A DNA stretch of 64,000 nucleotides from an uncultured Lentisphaerota bacterium (GTDB taxonomy: Bacteria; Verrucomicrobiota; Kiritimatiellia; CAIQIC01): NCBI GenBank assembly GCA_903889245.1, contig CAISWQ010000123.1, forward strand, positions 1 through 64,000, in the 5' to 3' direction. How positions within the stretch are numbered: position 1 is the first letter of the stretch; each line of letters starts with the position of its first letter. The notes under the pieces are model-generated. The model was not told where the DNA came from. It was given only the letters and a program-made list of their open reading frames with translations, and ran no database searches. Shown piece after piece: positions 1-64,000 of the stretch. Position numbers and translations under genes: made by a program.

Positions 1-3408
<3,408 letters not shown>

Positions 3409-3431
3409 TCGAGAACTCCTTCGTCCGCCAA

Positions 3432-7199
<3,768 letters not shown>

Positions 7200-7292
7200 C
7201 TGACACCTGTAAGCTCGGAGTTAAGACACAAGAACCAGGGCGCGGCGCCGGGCTCCCGCCCGGCCGTCCCGCCCTCCAACGCCGCGGCCGAC

Positions 7293-7706
7293 TTACTTGA
7301 GTTCGACCTTGGCGCCAGCCGCTTCGAGCTGCTTCTTGATCTTCTCCGCCTCGTCCTTGCTCGCGCCTTCCTTGACGTTCTTCGGGGCGCCCTCGACGAG
7401 GTCCTTGGCTTCCTTCAAGCCCAAACTGGTGATCGCGCGGACTTCCTTGATGACGGCGATCTTGTTCGTGCCAGCGCTGGCGAGCACGACCGTGAACTCG
7501 GTCTTCTCCACCGCCGCCGCACCCGCCGCCGCGCCGCCGGCCGCCGGGGCCGCCGCCGCCACAGGCATCGCCGCCGAAACGCCGAGCTTCTCCTCGAGCG
7601 CCTTCACGAGCTGGCTCAACTCCAGCACGGTGATGCCCTGGATGTACTCGATGAACTCGGCCATCTTGCCTTCGACCTTGACTGCTTCCTTCGCTTGCTC
7701 TGTCAT
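7293..7706 (-). CDS. rplL: Ribosomal protein bL12 (L7/L12)
   Basis: Stalk protein that recruits translation GTPases to the 50S subunit. At 137 residues it is slightly longer than the usual 120-130. The N-terminal dimerisation domain (to about residue 45) is followed by an Ala/Pro/Gly-rich hinge (about 46-68) and the conserved C-terminal domain [20 protein letters not shown] and [16 protein letters not shown]-like sequence (here [20 protein letters not shown]). The start is supported by AAGGAG seven bases upstream. It directly follows rplJ. Confidence 0.97.
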
Positions 7707-7734
7707 TTTATTCTCCTTCTGACTGCCACACTGT

Positions 7735-8262
7735 TCAGGCCTGCGCGGCCTTTTCCTTCTGCTCCTGGTATGCCTTCAGCACGTAGACGACGCTGGCCAG
7801 CTTCTGGTTGAGCGCGCCCACCAGCCGCTGCATCGGCGCGGCCAGCGTGCCCACCAACTGCCCGTAGAGCTGCTCGCGCGACGGGAGGTCGGCGAGCTGG
7901 CCCACGTCCTGCGCGGAGAGGATCGCGCCTTGCAGCGCACCGATCTTGATGACCGGTTTCTCCTTCTCCTTGATGAAGTCGCGCAGCACCTTGGCGGCGC
8001 GCGCCACATCACCACGTCCGCTGATCATGGCGGAGGGGCCGGTGAGGCCCGGCTCCAGGCCGGCCTGCCCCAAATCTTTCGCGACCAACCGCACGAGGCT
8101 GTTCTGCACCACGTGGAACTCCGCCTCGGCGTCGCGCAGCTTGTTGCGCAACTGGCTCATGGCGGCCACGTTCAGGCCCTTGTAGTCGGTCAGGATGACG
8201 AAGTGCGCGTCCTTCATCCGGCCGCGCAGTTCATTGACGATGGATTGTTTTTCAAGTCGCAT
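7735..8262 (-). CDS. rplJ: Ribosomal protein uL10
   Basis: Base of the ribosomal stalk; its C-terminal helix binds bL12 dimers. The 175 residues match the family length. The N-terminal RNA-binding domain shows [19 protein letters not shown] and [12 protein letters not shown]. The C-terminal helix (about 135-175) ends EQKEKAAQA. In many bacteria this protein regulates its own rplJL transcript; no leader structure was resolved here because only 16 bases separate it from rplA. Confidence 0.96.
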
Positions 8263-8278
8263 GATTGCTTCGCGCAGC

Positions 8279-8977
8279 TTACGCCACCGCGACCTCCTTG
8301 ATCTGGATGTGCAGCCCGGGGCCCATCGTGGAGCTCACCGTGGCGCGCTTGATGTAGATGCCCTTCGCCGCGGCCGGGCGCGCGGCCTGGATCGCCGCGA
8401 TCACCGCCTTGCTGTTCTCGACGAGCGCCTCGTTCGTGAACGAAAGTTTGCCGAACGGGACCATCACGTTGCCGTTGCGGTCCATGCGGTACTCGACGCG
8501 GCCGGCCTTGCAGACCTTGACCGCCGCCGCCGTATCCTCGGTGACCGTGCCCGTCTTCGGGTTCGGCATGAGCCCGCGCGGACCGAGCACTTTGCCGAGC
8601 TTGCGGACTTCCTTCATGGTCTCGTTCGTCGCCACCGCGACATCGAAGTCGGCCCAGCCGCCCGCCACCTTGGCCACGAGGTCCTCGTAGCCGACGTGCT
8701 CGGCGCCCGCCGCCTTGGCGGCATCGGCCGCCGCACCCGTGGCGAACACGAGCACGCGCACCTTCTTGCCGGAGCCGTTGGGCAGCACCACCGTGCCGCG
8801 GACGTTCTGGTCGGACTGCGTCGGGTCCACGCCGAGGCGGAACGCGAGCTCGGCGGTTTCATCGAACTTCGCCGTCTTGTTCGCCTGCAGGAACGCGACC
8901 GCGTCCTTGAGGTCATACACTTTATCCGCCGTCACCTTGGCCTTGACCGCGGTGTATTTTTTGCCGTGCTTGCTCAT
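8279..8977 (-). CDS. rplA: Ribosomal protein uL1
   Basis: Forms the L1 stalk at the ribosomal E site. The 232-residue product starts [15 protein letters not shown] and contains the signature GKVLGPRGLMPNPKTGTV. A longer open frame continues upstream, but that part is rplK read in another frame. The internal ATG at 8977 overlaps the rplK stop by one base (TAATG), which suggests translational coupling. Confidence 0.97.
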   Translation of the reverse strand: MSKHGKKYTAVKAKVTADKVYDLKDAVAFLQANKTAKFDETAELAFRLGVDPTQSDQNVRGTVVLPNGSGKKVRVLVFATGAAADAAKAAGAEHVGYEDLVAKVAGGWADFDVAVATNETMKEVRKLGKVLGPRGLMPNPKTGTVTEDTAAAVKVCKAGRVEYRMDRNGNVMVPFGKLSFTNEALVENSKAVIAAIQAARPAAAKGIYIKRATVSSTMGPGLHIQIKEVAVA

Positions 8978-9402
8978 TAGCCCTCCACCTCGATGCCCAT
9001 GCTGCGGGCCGTGCCGGCGACCATCCGTGCGGCGCGCTCCAGATTTGTGGCGTTGAGATCCTTGCTCTTCAGCTTGGCGATATCCAGCACCTGCTGCTTC
9101 GTCACCTTGCCGACTTTTTCCTTGTTCGGCGTGCCGGAGCCCTTGGCGATGTTCGCCGCCTTCTTCAGCAGCGTCGAGGCCGGCGGGGTCTTGGTGATGA
9201 ACGTGAAGGTCTTGTCCTGGTAGACCGTGATCACCACCGGGATGACCAGCCCCGCGTCCTTCTGCGTCGCCGCGTTGAACTGCTTGCAGAACTCCATGAT
9301 GTTGACGCCCTGCTGGCCGAGCGCCGGGCCCACGGGGGGCGCCGGGTTGGCCTGGCCGGCCGGAATCTGCAACCGCACAATGCCTGTGACTTTCTTTGCC
9401 AT
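8977..9402 (-). CDS. rplK: Ribosomal protein uL11
   Basis: Forms the GTPase-associated centre with helices 43/44 of 23S rRNA. The 141-residue length is typical. The N-terminal domain has the proline-rich [29 protein letters not shown] segment (broken here for length: [16 protein letters not shown] then [11 protein letters not shown]). The C-terminal RNA-binding domain ends [12 protein letters not shown]. The upstream gap to nusG (80 bases) contains a two-unit palindromic repeat. Confidence 0.97.
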
Positions 9403-9428
9403 GTTCGTTGTTTCCTTGCGGACTGCGG

Positions 9429-9476
9429 TTCCAAGGTTTGGAAAACGCGAGGCGGTCGTTTTCCAAGGGTTGGAAA
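9429..9476. repeat. Palindromic array A (2 units), nusG-rplK gap
   Basis: Two copies of the dispersed palindrome: TTCCAAGGTTTGGAA (centre 9436) and TTTTCCAAGGGTTGGAAA (centre 9468), 32 bp apart. They lie inside the transcribed nusG-rplK spacer, so the transcript can form two hairpins just before rplK. Confidence 0.9.
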
Positions 9477-9482
9477 CTGCCG

Positions 9483-10040
9483 CTAGCTAGCCTTTTCCAC
9501 CTGCCAATATTCCAGTTCCACGGGCGCGGTGCGGCCGAAAATCTGCACCGAGATCTTCAGCTTGCCGCGCGTCGGATCCACTTCCTCGATCACACCGGTG
9601 AAGTTGAGGAACGGGCCGTCGGTGATCTTCACCTGCTCGCCCGGCTCGAAGGTGACCTTGGGCTTGACCTTCTTCTCCTTGTCCTCGACCTGGTAGAGGA
9701 TGTGGTCAATCTCGCTCTGCTTCAGCGGCACGGGCTTGTCGCCGCCGATGAAGCCGATGATGCCCTGCGTCTTCTGGTTCGTGAAGAAATTCCACGCGTT
9801 CTCCTCCAGCGTGCCGTCGGCCTTGTAGAGCGCGACGTGCACGAGCACATAGCCGGGGAAGAATTTCCGCGTCTGCGTGGTCCGCTTGCCCTGCTTGACT
9901 TCCGAGACCTTCTCGGTCGGGATCAGGACCTCGTCCACGATCTCCTTCATTTCTTCCAGCCGGATGCGCCGTTCAAGGCTTTCCTTGACCTTGTTCTCCT
10001 GGCCGGAGAGCGTATGCAAGACGTACCACTTCTTTTCCAT
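9483..10040 (-). CDS. nusG: Transcription termination/antitermination factor NusG
   Basis: Binds RNA polymerase through its N-terminal NGN domain and couples it to Rho or the ribosome through a C-terminal KOW domain. The 185-residue product starts [30 protein letters not shown] is the conserved NGN segment (about residues 60-70). The KOW domain is [19 protein letters not shown] (about 130-150). It follows secE by 23 bases, the standard order. Confidence 0.97.
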
Positions 10041-10063
10041 GACTGCTCCAGAACTCGCCGGGA

Positions 10064-10267
10064 TTACCTAAGCACCAGTTTCAGGACACTGTTCAGGACG
10101 AAATCGCTGACGCCCACGAACGCCGAGAGAATGACGACGGACACGATGACGACCACCGTGGACTCCTTGAGTTCCCCCCACGTCGGCCACGAGCATTTCT
10201 TCAGCTCCTGGCGCACCTCGTCGAAGAACGTGCGCACCGCGCCCACCCATGCTCTGATCTTTTCCAT
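10064..10267 (-). CDS. secE: Preprotein translocase subunit SecE
   Basis: Small membrane subunit that clamps SecY in the SecYEG channel. The product is 67 residues from ATG 10267 (MEKIRAWVGAVRTFFDEVRQ). Upstream codons in the same frame run into the tRNA-Trp gene and are not coding. The amphipathic segment with ELKKCSWPTWGELKEST is diagnostic. One membrane helix follows (about 40-62). GGAG lies upstream of the start. Confidence 0.95.
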   Translation of the reverse strand: MEKIRAWVGAVRTFFDEVRQELKKCSWPTWGELKESTVVVIVSVVILSAFVGVSDFVLNSVLKLVLR

Positions 10268-10294
10268 GAATCGTTCTCTCCGGGGCAACGCGGG

Positions 10295-10370
10295 TGGCAC
10301 GGCAGGAGGGACTTGAACCCGCAACCTGCGGTTTTGGAGACCGCCGCTCTGCCAATTGAGCTACTGCCGT
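10295..10370 (-). tRNA. tRNA-Trp(CCA)
   Basis: The reverse strand folds as a 76-base cloverleaf with acceptor stem ACGGCAG/CTGCCGT, anticodon loop CTCCAAA (anticodon CCA), T-arm GGTTCAAGTCC, discriminator G and an encoded 3' CCA. It lies between rpmG and secE, a common position. Confidence 0.97.
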
Positions 10371-10386
10371 ATCGTCCGTGAATCCT

Positions 10387-10539
10387 TTACTTGATTTCGC
10401 GGTGAACGGTGTGCTTGCGCTCCGCGGAGCAGAATTTCTTCAGCTCGACGCGTTCCGTCATCGTGCGCTTGTTTTTGGTCGTCGTGTAGTTGCGTCGCTT
10501 GCACTCCTGACACGCCAACGTAATGATTTCGCGGGGCAT
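10387..10539 (-). CDS. rpmG: Ribosomal protein bL33
   Basis: A 50-residue large-subunit protein, [20 protein letters not shown]..., ending HTVHREIK. The gene is short and reads from ATG 10539 to TAA. The first zinc CxxC pair is present (CQEC), but the second pair normally found in zinc-type bL33 (CPRC) reads CSAE, keeping only one cysteine. It may therefore bind zinc weakly or not at all. It sits in the usual tuf-rpmG-tRNA-Trp-secE order. Confidence 0.95.
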
Positions 10540-10563
10540 GATTCCACCGTTCTCCCGAAGGCC

Positions 10564-11772
<1,209 letters not shown>

Positions 11773-11837
11773 GTTTCTCTCCTGCCGACTCGGCTTGTTG
11801 GTTGTTCCTGTTTCCTAATTTTATTACCGACATCCAC

Positions 11838-11913
11838 TGGAGCCTACGAGCGGGATCGAACCGCTGACCTCGTCCTTACCAAGGACGTGCTCTACCAACT
11901 GAGCTACGTAGGC
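11838..11913 (-). tRNA. tRNA-Thr(GGT)
   Basis: A 76-base cloverleaf on the reverse strand: acceptor GCCTACG/CGTAGGC, anticodon loop TTGGTAA (anticodon GGT), T-arm with GGTTCGATCCC, discriminator T and encoded CCA. It is the first gene after the promoter at 12120-12147 and precedes tuf by 65 bases. Confidence 0.97.
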
Positions 11914-12119
11914 CCGTCCAAAACTCCAGCGTCATCCGCTCATCTGCCCGGCCGCGCCACCCGGCGCACCCGTTTAACGCAAAGCAAAAAAAGAGCGCAA
12001 ACAATCCCCCGCGCTTTTTTCCCGTAACTGAAAAAAGAGCCGGCAGACTGCCTACTCCCTTCAAACTTATGTCTGCGGCACGCTTACAAATGAGGCATCC
12101 ACAACGTGCAGCGCGCGAC

Positions 12120-12147
12120 ACTCTAGCGGACTTTCCCTACCCGTCAA
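12120..12147 (-). promoter_or_regulatory. Probable promoter of the tRNA-Thr-tuf operon
   Basis: The reverse strand has -35 TTGACG (12142-12147), a 16-base spacer and -10 TAGAGT (12120-12125). The 16 bases AAAAAAGTTGTTGACG (12142-12157) are identical to the -35 region of the rRNA promoter at 27225-27240. The A-tract just upstream resembles an UP element. A leader of about 200 bases to tRNA-Thr has no gene. Confidence 0.7.
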
Positions 12148-12223
12148 CAACTTTTTTGAAAATTTTTCCAAGCCCGCGGAAAACAGGCCTCTATCGTTTC
12201 TAAGGGGCTGGGAACACGCGCCC

Positions 12224-14158
12224 TCACCGCGGCGGGGCGACAGGGCGGAAGTGGCGGTGAGTCAGGGTCGGCCAGGTCTGGCCGGTGTCATAAAGATTGC
12301 CCAGCCACAGCGGTTGCGGCAGCCAGACGCGATAGCAGTTGGTTACACTCCACGCGGTACCGGCCGAGGCGTAGTCGCACATCGTGATGGTCTGCGGCTG
12401 ACCCTCGACGGTGGCGGGCACATCGAACGCCATCCACGCGCCGATGCGCGCGGCGGCCTGCGGATTCGGCTTGAGCCGGATGAACGGCGCGGCGCTGCGA
12501 TCCAGCAACGCCTTCGCCTCGATGTTCACCTCCGGCGTCAGGCGGCTATCGAGCGCGAGCACGAGCGGGCCGCGCAGGATCGCCAGTTGGCCGTTGCCAT
12601 CGGGCGCCTTGACGATGCGGCCGCGCAGGTCGGGTACGAGTTGGATGCGGTCGCCACCCTTCCACGTGCGCTGCAGCTTGGCATAACTGCCGGGCTGCAC
12701 CGGCACCGCCTCGCCGTTGACCGTCAGGCTGGTGTTCGCGCTCCACGCCGGGATGCGCAGCGCGAGCGTGAAGGCTTCCGGCTTGGCGAGTTCGAGCACG
12801 ATCTCGATCTTGTTCGCGATCGGATATTCCGTCTGCTGCTTGATCATCACCTTCTGCCCGCCGGGCGTGGCGACCTCCGCCGTTCCGGGAAAATACAAAT
12901 TGACCACCGGGCCTTCGGCAGCGGTCATGACCGCCCACTGCGGCGCAAGCAGCAAGCCGCGCGGGCCGCTGACGACGCAGCAGCTCAACCCGACCTCGTC
13001 GTGCTGCATCAGGCTCGGCACGCGCTCGCCGTTGATGCCGCTGAAATAGGCCCACCAACGGCCGTCCGGCATCTGCGCGGCGAGCAGGCCGTTGTAGAGA
13101 TTGCGCTCGAGCTCGTCGGCGAACCGCACGTCGCCCGTCAGCCGCAGCAACTGGTAGAGGAATTTCATCCACGTGGCGGTGACGCACGTTTCCATCGGCT
13201 GGAACACCGCGGCCGTCTGGTTCGTGTGTCCGCTGCACCAGTGCTCGCCGCGCGTACCGGGGCCGATGATCGTCGTCTCCTGGCTCAACACGCCCTCGGC
13301 CAGCTTGATCGAGGCATTGAGATAGTTCTTCTCGCCGGTGAAGCGGTAGAGTTCGCACAGGCCCTCATAGCACGACATCATTTCGTAGGCCTTGTTCCAA
13401 CGCATGTTCACCGGCGTCACACCCGCGAGACTGTCCTCGATCAGTCGCAGCCCGTTCGTGCATTGCGGCACGTGATGCGAGGGCTGGCTCCACTGCCCGA
13501 CAATGTACTGCGCGTAATCCAGGTACTTCTTCTCGCCCGTCCGCTGATAGAGCAGCACCGTCGGTTCGAGGATGGACGACGCCGCGAGGCCCTTGTGCGT
13601 GCCGATGTCGGCGATGTTCGTCTTGCCCGCGCCGGTCTGCGCGAGCAGCGTATCCATGTGCCGGCTCGCGGCGGCGAGCGTCGGCGCGTCGCCCGTACGG
13701 TCAACGTAGGCCAGCAGGCCGAGCAGCGCGTACTTGCGCCCCCACACGTCCCAACCCTTGAGCCGGTGCTCCGGCTGGCGCGTGCCGAGGTAGCCATCCG
13801 GCGCGGCGGTCGCCACCAGCGCGCGGGCGCCCTCGTCGAGCTTCGCGCGCGTCGCCGCCGTCGGCCGGTAGGCATCGGCCAGCGCGAGCGAGGTGTACCA
13901 CTTGCCCCAGTACTCGCAACGCCAGTCCTTGAACCCCTCTTCCGCCTTGTCGCGGTAGGGCTTCACCAGCGGCTCGACCGGCTGCGCCAGCACGCGGTTC
14001 GCAATGCACTGATCAATCTTCGCGCCGAGCCGGCCCTCAATGCGGACCGCGCCCGCCGCCGGCGGCCGGAAGACATCCGGCGCCACCGGCTGCACCGACC
14101 CGCCCAGCACCGGCGCCGCCAACGCCACCACGGGGAGGATTTTGAGATTCATTTTCAT
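12224..14158 (-). CDS. Secreted GH127-type glycosidase (DUF1680, beta-L-arabinofuranosidase-like)
   Basis: A 644-residue protein with a signal peptide (MKMNLKILPVVALAAPVLGG). The region KDWRCEYWGKWYTSLALADAY and the following alpha/alpha-barrel helices match the DUF1680/GH127 fold. GH127 enzymes use a zinc-bound Glu/Cys3 cluster; here Glu323-Thr-Cys325 and Cys393-Cys394 are in the matching places. A C-terminal beta-domain follows (about 470-644). The family removes terminal L-arabinofuranose or related sugars; the exact substrate cannot be read from the sequence. Upstream in-frame codons were rejected because the signal peptide begins at ATG 14158. Confidence 0.85.
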   Translation of the reverse strand: MKMNLKILPVVALAAPVLGGSVQPVAPDVFRPPAAGAVRIEGRLGAKIDQCIANRVLAQPVEPLVKPYRDKAEEGFKDWRCEYWGKWYTSLALADAYRPTAATRAKLDEGARALVATAAPDGYLGTRQPEHRLKGWDVWGRKYALLGLLAYVDRTGDAPTLAAASRHMDTLLAQTGAGKTNIADIGTHKGLAASSILEPTVLLYQRTGEKKYLDYAQYIVGQWSQPSHHVPQCTNGLRLIEDSLAGVTPVNMRWNKAYEMMSCYEGLCELYRFTGEKNYLNASIKLAEGVLSQETTIIGPGTRGEHWCSGHTNQTAAVFQPMETCVTATWMKFLYQLLRLTGDVRFADELERNLYNGLLAAQMPDGRWWAYFSGINGERVPSLMQHDEVGLSCCVVSGPRGLLLAPQWAVMTAAEGPVVNLYFPGTAEVATPGGQKVMIKQQTEYPIANKIEIVLELAKPEAFTLALRIPAWSANTSLTVNGEAVPVQPGSYAKLQRTWKGGDRIQLVPDLRGRIVKAPDGNGQLAILRGPLVLALDSRLTPEVNIEAKALLDRSAAPFIRLKPNPQAAARIGAWMAFDVPATVEGQPQTITMCDYASAGTAWSVTNCYRVWLPQPLWLGNLYDTGQTWPTLTHRHFRPVAPPR

Positions 14159-14269
14159 GCGCGCATTCTCTGGACGCGCAGAGGAAAAGCAAGCGCCGAT
14201 TCCGGCACGGCGGGATCGGCCGCGGTCTGACGAACGCGGCGACCAGAAAAGCAACCCCCGCCCTCACCA

Positions 14270-14317
14270 TTCCAAGCCTTGGGAAAATTCGGCTGTTTTT
14301 TCCCAAGGCTTGGAAAC
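14270..14317. repeat. Palindromic array B (2 units)
   Basis: Two palindrome units with CCAAGCCTTGG (centre 14277) and CCAAGGCTTGG (centre 14308), 31 bp apart, upstream of the GH127 gene. Just right of it, 14392-14415 is a degenerate octamer tandem (CACTCCAC, CACTCCAT, CACTCCCG). Confidence 0.9.
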
Positions 14318-14425
14318 AGACACGCAGGTGTTCGACAAAAAATGAGGAACGCAGGAAAGGCCGAAACCATCGTCACCATCCACCATCCCAGCACTCCACC
14401 ACTCCATCACTCCCGCTCTTCCGCG

Positions 14426-15340
14426 TCAGAGCAGGCCCTGATAGGCGAGCCAGAGGCCGCGGTAATATTTCAGCACGCGGACGGGGTCGGTGCTCTCGGG
14501 GATTTCCGCGAAGGTGTAGCCGCTGAAGCCGCTCTCGCCCAGCCGCGTCAGCAGCTTGCGGAACGGATACTCTTCGAGGCACAGGTCGCGCATGTGCACG
14601 GTGAAGATTTTGTCTTTGACGAGGTCGAAGTTCGCGTCGAAGCCGCCGTCCTGCAGGTCGGTCTGGTTCGAGTTCCAGCACAGCCCCACCTGCGGGTGGT
14701 TCGCGTAGTCCATGATCTTCTTGCAACGCGGCACGCGCGAGGTTTCGCCGCCGTGGATTTCGAGCCGTACCTGCAGGCCGAGCCCGGCCGCGCAGTCGCC
14801 AAGCTCGCGCAGCGACTTGCCGATCTGCTCCAGCGTCTGCTCCTCCGGCACTTCCTTCGGCAGGGCGTTCGGCCGGACCTTGATGCCGGTCGCGCCGACA
14901 TCTTGCGCCAGCGCGAGATATTCCTTCGTCGCCTCGATGTCCTTGCGGAGCTTCGCCTGGTCCGGCGTATGGAAATCGAACGCACTGCCGAGGCTCACCA
15001 GCTTGACCGGCGAGCCGGCAAACCGCTTCTTCACCTCCGCGCGCTGCTCCTTGCTCAAGCCGACCTCGACGCCGTGTTTGTGCGTGGCCCGCAGTTCGAC
15101 GCCCTCGATCTTCGCAGCCGCGCAGTTCTTGATGATCGTCTCGATATCCCAGTCCTTGGCGATGTTATAGGTGACGATGCCGAGGTGGAACTTGGATTTG
15201 CTGGTGACGAGGCTCGGCGCGGCCTCCTCCTTCTTTTCCTTCTTCGGCTTGCTGGCCGCGAGCGCAGCCGGGCCCAGCACAGTGACCGCGCCGCAGCCCA
15301 CGGCGGCGCCCGACAGGAAACGGCGACGGGAGATATTCAT
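14426..15340 (-). CDS. Tat-exported sugar phosphate isomerase/epimerase-like TIM barrel
   Basis: A 304-residue protein whose N-terminus MNISRRRFLSGAAVGCGAVT is a twin-arginine signal peptide (RRRFLSG), which fixes the start at ATG 15340. A Lys/Glu linker (about 38-50) leads into an AP-endonuclease-2/xylose-isomerase-like barrel: KFHLGIVTYNIAKDWDIETI, EGVELRATHKHGVEVG, LEIHGGETSRV and HMRDL. The EIHG and HMRD segments supply the likely metal ligands of this superfamily. Exported members are common in PVC bacteria next to sulfatases and glycosidases. Substrate unknown. Confidence 0.85.
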   Translation of the reverse strand: MNISRRRFLSGAAVGCGAVTVLGPAALAASKPKKEKKEEAAPSLVTSKSKFHLGIVTYNIAKDWDIETIIKNCAAAKIEGVELRATHKHGVEVGLSKEQRAEVKKRFAGSPVKLVSLGSAFDFHTPDQAKLRKDIEATKEYLALAQDVGATGIKVRPNALPKEVPEEQTLEQIGKSLRELGDCAAGLGLQVRLEIHGGETSRVPRCKKIMDYANHPQVGLCWNSNQTDLQDGGFDANFDLVKDKIFTVHMRDLCLEEYPFRKLLTRLGESGFSGYTFAEIPESTDPVRVLKYYRGLWLAYQGLL

Positions 15341-15409
15341 GCGCGTGCTTCTAGCAGAACCCCCGGCAAATTCAACGCCAACCTTGGTGGGGGCGCAGTC
15401 TCTTCCGTA

Positions 15410-15500
15410 GCCGCGTTCGTAAGAACGCGGCACACCCCACCCCGACCTTGAAGCTGGCCGCGGCTGGGCTGATGTGGCCGCATGCTGACGAATGCGGCTA
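15410..15500. repeat. Two CG-rich hairpins of a second dispersed family
   Basis: The first stem is GCCGCGTTC/GAACGCGGC (15410-15431, loop GTAA). The second is GGCCGCAT/ATGCGGC around 15476-15498. Both contain the TTCGTaAG or TTCGTcAG theme, which recurs at about 14215-14243. Confidence 0.7.
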
Positions 15501-15510
15501 CGGGCTGGTT

Positions 15511-16653
15511 TCACGGAATGTCGTAGAGCAGGAATTCGCAGGGCAGGTCGCCGTTGAGCAGTTCGACGCGCAGGCGCGGGCGCGGCGACATTTCCTGCGC
15601 GTAGGCGGGCGCGCCGGCGAGCAGGGCGACACGCCAGCCGTGCAGGCGACAGAACGCGGCCATGACTTTGCGCGGGAAAAGCGGCTCGGTTTCCAGCCGC
15701 ACGCCGTACGGGGGATTGGTGACGATCAGCGCGGGCTGGTCATCGCCCTGCAGGTCGAGCACCGACTGCTCGCGGAAGGCGAGCTTGACGCCGGCGGCGC
15801 GCGCGTTGAGCTGCGCCTTGGCGAGGACGGTGGCATCGCTATCGGCGGCGATGATCCGCGGTGTCTGGCCGGCGCGCGCGCCGCGCAGTTGGCCCTTCAT
15901 CTCGCGCAGCGCCTGGGCCTCGGCGTCGCCGAAGCTGGCCCAGCGCTCGAAGCCGAAGCGCTCGCGGGTGAGGCCGGGCGCGACGTTCGCCGCCCAGAGC
16001 GCGGCCTCGATGGCAATGGTGCCGGAGCCGCAGAGCGGATCGAGCAGGCGCGTCTTGCGGTCCCAGCCGGCCATGCGCAGCAGCGCGGCCGCGAGCGTCT
16101 CGCGCAGCGGCGCCTCGCCGGTCTCACGGCGGTAGCCGCGCTTGTGCAGCGGCTCGCCGCTCATATCGAGGTAGAGCGCCGCCTTGTCGTTGCCAAGGTA
16201 GAGGAAGACGCGCACATCGGGGTCCTCGGAAACGTTCGGCCGCAGCCCCTGCGTCGCGCGGAGCTGGTCTACGATCGCGTCCTTGACCTTGAGCGCGGTC
16301 GCGCCCTCGTGCGTAAGCTGGCTGCCGCGGCAGATGGCGTTGACGGAGAAGGTTTGCTTCGGCGTCAGGTGCCGCGCCCAGGCGACCGACTGGACGCCGG
16401 TATAGAGCATCGCCGGCGAGGGTGCGGGGAAGCGCGCGAGCAACACGTGGATGCGCTGGGCAATCCGGCTTTGCAGGCACGCGCGCCAGCCATCCTGCCA
16501 CGAGCCGCGGAACGGAATCCCGCCGCGATTGAACCGCACCGAGGGCAGCCCCAGCTCGCGCAGCTCGTCGCACAGCACCTCCTCCGTGCCGGCAATCGCC
16601 GAGGCATGGAACTCCAGCTTCTCCTCCACCGCGCACTGACCCTGAAATTTCAT
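15511..16653 (-). CDS. rlmL: THUMP-domain 23S rRNA guanine-N2 methyltransferase (RlmL-like)
   Basis: A 380-residue class I SAM methyltransferase. The N-terminal half has the ferredoxin-like/THUMP region (EFHASAIAGTEEVLCDELRE; ALKVKDAIVDQLR; VRVFLYLGNDKAALYLDMSG). The catalytic half has the SAM loop LDPLCGSGTIAIEAAL and the N2-guanine motif NPPYG (Asn313-Pro-Pro-Tyr316). This is the RlmL half only; E. coli RlmKL carries a second methyltransferase domain that is absent here. It probably modifies the residue equivalent to G2445. It reads MKFQGQCAVEEKLEFHASA from ATG 16653. Confidence 0.88.
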   Translation of the reverse strand: MKFQGQCAVEEKLEFHASAIAGTEEVLCDELRELGLPSVRFNRGGIPFRGSWQDGWRACLQSRIAQRIHVLLARFPAPSPAMLYTGVQSVAWARHLTPKQTFSVNAICRGSQLTHEGATALKVKDAIVDQLRATQGLRPNVSEDPDVRVFLYLGNDKAALYLDMSGEPLHKRGYRRETGEAPLRETLAAALLRMAGWDRKTRLLDPLCGSGTIAIEAALWAANVAPGLTRERFGFERWASFGDAEAQALREMKGQLRGARAGQTPRIIAADSDATVLAKAQLNARAAGVKLAFREQSVLDLQGDDQPALIVTNPPYGVRLETEPLFPRKVMAAFCRLHGWRVALLAGAPAYAQEMSPRPRLRVELLNGDLPCEFLLYDIP

Positions 16654-16885
16654 GCGCGTATTGTCGGGTGACGGCGCGCGGAAGTAAAGAATTCACCACA
16701 GAAGAAAACGAAGCGAACAAAGGCCAGGGGAGAACAGCGCAGGCGGGAAGACGCGAAGAAAGCCATCCACAGATTACGCAGATTTCACAGAGGCCAGGGC
16801 GCAGCCCGCAGACAAAAGAACGAAAGGCCCCAACGAGCCAGGCAGCGTTCAAGGGCGGACCCTATCCGCCCAGCATATTCACCTT

Positions 16886-17656
16886 TCACGGTCTAACCCT
16901 ACACAGTCGGAGGGCAAGAACGCCCAAGCCTCCAAGTAACAATGCGCCTGTCGTCGGTTCCGGCACAATATTCGGAGAGAAGATATTTATGCTGTCAATG
17001 GTTACAGGACCTGTCCCAGATTCTGGGTGTTGAGGAACTCCTTGTACTTCGAAGGTGTACTCGCCTGGCAGAGCACTAGGATCTCCCCTATATGGCATTC
17101 CTTCGTTAGCTTCGTAATCAATTCTCCATGTTCCATTATCATACATTGTATACGTTCCTACCTTTCCGTTATTGTTCAAATCTATTCCTGCAGTCCATAA
17201 ACTTCCACCATTTAAACCATTTGTTGCGACTTCTCCGGCTTGCATGCCTAGAGTAGTATATGGTGGTCCATCTCTTGACCAAAGCCATCCATTGGTAGAA
17301 CTGCTCGCTCCCCCATCTACTTTAAAAGCACCTATTGGATAATCAAACCCCGCACCCAAATCGCTTTGATCCTTAATAAAATTAGCTACAATCATATTTG
17401 GAGCCGAATTTGAAATTAAAGTTCCGTTTTTATCGAAATAGTTTACATGAGCAACATTGTATAGTACATCCCTATACTCCTCTGCCATATAAGGTCCCAA
17501 AGTTGACTCTGGTCCAGTTATATCTGTTACTAAATCTCCTTTTGCCTTTCCAAGCATTCCAGCTCCCATCAAAACCAGGAGGGCCAAGCCTTGGAGGGCG
17601 AAGCGTTGGAGCCGGCACGACAGCAAACGGAGCGTCGCGAAATCTGATGTATTCAT
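16886..17656 (-). CDS. PEP-CTERM sorted extracellular protein of unknown function
   Basis: A 256-residue secreted protein. A signal peptide ends near LVLMGAGMLGKAKG (about residue 40). The C-terminus is a PEP-CTERM sorting signal: VPEPTTGALLLGGLGVLALR followed by Arg-rich LCRVRP, the form cut and anchored by exosortase/archaeosortase systems. The middle is rich in Asn, Gly, Ser and Thr and matches no family I recognise. Base composition of about 17050-17560 is clearly AT-richer than the neighbours, with AT-rich codons such as ATA and AAT, which suggests recent transfer. Confidence 0.8.
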   Translation of the reverse strand: MNTSDFATLRLLSCRLQRFALQGLALLVLMGAGMLGKAKGDLVTDITGPESTLGPYMAEEYRDVLYNVAHVNYFDKNGTLISNSAPNMIVANFIKDQSDLGAGFDYPIGAFKVDGGASSSTNGWLWSRDGPPYTTLGMQAGEVATNGLNGGSLWTAGIDLNNNGKVGTYTMYDNGTWRIDYEANEGMPYRGDPSALPGEYTFEVQGVPQHPESGTGPVTIDSINIFSPNIVPEPTTGALLLGGLGVLALRLCRVRP

Positions 17657-17731
17657 CTGTTCCTTGGTATTCTCTTGCGGCCATGGGCTTGGACTGGAAA
17701 GGCAGCGTGCTTTTCCGCGTGGAAAAAAGGA

Positions 17732-17804
17732 GCGATTCCCAAACCCGGAACTTCCGGGGTCAGACAGCGAGGCTGTTTCTTTGTTCGCACGGTTTGGGAA
17801 TCGC
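17732..17804. repeat. Cruciform-forming inverted repeat upstream of the PEP-CTERM gene
   Basis: The arms GCGATTCCCAAACC (17732-17745) and GGTTTGGGAATCGC (17791-17804) are perfect inverted copies. Between them lies a small palindrome CCGGAACTTCCGG (17745-17757) and GACAGCGAGGCTGTTTC. The element is about 75-150 bases upstream of the PEP-CTERM gene on its coding strand side. Confidence 0.75.
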
Positions 17805-17896
17805 TTCGGGGTTGCATGTCGGTTACGGGCCGACGGTGAGGATGGCGGTGTCGCTCCATTCGCCGGTCGGGTTGCCTTTGTCCCGTGTCATCATGC

Positions 17897-18739
17897 TCAT
17901 CCCACCATGATGCTCACGGGGGCGCTCCATTGGCCGACGCGGTCGTCGCCGACGCGATAGATCGCGCGGTAGGTCCACTTGGTGGGCGTCGCGGGCAGCG
18001 GCTGCGTGTCGGTATAGCCGGGCGTGGTATCCATCGCAAGCAGGGCATAGCCCTGGCCGCGATCCACCTGCATCTCGCAGGCGTCGAGGAATTGGGCCTG
18101 GCCTGCCCAGCCCCAGTCCACGAAGACCTGTCCGCCCCGCAGCTCGACCTTGATGCTGGGTTGCATGGCCGCCAGGTCGGGCGCGGTCTGCACGGGGCCT
18201 TCGATGCCAAGCGCTTCGCCAAGCGCCGCGTTATAGTTGGCGCTGGCCTTGAGCTGCTTGACCAGCGCGCGGAAGCGCACTTCGATGCCCACGGCAACGG
18301 CGGGCACACTGGCGGGGAACGTGGGGGCGACGGGCGCGCCGGCGACCGGCGCGGTGCCGCCGCCGCGGACAAGGTTCTTCCACGCCGTCCATTCCTGTCC
18401 CCCGTTCTGCATGGTTTGCTGGCACGCAAGCGTGTAGCCGAAATACTCGGCATCGGCGGCTTGCGCGGCAACCTGCGCGGGCGTGACGCCCAAGGCCGTG
18501 GCATAGGCCGGCAGGTTGGTCTTGACCGTCTGCAACTGCGCCGCAAAGTCGGCGTCACTCCGTTGCAGGTAATCTTGCTTCGGCATGGTACTCCTTCTCC
18601 TTTTTTGTGTTGGCACTGCACCTTCGGTGGGCGGCGGGACATAGCCCGGATCGCCCGGCTCCAAGATGTACGCAGGCTCCCCCCAGCGCAGGTTGGGATC
18701 GTCCCACCGATACCCGGCGTCCCAATGGAGGGGTTTCAT
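17897..18739 (-). CDS. Hypothetical protein with C-terminal fibronectin-III-like region
   Basis: 280 residues from ATG 18739, which overlaps the preceding frame as ATGA. An alternative start, ATG 18586 (MPKQDYLQRSDADFAAQLQT, 229 residues), has a much stronger ribosome site (AAGGAGAAGGAG four to five bases upstream), so both may be used. The N-terminal helical region (KQDYLQRSDADFAAQLQTVK to about residue 190) is followed by VELRGGQVFVDWGWAGQAQF and WTYRAIYRVGDDRVGQWSAP, which look like an FnIII-type beta-sandwich. There is no signal peptide or membrane helix. I do not recognise a function. Confidence 0.7.
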   Translation of the reverse strand: MKPLHWDAGYRWDDPNLRWGEPAYILEPGDPGYVPPPTEGAVPTQKRRRSTMPKQDYLQRSDADFAAQLQTVKTNLPAYATALGVTPAQVAAQAADAEYFGYTLACQQTMQNGGQEWTAWKNLVRGGGTAPVAGAPVAPTFPASVPAVAVGIEVRFRALVKQLKASANYNAALGEALGIEGPVQTAPDLAAMQPSIKVELRGGQVFVDWGWAGQAQFLDACEMQVDRGQGYALLAMDTTPGYTDTQPLPATPTKWTYRAIYRVGDDRVGQWSAPVSIMVG

Positions 18740-18990
18740 GAATAACTCACCTTTTCAGCCCCCCAAGGCTCGTTTGGGCCTGTTTTGACCATAAACAACG
18801 GCTCCGGATGATTTTTCGGTGTCCCCGGACCGTTCGTAGGCGCCGCCGGACCCTCCGTAGGCGCCGCCCGCTGATCCGTAGGCACCGACGGACCATCCGC
18901 AGGCACCGCCGGATCGCCCGTCGGGGCCGACCGCACTTCCATCGGCACCGACGCACGAGCGGGGGATACCGGTAAAGCGTTCCACCGCAC
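18736..18990 (-). CDS. Possible small repeat protein (APTxGPA heptads)
   Basis: An 84-codon frame from GTG 18990 (or 68 codons from ATG 18942). About seven degenerate 21-bp tandem units encode heptads such as APTGDPA, VPADGPS, APTEGPA and APTNGPG. The TGA stop overlaps the next start as ATGA, the coupling style used by real genes in this window. It could also be non-coding tandem DNA. No homologue is recognised. Confidence 0.4.
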   Translation of the reverse strand: MRWNALPVSPARASVPMEVRSAPTGDPAVPADGPSVPTDQRAAPTEGPAAPTNGPGTPKNHPEPLFMVKTGPNEPWGAEKVSYS

Positions 18991-19043
18991 CGCCGGAACG
19001 TCCGGGGGAACCGCAGGAGAGAGCTAGGAGACGGCTACGGCTT

Positions 19044-19099
19044 GGGGCGCTGGGGCGCTGGGGCGCTGGGGCGCTGGGGCGCTGGGGCGCTGGGGCGCT
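19044..19099. repeat. Perfect octamer tandem, 7 x GGGGCGCT
   Basis: Exactly seven head-to-tail copies of GGGGCGCT (56 bases) in the otherwise gene-free stretch 18991-19327. The length may vary by slipped-strand mispairing. The G-runs also permit quadruplex formation. Confidence 0.95.
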
Positions 19100-19232
19100 G
19101 GATTGGGGTTCCTCATATCCTGCGGAACAAATAGTCCCGCGCTGTCCACCGCGTCAAGGACTTTTTCGGTCCGCAACCGAACCGCAGAATAGCGAACAAG
19201 GAATATCGAAGGCTGAAGGACGGAGGGAGAGC

Positions 19233-19317
19233 AGAGGTCAGAGGTCAGAAGTCAGAGGTCCGTTTTCTGCTTTCAGCTTTCAGCTTTCTGCTTTCTGCTT
19301 TTTGCTTTCAGCTTTTC
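19233..19317. repeat. Two adjoining heptanucleotide tandem arrays
   Basis: 19233-19260 is four copies of AGAGGTC (third copy AGAAGTC). 19269-19317 is seven degenerate copies of GCTTTCA (variants GCTTTCT, GCTTTTT). A single palindromic unit, TTTTCCAATCCCTGGAAAA (19313-19331), abuts them and overlaps the U-tract of the rpsA terminator. Confidence 0.9.
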
Positions 19318-19327
19318 CAATCCCTGG

Positions 19328-19360
19328 AAAAAAAAGAAAGCCGGGCCACGGGGCCCGGCT
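19328..19360 (-). terminator. Rho-independent terminator of rpsA
   Basis: On the reverse strand, AGCCGGGCC (19352-19360) pairs perfectly with GGCCCGGCT (19339-19347) around a four-base loop, followed by TTCTTTTTTTT. It lies 23 bases after the rpsA stop. Confidence 0.93.
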
Positions 19361-19382
19361 GGCGATGTGTGTGGGGTGAAGG

Positions 19383-21140
19383 TTATTCCTTCTTGTCGCC
19401 CTTTTCGCCGGGGCGCCACTCTTCCTGCTGCTGCATGGCGGCGCCGAGCGCGGCATCGAGCATCCCGCCCATATCCACGATGCTCTCGCCGGGGCGCAGC
19501 CCTTCGAGCATGGACTCATCCACCTTGAACTCTTCGTCGGGCAACTGCGCGGCCTTGATGGAAAGGCCGATGCGGCGCTCGACAGGATCAATTTTGATGA
19601 CGCGGGCTTCCACTTCCTGGCCAGGCTGGAGCACGTCCTTGACCTTCTGGACGCGGTCGTCGCTGATCTGGCTGATGTGGACGAGGCCATCGATGCCTTC
19701 CTCGATCTCGACGAAGGCGCCGAAGGAGGCGAGCTTGCTGACCTTGCCCTTGACGCGCTGGCCGACTTTGTACTTCGAGGCGATCGAACTCCACGGATCT
19801 TCCTGCGCCTGCTTGAGGCCGAGGCTGATCCGCTGCTGCGAGGGATCGACTTCGAGCACGACGGCCTCGACGACGTCGCCCTTCTTGAGGACTTCGGTCG
19901 GATGGTTGACCTTGCGGGTCCACGACATGTCGGAGACGTGGATCATGCCGTCCATACCTTCTTCGATCTCGACGAAGGCGCCGTAGTTGGTGAAGTTGCG
20001 GACCTTGCCGGTGATGCGCGTGCCGATCGGGTACTTGTTCTGGACCTCGTCCCACGGGTTGGATTCGGTCTGGCGGATGCCGAGCGAAATCTTCTGCTCG
20101 TCGCGGTTGACGCCGAGGATGACGGCATCCACAGCCTGGCCGACGGTGAGCACATCCGACGCCTTCGCGACGCGCTTGGTCCACGAGAGTTCGGAGACGT
20201 GCACGAGACCCTCGACGCCTTCCTCGATCTGGATGAACGCGCCGTAGGGCATGACGTTGGTGACGGTGCCGTGGACGCGGCGGCCGACCTGGTAGCGGGC
20301 CTCGATATCGTCCCACGGGTTACGGGTCTTCTGCTTGAGGCCGAGGGAAATCCGCTCCTTCTCGAGGTTGACGTCGAGGATGAGCACTTCGAGCTCCTGG
20401 CCGACCTTGAGCATCTCGGAGGGATGGTTGACGCGGCCCCAGCTCATGTCGGTGACGTGCAGCAGGCCATCCATACCGTTGAGGTCCACGAACGCGCCGA
20501 AGTCGGTGAGGTTTTTGACGAAGCCCTTGCGGATCTGGCCGATCTGGATATCGCGCAGCAGGCCCTTCTTCTGTTCCTTGCGGCGGTCTTCGAGCATCTC
20601 GCGGCGCGAGACGACGAGGTTGCGGCGCTCCTTGTTGATCTTGAGAATCTTGAACTCGAGCGGCTTGTTGAGGTAGGCGTCCGGGTCCTTGACCGGCGTA
20701 ACGTCGAGCTGCGAGCCGGGGAGGAACGCGTCCACGCCGACATCCACGAGCATGCCGCCCTTGACGCGGCCGACGATCGTGCCTTCGATGACGCTGCCCT
20801 CGGTGTAATTTTCCAGGACGCGGTCCCAGTTGCGCTGCTGCTCCGCGCGCTGCTTGCTGACGACGATCTGGCCGTCATCGTTTTCGAGCTGCTCGATGAG
20901 GACCTCGATGGCATCGCCGGCCTTGACGGCGGCGAGGTCTTTGAACTCCTCGCCGGGGATGATGCCCTCGGACTTGTAGCCGATATCCACGACGACTTCG
21001 TTGGAGCGGACTTCGAGGACTTTGCCGCCGACGATGGAGTTTTCCTTGAAGGACTTCAGGGTTTCCTCGTAGCGGGCGGCCATGGCGGCCTTTTCTTCAC
21101 TGATGGGAGCGGCGGGGGCCGCGGCTTTTTTCTTGCTCAT
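19383..21140 (-). CDS. rpsA: Ribosomal protein bS1
   Basis: A 585-residue RNA-binding protein that unfolds mRNA leaders on the 30S subunit. Six S1 OB-fold repeats are visible. The last four share the GxVxxxxxFGAFV pattern (GFVKNLTDFGAFVDL, GTVTNVMPYGAFIQI, GKVRNFTNYGAFVEI, GKVSKLASFGAFVEI), each ending with HVSxxSW or similar. The start is ATG 21140 (MSKKKAAAPAAPISEEKAAM); upstream in-frame codons lack a ribosome site and enter repeat DNA. It has its own terminator and is monocistronic. Confidence 0.96.
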   Translation of the reverse strand: MSKKKAAAPAAPISEEKAAMAARYEETLKSFKENSIVGGKVLEVRSNEVVVDIGYKSEGIIPGEEFKDLAAVKAGDAIEVLIEQLENDDGQIVVSKQRAEQQRNWDRVLENYTEGSVIEGTIVGRVKGGMLVDVGVDAFLPGSQLDVTPVKDPDAYLNKPLEFKILKINKERRNLVVSRREMLEDRRKEQKKGLLRDIQIGQIRKGFVKNLTDFGAFVDLNGMDGLLHVTDMSWGRVNHPSEMLKVGQELEVLILDVNLEKERISLGLKQKTRNPWDDIEARYQVGRRVHGTVTNVMPYGAFIQIEEGVEGLVHVSELSWTKRVAKASDVLTVGQAVDAVILGVNRDEQKISLGIRQTESNPWDEVQNKYPIGTRITGKVRNFTNYGAFVEIEEGMDGMIHVSDMSWTRKVNHPTEVLKKGDVVEAVVLEVDPSQQRISLGLKQAQEDPWSSIASKYKVGQRVKGKVSKLASFGAFVEIEEGIDGLVHISQISDDRVQKVKDVLQPGQEVEARVIKIDPVERRIGLSIKAAQLPDEEFKVDESMLEGLRPGESIVDMGGMLDAALGAAMQQQEEWRPGEKGDKKE

Positions 21141-21180
21141 GTTTTTCCGATCACGGCACGGCGACTCGTTGCGGGCCATC

Positions 21181-21204
21181 CGCCGGGTCAGAGACCCGGC
21201 CTAC
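21181..21204. repeat. CG-rich hairpin, GTAGGCCGGGTCTCTGACCCGGC family
   Basis: The hairpin CCGGGTCAGAGACCCGG followed by CCTAC recurs, inverted and with one changed base pair, at 45093-45116 (GTAGGCCGAGTCTCTGACTC), so it is a dispersed element. Confidence 0.75.
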
Positions 21205-21217
21205 CTCATCAGGTTTA

Positions 21218-21391
21218 TTTTCCAGGGCTTGGAAACCGCAGACGCTGGTTTTTCCAAGCCTTGGAAATTTTCGCCCAATTTTTTCCGGGGCCTGGAAATT
21301 TCCACAGGGATTTTTCCAAGGCTTGGGAAAGGAGGGTGCGCTTTGTTCCAAGGTTTGGAAAAAAGGTTGGTTGAATTTCCAACCCTTGGAA
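21218..21391. repeat. Palindromic array C (6 units) upstream of rpsA
   Basis: Six palindromes with centres at 21227, 21259, 21290, 21321, 21353 and 21384, giving spacings of 32, 31, 31, 32 and 31 bp. Intervening sequences differ. With flanking DNA this fills the gap 21141-21504, which holds no gene I can support. Confidence 0.95.
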
Positions 21392-21504
21392 TCAGCCGGC
21401 TGGCGCCGGCGTTACGTCATGAACTTCCTGCAACGGTTATGGGTTACGGGCTGATATTTTATGGCGTGCCGCAGCAGCCCACGTCCGCGGCACGTCAAAC
21501 CGGT

Positions 21505-21537
21505 AAAAGGGTCGGGCCGACATTGCTGTCGGCCCGA
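21505..21537 (-). terminator. Terminator of the rRNA operon
   Basis: On the reverse strand TCGGGCCGACA (21527-21537) pairs with TGTCGGCCCGA (21512-21522) around GCAA, followed by CCCTTTT. It lies just after 5S rRNA. Confidence 0.85.
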
Positions 21538-21545
21538 TAAAAAAT

Positions 21546-21659
21546 CCCGGCAACGTGCTACTCTCCCACGGCCTACACCGCAGTACCATCGCCGCTGTGG
21601 GGCTTAACTTCCGTGTTCGGAAAGGGAACGGGTGTGGCCCCCACGCTATGATCACCGAG
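21546..21659 (-). rRNA. rrf: 5S ribosomal RNA
   Basis: On the reverse strand the conserved segments CCACACCCGTTCCC, CGAACACGGAAGTTAAG and GCGGCGATGGTACTG are present. The ends were set by pairing of the terminal helix (CTCGGTGA with TTGCCGGG) and may be off by a few bases. Confidence 0.93.
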
Positions 21660-21719
21660 AAAAAATGAAATTGCATAGAGAAGGACATTCTTCACACAGC
21701 ATCGTGTGATGTTAAGTTA

Positions 21720-24672
<2,953 letters not shown>

Positions 24673-24703
24673 AAAATTTGGTCACACATATCTCGAACAT
24701 TCG

Positions 24704-24736
24704 GTGAAGAATGTTTCTACCCTTCTCTATGCAATT
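24704..24736 (-). other. Pre-23S processing stem (5' arm; 3' arm 21669-21695)
   Basis: The transcript segments flanking 23S are complementary: AATTGCATAGAGAAGG (24721-24736) pairs with CCTTCTCTATGCAATT (21669-21684), and ACATTCTTCAC (24704-24714) pairs with GTGAAGAATGT (21685-21695). The 6-base interruption in the 5' arm is a bulge. This is the expected RNase III substrate. Confidence 0.85.
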
Positions 24737-24737
24737 G

Positions 24738-24747
24738 TCAAAGAACT
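24738..24747 (-). promoter_or_regulatory. boxA-like antitermination element before 23S
   Basis: AGTTCTTTGA on the transcribed strand resembles the boxA consensus TGCTCTTTAACA bound by NusB/S10. A second copy lies in the 16S leader (27004-27013). Confidence 0.65.
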
Positions 24748-24828
24748 GACCCGCGATGCGGGAAATTGAATATTGCTTGCGGCGCGACCATCGCGCAGCA
24801 ACCGACATTCAATTGATCAACGGCGGCT

Positions 24829-24905
24829 TGGTGGGCGTGCCTGGAATCGAACCAGGGACCTCGTCCTTATCAGGGACGCGCTCTAACCAGCTGAGCTACA
24901 CGCCC
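24829..24905 (-). tRNA. tRNA-Ile(GAT)
   Basis: 77-base cloverleaf in the rRNA spacer: acceptor GGGCGTG/CACGCCC, anticodon loop CTGATAA (GAT), T-arm GGTTCGATTCC, encoded CCA. Confidence 0.97.
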
Positions 24906-24920
24906 AACGGTATTGCCAAT

Positions 24921-24980
24921 TTTTGATTTGCGATTTCCGATTTTGGAAATTCGGCAATCAGCAATCGGCCTTCGGCAATC
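24921..24980. repeat. Heptanucleotide repeats in the tRNA-Ile/tRNA-Ala spacer
   Basis: 24921-24941 is three 7-mers ending GAT (TTTTGAT, TTGCGAT, TTCCGAT). 24953-24980 is four contiguous 7-mers (GGCAATC, AGCAATC, GGCCTTC, GGCAATC). The 7-bp period matches the arrays at 19233-19317. Confidence 0.8.
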
Positions 24981-24986
24981 TCTGAT

Positions 24987-25062
24987 TGGTGGAGGCAACC
25001 GGGCTTGAACCGGTGACCCCGAGCTTGCAAAGCTCGTGCTCTCCCAACTGAGCTATGCCCCC
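24987..25062 (-). tRNA. tRNA-Ala(TGC)
   Basis: 76-base cloverleaf: acceptor GGGGGCA/TGCCTCC, anticodon loop TTTGCAA (TGC), T-arm GGTTCAAGCCC, encoded CCA. Order 16S-Ala-Ile-23S is the reverse of E. coli. Confidence 0.97.
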
Positions 25063-25266
25063 AACAATGTGACGGCATGTCCACGATTCCGAACCCGGCT
25101 TTGCGCCGCCGTTCAGAACAACCCACGAACTCGCTTCGAGACCGAAGCGGTGCGATTTCCACTAACCTGACAGTAGCCCTTGACTCATCTTGCGATGAGT
25201 TGCGTTCCGCTTGCGCGAAACGATTGTCTCTCCAATCTGAAATCTGATTAGGATTTCAAACGGATG

Positions 25267-26845
<1,579 letters not shown>

Positions 26846-26953
26846 AAACTTTGAGCTGCCGTGTCGGCTCGCGACATCGGCATTTAATTGACCCAAGTGC
26901 AGTTATGCTGTTCGCAAAACTGCGAAAATCTACCGCAGGCTTAAAACTACATA

Positions 26954-26994
26954 GAAATCGCACCGCTTCCGTATCGAAGCGATGCTCGCGGGTT
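26954..26994 (-). other. Pre-16S processing stem (5' arm; 3' arm 25120-25160)
   Basis: About 41 bases on each side of 16S are near-perfect reverse complements, for example GAAATCGCACCGCTTC (26954-26969) against GAAGCGGTGCGATTTC (25144-25159), and ATCGAAGCGA against TCGCTTCGAG. The rest of the leader 26846-27201 has boxA but no gene. Confidence 0.85.
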
Positions 26995-27003
26995 ATTCTG
27001 TTT

Positions 27004-27013
27004 TCAAAGAACC
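27004..27013 (-). promoter_or_regulatory. boxA-like antitermination element in the 16S leader
   Basis: GGTTCTTTGA followed by AAAC on the transcribed strand, between the rrn promoter and the 16S processing stem, where NusB/S10 antitermination complexes load. Confidence 0.7.
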
Positions 27014-27201
27014 AGACAACAAAAGACTTCCTTCTGGCCCATTTTATTACCGTGGGCCAGCGGAGTCCCACTATCATATATTAACGCCGGAATTTCTTGC
27101 CAGCGCTCGTTCACATACAAGCAAATTTCGACTCGCTCTTCTCTTCGCCGCCGCCAAGTTTATTGCTGGCAGCGAAGCATGTACGTGACGAATGTGGCGA
27201 C

Positions 27202-27230
27202 AGAGTAAAGCAGCACTGCGGTTGCGTCAA
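27202..27230 (-). promoter_or_regulatory. Probable rRNA operon promoter
   Basis: -35 TTGACG (27225-27230), 17-base spacer, -10 TACTCT (27202-27207) on the reverse strand, with an A/T-rich UP-like tract upstream. It shares AAAAAAGTTGTTGACG with the tuf-operon promoter. Confidence 0.7.
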
Positions 27231-27282
27231 CAACTTTTTTCAAAAAATTACTATTATTTTTTCTGCCAACCTTTCCGCCTCT

Positions 27283-27756
27283 CTATCCGGCCCAATTCCA
27301 CCGCAAGGCAGCACAATAGACAATGTGATTCAGCGCAAGCGCATACACAGAAGAGATGACATCATCAACAGTAATCCCCCAGCCTCCTTGCAGGCTCTGA
27401 AGCTGACGCGCAGGATAAGGCTTGATGATGTCCAACGCACGATGCGTCAGGAAGGCTAAGACAAGTAGAGGCCATGAGAACGGCAGGCCGATCATGGTGA
27501 TCGGGAACGTCAGGTATTCATCCGCAACGACACAATGCGGATCCTTTATTCCAGCCTTTTTCTCTCCTACCCCACAAATCGGGACTGCCAGCAGGGCAAG
27601 GCCGCTGCAAGCAACGATCTGCCACGGCCAGGCACATTGACTCATCAACCAAGCCAGCGGCAAGCCCAGCAACGTTCCCACCGTCCCAGGAGCAAATGGG
27701 CTATGCCCCAGACCAAAGCCCGTCGCCAAAGCATTCACGAATTGTGTCGCTTGCAT
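27283..27756 (-). CDS. pgpA: Phosphatidylglycerophosphatase A
   Basis: Membrane phosphatase that makes phosphatidylglycerol from its phosphate. 157 residues from ATG 27756 (MQATQFVNALATGFGLGHSP); a slightly longer start at 27783 is possible. Family motifs are GHSPFAPGTVGTLLG (about 16-30), VVADEYLTFPITMIGLP (about 75-92) and GGWGITVDDVISSVYALA (about 125-142) with its acidic pair. Several hydrophobic helices are evident. It diverges from tig. Confidence 0.9.
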   Translation of the reverse strand: MQATQFVNALATGFGLGHSPFAPGTVGTLLGLPLAWLMSQCAWPWQIVACSGLALLAVPICGVGEKKAGIKDPHCVVADEYLTFPITMIGLPFSWPLLVLAFLTHRALDIIKPYPARQLQSLQGGWGITVDDVISSVYALALNHIVYCAALRWNWAG

Positions 27757-27801
27757 CCGGACGGAGTTTAGCACGCAGACCATCCCCAGCAATACGCTTT
27801 C

Positions 27802-27830
27802 TTGACGTGGCAAGGGGGATGCCCTAGTTT
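27802..27830 (+). promoter_or_regulatory. Probable tig promoter
   Basis: TTGACG (27802-27807), 17-base spacer and TAGTTT (27825-27830), 48 bases before the tig start. The -10 is weak. Confidence 0.5.
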
Positions 27831-27878
27831 ACCGCCCGCCTTTTCAGAGGCAGTATCAACCATCGAAAGAGGAAGCGG

Positions 27879-29201
27879 ATGAAGTGTACGATTGAAGAAC
27901 TCGGATCCTGTCGTAAGAAATTGAATATTGAATTTTCCGCCGAGGAAACAAGCTCGGAATTCAACACCACGCTAAAAAGCTTTACCAAGGCCGCACGCAT
28001 TCCTGGTTTTCGTCCTGGTCGCGCGCCGGCGGCCATGGTGCAGCGGCACTACGGCAAGGAAATCGCGGAGGAAATCCGCGACCGGCTGGTAGCACGCGGC
28101 TATCATGACGCCATCGCCGAGCACAAGTTGGACGTGGTGGAGTTATTGGATGTGACTGACGCTCACTTCGTGCTCAACCAACCGCTCGCGTTCAGCGTGA
28201 CGCTGGATGTCCCGCCGCAGTTTGACTTGCCGGCTTACAAAGGCATCGCGCTCACCGGCACCAAGGTCATTGTGCGCGATGACGAAGTCGAAGGAACCCT
28301 CAAAGGTATGCTGGAGCGACAGGCCAAGTTCGAAGATGTGACCGGGCGCGCCGTGCAGAAGGGCGATTTGGTGCAGGTTGATTATGTCGGCATGAGCGAT
28401 GGCAAGCCAGTCGCGGAGATCGCGCCTGAAGCCGCGGGGCTCGGCAAGATGGATGGCTATTGGATGCTGGTCGAGGATGAGCATGCATTGCTTCCCGGAC
28501 TTGGCGCGGCGCTGATTGGTGCAACGATGGGCGAGACGAAGCAGGCCGAGGTCAAGTTCCCGGCCGATTTCAGCCGCAAGGAACTCGCGGGTAAGTCCGC
28601 ACAGTACACGGTGACGGTCAAGGCGATTCGCGAACGCAAGCTGCCGGCGAATTACGAAAGCTTGTTCAAGCCGTTCGGCGCAGAAAACGAGGAACAACTC
28701 CGGGCGCGTATCCGCAAAGATCTGCAAGCCTTGAAGGACAATCAGGAGCAGCGGCAGCGCCGCGATGCCGCCGCGCAATGGCTCCTTGCCAACACCAAGG
28801 TCGAGGTGCCCGAATCGGTCGTACAGCGCGAGACCCAGAGCAACGTCTATGATGTGGTCAGCCAGAACATGCGGCGCGGGATCGCCAAGGAAGAGATTGA
28901 AACGCATCGCGGCGAAATCTTCGAGGCCGCCAAGCGGACCGCTACCGGCGACGTGAGGTTGCGTTACATCCTGCATAAGATCGCCGACGCCGAGTCCATG
29001 GACGTCAGCGCCGCGGAACTGGATGCCGAAATCCAGAAGATCGCCACGCAGTCGCGCATGACCCCGCAGCAGGCGCGCAGCCAGCTCCAGAAGAACGAGC
29101 GCTTAGAAGCCCTCCGCGAGGCGCTGCGCCGCGACAAGTCGCTCGACCTCGTGCTGGCCCAAGCGGTGGTCACAGAGGTCGAGGCCCCGGAGAAAAAATA
29201 A
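27879..29201 (+). CDS. tig: Trigger factor
   Basis: Ribosome-bound chaperone and prolyl isomerase, 440 residues. The N-terminal domain carries the ribosome-docking loop [16 protein letters not shown] (about residues 46-61; FRKGKVP-like). The FKBP-type isomerase domain starts near [18 protein letters not shown] (about 160). The C-terminal helical chaperone arms run from about 255 to 440. GAGG precedes the ATG. The TAA overlaps the clpP ATG by one base (TAATG), giving the conserved tig-clpP-clpX operon. Confidence 0.96.
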
Positions 29202-29821
29202 TGACGACGCACAATCAGTTGGTCCCGATGGTCGTCGAACAGACCGGCCGCGGCGAGCGCGCCTACGACATCTTCTCGCGCCTGCTCAAGGACCGCATCG
29301 TGTTCATCGGCACCGCGATTGATGACGAGATCAGCAACCTCATCATCGCGCAGATGCTCTTCCTCCAAGGCGAAGACGCCGAGAAGGACATCAGCTTCTA
29401 CATCAATTCGCCAGGCGGCTCCGTGACGGCCGGGCTGGCGATCTACGACACGATGCAATATCTCAAGTGCGATGTGGCAACGTATTGCGTCGGCCAGGCG
29501 GCGAGCATGGGCGCCGTACTGCTCGCGGCCGGTGCCAAGGGCAAGCGACACGCACTGCCGAACGCACGGATCATGATTCACCAGCCATGGGGCGGCGTGC
29601 AGGGCCAGGCCACCGACATCAGCATCCAAGCCAAGGAAATCCTGCGCCTGCGCGACAACCTGAACAACATCCTCGCGCACCACACCGGCAAAGCGCTCGA
29701 CGCCATCTCGCACGACACCGACCGCGATTTCTTCATGTCCGCCGAAGAAGCGCGCAACTACGGCCTGGTTGATCAAGTCGTCACCAGCCGCCGGCTGGGC
29801 GCGGCGACAAAGGAGAAGTAA
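29201..29821 (+). CDS. clpP: ATP-dependent Clp protease proteolytic subunit
   Basis: Serine peptidase that forms the tetradecameric barrel used by ClpX. The 206 residues match the family. The catalytic triad is Ser102 (GQAASMGA), His127 (IMIHQPWGG) and Asp172 ([10 protein letters not shown]). The [16 protein letters not shown] segment is typical. It overlaps tig by one base and precedes clpX by three bases. Confidence 0.97.
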
Positions 29822-29824
29822 TCC

Positions 29825-31120
<1,296 letters not shown>

Positions 31121-31132
31121 AGGGAGCGGCTG

Positions 31133-32848
31133 ATGTTTATCACGGGGCGAGTTTTCCAAGGCTTGGAAAATGGCACCCCAGTTTTTTCCAAGGCTTGGAA
31201 ATTTTTCGGCGCTTTTTCCCAAGGCTCGGAAAATTCCGCCGGAGTTTTTCCAGGGCCTGGCTGGCGCAGAGCGCAGCACAGGAATTTTCCCGCGGGATTT
31301 TCCAAGGCTGGGAAAAACCACCCGTTCCACTTTCCAATCCTTGGAAAAATTTTCTTGCTCGCCGCGCTGACGGCAGTGGCCGGCGCGCGGGAGCTGCCGC
31401 TGACCATCCTCTACACGACCGATCTCCACGGACATCTGGCGGGTGTGACCTCGAGGAAGGAGCCGCGCGGCACCGGCGGCCTGCTGCGCTGCGCGACGCT
31501 CATCGAGCAGGTCCGCGCGCAGGAGAAAAACGTCCTGCTGCTCGACGCGGGCGATACGCTGCAAGGCTCGGCCGAAAGCTGGCTTACCGGCGGCCGCTGC
31601 CTGACGCGCGCCATGGAACTGCTCCGCTATGACGCGTGGTGCCTCGGTAACCACGACTTCGACTGGGGCACGGCCGCGCTGACCAACCTGCTCGCCAAGT
31701 CCAAGCTCGATGTGCTCGCGGCGAACATCGCGCCGCCGCTGCCCGGCGTGCAGTCGTGGCTACTCAAGGAAACCCGCGGCGTGCGCGTCGCGCTCATCGG
31801 CCTGACGAATCCGTTCATCCCGAAGTGGACGCGGCCGGAGCTGCTCGGCGACTACCGCTTCGACCGGCCGGTGGAAACGCTCGCGCGCCTGCTGCCGGCG
31901 GTACGCGCGGAGAAGCCCGACGTGATCGCCTTGCTGATCCACGAAGGCTACCGTCCCGCCGGCGACGATGGCGCGAACGAAATCCGCGCCCTCGCCAAGC
32001 GCTTCCCGGAACTCGATGTGATCCTCGGCGGTCATCAGCACGAAGCGCTGCTCGCGCCGACCGGCCTGGGCGTGCTCTATCTCGAAGCCGGCTGCCACGG
32101 GCAGGCCGTCGGGCGCGTGGACCTGCTCGTGGACATTGACCGGCACAAGGTGGTGCGCCGCTCCGCCAGCCTGCTCATCGCGAGCAACGGCGTGCCGGAG
32201 TCGGCGGAGCTGCGGCGGCACTTCATCCGCGACTTGTCGCGCGCCGAGAAGCATCTGGCCGAGCCGGTCGGCGCGGCGGCCGCGGCCATCGCGGCGACCG
32301 GCCCGGTGCGCGGGCAGTCGCCGCTGCAGCAGTTGCTCTGTGCCGCCATCGCAGAAAAAGTGCAGGCCGAGATCGTGCTGCACGGCACGCTCGCGGAGGC
32401 CGGCCTCGCCGCCGGGCCGCTGACCATGCGCGACATCTGGCGCATCGTGCCCTATGAGAACCGCATCGGCGTGGCGTATCTGACGTTGCAGGAAATCCGC
32501 GCGATACTGGAGGAGAATGCGAACGTGCCCGGCGATCACTTCCTCGGCGTCTGGGGGCTGGCCTACGATTTGCGCACCGCCGCCGCGCCCGGCCAGCGCG
32601 TGCATAATCTGCGGCTTGCCGACGGGACCAAGGCGCACGGCAAGAAACGCTATGCGGTCGCCTTCAACAGCCACACGCTCGCCTCCGGCGGCGGGCGGTT
32701 CCCCACCCTGCCCCAACTGATCGCCGAGCCGCGCGCGCGCTTCGCGCTGACAACCAACGACACCCGCGCCGCCGTCGCCGCTTACGTCCGTCAGCACTCG
32801 CCGCTCTACCCAGCCCATCCGTCGCTGGTGAAAATCAGCAGTGAATGA
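31133..32848 (+). CDS. Exported 5'-nucleotidase/2',3'-cyclic phosphodiesterase family enzyme with repeat-derived N-terminus
   Basis: UshA-type metallophosphoesterase. The catalytic domain begins LTILYTTDLHGHLAG (about residue 85), then LLLDAGDTLQGSAESW, GNHDFDWG (Gly172-Asn-His-Asp175) and ILGGHQHE, all metal-site motifs of the family; a 5'-nucleotidase C-terminal domain follows from about 385. The 571-residue frame starts at ATG 31133 with GGGAG seven bases upstream, 12 bases after clpX. Its first ~70 residues are translated palindromic repeats (VFQGLENG, FSKAWKFF, FSKAGKN, FPILGK) leading directly into a signal-peptide-like core KIFLLAALTAVAGA. No closer ATG exists before that core, so the repeats appear to be part of the protein or to separate the old start from it. 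Confidence 0.88.
   Translation: MFITGRVFQGLENGTPVFSKAWKFFGAFSQGSENSAGVFPGPGWRRAQHRNFPAGFSKAGKNHPFHFPILGKIFLLAALTAVAGARELPLTILYTTDLHGHLAGVTSRKEPRGTGGLLRCATLIEQVRAQEKNVLLLDAGDTLQGSAESWLTGGRCLTRAMELLRYDAWCLGNHDFDWGTAALTNLLAKSKLDVLAANIAPPLPGVQSWLLKETRGVRVALIGLTNPFIPKWTRPELLGDYRFDRPVETLARLLPAVRAEKPDVIALLIHEGYRPAGDDGANEIRALAKRFPELDVILGGHQHEALLAPTGLGVLYLEAGCHGQAVGRVDLLVDIDRHKVVRRSASLLIASNGVPESAELRRHFIRDLSRAEKHLAEPVGAAAAAIAATGPVRGQSPLQQLLCAAIAEKVQAEIVLHGTLAEAGLAAGPLTMRDIWRIVPYENRIGVAYLTLQEIRAILEENANVPGDHFLGVWGLAYDLRTAAAPGQRVHNLRLADGTKAHGKKRYAVAFNSHTLASGGGRFPTLPQLIAEPRARFALTTNDTRAAVAAYVRQHSPLYPAHPSLVKISSE
31152..31347. repeat. Palindromic array D (6 units) inside a coding region
   Basis: Centres near 31161, 31193, 31223.5, 31255, 31307 and 31339. 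Spacings are 32, 30.5, 31.5, 52 and 32 bp. All units are read in frame by the nucleotidase gene. Confidence 0.95.
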
Positions 32849-32907
32849 AAGCGCCAGAAAATGGGATTGCCACGGCGGCGTGTTTGCGTTGAAATGTCGG
32901 TGCCGTA

Positions 32908-34881
32908 ATGAAAGCCGAACGGGACAAGGAAGGACGCCCCGCCGAAACGCCGACGCCGCCGGCGTGGCACGAGAAGGCTGAACTGCTCGCCGAGATGAGC
33001 CGGCTGGCGCAGATCGGCGGCTGGGAATTTGACCCCATCACGGGCCAGGGATTCTGGACGGAGGAGATAGCGCGCATTCACGATCTGGATCCGGCGCAGC
33101 CCGCCGGGGTGCAGTTTGGCTTGAGTTTCTATCCGGGCGAAGCGCGCGCGCACATCGAGCAGGCGGTGCGCGAAGCGGTCGAGTTGGGCAAGCCCTACGA
33201 TCTGGAATTGGAATTCATCTCGGCCAAGGGCGCGCACAAGTGGGTGCGCACGGTCGGCGTGCCGGTGCAGGAGGGCGGCTGCGTGGTGAAGGTCTGGGGC
33301 ACCATGCAGGATATCACCGCGCGCAAGCAGGCCGAGGCGCAGGTCCGCGAGCAGACCGCCGCCCTGGCCCGCAACCACGCGGAATGGGAGCATGTGTTTG
33401 GCGCCATCGGCGCGCCCATTGCCCTGCTCGATCCGCATCATCAGCTCCTCATGGCCAACCAGTCGTTGTTGCAACTCACGGGCAAGACGTTCGAGGAGTT
33501 GTGCGGCCGGAAGTGCTGGGAGTTCTGCCATGGCGCGCGCCAGCAGGGCCCGCACCTGAATTGCCCCTTCGAGGCCATGCGCGAGAGCGGGCATGAGGAA
33601 CGCCGGGAGATTTATTTCGCCGCGTTCGACGCCACCTATCTCGTCTCCTGCACGCCGGTGTTCGACGCGGCCGGCCGCCTCGCCAAGATCATCCACTTTG
33701 CCACCGACATCACCGAGTTGAAGAAGCTCCAGAAGGATCTGTTGCAGGCGCAGAAGATGGAGACCGTCGGCCAGTTGGCCGGCGGCATCGCCCACGACTT
33801 CAACAACGTCTTGCAGACCATCCTGGGCTATACCGAGCTGCTGCTGAAGAACACGCCCGCTGACGACGAGCGCCGGCCCGACTTGCAGGAGATTCAGCGC
33901 AGTGGCGAGCGCGCCGCCGCCTTGACCCGCCAGTTGCTCGCCTTCTCCCGCCGGCAGATGTTGATGCCCGCCATCACGGACCTCAATGCCCTGATCGCCA
34001 ATCTTGCCAGGATGCTCGCCCGCCTGCTCGGCGAGGACATCACGCTCAAGCTCGAACTCACCCCCGACCTGGGCCGCGTCCGGGTGGACCCTTCGCAGAT
34101 TGACCAGGTCCTGATGAACCTGGCCGTCAACGCCCGCGACGCCATGCCGCACGGCGGCCAGATCAGCCTCCGCACCGAGCGCCTCACGCTCGATGTTGCC
34201 GACCTCGCCCTGCATCCTGAAGGCCGCACCGGCCATTTCATCCGCCTCGTCTTCACCGACACCGGCGCCGGCATGACGCGGGCGGTGCGCGAGAAAATCT
34301 TCGAGCCCTTCTTCACGACCAAGGGACCCGGCAAGGGCACCGGCATGGGTCTTGCCACGGTCTATGGCATCATCAAGCAGCACGACGGTTGGATCACCGT
34401 CTATAGCGAACCCGGCCACGGCACGGCCTTTACTATTTATCTGCCCGCCTGCGCCGTGCCCATCACCACGCCGCCGCCGACGCCGCTCCCGGCCACCCGT
34501 CTGCCCCGCGGCCACGGCGAGGCCCTCCTCATCGCCGAGGATGAGCCCCATGTCCGCCGCATGACCGAGCAGCTGCTCACCAAGTCCGGCTACCAGGTGA
34601 CCGCCGTCGCCACCTGCGCCGAGGCCCGGGAAAAATGCGGCGCCCACATCCGCCTGCTCTTCAGCGATGTTGTGCTCCCCGACGGCAGCGGCCTCGACTT
34701 GGTGCGGGAGTTACAGCAGCGCCATCCGCACCTGCGCTGCGTCCTCGCCAGCGGCTATGCCGACCTCCACGAACGCTGGCCGGAGATAGCCGGGCGCGGC
34801 TGGCCCTTCCTCGTCAAACCCTATAAACAGACCGACCTCCTCCACGCCCTCGCCACCGCCCTCCACCCGCCCCCCGCGTGA
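32908..34881 (+). CDS. PAS-containing hybrid sensor histidine kinase with receiver domain
   Basis: 657 residues, no signal peptide or membrane segment, so probably cytoplasmic. Two PAS domains (about 25-135 and 150-275; the second has a Cys/His-containing stretch [20 protein letters not shown]) precede the HisKA helix with His296 in [17 protein letters not shown]. The HATPase domain shows the N box [23 protein letters not shown] and [14 protein letters not shown]. The receiver (about 530-650) has AEDEP, phospho-acceptor Asp587 ([11 protein letters not shown]) and KPYK. No partner regulator is adjacent; signal unknown. Confidence 0.92.
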
Positions 34882-35140
34882 GCCGCCGGGGCCGCGCCCA
34901 CCGCTACGCAGCGCGGGCCCCGTGTTACGGCGGACCTTCCGGCGACACAAAAATTCATTTCCGGTGATTAGAAAATCGTTTCCTAAACACTCCCCCGGCC
35001 ATCAAAAACGAGAAAACGGGTGAATTTCCAAGAAAACAGGCCCCTTCCGCAAAACTGCGCCCCCCTTTCGCCTCTGCCGTCAGACGGCTGCCGGCAAAGT
35101 CAGGATTGTCAGCCACCGGCTCCTGCGGTAGCATCCGGCC

Positions 35141-36025
35141 ATGGCAAAAATCAATATCCCCGACGCCTTGAAAGCCGCCGTGCCTCAAACCATGTTCGGC
35201 CGCATCCTCGCCGCCACGCCGGTGATCATGACCGTCGTCGCCACCGCCCTCGCGGGCTTGGCCTCCAGCGAGATGACGCGCGCGCAATACAACCGCTCGC
35301 TCGCCGCCCAGCAGCAGTCCAAGGCCGGCGACCAGTGGAGTTTCTTCCAGGCCAAACGCCTGCGCGCCGCGCTCCAGCGCAACACGCTCGACATCCTGCG
35401 CGCGACCGCCGAGGTGCGCCCCTACGCGGCCACCGATCTCGACGCCGCCACCGCCGCCGCCCTGCAAACCGGCGAGCTGCCGGCGCTGCCGGACGCGACC
35501 GCCATGGAGGCCAGCCTCACCGCCGCGCTCGCAGTCCTCGAACAGTCCCCCACCGATGCCGGGGCCGCGACGGTGATCGCGCAGGTGAAAGCCCCGGCGC
35601 TGGAGGCCGCTCTGCTCGCCGCCAAGGAGCGGGCGCACGCGCTGGATAAACTCCTCGAGCCCATCACCAAGACCGTTGAACAACTCGACCGGCAACTGGC
35701 GCAGACCGCCTCCGACCCCGCCCTCCACCGGCCGTTCGTCGCCGCGCGCCTGCGCTACACGGCGAACCGCTACGACGCCGAAGCGCGCGTGAACCAGGCC
35801 ATCGCCAACCTCTACGAAGTGCAGGTGCGCATGAGCAACCAGAAGGCCGACCGGCACCACCACCGCAGCAAGTCCTTCTTCTTCGGGATGCTCATCGCGC
35901 AGGCCGCGGTCATCATTGCCACCTTCTCACTCGCGGCTGCGCGCCGCAGCCTGCTATGGGGCCTGGCCGCCGCCGGCGGCGCCGCCGCGGTCTCCTTCGC
36001 CCTTTACGTCTATCTCTTCGTGTAA
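35141..36025 (+). CDS. DUF4337-like membrane protein
   Basis: 294 residues. A hydrophobic segment near residues 20-42 and two near the C-terminus (about 245-265 and 270-293) flank a soluble Ala-rich helical middle. SSEMTRAQYNRSLAAQQQSK followed by AGDQWSFFQAKRLR is the pattern of DUF4337 proteins, whose function is unknown. The gene stands alone after the histidine kinase; 34882-35140 contains no gene I can support. Confidence 0.7.
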   Translation: MAKINIPDALKAAVPQTMFGRILAATPVIMTVVATALAGLASSEMTRAQYNRSLAAQQQSKAGDQWSFFQAKRLRAALQRNTLDILRATAEVRPYAATDLDAATAAALQTGELPALPDATAMEASLTAALAVLEQSPTDAGAATVIAQVKAPALEAALLAAKERAHALDKLLEPITKTVEQLDRQLAQTASDPALHRPFVAARLRYTANRYDAEARVNQAIANLYEVQVRMSNQKADRHHHRSKSFFFGMLIAQAAVIIATFSLAAARRSLLWGLAAAGGAAAVSFALYVYLFV

Positions 36026-36038
36026 GCGACGCACGGTT

Positions 36039-36211
36039 TTTCCAAGCCTTGGAAAAAGCCCCCTGACCTTTTCCGGGGCTTGGAAAAATCTTCACGAAAT
36101 TTTCCAAGCCCTGGAAATAAAAGCGCGAAAAGTTCCCAGCCTTGGAAAAAATTCCGCGAAACTTTCCAATGTCTGGAAAAACCGGCGCCCCGCGTTTCCA
36201 ATCCTTGGAAA
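36039..36211. repeat. Palindromic array E (6 units)
   Basis: Centres 36048, 36078, 36109, 36140, 36171 and 36203, spacings 30, 31, 31, 31 and 32 bp. It lies between convergent genes. The last pair (TTTCCAATGTCTGGAAA, then TTTCCAATCCTTGGAAA) also ends arrays G and I. Confidence 0.95.
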
Positions 36212-36263
36212 CCGCGCCGCATTGCGCCGCTGGCCCTCTCCCGTTGTGCGCCTGTTCAACCTC

Positions 36264-36377
36264 GGCTCGCGAGTACGCTCGCCCTCCCACCCACAACCCA
36301 CACGGGGAGGGCGAGCCTACTGGCGAGCCGCCCGTGTGTGGCAGATTCCGTTGCGAGGGCGAGCGTACCCGCGAGCC
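36264..36377. repeat. Three copies of a 23-bp CG-rich element
   Basis: Copies at 36264-36286 (one orientation), 36307-36329 and 36355-36377 (opposite orientation) share GAGGGCGAGC-TAC-GCGAGCC. The first and either later copy can form a long hairpin. The gap 36026-36429 holds only this and array E. Confidence 0.85.
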
Positions 36378-36429
36378 AAAGCCGAACGATCTCCCGCCTT
36401 CCTCACGCCTGCGCCAGGCGGGCGCATCC

Positions 36430-37632
36430 TCACGGCAGACACTGCGCCTGATAGGCCGCCGGGACCAGTTCTTTGATCAGCCGCGCGCGGTCCGCGCCCG
36501 TTGCGCCGGCGGCGCTGGGCCTGCCGTTGAGCAGGCAGTTCTCCAACTTCACCGTGCCGGCGGCGTTCAGTTCCATGTGCTCCAGCGTGAGGCGCTGCGC
36601 CTCCAGCACCGTGGTCTTGGCAGTCTGCGCCGGCACCGTTTTGCCGAGGCGGCGGATGAGGACGTTGTCGAGCATGAGTGCAGCGTGCTCATGCGCCGCC
36701 GCGCTCACGTCCAGCGGATGTTCCGATGACGAGAGCACGACGGCGTTCGCCACCTTGTAACGGCCGTTGTTCAGGAAGAACAAATCGTGGCCCAGGCAGC
36801 CGGCGATGAAGACGCGGTTATAGCTGGTGTGCGCGGAGTTGATGTCGGTGATGCCGGTGCTGTTGCCGAGGGCGACGAAACCCTCCACGCGCACCTCGGC
36901 GCTCTCGTGCGAGCTGATGCCATCATCGCCGCATTCGATCGCGCGGATGTTCTCGAAGGCCACGTCGCGGCAGTCGCCGTGGATGTTGAAGCCGTCGTTA
37001 TGCACATGCGTCGCCGTGAGGTTTCTGATCACGAGGTGCGCGTTGGCGCCGCCAAGCTGCACGCCGGCGCTGCGGATGGGCGCGCGGATATGCGCCTCGG
37101 CGAGCTTCTGCCCCGGCGGCAGCTTCACAAAGAAGGTGCCGAAGATTTGTTTCGAGGGCGGCTGCGCGCGCGCCTTGTCCTCGATGAAGGTCCATTCCCC
37201 GGCTTGCAACTCTTCCGCTTTCTTGAACGCCGCCCTGTGGCCCTTCGACATGCGGCCCATGTGGTTCATCTTTCCATCCCAGAGGAAGAACCAGCGGATG
37301 AGCAGGAAGTCATCGAGCCGGGGCAGCAGGTTGTCGTTAGCGAACAGCCCCGGCGCGACCTCCTTCCATTGCGCAGGGTCGAGCGGGTCGGACCCTTCGA
37401 GCGTCGCGCCGTGTCCATCGAGCGTGATCGGCTTGCCGGGCGCACCCTGCTTGCCGGAGAAGGCCGCGCAGTCGTGATAAATCTTCGGCTCGAGATGAAT
37501 CGTGTCGCCCGGCTGCGCGAGCTTGATCGCCTCGGCGATGGTCTTCGCGTCGCTACCGACGCGGATATCGCGACCGTGCGCGGCCAGCAGCGCGAACGTG
37601 CCACCCAGCAGGAACAGCCAGCGGGCCTTCAT
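36430..37632 (-). CDS. Secreted right-handed beta-helix protein
   Basis: 400 residues with a signal peptide (MKARWLFLLGGTFALLAAHG). DIRVGSDAKTIAEAIKLAQPGDTI and APGKPITLDGHGATLEG are the usual entry to pectate-lyase-like parallel beta-helices. Repeating rungs follow (LVIRNLTATHVHNDGFNIHG, VAFENIRAIECGDDGISSHE, YKVANAVVLSS). Such proteins bind or cleave acidic polysaccharides; no catalytic site is identified. Its ATG overlaps the stop of the sulfatase upstream (TGATG), so it is the last gene of the sulfatase operon. Confidence 0.82.
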   Translation of the reverse strand: MKARWLFLLGGTFALLAAHGRDIRVGSDAKTIAEAIKLAQPGDTIHLEPKIYHDCAAFSGKQGAPGKPITLDGHGATLEGSDPLDPAQWKEVAPGLFANDNLLPRLDDFLLIRWFFLWDGKMNHMGRMSKGHRAAFKKAEELQAGEWTFIEDKARAQPPSKQIFGTFFVKLPPGQKLAEAHIRAPIRSAGVQLGGANAHLVIRNLTATHVHNDGFNIHGDCRDVAFENIRAIECGDDGISSHESAEVRVEGFVALGNSTGITDINSAHTSYNRVFIAGCLGHDLFFLNNGRYKVANAVVLSSSEHPLDVSAAAHEHAALMLDNVLIRRLGKTVPAQTAKTTVLEAQRLTLEHMELNAAGTVKLENCLLNGRPSAAGATGADRARLIKELVPAAYQAQCLP

Positions 37633-39074
37633 CAGGGCGTGGCGGCTTTCTTGTTGCCCTTCCCCTTGGCCTTGCGCTTGGGTTCGGCGGCGGCGGCGGA
37701 CGCGGGCTCCGGATACTGGCCCTTGTCATCCGTGTCCTTGATCCACTGTTCGAGCGCGGCGCGCAGCCGCTTCAGCGCGGCCTGATGCTCCGGCTGCTGC
37801 GACGCGGCGAGGTTGTTGATCTCCCACCGGTCGGCGTCGAGGTCATAGAGTTCCTCGTCGGGCCGGCGCGGCTGGCACAGGAAAGCCTGCGCCGGCGTCA
37901 GCTTGCCCTGCGCGTGCAGTTCCTTGAGCAGGTTCCAGACGGGATACTGCCGCTCCTTGTAAGCATTCGGCGCGAGGAACGGAACCTCCGGCGTGAAGTT
38001 GCGGATGTAGCGGTAGCGCGCGTCGCGGACCGAGCGGATGCGCATCGCGGTCTCGTCGCAGCGGTCGCGATAGCCGAAGACGAACTCGCGCGGCGGCGCG
38101 GCCTGCGGCCCGAGGAACGGGCGACCTTCCATCTTCGGTGGCAACGCCGCGCCCGCGAGCGCGAGCATCGTCGGCGCAAGATCAATGCTGTGGCGCAGAC
38201 CGCTGTCCACCGTGCCGGGCTTGCAGCCGGCGGGCGCCGGGAAATTCTTCGGCCAGCGGACGATGCACGGCACATGCAGCCCTTCCTCGTAGCAGAACTG
38301 CTTGCCGCGCACGTGCGCCTGCCCGTTATCGCCGAAGAACACGACGAGCGTGTCATCGGCCAGCCCGTCCTTTTCCAGCGCCTGCAACACGCGGCCGATC
38401 TTCCGGTCCAGCTCGCTGACATCATCGAGATAGGCCGCCCAATCGGCGCGCGCGACCGGATGATCGGGATAATACGGCGGCAGTTCCACCTTGGCCGGAT
38501 CGGCTTTCTTCGGGCCGTGGAATGTGCGGTGGGTCTCCTTGAAATTGATCTGCGCATAGAACGGCTGATGGCCCTTGAGGGCGCTCCACTCCTTGGAGTC
38601 GAAGGGCTGGCCCTCGTAGGAGAAATTCCAGTCCGTCTTGCCCGTGCCGTTGAAGCCGCAACTCTCCGGCAGCGTCACCAGGTTCGCGGTGAAGTAGCCC
38701 GCCGGCCGCAGCCAGTCGGTCAGCACGCGCACGCCCTCCGGCAGCTTGTAGCCATCGGTGCGGTGCGAGCGATGCTGGTGCGCGCCGATGGTCGTCGCGT
38801 ACATGCCGGTCATGAACGCCGAGCGGCTCGGCGAGCAGACGTGGCCGCTGTAGAAACGGGTGTAACGCACGCCCCCGGCGGCGAGCCGGTCGAGGTTCGG
38901 CGTCCAGACCTCCTGCGTGCCGTAGCAGGCGAGGTGCGGGCCGAGGTCCTCGGCGATCAGCCAGAGCAGGTTCGGCCGACGCCCGGCCTCCGCCGCCAGC
39001 GCCGGGGCGGTCGCGGCGGCGGCCACGCCCAGGCCGGCCAGCTTGAGGAAATCACGACGGGTGGTTGGCTTCAT
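37632..39074 (-). CDS. Tat-exported sulfatase 1 (CSPSR)
   Basis: Formylglycine-dependent S1 sulfatase, 480 residues. The N-terminus MKPTTRRDFLKLAGLGVAAA is a twin-arginine signal. Calcium-site residues lie in LLWLIAEDLGPHLACYG. The formylglycine motif is Cys80-Ser-Pro-Ser-Arg (HVCSPSRSAFMTG), and the second metal site is VVFFGDNGQAHVRGK. The Asp-Asn-Gly and heparan N-sulfatase-like layout suggest a glycan substrate; exact specificity is not readable. A Lys/Ala-rich tail ends KAKGKGNKKAATP. It overlaps the upstream sulfatase by ATGA. Confidence 0.93.
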   Translation of the reverse strand: MKPTTRRDFLKLAGLGVAAAATAPALAAEAGRRPNLLWLIAEDLGPHLACYGTQEVWTPNLDRLAAGGVRYTRFYSGHVCSPSRSAFMTGMYATTIGAHQHRSHRTDGYKLPEGVRVLTDWLRPAGYFTANLVTLPESCGFNGTGKTDWNFSYEGQPFDSKEWSALKGHQPFYAQINFKETHRTFHGPKKADPAKVELPPYYPDHPVARADWAAYLDDVSELDRKIGRVLQALEKDGLADDTLVVFFGDNGQAHVRGKQFCYEEGLHVPCIVRWPKNFPAPAGCKPGTVDSGLRHSIDLAPTMLALAGAALPPKMEGRPFLGPQAAPPREFVFGYRDRCDETAMRIRSVRDARYRYIRNFTPEVPFLAPNAYKERQYPVWNLLKELHAQGKLTPAQAFLCQPRRPDEELYDLDADRWEINNLAASQQPEHQAALKRLRAALEQWIKDTDDKGQYPEPASAAAAEPKRKAKGKGNKKAATP

Positions 39075-40612
39075 GGTTTGGCTCCCTTGGCTTTCTTGTT
39101 TTTCCTGCCGCCAGCAACGGGTCGCACGGCACGCTCGTTATCGGCGGGCGAGAACGACCGCGGTGCCACATCGTTCGCCAGCAGTTCCGCGACAAGCGGA
39201 TCGCGCATCTCCTCGCCCCACTTCGCGAGCAATGCGCGGTGGCGCAACAGCACCTCGCGGCTGGCGGGATCGGCGGCGAGATCCTGCGTCTCGCCGGGAT
39301 CGTTCTGCAAATCCACCAGCGACTCGCGCCGCAGACCGCGGCCATAGACGCAATATTTAAAGCGGTCAGTCCGCACCATGCGGCCGGCCATCTCCGGCTT
39401 GAGTCCCTCCACCATGCCGGTCTGTACCATGTGGTTTTGCACGACGACAAACTCGCGCCAGTCGCCAACGCTCTGGCCGAGCGCGAGCGGCAGCAGGCTG
39501 CGGCCGGGCAGCGTACGCGGCGCGGCGATGCCCGCGGCGTCGAGCAGCGTTGGCAGGATATCCAGACCGGTGTTGATCAACTTGTCGCTGATCGCCGCCG
39601 GCGTCCTGCCGGGCCAGCGGAGGATCAGCGGCACGCGGGCCGACTCCTCGTAGAAGACGGTCTTCTGGTTGAAACCGTGCGCGCCGGCGCAATCGCCGTG
39701 GTCGGCGGTGAACACGATCAGCGTGTTCTCCGCGAGCCCGGTCTTCTTCAGCGCGGCGAGCAGCTTGCCGATCTCGGCATCCACCAACTCGGTCATGCGG
39801 TAATAGCCCCAGCGGTGCCTGCGCCAGTCATCGGGTGTGAACTGGCCGACGGGGAACGGCCCGTCATCCACCTGATAGGCGCGGCGGATCAGCGTCATGC
39901 CATCGGGCTCGTTCACGGGCGGCGCGAGGTTCGCCGGCGGCGGCGGCAATTTTTCCGGCGCGGGCGGCGGGCCGATCTCGCCGCAGTTGAGCGTCTGCTG
40001 GCGGCCCGCGAGCCGGCGCGCCCACTCGCAGATGTTGTGCGGGTTGAGGTAGCTGGCGACGAGCAGGAACGGCTTGCTATGCGGCTGCGCGAGGAATTTT
40101 TCCGCGCCGGCGGTGACGCCCATGTCGTGGCCGCCAGGACTCTTCTCCGAGAACATCTCGAAGCCGTGCGCCTTGGGGTCGCGCGGGTTGAAGTTCAGAT
40201 GCCACTTGCCCGCATAGGCCGTCTCGTAGCCAGTGTTGCGAAAGTAGGTGCCCAGGCACGGGAACTTCTGCGGGTCGAGCTGGCCCTTCACATCATTGCT
40301 GGTGACGCCCGTCTCGTGCGGATACCGGCCGGTGAAGACCGAGTTGCGCCACGGCATGCACAGCGGGTTCGAGCTGTAGGCGCGCGTGCAGAGCAGACCG
40401 CCGGCGGCGAGGCCATCCATCGCCGGGGTGTTGATCCACTGCCTGCCCATCCGGCAGCTCATCACCTCGGCGAACTGCTGGTCGGTGATGATGAACAGGA
40501 TGTTCGGGCGTTTTTCCAAACCTTGGAAAACCGGGGCCGCGCTTTTTCCAAGGCTTGGAAAACCGAGCGCGCCCAGCCCGGCCAACTTCAGAAATTCACG
40601 GCGCTGCAACAT
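39071..40612 (-). CDS. Tat-exported sulfatase 2 (CMPWR) with in-frame palindromic repeats
   Basis: 513-residue S1 sulfatase. The signal MLQRREFLKLAGLGALG is twin-arginine-like. It is followed by FPSLGKSAAPVFQGLEK, the translation of two palindrome units (40512-40562), before the sulfatase fold starts RPNILFIITDQQ. The formylglycine cysteine is Cys85 (PLCMPWRNSVFTGRYPHETG). VFTADHGDCAGAHGF carries metal ligands. Lys-rich tail GGRKNKKAKGAKP. Substrate unknown. Confidence 0.92.
   Translation of the reverse strand: MLQRREFLKLAGLGALGFPSLGKSAAPVFQGLEKRPNILFIITDQQFAEVMSCRMGRQWINTPAMDGLAAGGLLCTRAYSSNPLCMPWRNSVFTGRYPHETGVTSNDVKGQLDPQKFPCLGTYFRNTGYETAYAGKWHLNFNPRDPKAHGFEMFSEKSPGGHDMGVTAGAEKFLAQPHSKPFLLVASYLNPHNICEWARRLAGRQQTLNCGEIGPPPAPEKLPPPPANLAPPVNEPDGMTLIRRAYQVDDGPFPVGQFTPDDWRRHRWGYYRMTELVDAEIGKLLAALKKTGLAENTLIVFTADHGDCAGAHGFNQKTVFYEESARVPLILRWPGRTPAAISDKLINTGLDILPTLLDAAGIAAPRTLPGRSLLPLALGQSVGDWREFVVVQNHMVQTGMVEGLKPEMAGRMVRTDRFKYCVYGRGLRRESLVDLQNDPGETQDLAADPASREVLLRHRALLAKWGEEMRDPLVAELLANDVAPRSFSPADNERAVRPVAGGRKNKKAKGAKP
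40512..40562. repeat. Palindromic array F (2 units) inside a sulfatase gene
   Basis: TTTTCCAAACCTTGGAAAA (centre 40521) and TTTTCCAAGGCTTGGAAAA (centre 40553), 32 bp apart, both in frame between the Tat signal and the mature domain. Confidence 0.95.
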
Positions 40613-40627
40613 GGTTGCCTGCCTGCC

Positions 40628-42271
40628 TTATTTGTTTTTCTTCCGCTCCGCCCGCGCCGCCTTCTTGGCCGGGCCGGTCGGTTCAGGATCGGTGAAGGGC
40701 GACCGCTCGAACGTCTGGCCGTCGCCGCAGACGCGCGGGTCGTTGGCCTCGGTCAAAATCTTCATCAGGCGCTCGGAGAGTTCGCGCCTGACCTCGGCAT
40801 AGGCGGTGTTGGTCGCCACGTTGACCGTCTCGTCGGGATCGTTACGCAGATCAAACAGCTCCTCCGCCGGCCGCTTGGCGAAGGCATAGTCGAAGTGCCA
40901 CGCCCACTCCGGCAGGCCAAACTGCCGGACCAGCCAGGTCTTCGTCGGGCTGGCATCCATGTCGGCGAACGCGGCAAAGGTATTGTGCTCCAGCGGCGGA
41001 ATGGTCTCGCGGCTGGTGAAGTTCGGCGTGCCCATCGGCCAGCGGTCCGGCGCGAAGTTGCGGACCAAGAGGAAGTCGCGCGTGCGCAGCGAGCGCTGCG
41101 GGTACGGCAGGTTGCCCTCGCGCGCCGCCGCGACGTGCCGCTCGCGGCCGGTGACGACGCCCGTGCGCGTGGGGTCCACCAGCCCCGCGCGGTCGGAGGT
41201 GAGCACGTTCAGGATGCTGCGGCCGGTCATGACGGTCGGCGGCTTGACGCCGCCGGCTTCGCAGAAGGTCGGCGCGAGGTCCATCAGGTTCACGAAATCA
41301 TCCACCACGCGCCCGCCCTTGATGCCCGGCCCGCGCGCGAGCAGCGCGACGGCGACGCCGTGGTCATAGAGGTTACACTTGCCACCGGGGACGCCGGGCA
41401 TGCCGTGGTCGCCGCTGATGACGAGCAGCGTGTTATCGAGTTCGCCAAGCTCGCGCAGGCGCTCGATGATGACGCCGACCCCGGCGTCCCACGCCTGGAT
41501 TTCGCCCATGTAGTCGGTGACATCGGCGCGCACCTCGGGCACGTCGGGCATGAACTTCGGCAACCGGCCCTTGAGCGCGTTGGGTTCGAGGCCCCAGAGC
41601 GCCTGGCCGGAATCCTTCTCGTAGGCGCGGTGCGTCAGCGTCGGCCCGAACCAGTAGCAGAGCGGCTGGCCCGGTTTGCGGTCGGCGAGGAACGCGTTGA
41701 AATTGTCGCGCACCTGGCCGAGCATCTTCGCCTTCGCGTCGGCGAAGCTCATGCCGCCGCGGACGAGCGCGGTGACGTTCTCGGAGAAGTTGTTGTAGTC
41801 GCGGCCGGCTTTTTCATAGGCGTGCTGCTGGCCGCCGTAGGGCGCGTCCGCGGGTGTGCCGGGGCTCCAACACTTGTAGCTCTTGCCGAGGTGATAGCCG
41901 GCGTCGCGCAGCAGCAGCGGATAGCTGGGGATGCTGGCGTCCCACTGCGCGCCCTGCAAAATCGCGCCGCGGCCCGTGCGGAAGAAATACTGGCCGGAGA
42001 GCAGCGAGCTGCGGCACGGCGTACAGCTCGGCGCGGTGACGAACGCATGGCGGAACAACACGCCCTCGCGCGCGACGCGGTCGAGGTGCGGCGTGGTCAG
42101 CAGCGCGTTGAGCGTCGGTCGCGTGTCGAGTGCCGCGTAGCAGTTCGCGTAGCGGCCCCAGTCATCGGCGAAACAGAAGACGATGTTCGGCTTCTTGTCC
42201 GCGGCGCCAGCCGCGACGGCCAGCAGCCAGCCGCACAACCACGCGCCAGTTTTTCCCAGTGATGTCTGCAT
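40628..42271 (-). CDS. Exported sulfatase 3 (CTPCR)
   Basis: 547-residue S1 sulfatase from ATG 42271, chosen because GGGAGG lies six bases upstream; a GTG at 42289 would lack a ribosome site. A Sec signal (WLCGWLLAVAAGAA) precedes KPNIVFCFADDWGRYA. The formylglycine motif is Cys83-Thr-Pro-Cys-Arg (APSCTPCRSSLLSGQYFFRT). VISGDHGMPGVPGGKCNLYD carries metal residues. Lys/Arg tail ends ARAERKKNK. It begins 14 bases after the upstream sulfatase stops. Confidence 0.92.
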   Translation of the reverse strand: MQTSLGKTGAWLCGWLLAVAAGAADKKPNIVFCFADDWGRYANCYAALDTRPTLNALLTTPHLDRVAREGVLFRHAFVTAPSCTPCRSSLLSGQYFFRTGRGAILQGAQWDASIPSYPLLLRDAGYHLGKSYKCWSPGTPADAPYGGQQHAYEKAGRDYNNFSENVTALVRGGMSFADAKAKMLGQVRDNFNAFLADRKPGQPLCYWFGPTLTHRAYEKDSGQALWGLEPNALKGRLPKFMPDVPEVRADVTDYMGEIQAWDAGVGVIIERLRELGELDNTLLVISGDHGMPGVPGGKCNLYDHGVAVALLARGPGIKGGRVVDDFVNLMDLAPTFCEAGGVKPPTVMTGRSILNVLTSDRAGLVDPTRTGVVTGRERHVAAAREGNLPYPQRSLRTRDFLLVRNFAPDRWPMGTPNFTSRETIPPLEHNTFAAFADMDASPTKTWLVRQFGLPEWAWHFDYAFAKRPAEELFDLRNDPDETVNVATNTAYAEVRRELSERLMKILTEANDPRVCGDGQTFERSPFTDPEPTGPAKKAARAERKKNK

Positions 42272-42285
42272 GCGTTCCTCCCGTT

Positions 42286-43746
42286 TCACTGCGGCCGCGC
42301 CGCCTGCCAGCCGCCGCGCAGCAGCGCCTTGAGTTCCTGGACCACGGCCGCGTACTTGGGCTCGGCGGCGAGGTTGCGCAGCTCCCGCGGGTCCGTGGTG
42401 TGGTCATAAAGTTCCGCGCCGTCCTGGCCCTCGTTCCACTCGGTGTAGCGGTAACGCTCGGTGCGCACGCTGCGGCCGAGTGCGGCCGCCGCCTTCCCCT
42501 TCTTGCCATCAATGCGCCCACCCTTGCGGCCGTGGATCACCTGCGTGAACGCGCCCTGCTTCCATGCGCGCGCGGGTTCATCGAGCAGCGGGCGCAGGCT
42601 GGTGCCTTCGAGGTCCGCGGGTGCCTTCAGCCCGCACAGGTCGGCGAGCGTCGGATAGACGTCCACCAGTTCCGCGAGCCGGCCGGTCGCCTGACCCGCC
42701 GCCTTCATCCCCGGCGCAGCGATGATCAGCGGGACGCGCGCGGCCTCCTCGAAGACGGTCATCTTCTGCCACTGCCCGTGCTCGCCGAGGTGATAGCCGT
42801 GATCGCTGATGAACACCACGACCGTGTTCTGCGCGAGGCCCTGTTTCTCCAGTTCGTCGAGTACGATGCCGAACTGCGTATCCATGAAGCTGACCGACGC
42901 GAGATAGGCCTGCTTCACGGTGCGTTGCTGCGCCTCGTCCATGCCGTAGTGCGGCGGCGTCACGGTCAGCGCGGCGGCGGGCTTGCCCTCGCGGTCGCCG
43001 GCGGGCACCTGCGCGAGCGCGAGCTGCTCCTGCGGATAGAGGCCGAAATATTTTTTCGGCGAGACGTAGGGCGTGTGCGGGCGGAAGAAGCCGACGGCGA
43101 GGAAGAACGGCTTGTCCTTGTGCTCGCGCAGCAGGCGGCAGGCCTCGCGCGCGATCTTGCCATCGGTCTGCTCGATGTCGTCGCCCTCGGCGGCGAGCCA
43201 GCTCAACGTGCCGCCGTAGTTGCCCGTGCCGCGCGCGACCGTGGCCTTCTCGCCGGTGATGATGCTGAAAATCTTATCCTCGTCGTCGCAGTCGCGGCCG
43301 CGCGGGTTGTAGCGCTCTTCCCACGAAACCGGATCATCGAGGCCATCGGTGCCGATCTGCTTGGGCACGCCGTAGTGATAGAGCTTGCCGACGCGCGCGA
43401 CGAAGTAGCCGTTGTTCTTGAAGAGCTGCGGCAGCGTCACGGTCTGCGGCCGCACGTCGCGGAAGAAGGTCTGGTTCTCGCTGACCTTCGTCGTGTCCGG
43501 GCGTAGGCCGGTGAGGAACGAGGCACGGCTGGGATTGCAGAGCGGATATTGGCAATAGGCGCGGTCGAAGCGCAGGCCGCGCTGCGCGAGCCGGTCAATC
43601 TTCGGCGTCAGCGCCGGCGCGCCGTAGCAGCCCTGCACGGCGCGGCAGTCGTCGGAGACCAGCAGCAGCACGTTCGGCGGCTGCGCGGACACCGCGCCCA
43701 TCGCCGCCACCAGCACCGTGACAAGACAACCGAGCCTGTGTTTCAT
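42286..43746 (-). CDS. Exported sulfatase 4 (CNPSR), iduronate-2-sulfatase-like
   Basis: 486 residues from ATG 43746 with GAGGGAG upstream; signal peptide MKHRLGCLVTVLVAAMGAVS. PPNVLLLVSDDCRAVQGCYG, Cys70-Asn-Pro-Ser-Arg (YPLCNPSRASFLTG), GFFRPHTPYVSPKKYF and FISDHGYHLGEHGQWQKMT are the pattern of iduronate-2-sulfatase-like enzymes. It is the first gene of the five-gene operon reading towards 36430. Confidence 0.93.
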   Translation of the reverse strand: MKHRLGCLVTVLVAAMGAVSAQPPNVLLLVSDDCRAVQGCYGAPALTPKIDRLAQRGLRFDRAYCQYPLCNPSRASFLTGLRPDTTKVSENQTFFRDVRPQTVTLPQLFKNNGYFVARVGKLYHYGVPKQIGTDGLDDPVSWEERYNPRGRDCDDEDKIFSIITGEKATVARGTGNYGGTLSWLAAEGDDIEQTDGKIAREACRLLREHKDKPFFLAVGFFRPHTPYVSPKKYFGLYPQEQLALAQVPAGDREGKPAAALTVTPPHYGMDEAQQRTVKQAYLASVSFMDTQFGIVLDELEKQGLAQNTVVVFISDHGYHLGEHGQWQKMTVFEEAARVPLIIAAPGMKAAGQATGRLAELVDVYPTLADLCGLKAPADLEGTSLRPLLDEPARAWKQGAFTQVIHGRKGGRIDGKKGKAAAALGRSVRTERYRYTEWNEGQDGAELYDHTTDPRELRNLAAEPKYAAVVQELKALLRGGWQAARPQ

Positions 43747-43831
43747 GCTTCGCTCCCTCTGCCTCGATGAACGGCCAGACGGCGCGAAAAGTATCATGGT
43801 TCCGCGCCGGATGCCGGTCCTTTTTCGCGCC

Positions 43832-43860
43832 TTGACACGAACGCCTGACGGCGTTACACA
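43832..43860 (+). promoter_or_regulatory. Possible promoter of the PEP-CTERM metalloprotease
   Basis: Consensus -35 TTGACA (43832-43837), 17-base spacer, weak -10 TACACA (43855-43860), 24 bases before the start codon. Confidence 0.45.
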
Positions 43861-43884
43861 CCGCACCATGTTACGGGGTGCCGG

Positions 43885-44883
43885 ATGAATACAACCAAGG
43901 TGCGCAGCCGTGGAGGGATGGTCTGGTTCGCGGGCCTGTTCGGTCTGGTCCTCGCCGCGCAGGCGATCACCACCAACGACGTCGGCTACCTGCGCCTGAC
44001 GTTCTATAACAACGGCGAGGGCGATGGCAGCGGCAAGACCGGCCAGCAGGATTGGAGCGAGGTCCAGGTCAACGACATGGTCGCCTCCGCGCAGGCGTGG
44101 GCGAACATCCTCGGCAACACCGCCGGCCGCATGGTGGATGTCCACTGCTTCTGGACCAACTTCTCCGGCTCCATTCTCGGCGGCGCCTCCAGCCCCTACG
44201 TGGGCAACTACGTCAACGCGCAGACCTACACCGAATATGTCTGGCGCAACGGCGTGAACTACACCCGGCCGGGCGGCTCTTATGCGGACTGCACCATCAC
44301 CTATGACATGGACGCCGCCGGCTTCGCCTGGAATTTCGGCAGCGACGCGCCGACCGGTTCGGAGATTGATTTCCGCAGCGTCGTCACCCACGAAATCGGC
44401 CACGCCGTCGGCTTCACGAGCACCTACATCAGCAGCACTGACAAGTGGTGGCTCGGCGGCATCACCGCGTGGGACAGTTGGCTGCGCGACGACGCCGGCA
44501 ACGCGCCGCTGGCCAACTCCACCGGCACACCCGGCAACTTCACCCAGGTTGATGATCCGATCTGGTTCACCGGCCCGAACGCCTTCGCGGCCAACGGCGG
44601 CGCCAACGTGCCGGTCTATGCGCCCACGACCTACGCCGCCGGCTCATCGCTCACGCACCTGAACGAGAGCAGCTATCCCAGCACCTTGATGACGCCGGGT
44701 GTCGGGCTGGGCGAAATGGTCCGCACCATCAGCGCCGTGGAGGAGGGGGTGCTGCTCGACCTTGGCTGGAATGTCATCCCCGAACCCGCCACGCTTTCGC
44801 TTTGTGTGCTGTTGCTCGGCGGCGGACTGGCCGCGCGCCGCATCCGCCGCGCCGTGCGCGCCCCGCCCCCGCCCCGCGCCTGA
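43885..44883 (+). CDS. PEP-CTERM zinc metalloprotease-like protein
   Basis: 332 residues. Signal peptide (FAGLFGLVLAAQA). The zinc motif is His169-Glu170-x-x-His173 in VVTHEIGHAVGFTS, and STLMTPG supplies a Met-turn about 100 residues later, as in metzincin-like NF038122-type proteases. The C-terminus is a PEP-CTERM signal: VIPEPATLSLCVLLLGGG then AARRIRR. An exosortase must sort it, but none is in the window. Ser/Gly/Asn-rich middle. Confidence 0.85.
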   Translation: MNTTKVRSRGGMVWFAGLFGLVLAAQAITTNDVGYLRLTFYNNGEGDGSGKTGQQDWSEVQVNDMVASAQAWANILGNTAGRMVDVHCFWTNFSGSILGGASSPYVGNYVNAQTYTEYVWRNGVNYTRPGGSYADCTITYDMDAAGFAWNFGSDAPTGSEIDFRSVVTHEIGHAVGFTSTYISSTDKWWLGGITAWDSWLRDDAGNAPLANSTGTPGNFTQVDDPIWFTGPNAFAANGGANVPVYAPTTYAAGSSLTHLNESSYPSTLMTPGVGLGEMVRTISAVEEGVLLDLGWNVIPEPATLSLCVLLLGGGLAARRIRRAVRAPPPPRA

Positions 44884-44886
44884 TTT

Positions 44887-44967
44887 TTTTCCAAGGCCCG
44901 GAAAATCTTCCGTGAAATTTTCCAATGCCTGGAAAAACCGCCGGTTCCCATTTCCAATCCTTGGAAA
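44887..44967. repeat. Palindromic array G (3 units)
   Basis: Centres 44896, 44927 and 44959, spacings 31 and 32 bp, between convergent genes. Confidence 0.95.
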
Positions 44968-45117
44968 CTGTAGCGGCGGCCTATGGCCGCCGACGGCGAC
45001 CACAGGTCGCCGCTACAGAAGAAGATGCCGGGGCGGACTTGTCCGCCGGCGGCGGAGATCCGGCCTACAAATGGGCTTGGTCACCAGCTTCTGTAGGCCG
45101 AGTCTCTGACTCGGCGG
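44968..45117. repeat. Cluster of CG-rich hairpins
   Basis: CTGTAGCGGCG (44968-44978) pairs with CGCCGCTACAG (45008-45018) around inner hairpins GCGGCCTATGGCCGC and GGCGACCACAGGTCGCC. GGCGGACTTGTCCGCC follows, then GTAGGCCGAGTCTCTGACTC (45093-45112), related to 21181-21204. Confidence 0.8.
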
Positions 45118-45135
45118 TTGGCAACTTTAGCCGCG

Positions 45136-46353
45136 TCACGGCGCGGGGAGCGGCTCGAGGCGGCCGAACATGATGCGCTCCTTGCGCGAGGCGTCGCGGT
45201 CGCCCTGCGTCACGGTCAGGTAGATGATCTCGTTGTGCTTGCGGAAGGTCGGATACTGGAAAGATTTTTCCGTCTCGAAGCGATACTTGCGCTCCCACGT
45301 CTGGCCGTCGCGCGAAACATCGAGGTTGAACACCGAGCGGTTGACACCGCCGATGCGCGTGCGCTCCTGCCAGCCGAGGTAATAGACGCCGCCGAAGCGG
45401 TCGAACGTGGGCTTGGAGTTCGCGCCGTTGGCGACGCAAGGCAACTCGCGGCCCACGGTCCACGTCTGGCCGTCGGCGCTGGAGGTGAAGTGGTAGTTGC
45501 CCTTGTCGTTGCGGCAGATCGCCAGCCACGTGCCGTCGGGCAGGCGGTTCACGGCGGACTCGGAAAGCTGCGCGGTCTGCGGCTCGTTGTAGTGGCCGAG
45601 CACCTCGAAGGTGGCAAGGTCGTCGTGGACCAGCGCCAGCGCGTTCTGGCCGGCGGGGAAGTTGTTGAGCGCCACGTAGAGCCGGCCATCGAAGCGCTTG
45701 AACGAATCGAACAGATAGAGGCCGTGATCCTTCGGCGGCCGCTTGAAGCCGTGGGCCGCGGCGTCGGCGTGGAAATACTGCGGCTGCATATCGAAAGTGC
45801 CGGCGGCGGTTTTCAGGCGTGCCTTGTGCACCTGCTTCTCGAACGTGACGGTGGCGAGGTCGAAGTCGAGGAACCACGTCTGCGCCTGGCCTTTGCCCGG
45901 ATGCTCCACCGCGAAGTAGCAGCGCAGCGTGGTGGCGTCCTTCTGGAGGATACGCGGCACAAAGCATGCGCCCCGCGGGAGCGTGATATTCCCGAACGCC
46001 TGCTCGCCACGCGCGAACGGGATGATCTGCTCCACCGCCAGCGTCTGGAGATTCACGATGGACAGTGCGCAATAAATTTCTGGCCAGCCCGCGCTCTCGC
46101 CGGCGCGCCTGCCGTTGACTTCGGCCACGACATAGGCGCGGCCGTTCGCGAGCGCCAGCTCCGCATCGTGTGCGCCCTTGACCTGCGGCGCGGTGATGCA
46201 CACGAGGCCCGCCAACACCTTGTCGGCCGCCTGCTTCGCGTCCCAGCCCGCCGGCAGCAGCCCGGCGTCCGCGGGCCCGCCGGTAAGAAAAGCGGACACG
46301 ACGAGAAACAAGATGAACCTCGGAATATTTTGTATGGCGGCGGCTGGTTGCAT
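45136..46353 (-). CDS. Secreted sialidase-like (BNR/Asp-box) protein
   Basis: 405 residues with a signal peptide (FILFLVVSAFLTGGPADA). Asp-box-like turns SADGQTW and SRDGQTW and a repeating beta-strand pattern suggest a six-bladed propeller. The usual sialidase Arg triad cannot be placed with confidence, so sialic acid specificity is unproven. It begins seven bases after the cyclodeaminase-like gene ends and is last in the operon. Confidence 0.7.
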   Translation of the reverse strand: MQPAAAIQNIPRFILFLVVSAFLTGGPADAGLLPAGWDAKQAADKVLAGLVCITAPQVKGAHDAELALANGRAYVVAEVNGRRAGESAGWPEIYCALSIVNLQTLAVEQIIPFARGEQAFGNITLPRGACFVPRILQKDATTLRCYFAVEHPGKGQAQTWFLDFDLATVTFEKQVHKARLKTAAGTFDMQPQYFHADAAAHGFKRPPKDHGLYLFDSFKRFDGRLYVALNNFPAGQNALALVHDDLATFEVLGHYNEPQTAQLSESAVNRLPDGTWLAICRNDKGNYHFTSSADGQTWTVGRELPCVANGANSKPTFDRFGGVYYLGWQERTRIGGVNRSVFNLDVSRDGQTWERKYRFETEKSFQYPTFRKHNEIIYLTVTQGDRDASRKERIMFGRLEPLPAP

Positions 46354-46360
46354 ATGCCCC

Positions 46361-47356
46361 TCACCTGTTCAGCGCTGTGCCCAGTCCCAGTTCCCGGGCG
46401 TTGGCCAGCGCGCGGGCGGCGGCGCACAAGTCCTGGATGGCCACGCCGACGGATTTAAAGAAGGTGATTTCGTCCGCCGCGGTCCGGCCCGGTTTCTGGC
46501 CCAGGACCAGTTGGCCGAGTTCGGTCCTGAAATGCGCCTCATCAATCAAACTGGCGCGTAACGGCAGCAGCAGGTCGCCCGCTTCCTCCATGGCCGAGGC
46601 GAGATGGTCCACCACCACGCGGGCGCGGCAGACCGTCGCCGCCGGCACCTCGGCCCGGTCGGGATGAAAGACGCCGATGGCGTTGAGGTGCGTACCGGGC
46701 CGGACGTCGCGGTCGTCGAAGACCGGCGCGGCGGCGGTCGTCGCCGCGCAGATGATATCGGCCTCCGCCAACGCGGCAGCGGGCGACGTGGCGACCACGA
46801 TGGGCAAGCCGAGCTGCTGCTGCATCTCGGCGGCGAAGCGCGCGGCGGATTCCGGAAGGCTATCGAACACCCAGGCCCGTTCGATCCGCCGGACACAGGC
46901 GACCGCTTCCAACTGCGTTCGCGCCTGCACACCCGACCCGACAATCGCCACGGTGGTCGCGTCCGGTCGCGCGAGCAGGTCGGTGGCCAGCCCCGAGGCC
47001 GCGCCGGTGCGGAGGGCGGTCAGGCTGGCACCATCCATGACGGCCAGCGGCTCGCCGGTGGTGCCATCGGCGAGCATCACGGTGGATTGAATCACGGGCA
47101 AGCCCTGCTGCGGATTGCGGCCGAACAGGGTGATGAACTTCAGCGCGAAAAGTTTCTGCGCGGCCGAGTGGCACGGCATGACGAGCGCCACGCCCTGCTC
47201 GCCGGGCGCATCCAGACGCAACCGTGGCGGCAGCGTCACCTCGCCGCGCGCGAGTTGCGCGAACGCGTCGCGCATGGCGGCGATGGCCTCGCGCATCGGC
47301 AACGCGCGGCGGACATCGGCGGCCGCCAGATGGAGCATGGTGGTGGGCGTTTTCAT
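46361..47356 (-). CDS. Ornithine cyclodeaminase/mu-crystallin family protein
   Basis: 331 residues from ATG 47356, overlapping the stop of the serine dehydratase gene as ATGA. The Rossmann motif VAIVGSGVQARTQLEAVA (about 120-137) and LADGTTGEPLAVMDGASLTALRTGAASGLA-type core (in parts: GEPLAVMDGASLTALR, TGAASGLATDLL) define the family. Members include ornithine cyclodeaminase, alanine dehydrogenase and imine reductases; the choice cannot be made here. Context suggests amino-acid catabolism. Confidence 0.87.
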   Translation of the reverse strand: MKTPTTMLHLAAADVRRALPMREAIAAMRDAFAQLARGEVTLPPRLRLDAPGEQGVALVMPCHSAAQKLFALKFITLFGRNPQQGLPVIQSTVMLADGTTGEPLAVMDGASLTALRTGAASGLATDLLARPDATTVAIVGSGVQARTQLEAVACVRRIERAWVFDSLPESAARFAAEMQQQLGLPIVVATSPAAALAEADIICAATTAAAPVFDDRDVRPGTHLNAIGVFHPDRAEVPAATVCRARVVVDHLASAMEEAGDLLLPLRASLIDEAHFRTELGQLVLGQKPGRTAADEITFFKSVGVAIQDLCAAARALANARELGLGTALNR

Positions 47357-48909
47357 AAACAGGCGGCACAACCGGGTTTCAGTTTCCGCGCGGCCGGCGT
47401 GACGGCGAGCCCGCCCTGCGAGGTGCAGCGCAGTTCCGGCGGCAGCGCGCGGCCGACGGCATAGACCGCGTCAATGGTCTCATCGAGCGGGATGAGGTTC
47501 GGGTAGCCGCCGAGCACGAGATCGGCGTTGAGGAAGGCGTTCGCGGCGGCAGCGGCGTTGCGCGTATGGCAGGGAATTTCCACCGTGCCATGCAGCAGGT
47601 CGCAGATGGAGCCCATCGTGTTCTGGAACGAGATCGCCGCGGCGTCGCAGGCCTGCTGCGCGGTGCCGCCGAGCGCCTCCACGACGGCCGCGGCGGCCAT
47701 CGCGCCGGCCGCGCCGATTTCCACCTGGCAGCCCGCGACCTCGGCGGCAAAGGTGGCGCGCTGCGCCACGATCACGCCGATGGCGCCGGCGGCGAGCAGG
47801 GCGCGGCCGAGGTCGTCGCGCGTCAACTTCCGCTCCTCCGCCAGCGTCACCAGCGCGCCGGGGAGCACGCCGGCCGAGCCGCCGGTGGGCGCGGCGCAGA
47901 CGACGCCCATCGCGCCATCCACGTGCATCACGGCCAGCGCGCGGGCCGCAGCGCGCGTGTGCAGGCTGCGCGTGGTCAGCCGGCCGGCGCCTTCTGCGTT
48001 GAAAATTTTTCCGGCGCAGGCGGGGAGCAGTTGCAAACCCCGGAAGTCGGTCGCCAGACCGCGCTCGACGGCGCGGACCATGATGTCGTAGCGGCGCAAC
48101 ATCTCCGCCAGCACAGCGACCTCGCTGATGCCCAGCAACTGCGCCTCGTAGGCCAGCGCCACGCGGCCCAGGGAAAGCCCGCGTTGTCCGGCAACCGTCA
48201 CCATCTCCGCGGCGCTCGCAAAAAGCGGCTGCCCGGTCTGCACGAAATAGACCGGCGCGGATTCCCAGACCGCGGCGGCCAGCGCCTGGAATTTTTCTCG
48301 GGCTGCGGCCGATAGCTTCGTCCTGCGGCGCGCGCACATCTGCACATCCGCACCGCGCGCGGCACTGGCGGCACACTCCAGCAGGGCGCCATCCTCGGCG
48401 AGCAAGGCCTTGGCCGCAGCGGCAACTTTCGCCGGCAAGCTGACCAGCACCTCGAACGCCGCGCCGTTGAACAACACCGGGTGGTCTGCGACGCGGACAA
48501 TCTCCACCTCGCCGCCGCCGATGGAGCGCGCCACGAGTGTGAGGCTGGTGCCGGCCGCCGCGGTGAGTTCCAACTCCACCGTATTCGGATGCCCGGCCCC
48601 GGCGAGCGGCCGGACCTCAAAACGCAGGTCCACACCCGCCGCCGCCGCATCCGGTAGCGCGGTGAAAAATGACTCGTCGGTCAACGGCTTGCCCAGCAGG
48701 CCCATCGCGAAGCCACGGTCCGCGCCCTGGGCCGCGTAGGTGGCGGCGTAGGAGCCGGCCGGGTCGAACGCGAGCACGGCCCACCGTGGCGCGCCGCCGA
48801 GGAGCGCGCGCGCCATGCTGCCGATATGGAACGCGCCGGCGGTGTGCGAACTCGAAGGTCCGCGCATCACCGGGCCAAGCACGTGATTCAGAATGCTGAT
48901 GGTTTTCAT
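47353..48909 (-). CDS. sdaA: L-serine ammonia-lyase, iron-sulfur, single chain
   Basis: Deaminates serine to pyruvate using a [4Fe-4S] cluster. 518 residues: beta domain (SILNHVLGPVMRGPSSSHTA) joined to the alpha domain (VVCAAPTGGSAGVLPG, AGCQVEIGAAGAMAAAAVVE, GTVEIPCHTRNAAAA, GGYPNLIPLDETIDAV). The three cysteines in these motifs are the usual cluster ligands. Start ATG 48909 overlaps the DUF885 stop as ATGA. Confidence 0.92.
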   Translation of the reverse strand: MKTISILNHVLGPVMRGPSSSHTAGAFHIGSMARALLGGAPRWAVLAFDPAGSYAATYAAQGADRGFAMGLLGKPLTDESFFTALPDAAAAGVDLRFEVRPLAGAGHPNTVELELTAAAGTSLTLVARSIGGGEVEIVRVADHPVLFNGAAFEVLVSLPAKVAAAAKALLAEDGALLECAASAARGADVQMCARRRTKLSAAAREKFQALAAAVWESAPVYFVQTGQPLFASAAEMVTVAGQRGLSLGRVALAYEAQLLGISEVAVLAEMLRRYDIMVRAVERGLATDFRGLQLLPACAGKIFNAEGAGRLTTRSLHTRAAARALAVMHVDGAMGVVCAAPTGGSAGVLPGALVTLAEERKLTRDDLGRALLAAGAIGVIVAQRATFAAEVAGCQVEIGAAGAMAAAAVVEALGGTAQQACDAAAISFQNTMGSICDLLHGTVEIPCHTRNAAAAANAFLNADLVLGGYPNLIPLDETIDAVYAVGRALPPELRCTSQGGLAVTPAARKLKPGCAACL

Positions 48910-50654
48910 CGTTGCTCCAACCGCGCCCGCACCAGTTCGGGTAGGAACTTGACCGGCACCGCGCCCTCTTCCAGCACCGCCTGATGATAACGCCCCAGAT
49001 CGAACTGCGCGCCCTGCTCCCGCTGGATGTGCTGGCGCAGCCGCGTGAGCGCCATGCGCCCGACGAAGTAGGTGGAAAGCTGGACGGAGCTTTGCTTGGC
49101 GCGGATGATTTTGAGCTGCGCCTCGCCCTCGGTTTGGAACACGTCTTCGGTGAGGAACCGCTGCGCTGCCTCGTCGGTCAGACCGTCGCAGTGCATCTGG
49201 TGGTCGAGGATCGTATTGGCCACCGCGCGCAGATAGAACTTGAGCCCGGTCAGCCGCAGCGCCGGGTCGCCGCCGCCATAGCCCTCGTCCAGCAGCATCT
49301 GCTCGCCATAGACGGCCCAGCCCTCGATATAGACATCGGAACCGCACGTCCGCCGGATGAGCGAGGGCTGCCGGTTGGCGTAATGGAACTGGACGAAATG
49401 GCCGGGATAGGCCTCGTGGATCGTCAGGATCTGCAGCATGCGCCGGTGATATTCCTGCACGAAACTCCGGATGCGCTCCGGCGACCAGTCATGCGGCGGC
49501 GGGCTGATGTTATAGAGGCTCGCCGTCTCCGGGTCCAGCGGCGGCGCGGGCTGCAGGTTGGCCGTGGAATTTCCGCGCATGAACTCCGGCATCTCCATGA
49601 CGCGGCAGCGGTCCGGCTCCGGCAGCGCCAGGAGTTTTTTCTCCGCGATGAACCGCTTCAGCTTGGCGACCGTCGCCTGCGCCTCGCCGACGAGCTGCTG
49701 CGGCTCGGCATGATCGCGGGCGATGGCGCCCAGCACACGCTGCACCACCTCGCGCCGGCCCGCGGCGTCGTCGGGCGGCAGCGTGAGCGCCGGGAAATGG
49801 ACGCACCACAGTTGGCGCGCGAGCACATACAGGTCGCGGCTGACGCGCTGGAACTCCGCCTCGGCCTCCCTCAAGGCCTCCTCCGCGGTGATGCCCGCCG
49901 CGATCTCCAGCTCGAATTTCTTCGCGAATTTTTCCCGGCCAAGCCGCCACTCGCCGGTGGCGCGCGGCAACAGGTCCTCCTCCAGGAAGCGCTGGTGCCT
50001 GCGCAACGCCTCCACCACCCGTCCCGCCGCGGCCTTCAGCTCCGGCGTCACCGCTGACCGGCCCACCAGCGCAAACAGTTCCCGCTCATAGAAGCTGATC
50101 GCGCCACGGTTCTGCTTGATCGCCGTCTCGACCACGACGCGCGGCGGGTCGCGCAGGTTGGCGCGCGCCGCCTCCAGCACACGCGGAATCTCCGCCATCC
50201 GCGCCGTCGCGTTGGCGATGTTGGTGGCCATGGGCAACGAGGATTGCGTAAAGAGCACGAACACGCTGTCGGTGATGTACTCGCCATAGACGCGCGGATC
50301 GCGCTCGAACGCGCGGATATTTTCCGTCACCCACAGGCTGCGCTGAAGTTGATGGCGCAGGATTTCGAAATCCACCTGCGCCGGCCGCGAGAGTTGCGCG
50401 TAGTCCACCGCGCGCGGCAATTCCTCCAGCGTGCGACGCTCATGTTCCAGCCAGCGCGCGCGGCCGGCGGCGGAGACATCGTCGAGCTGATGATCGAACC
50501 GGTGATCACCCAGCCGCGTCGCCGTCAACGGGCACAGGCGAAACTCCGCTTCCAGATGACGCTGATAAAATTCGGTGAGCTTCAGATCCATGTCGGCGGC
50601 GGACGCCGGCAACGTCAATAGCCACGCTGTCGTGATGACCACTTTGAAGTTCAT
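48906..50654 (-). CDS. Exported DUF885 family metallopeptidase-like protein
   Basis: 582 residues with a signal peptide (MNFKVVITTAWLLTLPASAA). DUF885 proteins are putative M32-like zinc peptidases; the motif His413-Glu414-AYPG-His419 (TIHEAYPGHFVQF) is present. YIEGWAVYGEQMLLDEGYGG and SVQLSTYFVGRMAL are also typical. It starts 17 bases after the POT transporter, consistent with peptide use. Confidence 0.87.
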   Translation of the reverse strand: MNFKVVITTAWLLTLPASAADMDLKLTEFYQRHLEAEFRLCPLTATRLGDHRFDHQLDDVSAAGRARWLEHERRTLEELPRAVDYAQLSRPAQVDFEILRHQLQRSLWVTENIRAFERDPRVYGEYITDSVFVLFTQSSLPMATNIANATARMAEIPRVLEAARANLRDPPRVVVETAIKQNRGAISFYERELFALVGRSAVTPELKAAAGRVVEALRRHQRFLEEDLLPRATGEWRLGREKFAKKFELEIAAGITAEEALREAEAEFQRVSRDLYVLARQLWCVHFPALTLPPDDAAGRREVVQRVLGAIARDHAEPQQLVGEAQATVAKLKRFIAEKKLLALPEPDRCRVMEMPEFMRGNSTANLQPAPPLDPETASLYNISPPPHDWSPERIRSFVQEYHRRMLQILTIHEAYPGHFVQFHYANRQPSLIRRTCGSDVYIEGWAVYGEQMLLDEGYGGGDPALRLTGLKFYLRAVANTILDHQMHCDGLTDEAAQRFLTEDVFQTEGEAQLKIIRAKQSSVQLSTYFVGRMALTRLRQHIQREQGAQFDLGRYHQAVLEEGAVPVKFLPELVRARLEQR

Positions 50655-50671
50655 CGGGCTCCAGTCACCAT

Positions 50672-52144
50672 CTATTTGATCCCCGCCATCCACTTGCGCA
50701 TCAGCCCGGCGAGGGCGAGCAGCACGAGGCCCAGGCCGATGGCGGATAGCGCCACGATGAGGAACCGGTGCGCCATGTCCGCCGGACCGCTGCCGCACTC
50801 GCCGGCGATCAGCCCCGCGACAAGATTGCCCAGCGAAGCTGCGAGGAACCAGATGCCCATCATCTGGCCCACGTAACGCGGCGGCGCGAGCTTCGTCACC
50901 GAGCTCAAGCCCACCGGGCTCAAGCACAGCTCCGCGACGGTGTGCAGCAGATAGGTCATCAGCAGCCAGACCGGGACGACCTGCCCGTGCGCGGCGCGTT
51001 GCGCCCCCAACATGATGACGAGGAACCCGGCCGCGAGCAGCAACAGGCCGAGCGCGAACTTCACGCCCAGCGGAATATCGCGACCGCGGCGCGCAAGCGT
51101 CACCCACACGCCCGCGACCACCGGCGCGAGCGTGACCACGAAGAGCGGGTTGAGCATCTGGAACCAGCTCGCCGGCGCCTCCCAGCCGCCGAGCGTGCGC
51201 AGCGTGTAGCGCTCGGCGAACAGGTTCAGCGACGAGCCCGCCTGCTCGAACCCGGAGAAGAACAACGCCGAGGAGATGAACAGGATCGCGATTACACCGA
51301 CGCGCCGCTTCTCCTCGCCGGTGAGCGTGCGCGAGAGAAACAGATGCAGGAAGAAAACCAGCGCGATGCCCAGGATGATCCACTTGGCCGATTGCGCGAG
51401 CGCCACCGGATTGAGCCGCACCACGCCCAGCATGAGCAGCGCGGTGGCCGCCACCACAACGGCGAGCGCCGTCCACGCCAGGCCGCGGTCGCGCGCGCGC
51501 ACCGCCCCGCCATCCGGCTGCCGCCCGGCATCGCCCAGCCGCCCGCGCATCGCGCTGAACTGCGCCAGCCCCACCACCATGCCGACGCCCGCCGCCGCGA
51601 AGCCGGCGTGCCAGTTGACCTTCTCGCCGAGCCAGCCGCACATCAGCGGCCCGATGAACGCGCCGACGTTGATGCCCATGTAGAAGATGGTGAAGCCCGC
51701 GTCGCGCCGCGCGCCGCCCTCGGGGTAGAGCTTGCCGACAATCGCGCTGATGTTCGGCTTCAGCAGGCCGGTGCCCAGCGCCACGAACAGGAGGCCGAGG
51801 TAGAACGCCTCGATGCGCGGTACCGCGAGCGTGAAGTGGCCGAGCGCGATCATCGCGCCGCCGAGCCAGACGGTTTTCTGCGCGCCGAGCAACCGGTCGG
51901 CGACCCAGCCGCCCGGCAGCGCGGCGAGGTAGACCGCCGCCGTGTAGAGCCCGTAGATCGCGCCGGCCAGCTTGTCGGAAAAACCCAGCCCGCCCTGCTG
52001 CACCGCCGCGGTCATAAAGAGCACGAGCAGCGCGCGCATCCCGTAATAGCTGCACCGCTCCCACATCTCGGTGAAGAACAGGGTGGAAAGCCCGCGCGGG
52101 TGGCGCGGCGCGGCCGGGACCGTGGTGTTGCTCACGGATGACAT
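50672..52144 (-). CDS. Proton-dependent oligopeptide transporter (POT/PTR family)
   Basis: 490 residues, about 12-14 membrane helices. The family motif ExxER is in LFFTEMWERCSYYGMRALLV (about 21-40) and GTGLLKPNISAIVGKLYPEG follows in helix 4-5. It imports di- or tripeptides with protons. First gene of the operon with the peptidase, serine dehydratase, cyclodeaminase-like and sialidase-like genes. Confidence 0.93.
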   Translation of the reverse strand: MSSVSNTTVPAAPRHPRGLSTLFFTEMWERCSYYGMRALLVLFMTAAVQQGGLGFSDKLAGAIYGLYTAAVYLAALPGGWVADRLLGAQKTVWLGGAMIALGHFTLAVPRIEAFYLGLLFVALGTGLLKPNISAIVGKLYPEGGARRDAGFTIFYMGINVGAFIGPLMCGWLGEKVNWHAGFAAAGVGMVVGLAQFSAMRGRLGDAGRQPDGGAVRARDRGLAWTALAVVVAATALLMLGVVRLNPVALAQSAKWIILGIALVFFLHLFLSRTLTGEEKRRVGVIAILFISSALFFSGFEQAGSSLNLFAERYTLRTLGGWEAPASWFQMLNPLFVVTLAPVVAGVWVTLARRGRDIPLGVKFALGLLLLAAGFLVIMLGAQRAAHGQVVPVWLLMTYLLHTVAELCLSPVGLSSVTKLAPPRYVGQMMGIWFLAASLGNLVAGLIAGECGSGPADMAHRFLIVALSAIGLGLVLLALAGLMRKWMAGIK

Positions 52145-52237
52145 GGCGCGGAGTCTAGGCGAAGAGCACCCGTCTTGTCTTGCCAGAAAATCGCAGCGCC
52201 GAGACGCCTGAAGACCGCGCTTCATTTTCCCGCTTCC

Positions 52238-52365
52238 CCGGGGAGCGTACGCGCCCTCGCGTGCGGCGTGAGGCGCCTCGCCTCACGCAATCAGCACAAA
52301 ACAGCACCCCTTCGCAGACCGCGAGGGCGCGGTCTGCCGCACGCGAGGGCGCGTGCGCTCCCCGG
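52238..52365. repeat. 128-bp nested inverted repeat (cloverleaf-like)
   Basis: Outer arms of 30 bases (52238-52267 and 52336-52365) match as inverted copies with one mismatch. Inside are two more hairpins, GCGTGAGGCG/CGCCTCACGC (52266-52288) and GCAGACCGCG/CGCGGTCTGC (52314-52337). It fills most of 52145-52391, between the hydrolase gene and the POT start. Confidence 0.9.
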
Positions 52366-52391
52366 ATTTCAAGCTAACTTCGGCAGCGGGT

Positions 52392-53453
52392 TTATTTGGC
52401 TGGCTTCTTCTCCAGCGCGCGCAGATCCATCGGGCAGTTCGGATCGTGCGGCACCGCCGGGCCGACCTCGTCCACCGGCGCGGTGAAGAGATATTTCCAC
52501 ACCGCCTCGTGGATGAACTCGCCCTTGGCGTTCTTCACCGCCGCGCCGCCGGGCACGACAGAACTGTGCGCGCGGCTGGCGTTGCCTTTCACGTCGGCGG
52601 CGGTGATCAGCCGGCGCGTGTGGCCAAAAGGCGCGGGCATCTTGTCCACATCCACAATCGGGCCGCAACTGTGCAGGCCGAGCAGCTCCCACGAGCGATC
52701 ATAGTGGTGGCCGGTCCAGCCGCCATCGAGCACGTGGCTGAACGCGAAGAAGCGGTTGGTCGGCGTCGCCGAGGGCAGCGCCTGCCACTGCTCCAACTGG
52801 TCGCGCGGGCCGCAGAACATCACCACGCGGTCCACGCGCTGGAACTTCGCGAAGCGCGCCGAGGTCGTCGAGCCGTGCGAGCTGCCGGAGATGATGACGC
52901 GATCCCAGCGCAGCCCGGCGCGGTCGGCGGTCAGGAAATAGTCCCAGCGCCCCTGCGGGTTTTCCTTCGCGAGCCACTTCACGAACTGCAGCGCGCGCTC
53001 CATCATGCCATCGGGCTTGGGGATGCTCACCAGCGGGCTGAAGTCCTCGCCGGTCGCGGCCTCGAGCCGGATCTTGCCGAGCAGCAGGCCATCGTCGCCC
53101 GGCGACGCATTGCCGAACTTGCCGAACCAACCGTTGGCGTAATGGACGCGGATCGCGTGCAGGCCGTAGCTGTTCACGCGCTCGAAGAGCGGCGCGGAGT
53201 GGCCCATCAGCCAGATCACCAGCCTGCCCTGCGGCTTCACGCGCGTATCCACCGACGCGTTCTCGATATCGGCCGGCTTGCCGCCCTTCTCGAAGACGAA
53301 CTCGATCTCCGGGTGCGGCCGCGCGCGCGCATCGAGCACGCTTGCCCGCGCCGTCAGCTCATAGCGCTGCGGCTTGGGATCGTTGAATACCAGCGGCGCC
53401 TCGGCGGCCGCCGCCATGCCACTGATCAGCACCAACATCACGGGCATTTTCAT
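52392..53453 (-). CDS. Secreted alpha/beta-hydrolase
   Basis: 353 residues, signal peptide MKMPVMLVLISGMAAAA. The nucleophile elbow is G-S-Ser192-H-G (VIISGSSHGSTTSARF). HYANGWFGKFGN and VVMFCGPRDQLEQW fit an alpha/beta-hydrolase of unknown substrate. It precedes the POT gene and follows the phosphoesterase gene by 13 bases. Confidence 0.75.
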   Translation of the reverse strand: MKMPVMLVLISGMAAAAEAPLVFNDPKPQRYELTARASVLDARARPHPEIEFVFEKGGKPADIENASVDTRVKPQGRLVIWLMGHSAPLFERVNSYGLHAIRVHYANGWFGKFGNASPGDDGLLLGKIRLEAATGEDFSPLVSIPKPDGMMERALQFVKWLAKENPQGRWDYFLTADRAGLRWDRVIISGSSHGSTTSARFAKFQRVDRVVMFCGPRDQLEQWQALPSATPTNRFFAFSHVLDGGWTGHHYDRSWELLGLHSCGPIVDVDKMPAPFGHTRRLITAADVKGNASRAHSSVVPGGAAVKNAKGEFIHEAVWKYLFTAPVDEVGPAVPHDPNCPMDLRALEKKPAK

Positions 53454-53466
53454 ATTTCGTCTCCGT

Positions 53467-54732
53467 TCATTTCTTCAGCGGAATCTGATGCGGTGTCTTC
53501 GTGCCGTTGCTGTCATAGACGGTATAGCTGATCGCGCCGTTGAGGCAGCGGACGAGCGAGGTGTGATAGAACTTGGTGCGCCCGAGATGTCCGCCCGTCT
53601 GCAGGTTGGGGAAGCAAAGCGAGGGCTCGGAGACGAGCTGCGCCTGATGCGTGTGGGCGGAGACCATGAGCTGAGGCTTGATGGTGTCGTTGAACGCGGC
53701 GGCGAACTCCGGCAGCTTGTAGCCGTGCGCCTTGTTGCACTCCTTGCAGAAATGGTTCACCGTGAGTTCGCCATCCGCCCGGATCAGCGGGATATGCACG
53801 GCCGCGATGTTATAGCGGAACTGTTTCCACTCCTGTTTGGGCAGGACGGTTTTGGCCAGCCAGTCGAACTGACGATCCTTATAGGCGTCGAATTCCGAGA
53901 GCCCGCTGTAACGCGGCATGTCGTCGCTGTGATCATCGCCAAGGAAGAGCGCGGTGATGAAGAGCGACCCGAAGCTGTAGGTGAAGTAGCGCTGGTTGTC
54001 CGGGCTCGGCGTCGGGAAGATCTGGTTGGTCAGGCGCGACCACGTGCCCTTGATCTCGTGGTTGCCCGAGACATAGAGGCAGGGCATCGCGCCCTTGGTC
54101 GCCTGATAGGCCAGGCCGAGCAGCGGCTCGATGTAATCATCCGCGCTGTTATAGTCGTTGCTGAAGTCGCCGAGCAGCAGCACGAAGTTATAGGGCTCAT
54201 CAACGCGCTCCAGCGCCTTGCGCGCGAGTTTGGCGCCGCCCTGCACGTCGGAGATTACGAGGAAGGCGATGTTGTCCTGCGGGCGCTGCACGGTCACGGC
54301 GTGCGGCGCGGAGACGATCTCCTCACCCATCTGGTAGCCATAGCGGCTGGTATCGATGGTGCGGCGCGAGGAGACGCAGTAGGTCGCACCGGCGGTTTCC
54401 AGCAGCGTCTTGGGGACATCCACACGATGGATGCGCGTCTGGAAATCGCCCACGCCATCGGTGGCATCGGAGAACGCCTGCTGCGAACCATCCTTCTGTT
54501 TCACCACGACCTTCGCCGAGCCGAACTGGGTGGTCGACCAGATGACGCGATAGCACTCCTTGTTCTCCAGCAGCACGGGCTGGCTGGTGAATTCGAAAGG
54601 CGGCCGGTTGGTCGCGGTCTGGGCAAAGCCGCAACAACTGGCCAACCAGAGACCGGCCAGACAAACGAACAACCGGACGCGACCGGACCGGAGAATCAGC
54701 TTGGCCACCACGAAGCGATTATGTTTTTGCAT
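53467..54732 (-). CDS. Secreted purple-acid-phosphatase-like metallophosphoesterase
   Basis: 421 residues from ATG 54732. A signal/lipoprotein-like segment (LFVCLAGLWLASCCGFAQ) is followed by an N-terminal FnIII-like domain (about 40-130). The phosphoesterase core has VISDVQGG, LLLGDFSNDYNS, YVSGNHEIKG, AAVHIPLIR and VSAHTHQAQ, supplying the metal ligands. Substrate unknown. Confidence 0.85.
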   Translation of the reverse strand: MQKHNRFVVAKLILRSGRVRLFVCLAGLWLASCCGFAQTATNRPPFEFTSQPVLLENKECYRVIWSTTQFGSAKVVVKQKDGSQQAFSDATDGVGDFQTRIHRVDVPKTLLETAGATYCVSSRRTIDTSRYGYQMGEEIVSAPHAVTVQRPQDNIAFLVISDVQGGAKLARKALERVDEPYNFVLLLGDFSNDYNSADDYIEPLLGLAYQATKGAMPCLYVSGNHEIKGTWSRLTNQIFPTPSPDNQRYFTYSFGSLFITALFLGDDHSDDMPRYSGLSEFDAYKDRQFDWLAKTVLPKQEWKQFRYNIAAVHIPLIRADGELTVNHFCKECNKAHGYKLPEFAAAFNDTIKPQLMVSAHTHQAQLVSEPSLCFPNLQTGGHLGRTKFYHTSLVRCLNGAISYTVYDSNGTKTPHQIPLKK

Positions 54733-54802
54733 GGCGCATTTTTGCCGGACGTGGCGGCGAGTCAAGGGCAAACAGGGAGCGCAGCCGGCGCGTGTCTGCG
54801 CT

Positions 54803-56029
54803 TCACTGCTTCGACTTGAATGGCCCGCAGACTTTTGTGACGCGATGGCTCTCGGACGTGTCGTCCACAATCACGACGCGATACTCCCCACCGCCGGGCG
54901 CGACGCGGATGACGATGTGCCCATGCCCGCTGGCCATGCGGTCTATGTCCTTGATGGCCTCGCGCGCCTTCACGTGCACATCGGTGGCGAAGACATCACG
55001 CGGGCCGGGATAGAGCTTCTCCGAGTACAGCCGTTGCCAGGCGCCCGTGGTCGGATGATGGGCGTCCCACACGGAGAGCGTCCAGATGCGGGCGCGCAGC
55101 GTGGACACAAAAAACTCGTTCATCGTATCCACATAGCCGTGATGGTCCAGGATGGCGGCGTCCACCGCGCCCACAGCCTTGGCCACGGGGGTTTCGATGT
55201 CATACCAGTCCGGCTTGTTGGGACGGAGGCCGGGCTGATCGCCGCCGTTGAAAAACCGGAACGCGCCATAGCGCAGCAGGAAGGAGATGCTCAAGACGTT
55301 TTCGTCCGGCAACTGTTTGCGGGGCACATTCGCCAGGTCCGGAATCCGGTGCTCGACCGCCGTGCCCCGGCCGGTCCAGATCACGCCGTTGGCGCCGACG
55401 TTCTGAAACTCGAACTGCGGATACTTGCCCGGCTCGCGCCGCAGCACCACCTGGTCCTTGCGGCCGGGGGCGAACTGCTCCGCCTTCAGCCCGCGCTGTT
55501 CCGTCTGCCACTTCACAAAGGCCCGGTAGTTTTTGATGACCGGGCTTTCCAGCGGCGTGGGAAAGTTGTAGCCGGGCCAGCCGCGGTCGAGCAGTTTGCC
55601 GATCGGCAGTTTCTCGCCGACCCACGTGATGCCGGTGAGCCGGTAGGCGCCGGCGCCGCCCATCGGCTGGCTGTTGGTGATGCCGCCCATGTGGTCCTCG
55701 TGGAAGTGCGTCAGCAGCGCGTAGTCGAGCGCCGGCTGCGGGTCGTGCCGCAGCGCGTGCTGGATATAGCGCACGATCCATTCGCCGGCCGGCCGCGAAC
55801 CATCGGGCCGGTCGGGCGTGTGGTTGGGCGACTTGCGTTCGATCTCCCCGGCATCCACCAGCAGCGTGGTGCCGTCGGGGAAGATGTAGAGGCCGGCATT
55901 GCCGCGTCCGCTGCTGATCTGGTGAATGTCCAGCATCCCCGGCTGCCACCGCTCGATCTCCTGGTTGACCGCGTCCTCGGCGCGCAGCCCTGTCAGCAAC
56001 GCCAGCGATAGCATCAGTATCCGTTTCAT
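54803..56029 (-). CDS. Exported metallo-beta-lactamase-fold hydrolase (ComEC-like domain)
   Basis: 408 residues from ATG 56029, signal peptide MKRILMLSLALLTGLRA. The zinc motif is His108-x-His110-x-Asp112-His113 (LLTHFHEDHMGGITN); LLVDAGE, FFNGGD and ILDHHGYVDTMNEF are further ligands. It lacks ComEC membrane helices. It overlaps the upstream alpha/beta-hydrolase as ATGA. Confidence 0.85.
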   Translation of the reverse strand: MKRILMLSLALLTGLRAEDAVNQEIERWQPGMLDIHQISSGRGNAGLYIFPDGTTLLVDAGEIERKSPNHTPDRPDGSRPAGEWIVRYIQHALRHDPQPALDYALLTHFHEDHMGGITNSQPMGGAGAYRLTGITWVGEKLPIGKLLDRGWPGYNFPTPLESPVIKNYRAFVKWQTEQRGLKAEQFAPGRKDQVVLRREPGKYPQFEFQNVGANGVIWTGRGTAVEHRIPDLANVPRKQLPDENVLSISFLLRYGAFRFFNGGDQPGLRPNKPDWYDIETPVAKAVGAVDAAILDHHGYVDTMNEFFVSTLRARIWTLSVWDAHHPTTGAWQRLYSEKLYPGPRDVFATDVHVKAREAIKDIDRMASGHGHIVIRVAPGGGEYRVVIVDDTSESHRVTKVCGPFKSKQ

Positions 56030-56949
56030 GGACTCACCTTTTTGGTTCGCAGGTTGGCGTACCACTTCAGAAAAAGTTCCGGCCACTGCGCCGGCGGAAA
56101 GCCGTGCTGCACGCGCGTCGGGATCAAATTGCCGACGCCGTGCCCGCCTTCCTCAAACAGGTCCAGGCGCACCGGCACGCCGAGCTTCGTGAGGTCCGCC
56201 TTGATCTGCTGCGGCAACTCGACTGGCTTGTCGGTGGTAGCGTGGACCAGATAGACCGGCGGCGCGTTGCTGGGAAACTGGAACGGCGAGGCCGCCTGCC
56301 GCCAGTGCCAGACGCCCAAGCCGATGGCGAAATCCGGCCGGCTGCTCTGGCGCTCGATGGGATCGGCCGCCGCCGGGTCGCCCGCGTCGAAGTGCGCCGC
56401 CAGGTTCATCGCGAGGTTCGCGCCCGCCGAATAGCCGGCGAGGCCGATCTGGTGCGGATCGAGCTGCCACTCCGCCGCGCGCTGGCGCACCAGCCGCACC
56501 GCGCGCCCGGCGTCGAGCAACGTCAGCGCCTGGATGCCCGCGTTGTCCACCATGTGCGGCGGCCGCGTGCGATACTTCAGCCCGATCACCGTCACGCCGC
56601 GCGGGTTGAAGACCTGCGCCGCATAGACGACATGCGTCTTCCAGTCGAGCCCGCCGTAGCCGCCGCCGGCGCAGACGATCAGGGCCATGCCCGTGCGCTT
56701 CTCCGGCGGCGGCAGATACACGCTGATGGTCGGCACCGAAACATTACGGATGCGCGCCTCGTCGGTCACAACCTCCGGCCCGGCGTTCTCCACAAACCGC
56801 GGCGGCCGGCCGGGCCAGAGCGCCACCGGCGCGGGCGTGTTCGTGCCCAGCAGTTGCTGGTGCGCCGACTCGCCGGATGTGAGCTGCGCCGGCTCTACCG
56901 CGCTGGCCCGCAGCAACGCCACCATCGCCAGCATGACCGCCCCACGCAT
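56026..56949 (-). CDS. Secreted alpha/beta-hydrolase (esterase/xylanase-like)
   Basis: 307 residues from ATG 56949, where a signal peptide begins (MRGAVMLAMVALLRASA). ATG 56997 would add 16 residues and has AGGGA upstream, so the start is uncertain. Motifs are the oxyanion loop VCAGGGYGGLDW, nucleophile Ser174 (GLAGYSAGANLAMN), and the HATTDKPV and EEGGHGVG acid/His regions. Such enzymes often deacetylate polysaccharides. Confidence 0.82.
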   Translation of the reverse strand: MRGAVMLAMVALLRASAVEPAQLTSGESAHQQLLGTNTPAPVALWPGRPPRFVENAGPEVVTDEARIRNVSVPTISVYLPPPEKRTGMALIVCAGGGYGGLDWKTHVVYAAQVFNPRGVTVIGLKYRTRPPHMVDNAGIQALTLLDAGRAVRLVRQRAAEWQLDPHQIGLAGYSAGANLAMNLAAHFDAGDPAAADPIERQSSRPDFAIGLGVWHWRQAASPFQFPSNAPPVYLVHATTDKPVELPQQIKADLTKLGVPVRLDLFEEGGHGVGNLIPTRVQHGFPPAQWPELFLKWYANLRTKKVSP

Positions 56950-57033
56950 TATGTTTTCCGGCTGTGGCAACCGTGGTGACCCAGCAGCTAATTTCATTTC
57001 GCAAGTCCCTTCACCACAAGTTCACTGCCGTAA

Positions 57034-58461
57034 TTACAAGTCGTTCTTTTCGGCAAAACGCAAGCTCCGGGCAACAAAGAAGGCGGGTATGGTGCCGAGG
57101 AAGGCACTTATCCCCATGAGGACAAACAATGGCGTCATTCCAAAGTAGTCGTGCAAGGAGCCGACTACGAAACTCAACACCCACCCCATGATACTCGCAC
57201 ACATGACCCCAATGCCCACCACCAGGCCAACACCCCGTGGCGACACAGCCCCCGCAATGCAGGCATAGAGATTAACAAGCAATGCCTGATAGGCGGCAGT
57301 CGCAAGTGCCGCGAAAGTGATAAACATCATCGGCTTGCTCGCGATAGCCATCCCAAGGCTTGCCAGCAACAACAGAATACCGCTGACAGGGATTACTATC
57401 GAACGCAGCGCAGCCAGTCGAAATCCCGACAAGGCCGGGATATCTGAAGCAAGTGCTCCCACCAAAGCGCCTCCGATACCAGCGGCGCTGATTACAACGG
57501 CAAACTGTGATAAATCAGTCAGCGCGACAGCAAATGTACGTTGCATGAAATGTGGCACCCAAAATACAAGCAGATAATTCAGTGGCGCGATCAGGAGATG
57601 CGCCAGCACATAAAGCCAACTGCGCAGTTTTCCAAGCGCACAGAAACCCTCGAACATGGTCTCCGTTCTAACGCTGGATAAGCATGGCCGGCGCCACGCC
57701 CACAACAACAGGCCACTCCAGAGCAGGAACAATACGAACAAGACGCCTGCCGTGACAAAAAACACGCTACGCCAGCCTGACTGCACTGTCATGGCCGACA
57801 CCACCCCAGGTCCCACGAAAGCGGCGTTAAGCGTTCCATATAACACCATGGCCACTGCGATCGCTTGCAGTTTACGCGGCACACACTCGCTCACCGCTTG
57901 CATCGCCGCTGGCAGAGCCCCGCCGGAGGCTAATCCAAGCACGATTCTGCCGACGATTAGCATAAGCAGGCCGCCCGCGAAGCCGGTAATCAAAGTCGCC
58001 ATCAGACCTCCGACGAGAACAATTCCATAAATCCAGCGCGTGCCGATAAGGCAACACAGCACACCCATGAGCAAGGATCCGATGATGTACGGAACCAGAA
58101 AAGCACCACTCACTTTTGCGTATTCGATATTGGAGAAGCCGAATTCCTGTCGTAACACAGGAGAAAGGATGCCTAACTGTTGGCGGGACAGGTATACGAC
58201 AAAGCCAGCAAGGAGAATTAAGGCCAGTAACAGCCAGCGATGCAAGTCCTTGGAGCCCATATCAGTTTCTTGATTTGTCAGAGGTGAACTGGCTGCCGGT
58301 ATTCCCGCCTCCATTACCGGTGCCCCCGTAACTGTCGAAGATGCAGTCGCAGCGGCTGGCAAAATCAGTGGACGCTGGCATGTGGGACAGGCAATTTGCA
58401 GGCTTTCTTGCCGCTCTTGAAACTCAAGCCGTTGCTGACAGTGTGGACACGAGTATTTCAT
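57034..58461 (-). CDS. MFS transporter with N-terminal zinc ribbon
   Basis: 475 residues from ATG 58461 (AAGGGG seven bases upstream). The N-terminus MKYSCPHCQQRLEF...IACPTCQRPL is a CxxC/CxxC zinc ribbon, then a Ser/Thr/Ala linker (about 35-70) and about 12 membrane helices of an MFS carrier resembling hexuronate/sugar-acid transporters (GILSPVLRQEFGFSNIEYAK). The ribbon fused to a carrier is unusual. Base composition of about 57010-58560 is visibly less GC-rich than both flanks, which points to acquisition. Confidence 0.82.
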   Translation of the reverse strand: MKYSCPHCQQRLEFQERQESLQIACPTCQRPLILPAAATASSTVTGAPVMEAGIPAASSPLTNQETDMGSKDLHRWLLLALILLAGFVVYLSRQQLGILSPVLRQEFGFSNIEYAKVSGAFLVPYIIGSLLMGVLCCLIGTRWIYGIVLVGGLMATLITGFAGGLLMLIVGRIVLGLASGGALPAAMQAVSECVPRKLQAIAVAMVLYGTLNAAFVGPGVVSAMTVQSGWRSVFFVTAGVLFVLFLLWSGLLLWAWRRPCLSSVRTETMFEGFCALGKLRSWLYVLAHLLIAPLNYLLVFWVPHFMQRTFAVALTDLSQFAVVISAAGIGGALVGALASDIPALSGFRLAALRSIVIPVSGILLLLASLGMAIASKPMMFITFAALATAAYQALLVNLYACIAGAVSPRGVGLVVGIGVMCASIMGWVLSFVVGSLHDYFGMTPLFVLMGISAFLGTIPAFFVARSLRFAEKNDL

Positions 58462-58542
58462 GGCATATCCCCTTATTGAGACTTGCTTGCACATGCCCAC
58501 CGTGGGAGTGCTGTGCTTCGATCCCTGCATGATACGGAAAAA

Positions 58543-58791
58543 TCATGTATCCATGTTTGCACCCTGACCAGTTAAAGGCAAGCCAGCCCTTTTCCCCGTC
58601 AATAGCGGGAGCATCACGGGCTCGCCGGCGCGCGCGGTCAGCATCAAGGCCGCCAGCACGCCGGCTTTTCCAAGGCTTGGAAAAATTGCGGCGATTTTTT
58701 CCAAGGCTTGGAAAATTTTCCGTGAAATTTTCCAATGTCTGGAAAAACCAGCCGTTCCCGTTTCCAATGCTTGGAAAAGTCTCCGCATCAT
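58543..58791 (-). pseudogene. Truncated N-terminus of an exported protein with palindromic repeats
   Basis: 82 codons. ATGATG overlaps the GH106 stop (ATGA). The first half is translated array H (FQALETG, FSRHWK, FQALEK, FPSLGK), then a hydrophobic signal-like core AGVLAALMLTARAGEPVMLP, then a stop after about 25 further residues. It looks like the start of a secreted enzyme whose body is gone, possibly removed when the lower-GC transporter region arrived. It may instead be non-coding. Confidence 0.5.
58666..58777. repeat. Palindromic array H (4 units)
   Basis: Centres 58675, 58706, 58737 and 58769; spacings 31, 31 and 32 bp. The last two units nearly repeat those of arrays E and G. Confidence 0.95.
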
Positions 58792-61700
58792 TTCGTCCAT
58801 TCGACGACGCGCGCCGAACGCAGCATGACCGGGCCGAGCAGGCCCGAGGGCAGCAGCGGCGAGTCGGGCTTGTAGGGATTGACCGTGGTCCAGGCGACGC
58901 GTTCGGCCTCGGGCTTCGCGAGGTCGCCGATCAGCCGGTTCGGCCACAGGTTCGTCACGCGCACCTCGAGCTTGTTCGCGCCGGCCTTGGCCGTGCCGGT
59001 CAGGTTGACGCGGAACGGCGGTTTCCAGAGCACGCCCAGCGACTGGCCATTGAGGACGACCTCGGCGAGGTTCTTCACCGCGCCCAGGTCCAGATGCAGT
59101 TCGAGCCCGCCGGCGAGGCGCTCCGCCGGCAGTGTGAATTCGCGGACATAGGTGGCGGTGCCGGAGAAATGCCGGATGCCTTCCTCGGGGCGCGCGGGCC
59201 ACGAGACCAGCGCGGCGAACTCGGCCTGCGCCGGCGCACCGAGGCGCGGCGGGAAGTGGACCTGCCACGGACCGGTCAGCTCGCTGGGCGCGGGTACTTC
59301 CGCGGCGCTGGCTTTGCACTCGCGGCCGGACTGCGTGCGCGCAGTCCAGTTACCACCCTGCCATGCGCGCAGCAGTGGCTGGCCATTTTTCCCGCCGACC
59401 AGTTCCGCCGTCGCGGCGTCGAGCGCGGGCGGCTGCAGCGGATCGGCCGCGCCCGCCGGCTCGCGGAAGAAGACGAACACGGAGCCGCAGGGATCGAAGA
59501 CCAGCGGCACGATGGTGCGGCCGCCTTCCACCCGCCACGCCGGCGCGGGTTCGATGCGGCCCGTATCGGGATGCCAGAACTCGGGCTTGCGGCCGGTGAC
59601 GCGGAACGAGGCCTGGATGGTCCCGGTGCGTTCGCTGCCGTTGCACACAAAATACAAATCCGCGTCGTCCAGCTTCCGGTGGATGTAGTTGGGCGCCGCG
59701 TTCGTGTCGCCTGTCCAGAGAAAGTCTGGCGCCACGTTCAGCTTCGCGAGCGCCTCCGCGACCGTGCCCGAGCTGACCACGCGGCCGGAACCGCCCCAGA
59801 CTTCGTCGGCGATGCGCCGCACCTCGGCATCGCACGCGGGATGACCGGCGAGGCTCGGCGAGGCGGCCGGGCGCGGGCCGATCACCGCGGCGCCGGCGCC
59901 GACGAGCTCGCGCACCTTGCGCGCGATGGCGGGCGTCATGCGGTCGCTCTCCGGCAGCACGAGTGCCGCGTAGCTGGTGCCATCGGGCAGCGCGAGGCGG
60001 CCGGCCTGCACGCTCATCCGCGTGAGCAGGACTTCCGCGCCGCAGCCATCGTAGTCGAAGCCGGCGGGCGGCGTGGGCTTGAGCTGCTCGCGCGCGACCA
60101 GCTCGTTGGGCGCGCCCTCGCCCACGTAGTAGCAGAGATCGCCGACGAAGCGGCCCTGCTGCAGCAGATGCTGGCAGCGCGCGAGGTAGGTGAGCCACGC
60201 CGCGCCCGGCTCCCACCACGTCTGCGTGCGCTCGAAGTTGATACCCCACGGCCCCATCGTCATGCCGGGCTGGCGGTCGGGCCACGGCTGGTGCGCGTAG
60301 CGGTGGAAGACGAGCTGGTTGAGCCCGAGGCAAAAGGCGTTATCGCCGAGCGCCTTCAACGAGAACGGATCGCTGCGCCAGCCGGCCTTCTCGGCGCCGG
60401 CGGTGAACGACTCCGCCGCGACCAGCCGCTTGCCGTAGACGTGCGCGGCGGCCGCGGCCTCCTTCACGTCCTGATGGCCGTGCAGCCAGAACTCGCCCAT
60501 CGGGATATCGGTCCGCGCCTTGCACTGGAACTGGTCGGCCACGGTCGGCATGCCGATGCCCACCGCCTCGCCGATCAGCAGCATGTTGTGCGCGTGCAGC
60601 CGGTCGCGGAGCAGCGCGTAATGATTTTCCGCGACGAGGTCGGCGATTGTGCGGCGCAGATCCCAGAGGAAGCGCTCGGTCTCCTCCACGCTGCCGATGA
60701 CACAGCCCGCGAGTGCGGGCAGCCACGGCTGCGGATCGTAGCCGCGCAGGCGCTGGAACTCGGCGCGCAGGTCGGGCGTCCAGTTCTGGCAGTAGGCCTC
60801 CCAGCTATCCACCAGCATCAGCTTCAGGCTCCGGCCCGCGAGCGGACCGGCGTCCTTGATCAGCCGGCCCATCAGGCCATCGAAGAACTGGTTGACCGCC
60901 GCGCGGTTCAGCTTGTCGCACTCGAGGCCCGTGCCCTCCGGCGGCGCGGGCTTGTTGACCATGCCCGTCGGCGTATGGCCGAGCCGCAGGATCATCCACT
61001 CGCCCGCCGGCACCTCCCACTCCAGGCGGCCGCCCGCATCCATGCGCGCGGTGAGGTCGTGCACGCGCTCCCGCGGAAGCGCCGCCGGCGCGGGCCGCTC
61101 CGCGCCGCGCGCGGGCTTCTCCAGGCGGCCGGGCGCGACCGCGGCCTTCTGCTCGAACCGCTCTAGGCGCGACCCGCCCAGCTCCACCTCGCCGAGGCCG
61201 ATCTCCTTGGCGAGGAACTGGTGGCCGCGCGTGATCAGGATGCGCACGAACTTCGCGCGGACCGGCGCGAAGGAAACCGAGGCCGAGGGCATCGTCGGGA
61301 AGTTTGCGAGCTTCCGGAATTTTTTCCCGTCGTCGCTGATCTGCAGCTCCGCCGCCCATGGATAAAGCGGGAACGTCACCGTGCGCAGCCGCGCCGAGCC
61401 GAAGCGGACCGGCGCGGCAAACTCGAACTGCACCTGGCCCGGCCCGTGCGTCGCCGGCAGCGGGAACCACGCGACCGTGTCGGCGCGGCCATCGATGAGC
61501 TTCGCCAGCTCGGCGGCGGGCAGCGAGCCGGTGAGGCGCGGCTTGAGCGTTGCGAGCGGCGGCGGCTCGGCCGGGTCGGCGGGCACGGCGAAGACCGCGA
61601 CGTCGCGGTAGAACCCGTAGTTGGTGGGCGGCTGCGGGAGCGTCTCGCGGAAGCGGCACGGCCCGGTCACCCGCACCGCGCTCTTCGTGAGCTCCTGCAT

Positions 61701-62081
61701 CGCGTGCTCCGGCTTCACCCACGGCCCGCCCGACTCGCTCCAGCCGGGACAACCGTGGACGGTGATCTCGAGCCCGAGCCGCTCCGCCTCGCTGAACGCG
61801 TGCTGCATCAGCGCGTACCACTCCGGCCCCAGCACCTTGGCCGGGCCCGGCGCCTCGCCGTAGGCCACGTTGAAGATGTGCGCGCCGCCGAGCCCGATTT
61901 TTTTCATCGCCTCGAGGTCGGCGGTGATGCCCTCGCGCGTGATGTTGCCGCTCATCCAGTGCCACCACGTACGCGGCCGCGCCGCGAGCGGCGGCGCCTG
62001 AAAGTCTTCCTCCAGCCCCGCCGGCGACAGCAACGGGAGCTGCAACAACAAGCCGCAAGCCAGCCACGCGCTACGTTTCAT
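58788..62081 (-). CDS. Secreted GH106-type alpha-L-rhamnosidase
   Basis: 1097 residues with a signal peptide (MKRSAWLACGLLLQLPLLSP). RPRTWWHWMSGNITREGITA followed by LEAMKKIGLGGAHIF is the GH106 entry. The barrel segments ITVHGCPGWSESGGPWV, LMLVDSWEAYCQNWTP and MLLIGEAVGIGMPTVADQFQ follow. A galactose-binding-like insertion lies near 245-310, and a C-terminal sugar-binding beta-sandwich includes EVVLNGQSLGVLWKPPFRV and NLWPNRLIGD. It would release terminal rhamnose from plant or algal polysaccharide. Confidence 0.88.
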   Translation of the reverse strand: MKRSAWLACGLLLQLPLLSPAGLEEDFQAPPLAARPRTWWHWMSGNITREGITADLEAMKKIGLGGAHIFNVAYGEAPGPAKVLGPEWYALMQHAFSEAERLGLEITVHGCPGWSESGGPWVKPEHAMQELTKSAVRVTGPCRFRETLPQPPTNYGFYRDVAVFAVPADPAEPPPLATLKPRLTGSLPAAELAKLIDGRADTVAWFPLPATHGPGQVQFEFAAPVRFGSARLRTVTFPLYPWAAELQISDDGKKFRKLANFPTMPSASVSFAPVRAKFVRILITRGHQFLAKEIGLGEVELGGSRLERFEQKAAVAPGRLEKPARGAERPAPAALPRERVHDLTARMDAGGRLEWEVPAGEWMILRLGHTPTGMVNKPAPPEGTGLECDKLNRAAVNQFFDGLMGRLIKDAGPLAGRSLKLMLVDSWEAYCQNWTPDLRAEFQRLRGYDPQPWLPALAGCVIGSVEETERFLWDLRRTIADLVAENHYALLRDRLHAHNMLLIGEAVGIGMPTVADQFQCKARTDIPMGEFWLHGHQDVKEAAAAAHVYGKRLVAAESFTAGAEKAGWRSDPFSLKALGDNAFCLGLNQLVFHRYAHQPWPDRQPGMTMGPWGINFERTQTWWEPGAAWLTYLARCQHLLQQGRFVGDLCYYVGEGAPNELVAREQLKPTPPAGFDYDGCGAEVLLTRMSVQAGRLALPDGTSYAALVLPESDRMTPAIARKVRELVGAGAAVIGPRPAASPSLAGHPACDAEVRRIADEVWGGSGRVVSSGTVAEALAKLNVAPDFLWTGDTNAAPNYIHRKLDDADLYFVCNGSERTGTIQASFRVTGRKPEFWHPDTGRIEPAPAWRVEGGRTIVPLVFDPCGSVFVFFREPAGAADPLQPPALDAATAELVGGKNGQPLLRAWQGGNWTARTQSGRECKASAAEVPAPSELTGPWQVHFPPRLGAPAQAEFAALVSWPARPEEGIRHFSGTATYVREFTLPAERLAGGLELHLDLGAVKNLAEVVLNGQSLGVLWKPPFRVNLTGTAKAGANKLEVRVTNLWPNRLIGDLAKPEAERVAWTTVNPYKPDSPLLPSGLLGPVMLRSARVVEWTK

Positions 62082-62097
62082 GATGCTCTCCTCATGG

Positions 62098-62145
62098 TTC
62101 CAAGCCTTGGAAAATCCAGCGCCGGTTTTTCCGAGGCTTGGAAAA
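62098..62145. repeat. Palindromic array I (2 units) upstream of GH106
   Basis: TTCCAAGCCTTGGAA (centre 62105) and TTTTCCGAGGCTTGGAAAA (centre 62136), 31 bp apart, 17-64 bases before the rhamnosidase start. Confidence 0.93.
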
Positions 62146-62148
62146 ACG

Positions 62149-62205
62149 AACCACAGAAGTCAAACCTCTGCGGACCTCTCTCCGCCCTCGGTGACCTCTG
62201 TGGTT
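62149..62205. repeat. Inverted ACCACAGA/TCTGTGGT element
   Basis: AACCACAGA (62149-62157) and TCTGTGGTT (62197-62205) enclose three copies of GACCTCT or CCTCTG-like words. A related CACAGATTA/CGCAGATTT/CACAGAGGC nonamer tandem occurs at 16768-16794. Confidence 0.65.
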
Positions 62206-62228
62206 TCTTCCGATATGCAAAGTCACGT

Positions 62229-63575
62229 TCACTCCACCCGCACCTGACCCACGCTGAAGCGGCCGGCCTGCTCCGGCACGTCCATCGCCAGCTTTAACGG
62301 CGGATGGTTGCCGGCGGCATCGGTCAGCGCGACCGCGAGAATGTACGCGCCCGCCGGCAACGCCGCGGGAATGGCGAGCGTCTCGTTGAGCGTGCGCTCA
62401 CCCGGCAGCCAGTCGCGCGGGTCGCTCTTCGCGTCGGCTCCGGCGACTTCGTGGCCGGCCGCGTCGAGCAGCAGCAGGCGCAGCTTATAGGGCCGGTAGA
62501 GCTTGCCGACGCCAACGTTCGCCCACTTCATCCCGATGGCGAGCGACGCGCCGCGCTTCGCCACAGGCACAAACGTGGCTTCGCGCAAGGCAAAGCGATA
62601 GCCCGCGAGCCGCGCGAGTTTCTCCAACTGCGGCAGCGCCTCCGGCGGAACGCGGCCGAGGTTGTCGTTGATCATCGTGACGTGGTTGGCGAGCATGAAG
62701 TTCACGGCGGCGTCGAACGACCAGCCGCGCGACTTCATGTCCTCATAGGCACCGAACCACTCGAACACGACCGGCGCGGTTTTCCAGGTCTCCGCCATGG
62801 CAGGCACAGCGGCATATTTCTTCGAGCCGATCCAGTTCTTCTCGTGCCACGGCGAGCCGACGCCGTCGCGCCGCAGGCCCGCGCCGCGCGCGAGCGCGTA
62901 GGGCAGCACCTCGGCATCGTCGGTCATGAACACCAGCGGCGTCTTGCGGAAGGCGTTCACGTACATGTCCACGATTTGCCGGCGCACGGCCGCGGGCGCG
63001 GGATGTTTCGTGTGCCACTCGCCCCAGACGCCGTAGGAGCCGATGTCGAGGAACTCGACGCCCGGCTGCCCGTCGTAGCGTTCGCCTAGCGCCTTGATGA
63101 ACGCGCCGTGATGCTTGAGGAAGAGCGGGTCGGTGTAGTCGGGCTCGATGCGCGTGATCTTTTTGCCGCCGCTGGTGGGATGGTTGTCCTTGATCTCGTA
63201 GTCGAAGCCCTTGCAGCCGGCGTCGAACAGCCACTTGGGCGAGGTGTAGTAGCCGGGACTGTGTGCGCTGCACGCCATCACGCGCAACGCGACGCGCGCA
63301 TGGCGCGGCTGCCACGCGGCGATGGCATCATCGATGAACTTCCAGTTGAACTTGCCCGGCTCCGGCTCGGCATCCATCCAGGCGAAACGGATGTAGACGA
63401 CCGAACACGGCAAGCGCGGCTCCTTCTTCGGCGTGCGGTTGTTGCTCATCCACCCCGCGCCGGGATTGGCAAACAGCGTATCCACCTCGCGAAACACGAC
63501 GCGTTGCACCTCCGCGCCGCGAGCAACCATACCGGCCAGGAACAGAATGGTTAGAGCGTGGGGTAAGCTCTTCAT
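62229..63575 (-). CDS. Secreted DUF4832 protein with beta-galactosidase-like barrel
   Basis: 448 residues, signal peptide MKSLPHALTILFLAGMVARG. NPGAGWMSNN, YIRFAWMDAEPEPGKFNW and DIGSYGVWGEWHTKHP belong to the TIM-barrel part; the last contains the likely acid/base Glu. The DUF4832 beta-domain follows (about 320-448, FALREATFVPVAKRGASLAI). Presumed glycosidase; substrate unknown. It reads into the GH106 gene. Confidence 0.82.
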   Translation of the reverse strand: MKSLPHALTILFLAGMVARGAEVQRVVFREVDTLFANPGAGWMSNNRTPKKEPRLPCSVVYIRFAWMDAEPEPGKFNWKFIDDAIAAWQPRHARVALRVMACSAHSPGYYTSPKWLFDAGCKGFDYEIKDNHPTSGGKKITRIEPDYTDPLFLKHHGAFIKALGERYDGQPGVEFLDIGSYGVWGEWHTKHPAPAAVRRQIVDMYVNAFRKTPLVFMTDDAEVLPYALARGAGLRRDGVGSPWHEKNWIGSKKYAAVPAMAETWKTAPVVFEWFGAYEDMKSRGWSFDAAVNFMLANHVTMINDNLGRVPPEALPQLEKLARLAGYRFALREATFVPVAKRGASLAIGMKWANVGVGKLYRPYKLRLLLLDAAGHEVAGADAKSDPRDWLPGERTLNETLAIPAALPAGAYILAVALTDAAGNHPPLKLAMDVPEQAGRFSVGQVRVE

Positions 63576-63637
63576 CGGATGGCACTCATTTGCGTTGATC
63601 CATTATTTATCGAGACATGCTCCAGGCTTCCACCGGT

Positions 63638-64000
63638 TCAGGGAAGGCTGGCCAGCAGTTCGTCGGGGCCAAGCACCTTGAGGTTGGCCAGGCGGAAGTC
63701 ATGCTGGTTGCGCGTAACGATGACTTCGGCGCCCACCAGCCGGCCCGCCTGCTCCAACACCGCATCCTCGAAATCGGCCACCCGGCTTTTGAGCGCTTCC
63801 TGCAATACGGCCCGGTTGACCGGTGCGATCTCGAACAACTCCAGCAATTTTCGCAGGGCCTGATGGGCTTGCGGGCGGGGCATGGCCTGCGTCAGCAGAT
63901 AGTCAATGGTGGTGATGGTGGTGGCGCACAGGAAACCCTGCAATCGGGACTGTTCGATCAGGCCCAGCACCTCGGCTGAGGCCGCAGCAAAGGGTTGCCG
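63638..64000 (-). CDS. PIN-domain protein (start outside the window)
   Basis: At least 120 residues. The frame stays open to the right edge (RQPFAAASAEVLGLIEQS), so the N-terminal Asp motif lies outside. TTITTIDYLLTQ, FEDAVLEQAGRLVGAEVIVT and RNQHDFRLANLKVLGPDELL are PIN features; the FEDA Asp and later NQHDF Asp are likely metal ligands. VapC-type toxin RNases have this form; a partner antitoxin would lie to the right. Confidence 0.8.
   Translation of the reverse strand, partial: RQPFAAASAEVLGLIEQSRLQGFLCATTITTIDYLLTQAMPRPQAHQALRKLLELFEIAPVNRAVLQEALKSRVADFEDAVLEQAGRLVGAEVIVTRNQHDFRLANLKVLGPDELLASLP

What the first reader, a model, noticed from the sequence alone, without database searches (positions are those of the whole stretch)
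9429..62145. Dispersed palindrome arrays phased at about three helical turns
The core TTTTCCAAGGCTTGGAAAA and close variants form at least nine separate arrays (9429, 14270, 21218, 31152, 36039, 40512, 44887, 58666 and 62098), plus a singleton at 19313. Measured centre-to-centre spacings are 30-32 bp everywhere except one 52-bp step near 31280. The spacers differ in sequence, so the distance, not the spacer, is conserved. 31.5 bp is three turns of B-DNA, which would put every palindrome on one face of the helix. That fits a dimeric DNA-binding protein or nucleoid organiser, but RNA hairpins or a REP/BIME-like selfish element are also possible. The repeats occur in convergent gaps, operons, upstream regions and coding DNA.
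Basis: partly seen in the sequence, partly recalled or inferred. Interest (0 to 1): 0.82.

Follow-up and report, generated by a model that had tools for sequence, protein, structure and literature searches.

The report
Helix-phased palindrome arrays of Kiritimatiellota
Hundreds of short DNA palindromes, set almost exactly two or three turns of the double helix apart, are scattered between the genes of one class of uncultured bacteria; they look like docking sites for an unknown DNA-binding protein that has changed its preferred sequence from lineage to lineage.

Summary
TTCCA-N5-TGGAA occurs 1,808 times in the host genome (reversed control: 8). In 744 kb of it, neighbouring exact copies lie 31 (63) or 32 (50) bp apart; most others lie at 62-65, 83 or 93-94.

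The phased pair TTCC-N7-GGAA is found in 44 of 97 Kiritimatiellia genomes (1,040 in the host). In the 192 other genomes of the phylum it occurs at most once. Lineages use different "dialects" (CCAAGSCTTGG, CCAATSATTGG, CCAY...RTGG, CCATGCTATGG, CCGACGCTCGG) in the same frame and phasing. A second spacing class, 21-22 bp (two turns), recurs. Across other loci 277 of 280 neighbour distances are within 1.5 bp of a whole number of turns.

The two half-sites vary independently, so this is a dimer's DNA site, not an RNA stem. In 14 sulfatase genes carrying arrays in frame, units are kept with rare codons (Arg AGG 10/10; usage 2%) while flanks and spacers diverged.

Y1_Tnp, ParB, ComEC and Phage_rep_O do not track the arrays; the trans-acting protein was not found. 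Best explanation: cooperative binding platforms for an unidentified co-evolving dimeric protein, probably a chromosome-organising or gene-boundary factor. No held paper describes it.

The parts
9427..9477 (.). array, 2 palindromic units, spacing 32; tandem gap
14268..14317 (.). array, 2 units, spacing 31; tandem gap
19313..19331 (.). single unit TTTTCCAATCCCTGGAAAA
21218..21393 (.). array, 6 units, spacings 32,31,31,32,31; between the S1-domain protein gene (19383-21179) and the 5S rRNA gene
31152..31348 (.). array, 5 good units plus one decayed unit near 31255; spacings 32,31,(31+52),32. An open frame from ATG 31133 runs through it into the 5'-nucleotidase gene. Orthologous gap in three congeners also holds units with diverged spacers
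36038..36212 (.). array, 6 units, spacings 31,31,31,31,32; convergent gap, 12 bp after a stop codon
40512..40562 (.). array, 2 units, spacing 32, at the 5' end of a sulfatase gene (39071-40612, minus); read in frame as FPSLGKSAAPVFQGLEK before the sulfatase domain
44887..44968 (.). array, 3 units, spacings 31,32; convergent gap, 3 bp after a stop codon
58666..58778 (.). array, 4 units, spacings 31,31,32; tandem gap
62096..62145 (.). array, 2 units, spacing 31; tandem gap

Best explanation
The arrays are DNA-level binding platforms for an unidentified homodimeric, sequence-specific DNA-binding protein of Kiritimatiellia. Each 19-bp palindrome (TTTTCCAA-N3-TTGGAAAA here) binds one dimer, with its two half-sites about one helical turn apart. 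Neighbouring palindromes are held at three turns (31-32 bp), less often two (21-22), so that dimers sit side by side on one face of the helix and can bind cooperatively. The protein has changed its preferred sequence between lineages (dialects), and the sites have followed while the phase stayed fixed. The platforms lie in about a third of intergenic gaps of all orientations, one per gap and often just after a stop codon, plus some coding linkers. The most likely role is therefore chromosome-wide: a nucleoid-organising or gene-boundary (insulating, roadblock) nucleoprotein rather than a regulator of one set of genes. Shown: palindromes, phasing, dialects, location, DNA-level constraint. Inferred: the protein, cooperativity, the architectural role.
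For: 1,808 copies against 8 in the control. Spacing among exact cores in host DNA: 31 (63), 32 (50), then 62-65, 83, 93-94. Elsewhere 277 of 280 neighbour distances lie within 1.5 bp of whole turns and none in half-turn windows; outside the 29-34 class, 32 of 35 do where a third is expected. Mixed two- and three-turn arrays such as [22,31,31,30,22] occur. Half-sites deviate independently, without compensation. Dialects share frame and phase. The pair is class-specific: 44 of 97 genomes against 10 of 192 with a single match each. Fourteen sulfatase paralogues keep unit identity 0.85, spacer 0.53, flanks 0.41, and rare codons in the units. Orthologous arrays in four congeners have diverged spacers. 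All gap orientations are used: 62 of 201 tandem, 21 of 42 convergent, 16 of 56 divergent gaps.
Against: No binding protein was found. ParB is single-copy with and without arrays, and Phage_rep_O is absent. Part of the spacers are shared by descent, so some arrays were copied as blocks. Close relatives live without arrays (G031 and G048 against G097, one genus), so the function is not essential in the class. Alternation of 31 and 32 along an array is not consistent between data sets.
Confidence: 0.6

Rival explanations
1. A selfish, non-autonomous mobile element (REP/BIME- or MITE-like) whose palindromes are recognised by a transposase, the phasing being a requirement of the transposition complex.
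For: Some arrays share spacers and end exactly at the unit edge while flanks are unrelated. Copy number and array content turn over between congeners. Phage-like contigs carry arrays.
Against: Y1_Tnp (the RAYT family) is absent from array-bearing G020 and G041 and scarce in the host. No tag or conserved border outside the palindrome. Most spacers are unrelated. Two alternative spacings are used, and single units evolve inside old coding genes. No transposase recurs among array-adjacent genes, as far as the sampled neighbours show.
Confidence: 0.2
2. Operators of a global transcription regulator, for instance of the many sulfatase and polysaccharide-use genes.
For: 13 of 14 sampled Tat-signal sulfatase genes of G001 carry units in their first 260 nt; arrays also lie at the start of several host sulfatase genes.
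Against: Convergent gaps, which hold no promoter, have the highest array density (2.16 per kb against 1.15 in divergent gaps). In tandem gaps arrays lie nearer the upstream stop codon (43 of 63, p = 0.005). Neighbouring genes are mixed housekeeping functions.
Confidence: 0.1
3. DNA-uptake signal spread by molecular drive (DUS/USS-like).
For: About 1,800 dispersed copies and lineage-specific dialects resemble uptake sequences; ComEC is present in nearly all genomes tested.
Against: ComEC is equally present in array-free genomes and was not found in array-bearing G003. Phased multi-unit palindromic arrays are not a feature of known uptake signals (own knowledge).
Confidence: 0.06
4. RNA hairpins (terminators or mRNA stabilisers).
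For: Each unit could fold; many arrays sit just behind stop codons.
Against: No compensatory changes between the two halves; whole-turn spacing has no meaning for RNA; arrays occur in divergent gaps; T-run before and A-run behind the stem is the reverse of an intrinsic terminator.
Confidence: 0.04

Closest known systems
Constant-length, variable-sequence tandem repeats of Bacillus (52 nt and 20-21 nt; Subirana and Messeguer 2021, PMC8161180)
   Same: Fixed period close to whole helical turns (5 and 2), variable sequence, short conserved motifs often with their reverse in the same repeat, partial conservation between strains; the authors suggest a protein that polymerises on the DNA
   Different: Here a strong shared palindrome with unrelated spacers, short arrays of 2-6 units at hundreds of sites, three-turn period with a two-turn alternative, dialects across one class of another phylum
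REP/BIME elements and RAYT transposases (PMC2817692, PMC3733652)
   Same: Hundreds of dispersed, mostly intergenic palindromes, often clustered; lineage-specific variants
   Different: No GTAG/CGTC-type tag, no stem covariation, no link to Y1_Tnp, whole-turn phasing
Nucleoid-occlusion sites of Noc and SlmA; ParB parS
   Same: Dispersed palindromes bound by a dimer; the Noc site ATTTCCCGGGAAAT (own knowledge) looks alike in its half-site
   Different: About ten times more sites, arrays, and a 3-bp insert between the halves; no second ParB-type gene
Lambda-O type replication iterons
   Same: The same TTCC-N7-GGAA frame and 31-32/23 spacing, inside coding DNA, in Phage_rep_O genes of viral contigs
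   Different: One origin per phage; the family is absent from array-bearing genomes

Membership tests
REP/BIME (RAYT-associated) | conserved terminal tetranucleotide tag (GTAG/CGTC) at the foot of the palindrome | tested here: not met
   information outside +/-9 is at most about 0.06 bit at +/-10 to +/-13
REP/BIME (RAYT-associated) | RAYT (Y1 transposase) whose presence goes with REP abundance | tested here: not met
   no match in G020 and G041, two weak ones in the host with 1,808 copies
REP/BIME (RAYT-associated) | stem-loop able to pair, with compensated changes | tested here: not met
   compensated changes at or near chance
Constant-length variable-sequence tandem repeats | fixed repeat length with variable sequence between arrays | tested here: met
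   31/32 bp with mostly unrelated spacers
Constant-length variable-sequence tandem repeats | repeats within one array alike over the whole unit | tested here: not met
   only the palindrome is shared; spacers within an array differ
Noc/ParB binding sites | ParB-family protein with palindromic 16-bp site, extra copy in site-bearing genomes | tested here: not met
   one strong HTH_ParB gene in every genome with or without arrays
DNA uptake sequences | competence machinery that prefers the motif | tested here: inconclusive
   ComEC present regardless of arrays; uptake preference cannot be tested here
Phage_rep_O iterons | cognate O-type initiator in the genome | tested here: not met
   no match over the cut-off in 45 genomes
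Operator arrays of a dimeric DNA-binding protein | a protein binding the palindrome cooperatively | not testable with these tools
   needs pull-down or EMSA

The most novel reading that the evidence does not exclude
A class-specific chromosome-organising system: a previously unknown, abundant dimeric DNA-binding protein that assembles on hundreds of helix-phased palindrome arrays at gene boundaries throughout the chromosome, with protein and sites co-evolving through sequence dialects.
Probability: 0.4. Interest if true: 0.9.

Novelty: new variant of a known kind. Interest (0 to 1): 0.75.

Why it matters
If right, about half of a class of poorly cultured bacteria carries tens to nearly two thousand dedicated, phase-locked protein sites per genome, at a density rarely seen in bacteria. 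The dialects give a natural experiment on how a DNA-binding protein and its genome-wide sites change together, and the two- and three-turn spacings make cooperativity directly testable. The arrays also explain odd in-frame peptides (FPRLGK...FQALEK) at the start of many sulfatases as DNA sites, not protein motifs.

Tried and rejected
Y1_Tnp/RAYT, HTH_ParB/Noc, ComEC/uptake and Phage_rep_O as trans-acting partner: none tracks the arrays. Search for a recurring array-adjacent gene that could be an autoregulated binding protein: only mixed housekeeping genes. Pairing between neighbouring units (long hairpin over two units): central triplets of neighbours are not more complementary than shuffled. 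Strict 31/32 alternation along arrays: not consistent. An apparent 2-Mb gap of sites on the closed chromosome of G121 (12 pairs) vanished with the generic pattern (99 pairs; the ones listed run through 2.98 Mb). No similar DNA in plasmid records. No held paper contains TTCCAAGGCTTGGAA, and the literature searches made found no report of such repeats in Kiritimatiella or Verrucomicrobia.

Full report
Observation. The window holds nine arrays and one single unit of the palindrome TTTTCCAA-N3-TTGGAAAA, all at the stated places. The exact core TTCCA-N5-TGGAA is found 24 times; shuffles give 0.03. Spacings are 31 or 32 bp, and the single irregular step is 31 + 52 bp around a decayed unit near 31255. 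The genome (5.26 Mb, 125 contigs) holds 1,808 exact cores, against 8 for the pattern read backwards.

Who has it. Most rows are labelled Kiritimatiellae or as Lentisphaerae, Verrucomicrobia or 'uncultured' bins consistent with that group; one is called Firmicutes. Within the phylum, the CCAA form of the phased pair is in 29 of 97 genomes of the window's class and in none of 192 others. With the looser frame TTCC-N7-GGAA it is in 44 of 97, with up to 1,040 pairs, and once each in 10 of 192 others; the reversed control is 0 in all but one genome. So the feature belongs to Kiritimatiellia, and is missing from about half of that class.

Phasing. In 744 kb of host DNA, exact cores closer than 130 bp are 31 (63), 32 (50), 62-65 (15), 83, 93, 94 and 125 bp apart. 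In 2.05 Mb from relatives, 277 of 280 neighbour distances are within 1.5 bp of a whole number of 10.5-bp turns, and none falls in a half-turn window. Some of those loci were fetched because they hold a 31/32 pair, so the fair test is the remaining distances: 32 of 35 fit, where a third would by chance, though related arrays are not independent. A two-turn spacing (21-22) recurs in several lineages, even within one array, e.g. 22,31,31,30,22.

DNA site or RNA stem. In 368 host units the left and right halves deviate from the consensus independently. Compensated pairs are at or near expectation at every position (sites were chosen by similarity to the consensus, which slightly disfavours double changes). 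The most constant positions are the CC/GG at +/-4 and +/-5 with TT/AA outside them, about one turn apart, as for an HTH dimer. Central triplets of neighbouring units are not complementary beyond chance.

Constraint. In G001, fourteen Tat-signal sulfatase genes carry a two-unit array in frame (spacing 32, not a multiple of three) between signal and catalytic domain. Pairwise identity is 0.85 in units, 0.53 in the spacer and 0.41 in flanks. The units use Arg AGG 10 of 10 (genome usage 2%), Pro CCA 12 of 14 (11%), Leu CTT 10 of 11 (9%) and Gly GGA 13 of 14 (8%). Selection, or repeated restoration, therefore acts on the DNA and not the peptide; units were found by similarity to the consensus, so genes that lost theirs would be missed. 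Of 14 such genes picked by their protein sequence alone (a slightly different set), 13 have units near their start. The gap upstream of the 5'-nucleotidase gene holds two to five units in the host and three congeners, with diverged spacers, and none in G004.

Dialects. Other lineages keep TTCC-N7-GGAA and the phase but change the interior: CCAATSATTGG in many; CCAY...RTGG in genera g5, g7 and g10 of family f4; CCAYTCAATGG in G049; CCATGCTATGG in G051; CCGACGCTCGG in f21. This is expected if a binding protein's specificity drifts and its sites follow.

Where they lie. By my own codon-usage gene calls, 100 of 145 host arrays lie in gaps of 60-1500 bp, although about 88% of the DNA is coding. Arrays occupy 62 of 201 tandem, 21 of 42 convergent and 16 of 56 divergent gaps, almost always one per gap. 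In tandem gaps they lie nearer the upstream stop codon (43 of 63, p = 0.005). This fits boundary or architectural sites better than promoters. Arrays also occur on phage-like contigs.

How they spread. About a quarter of spacers belong to a few families, and some arrays align over their whole length with ends at the unit edges, so part of the arrays arose by copying. Most spacers are unrelated.

Trans-acting protein. Y1_Tnp, HTH_ParB, ComEC and Phage_rep_O were tested and do not track the arrays. Phage_rep_O came up because viral contigs hold TTCCC-N5-GGGAA iterons with the same spacing inside O-type initiator genes; array-bearing genomes lack that family. The binding protein is thus unknown, and the architectural role is an inference.

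Comparison. The nearest published phenomenon is the constant-length, variable-sequence tandem repeats of Bacillus, 52 and 20-21 nt, for which a polymerising protein was proposed (PMC8161180). REP elements share abundance and palindromy, but the tested defining features are not met (PMC2817692, PMC3733652). No paper found in the held library describes this repeat.

Noticed in passing
window 44968-45022: A second dispersed repeat (TGTAGCGGCGGCCTATGGCCGCC...), with copies at 88-98% identity at many places in G002 and G003, directly follows the array.
   Followed up: no
L261, L279, L287, L288 (viral contigs): TTCCC-N5-GGGAA palindromes at 31-32 and 23 bp inside phage replication protein O genes, probably lambda-type origin iterons.
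   Followed up: partly
L284:3034-3330, L285:2786-2977, L304, L322, L330: Phage-like contigs with Kiritimatiellia-type palindrome arrays in non-coding stretches (L284 and L285 next to terminase-like genes); some units are decayed.
   Followed up: partly
G121 (closed chromosome) near 703.7, 2576.5 and 2945.8 kb: Longer arrays that look like each other and like those of L284/L285, perhaps three related prophages.
   Followed up: no
L077 (MWAC01000309.1): A contig labelled Firmicutes bacterium ADurb.Bin467 carries a Kiritimatiellia-type array; probably a mislabelled or mixed bin.
   Followed up: no
L152-L154 (G001): Run of Tat-signal sulfatase genes, nearly all with an in-frame two-unit array after the signal peptide, read as FPRLGK...FQALEK.
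   Followed up: yes
window 13190-13204: Lone TTCCATCGGCTGGAA inside a gene; probably a coding coincidence.
   Followed up: no
L096 near 6508-6580 and L136 near 2600-2640: Palindrome units overlapping or about 17 bp apart, outside the usual whole-turn spacings.
   Followed up: no
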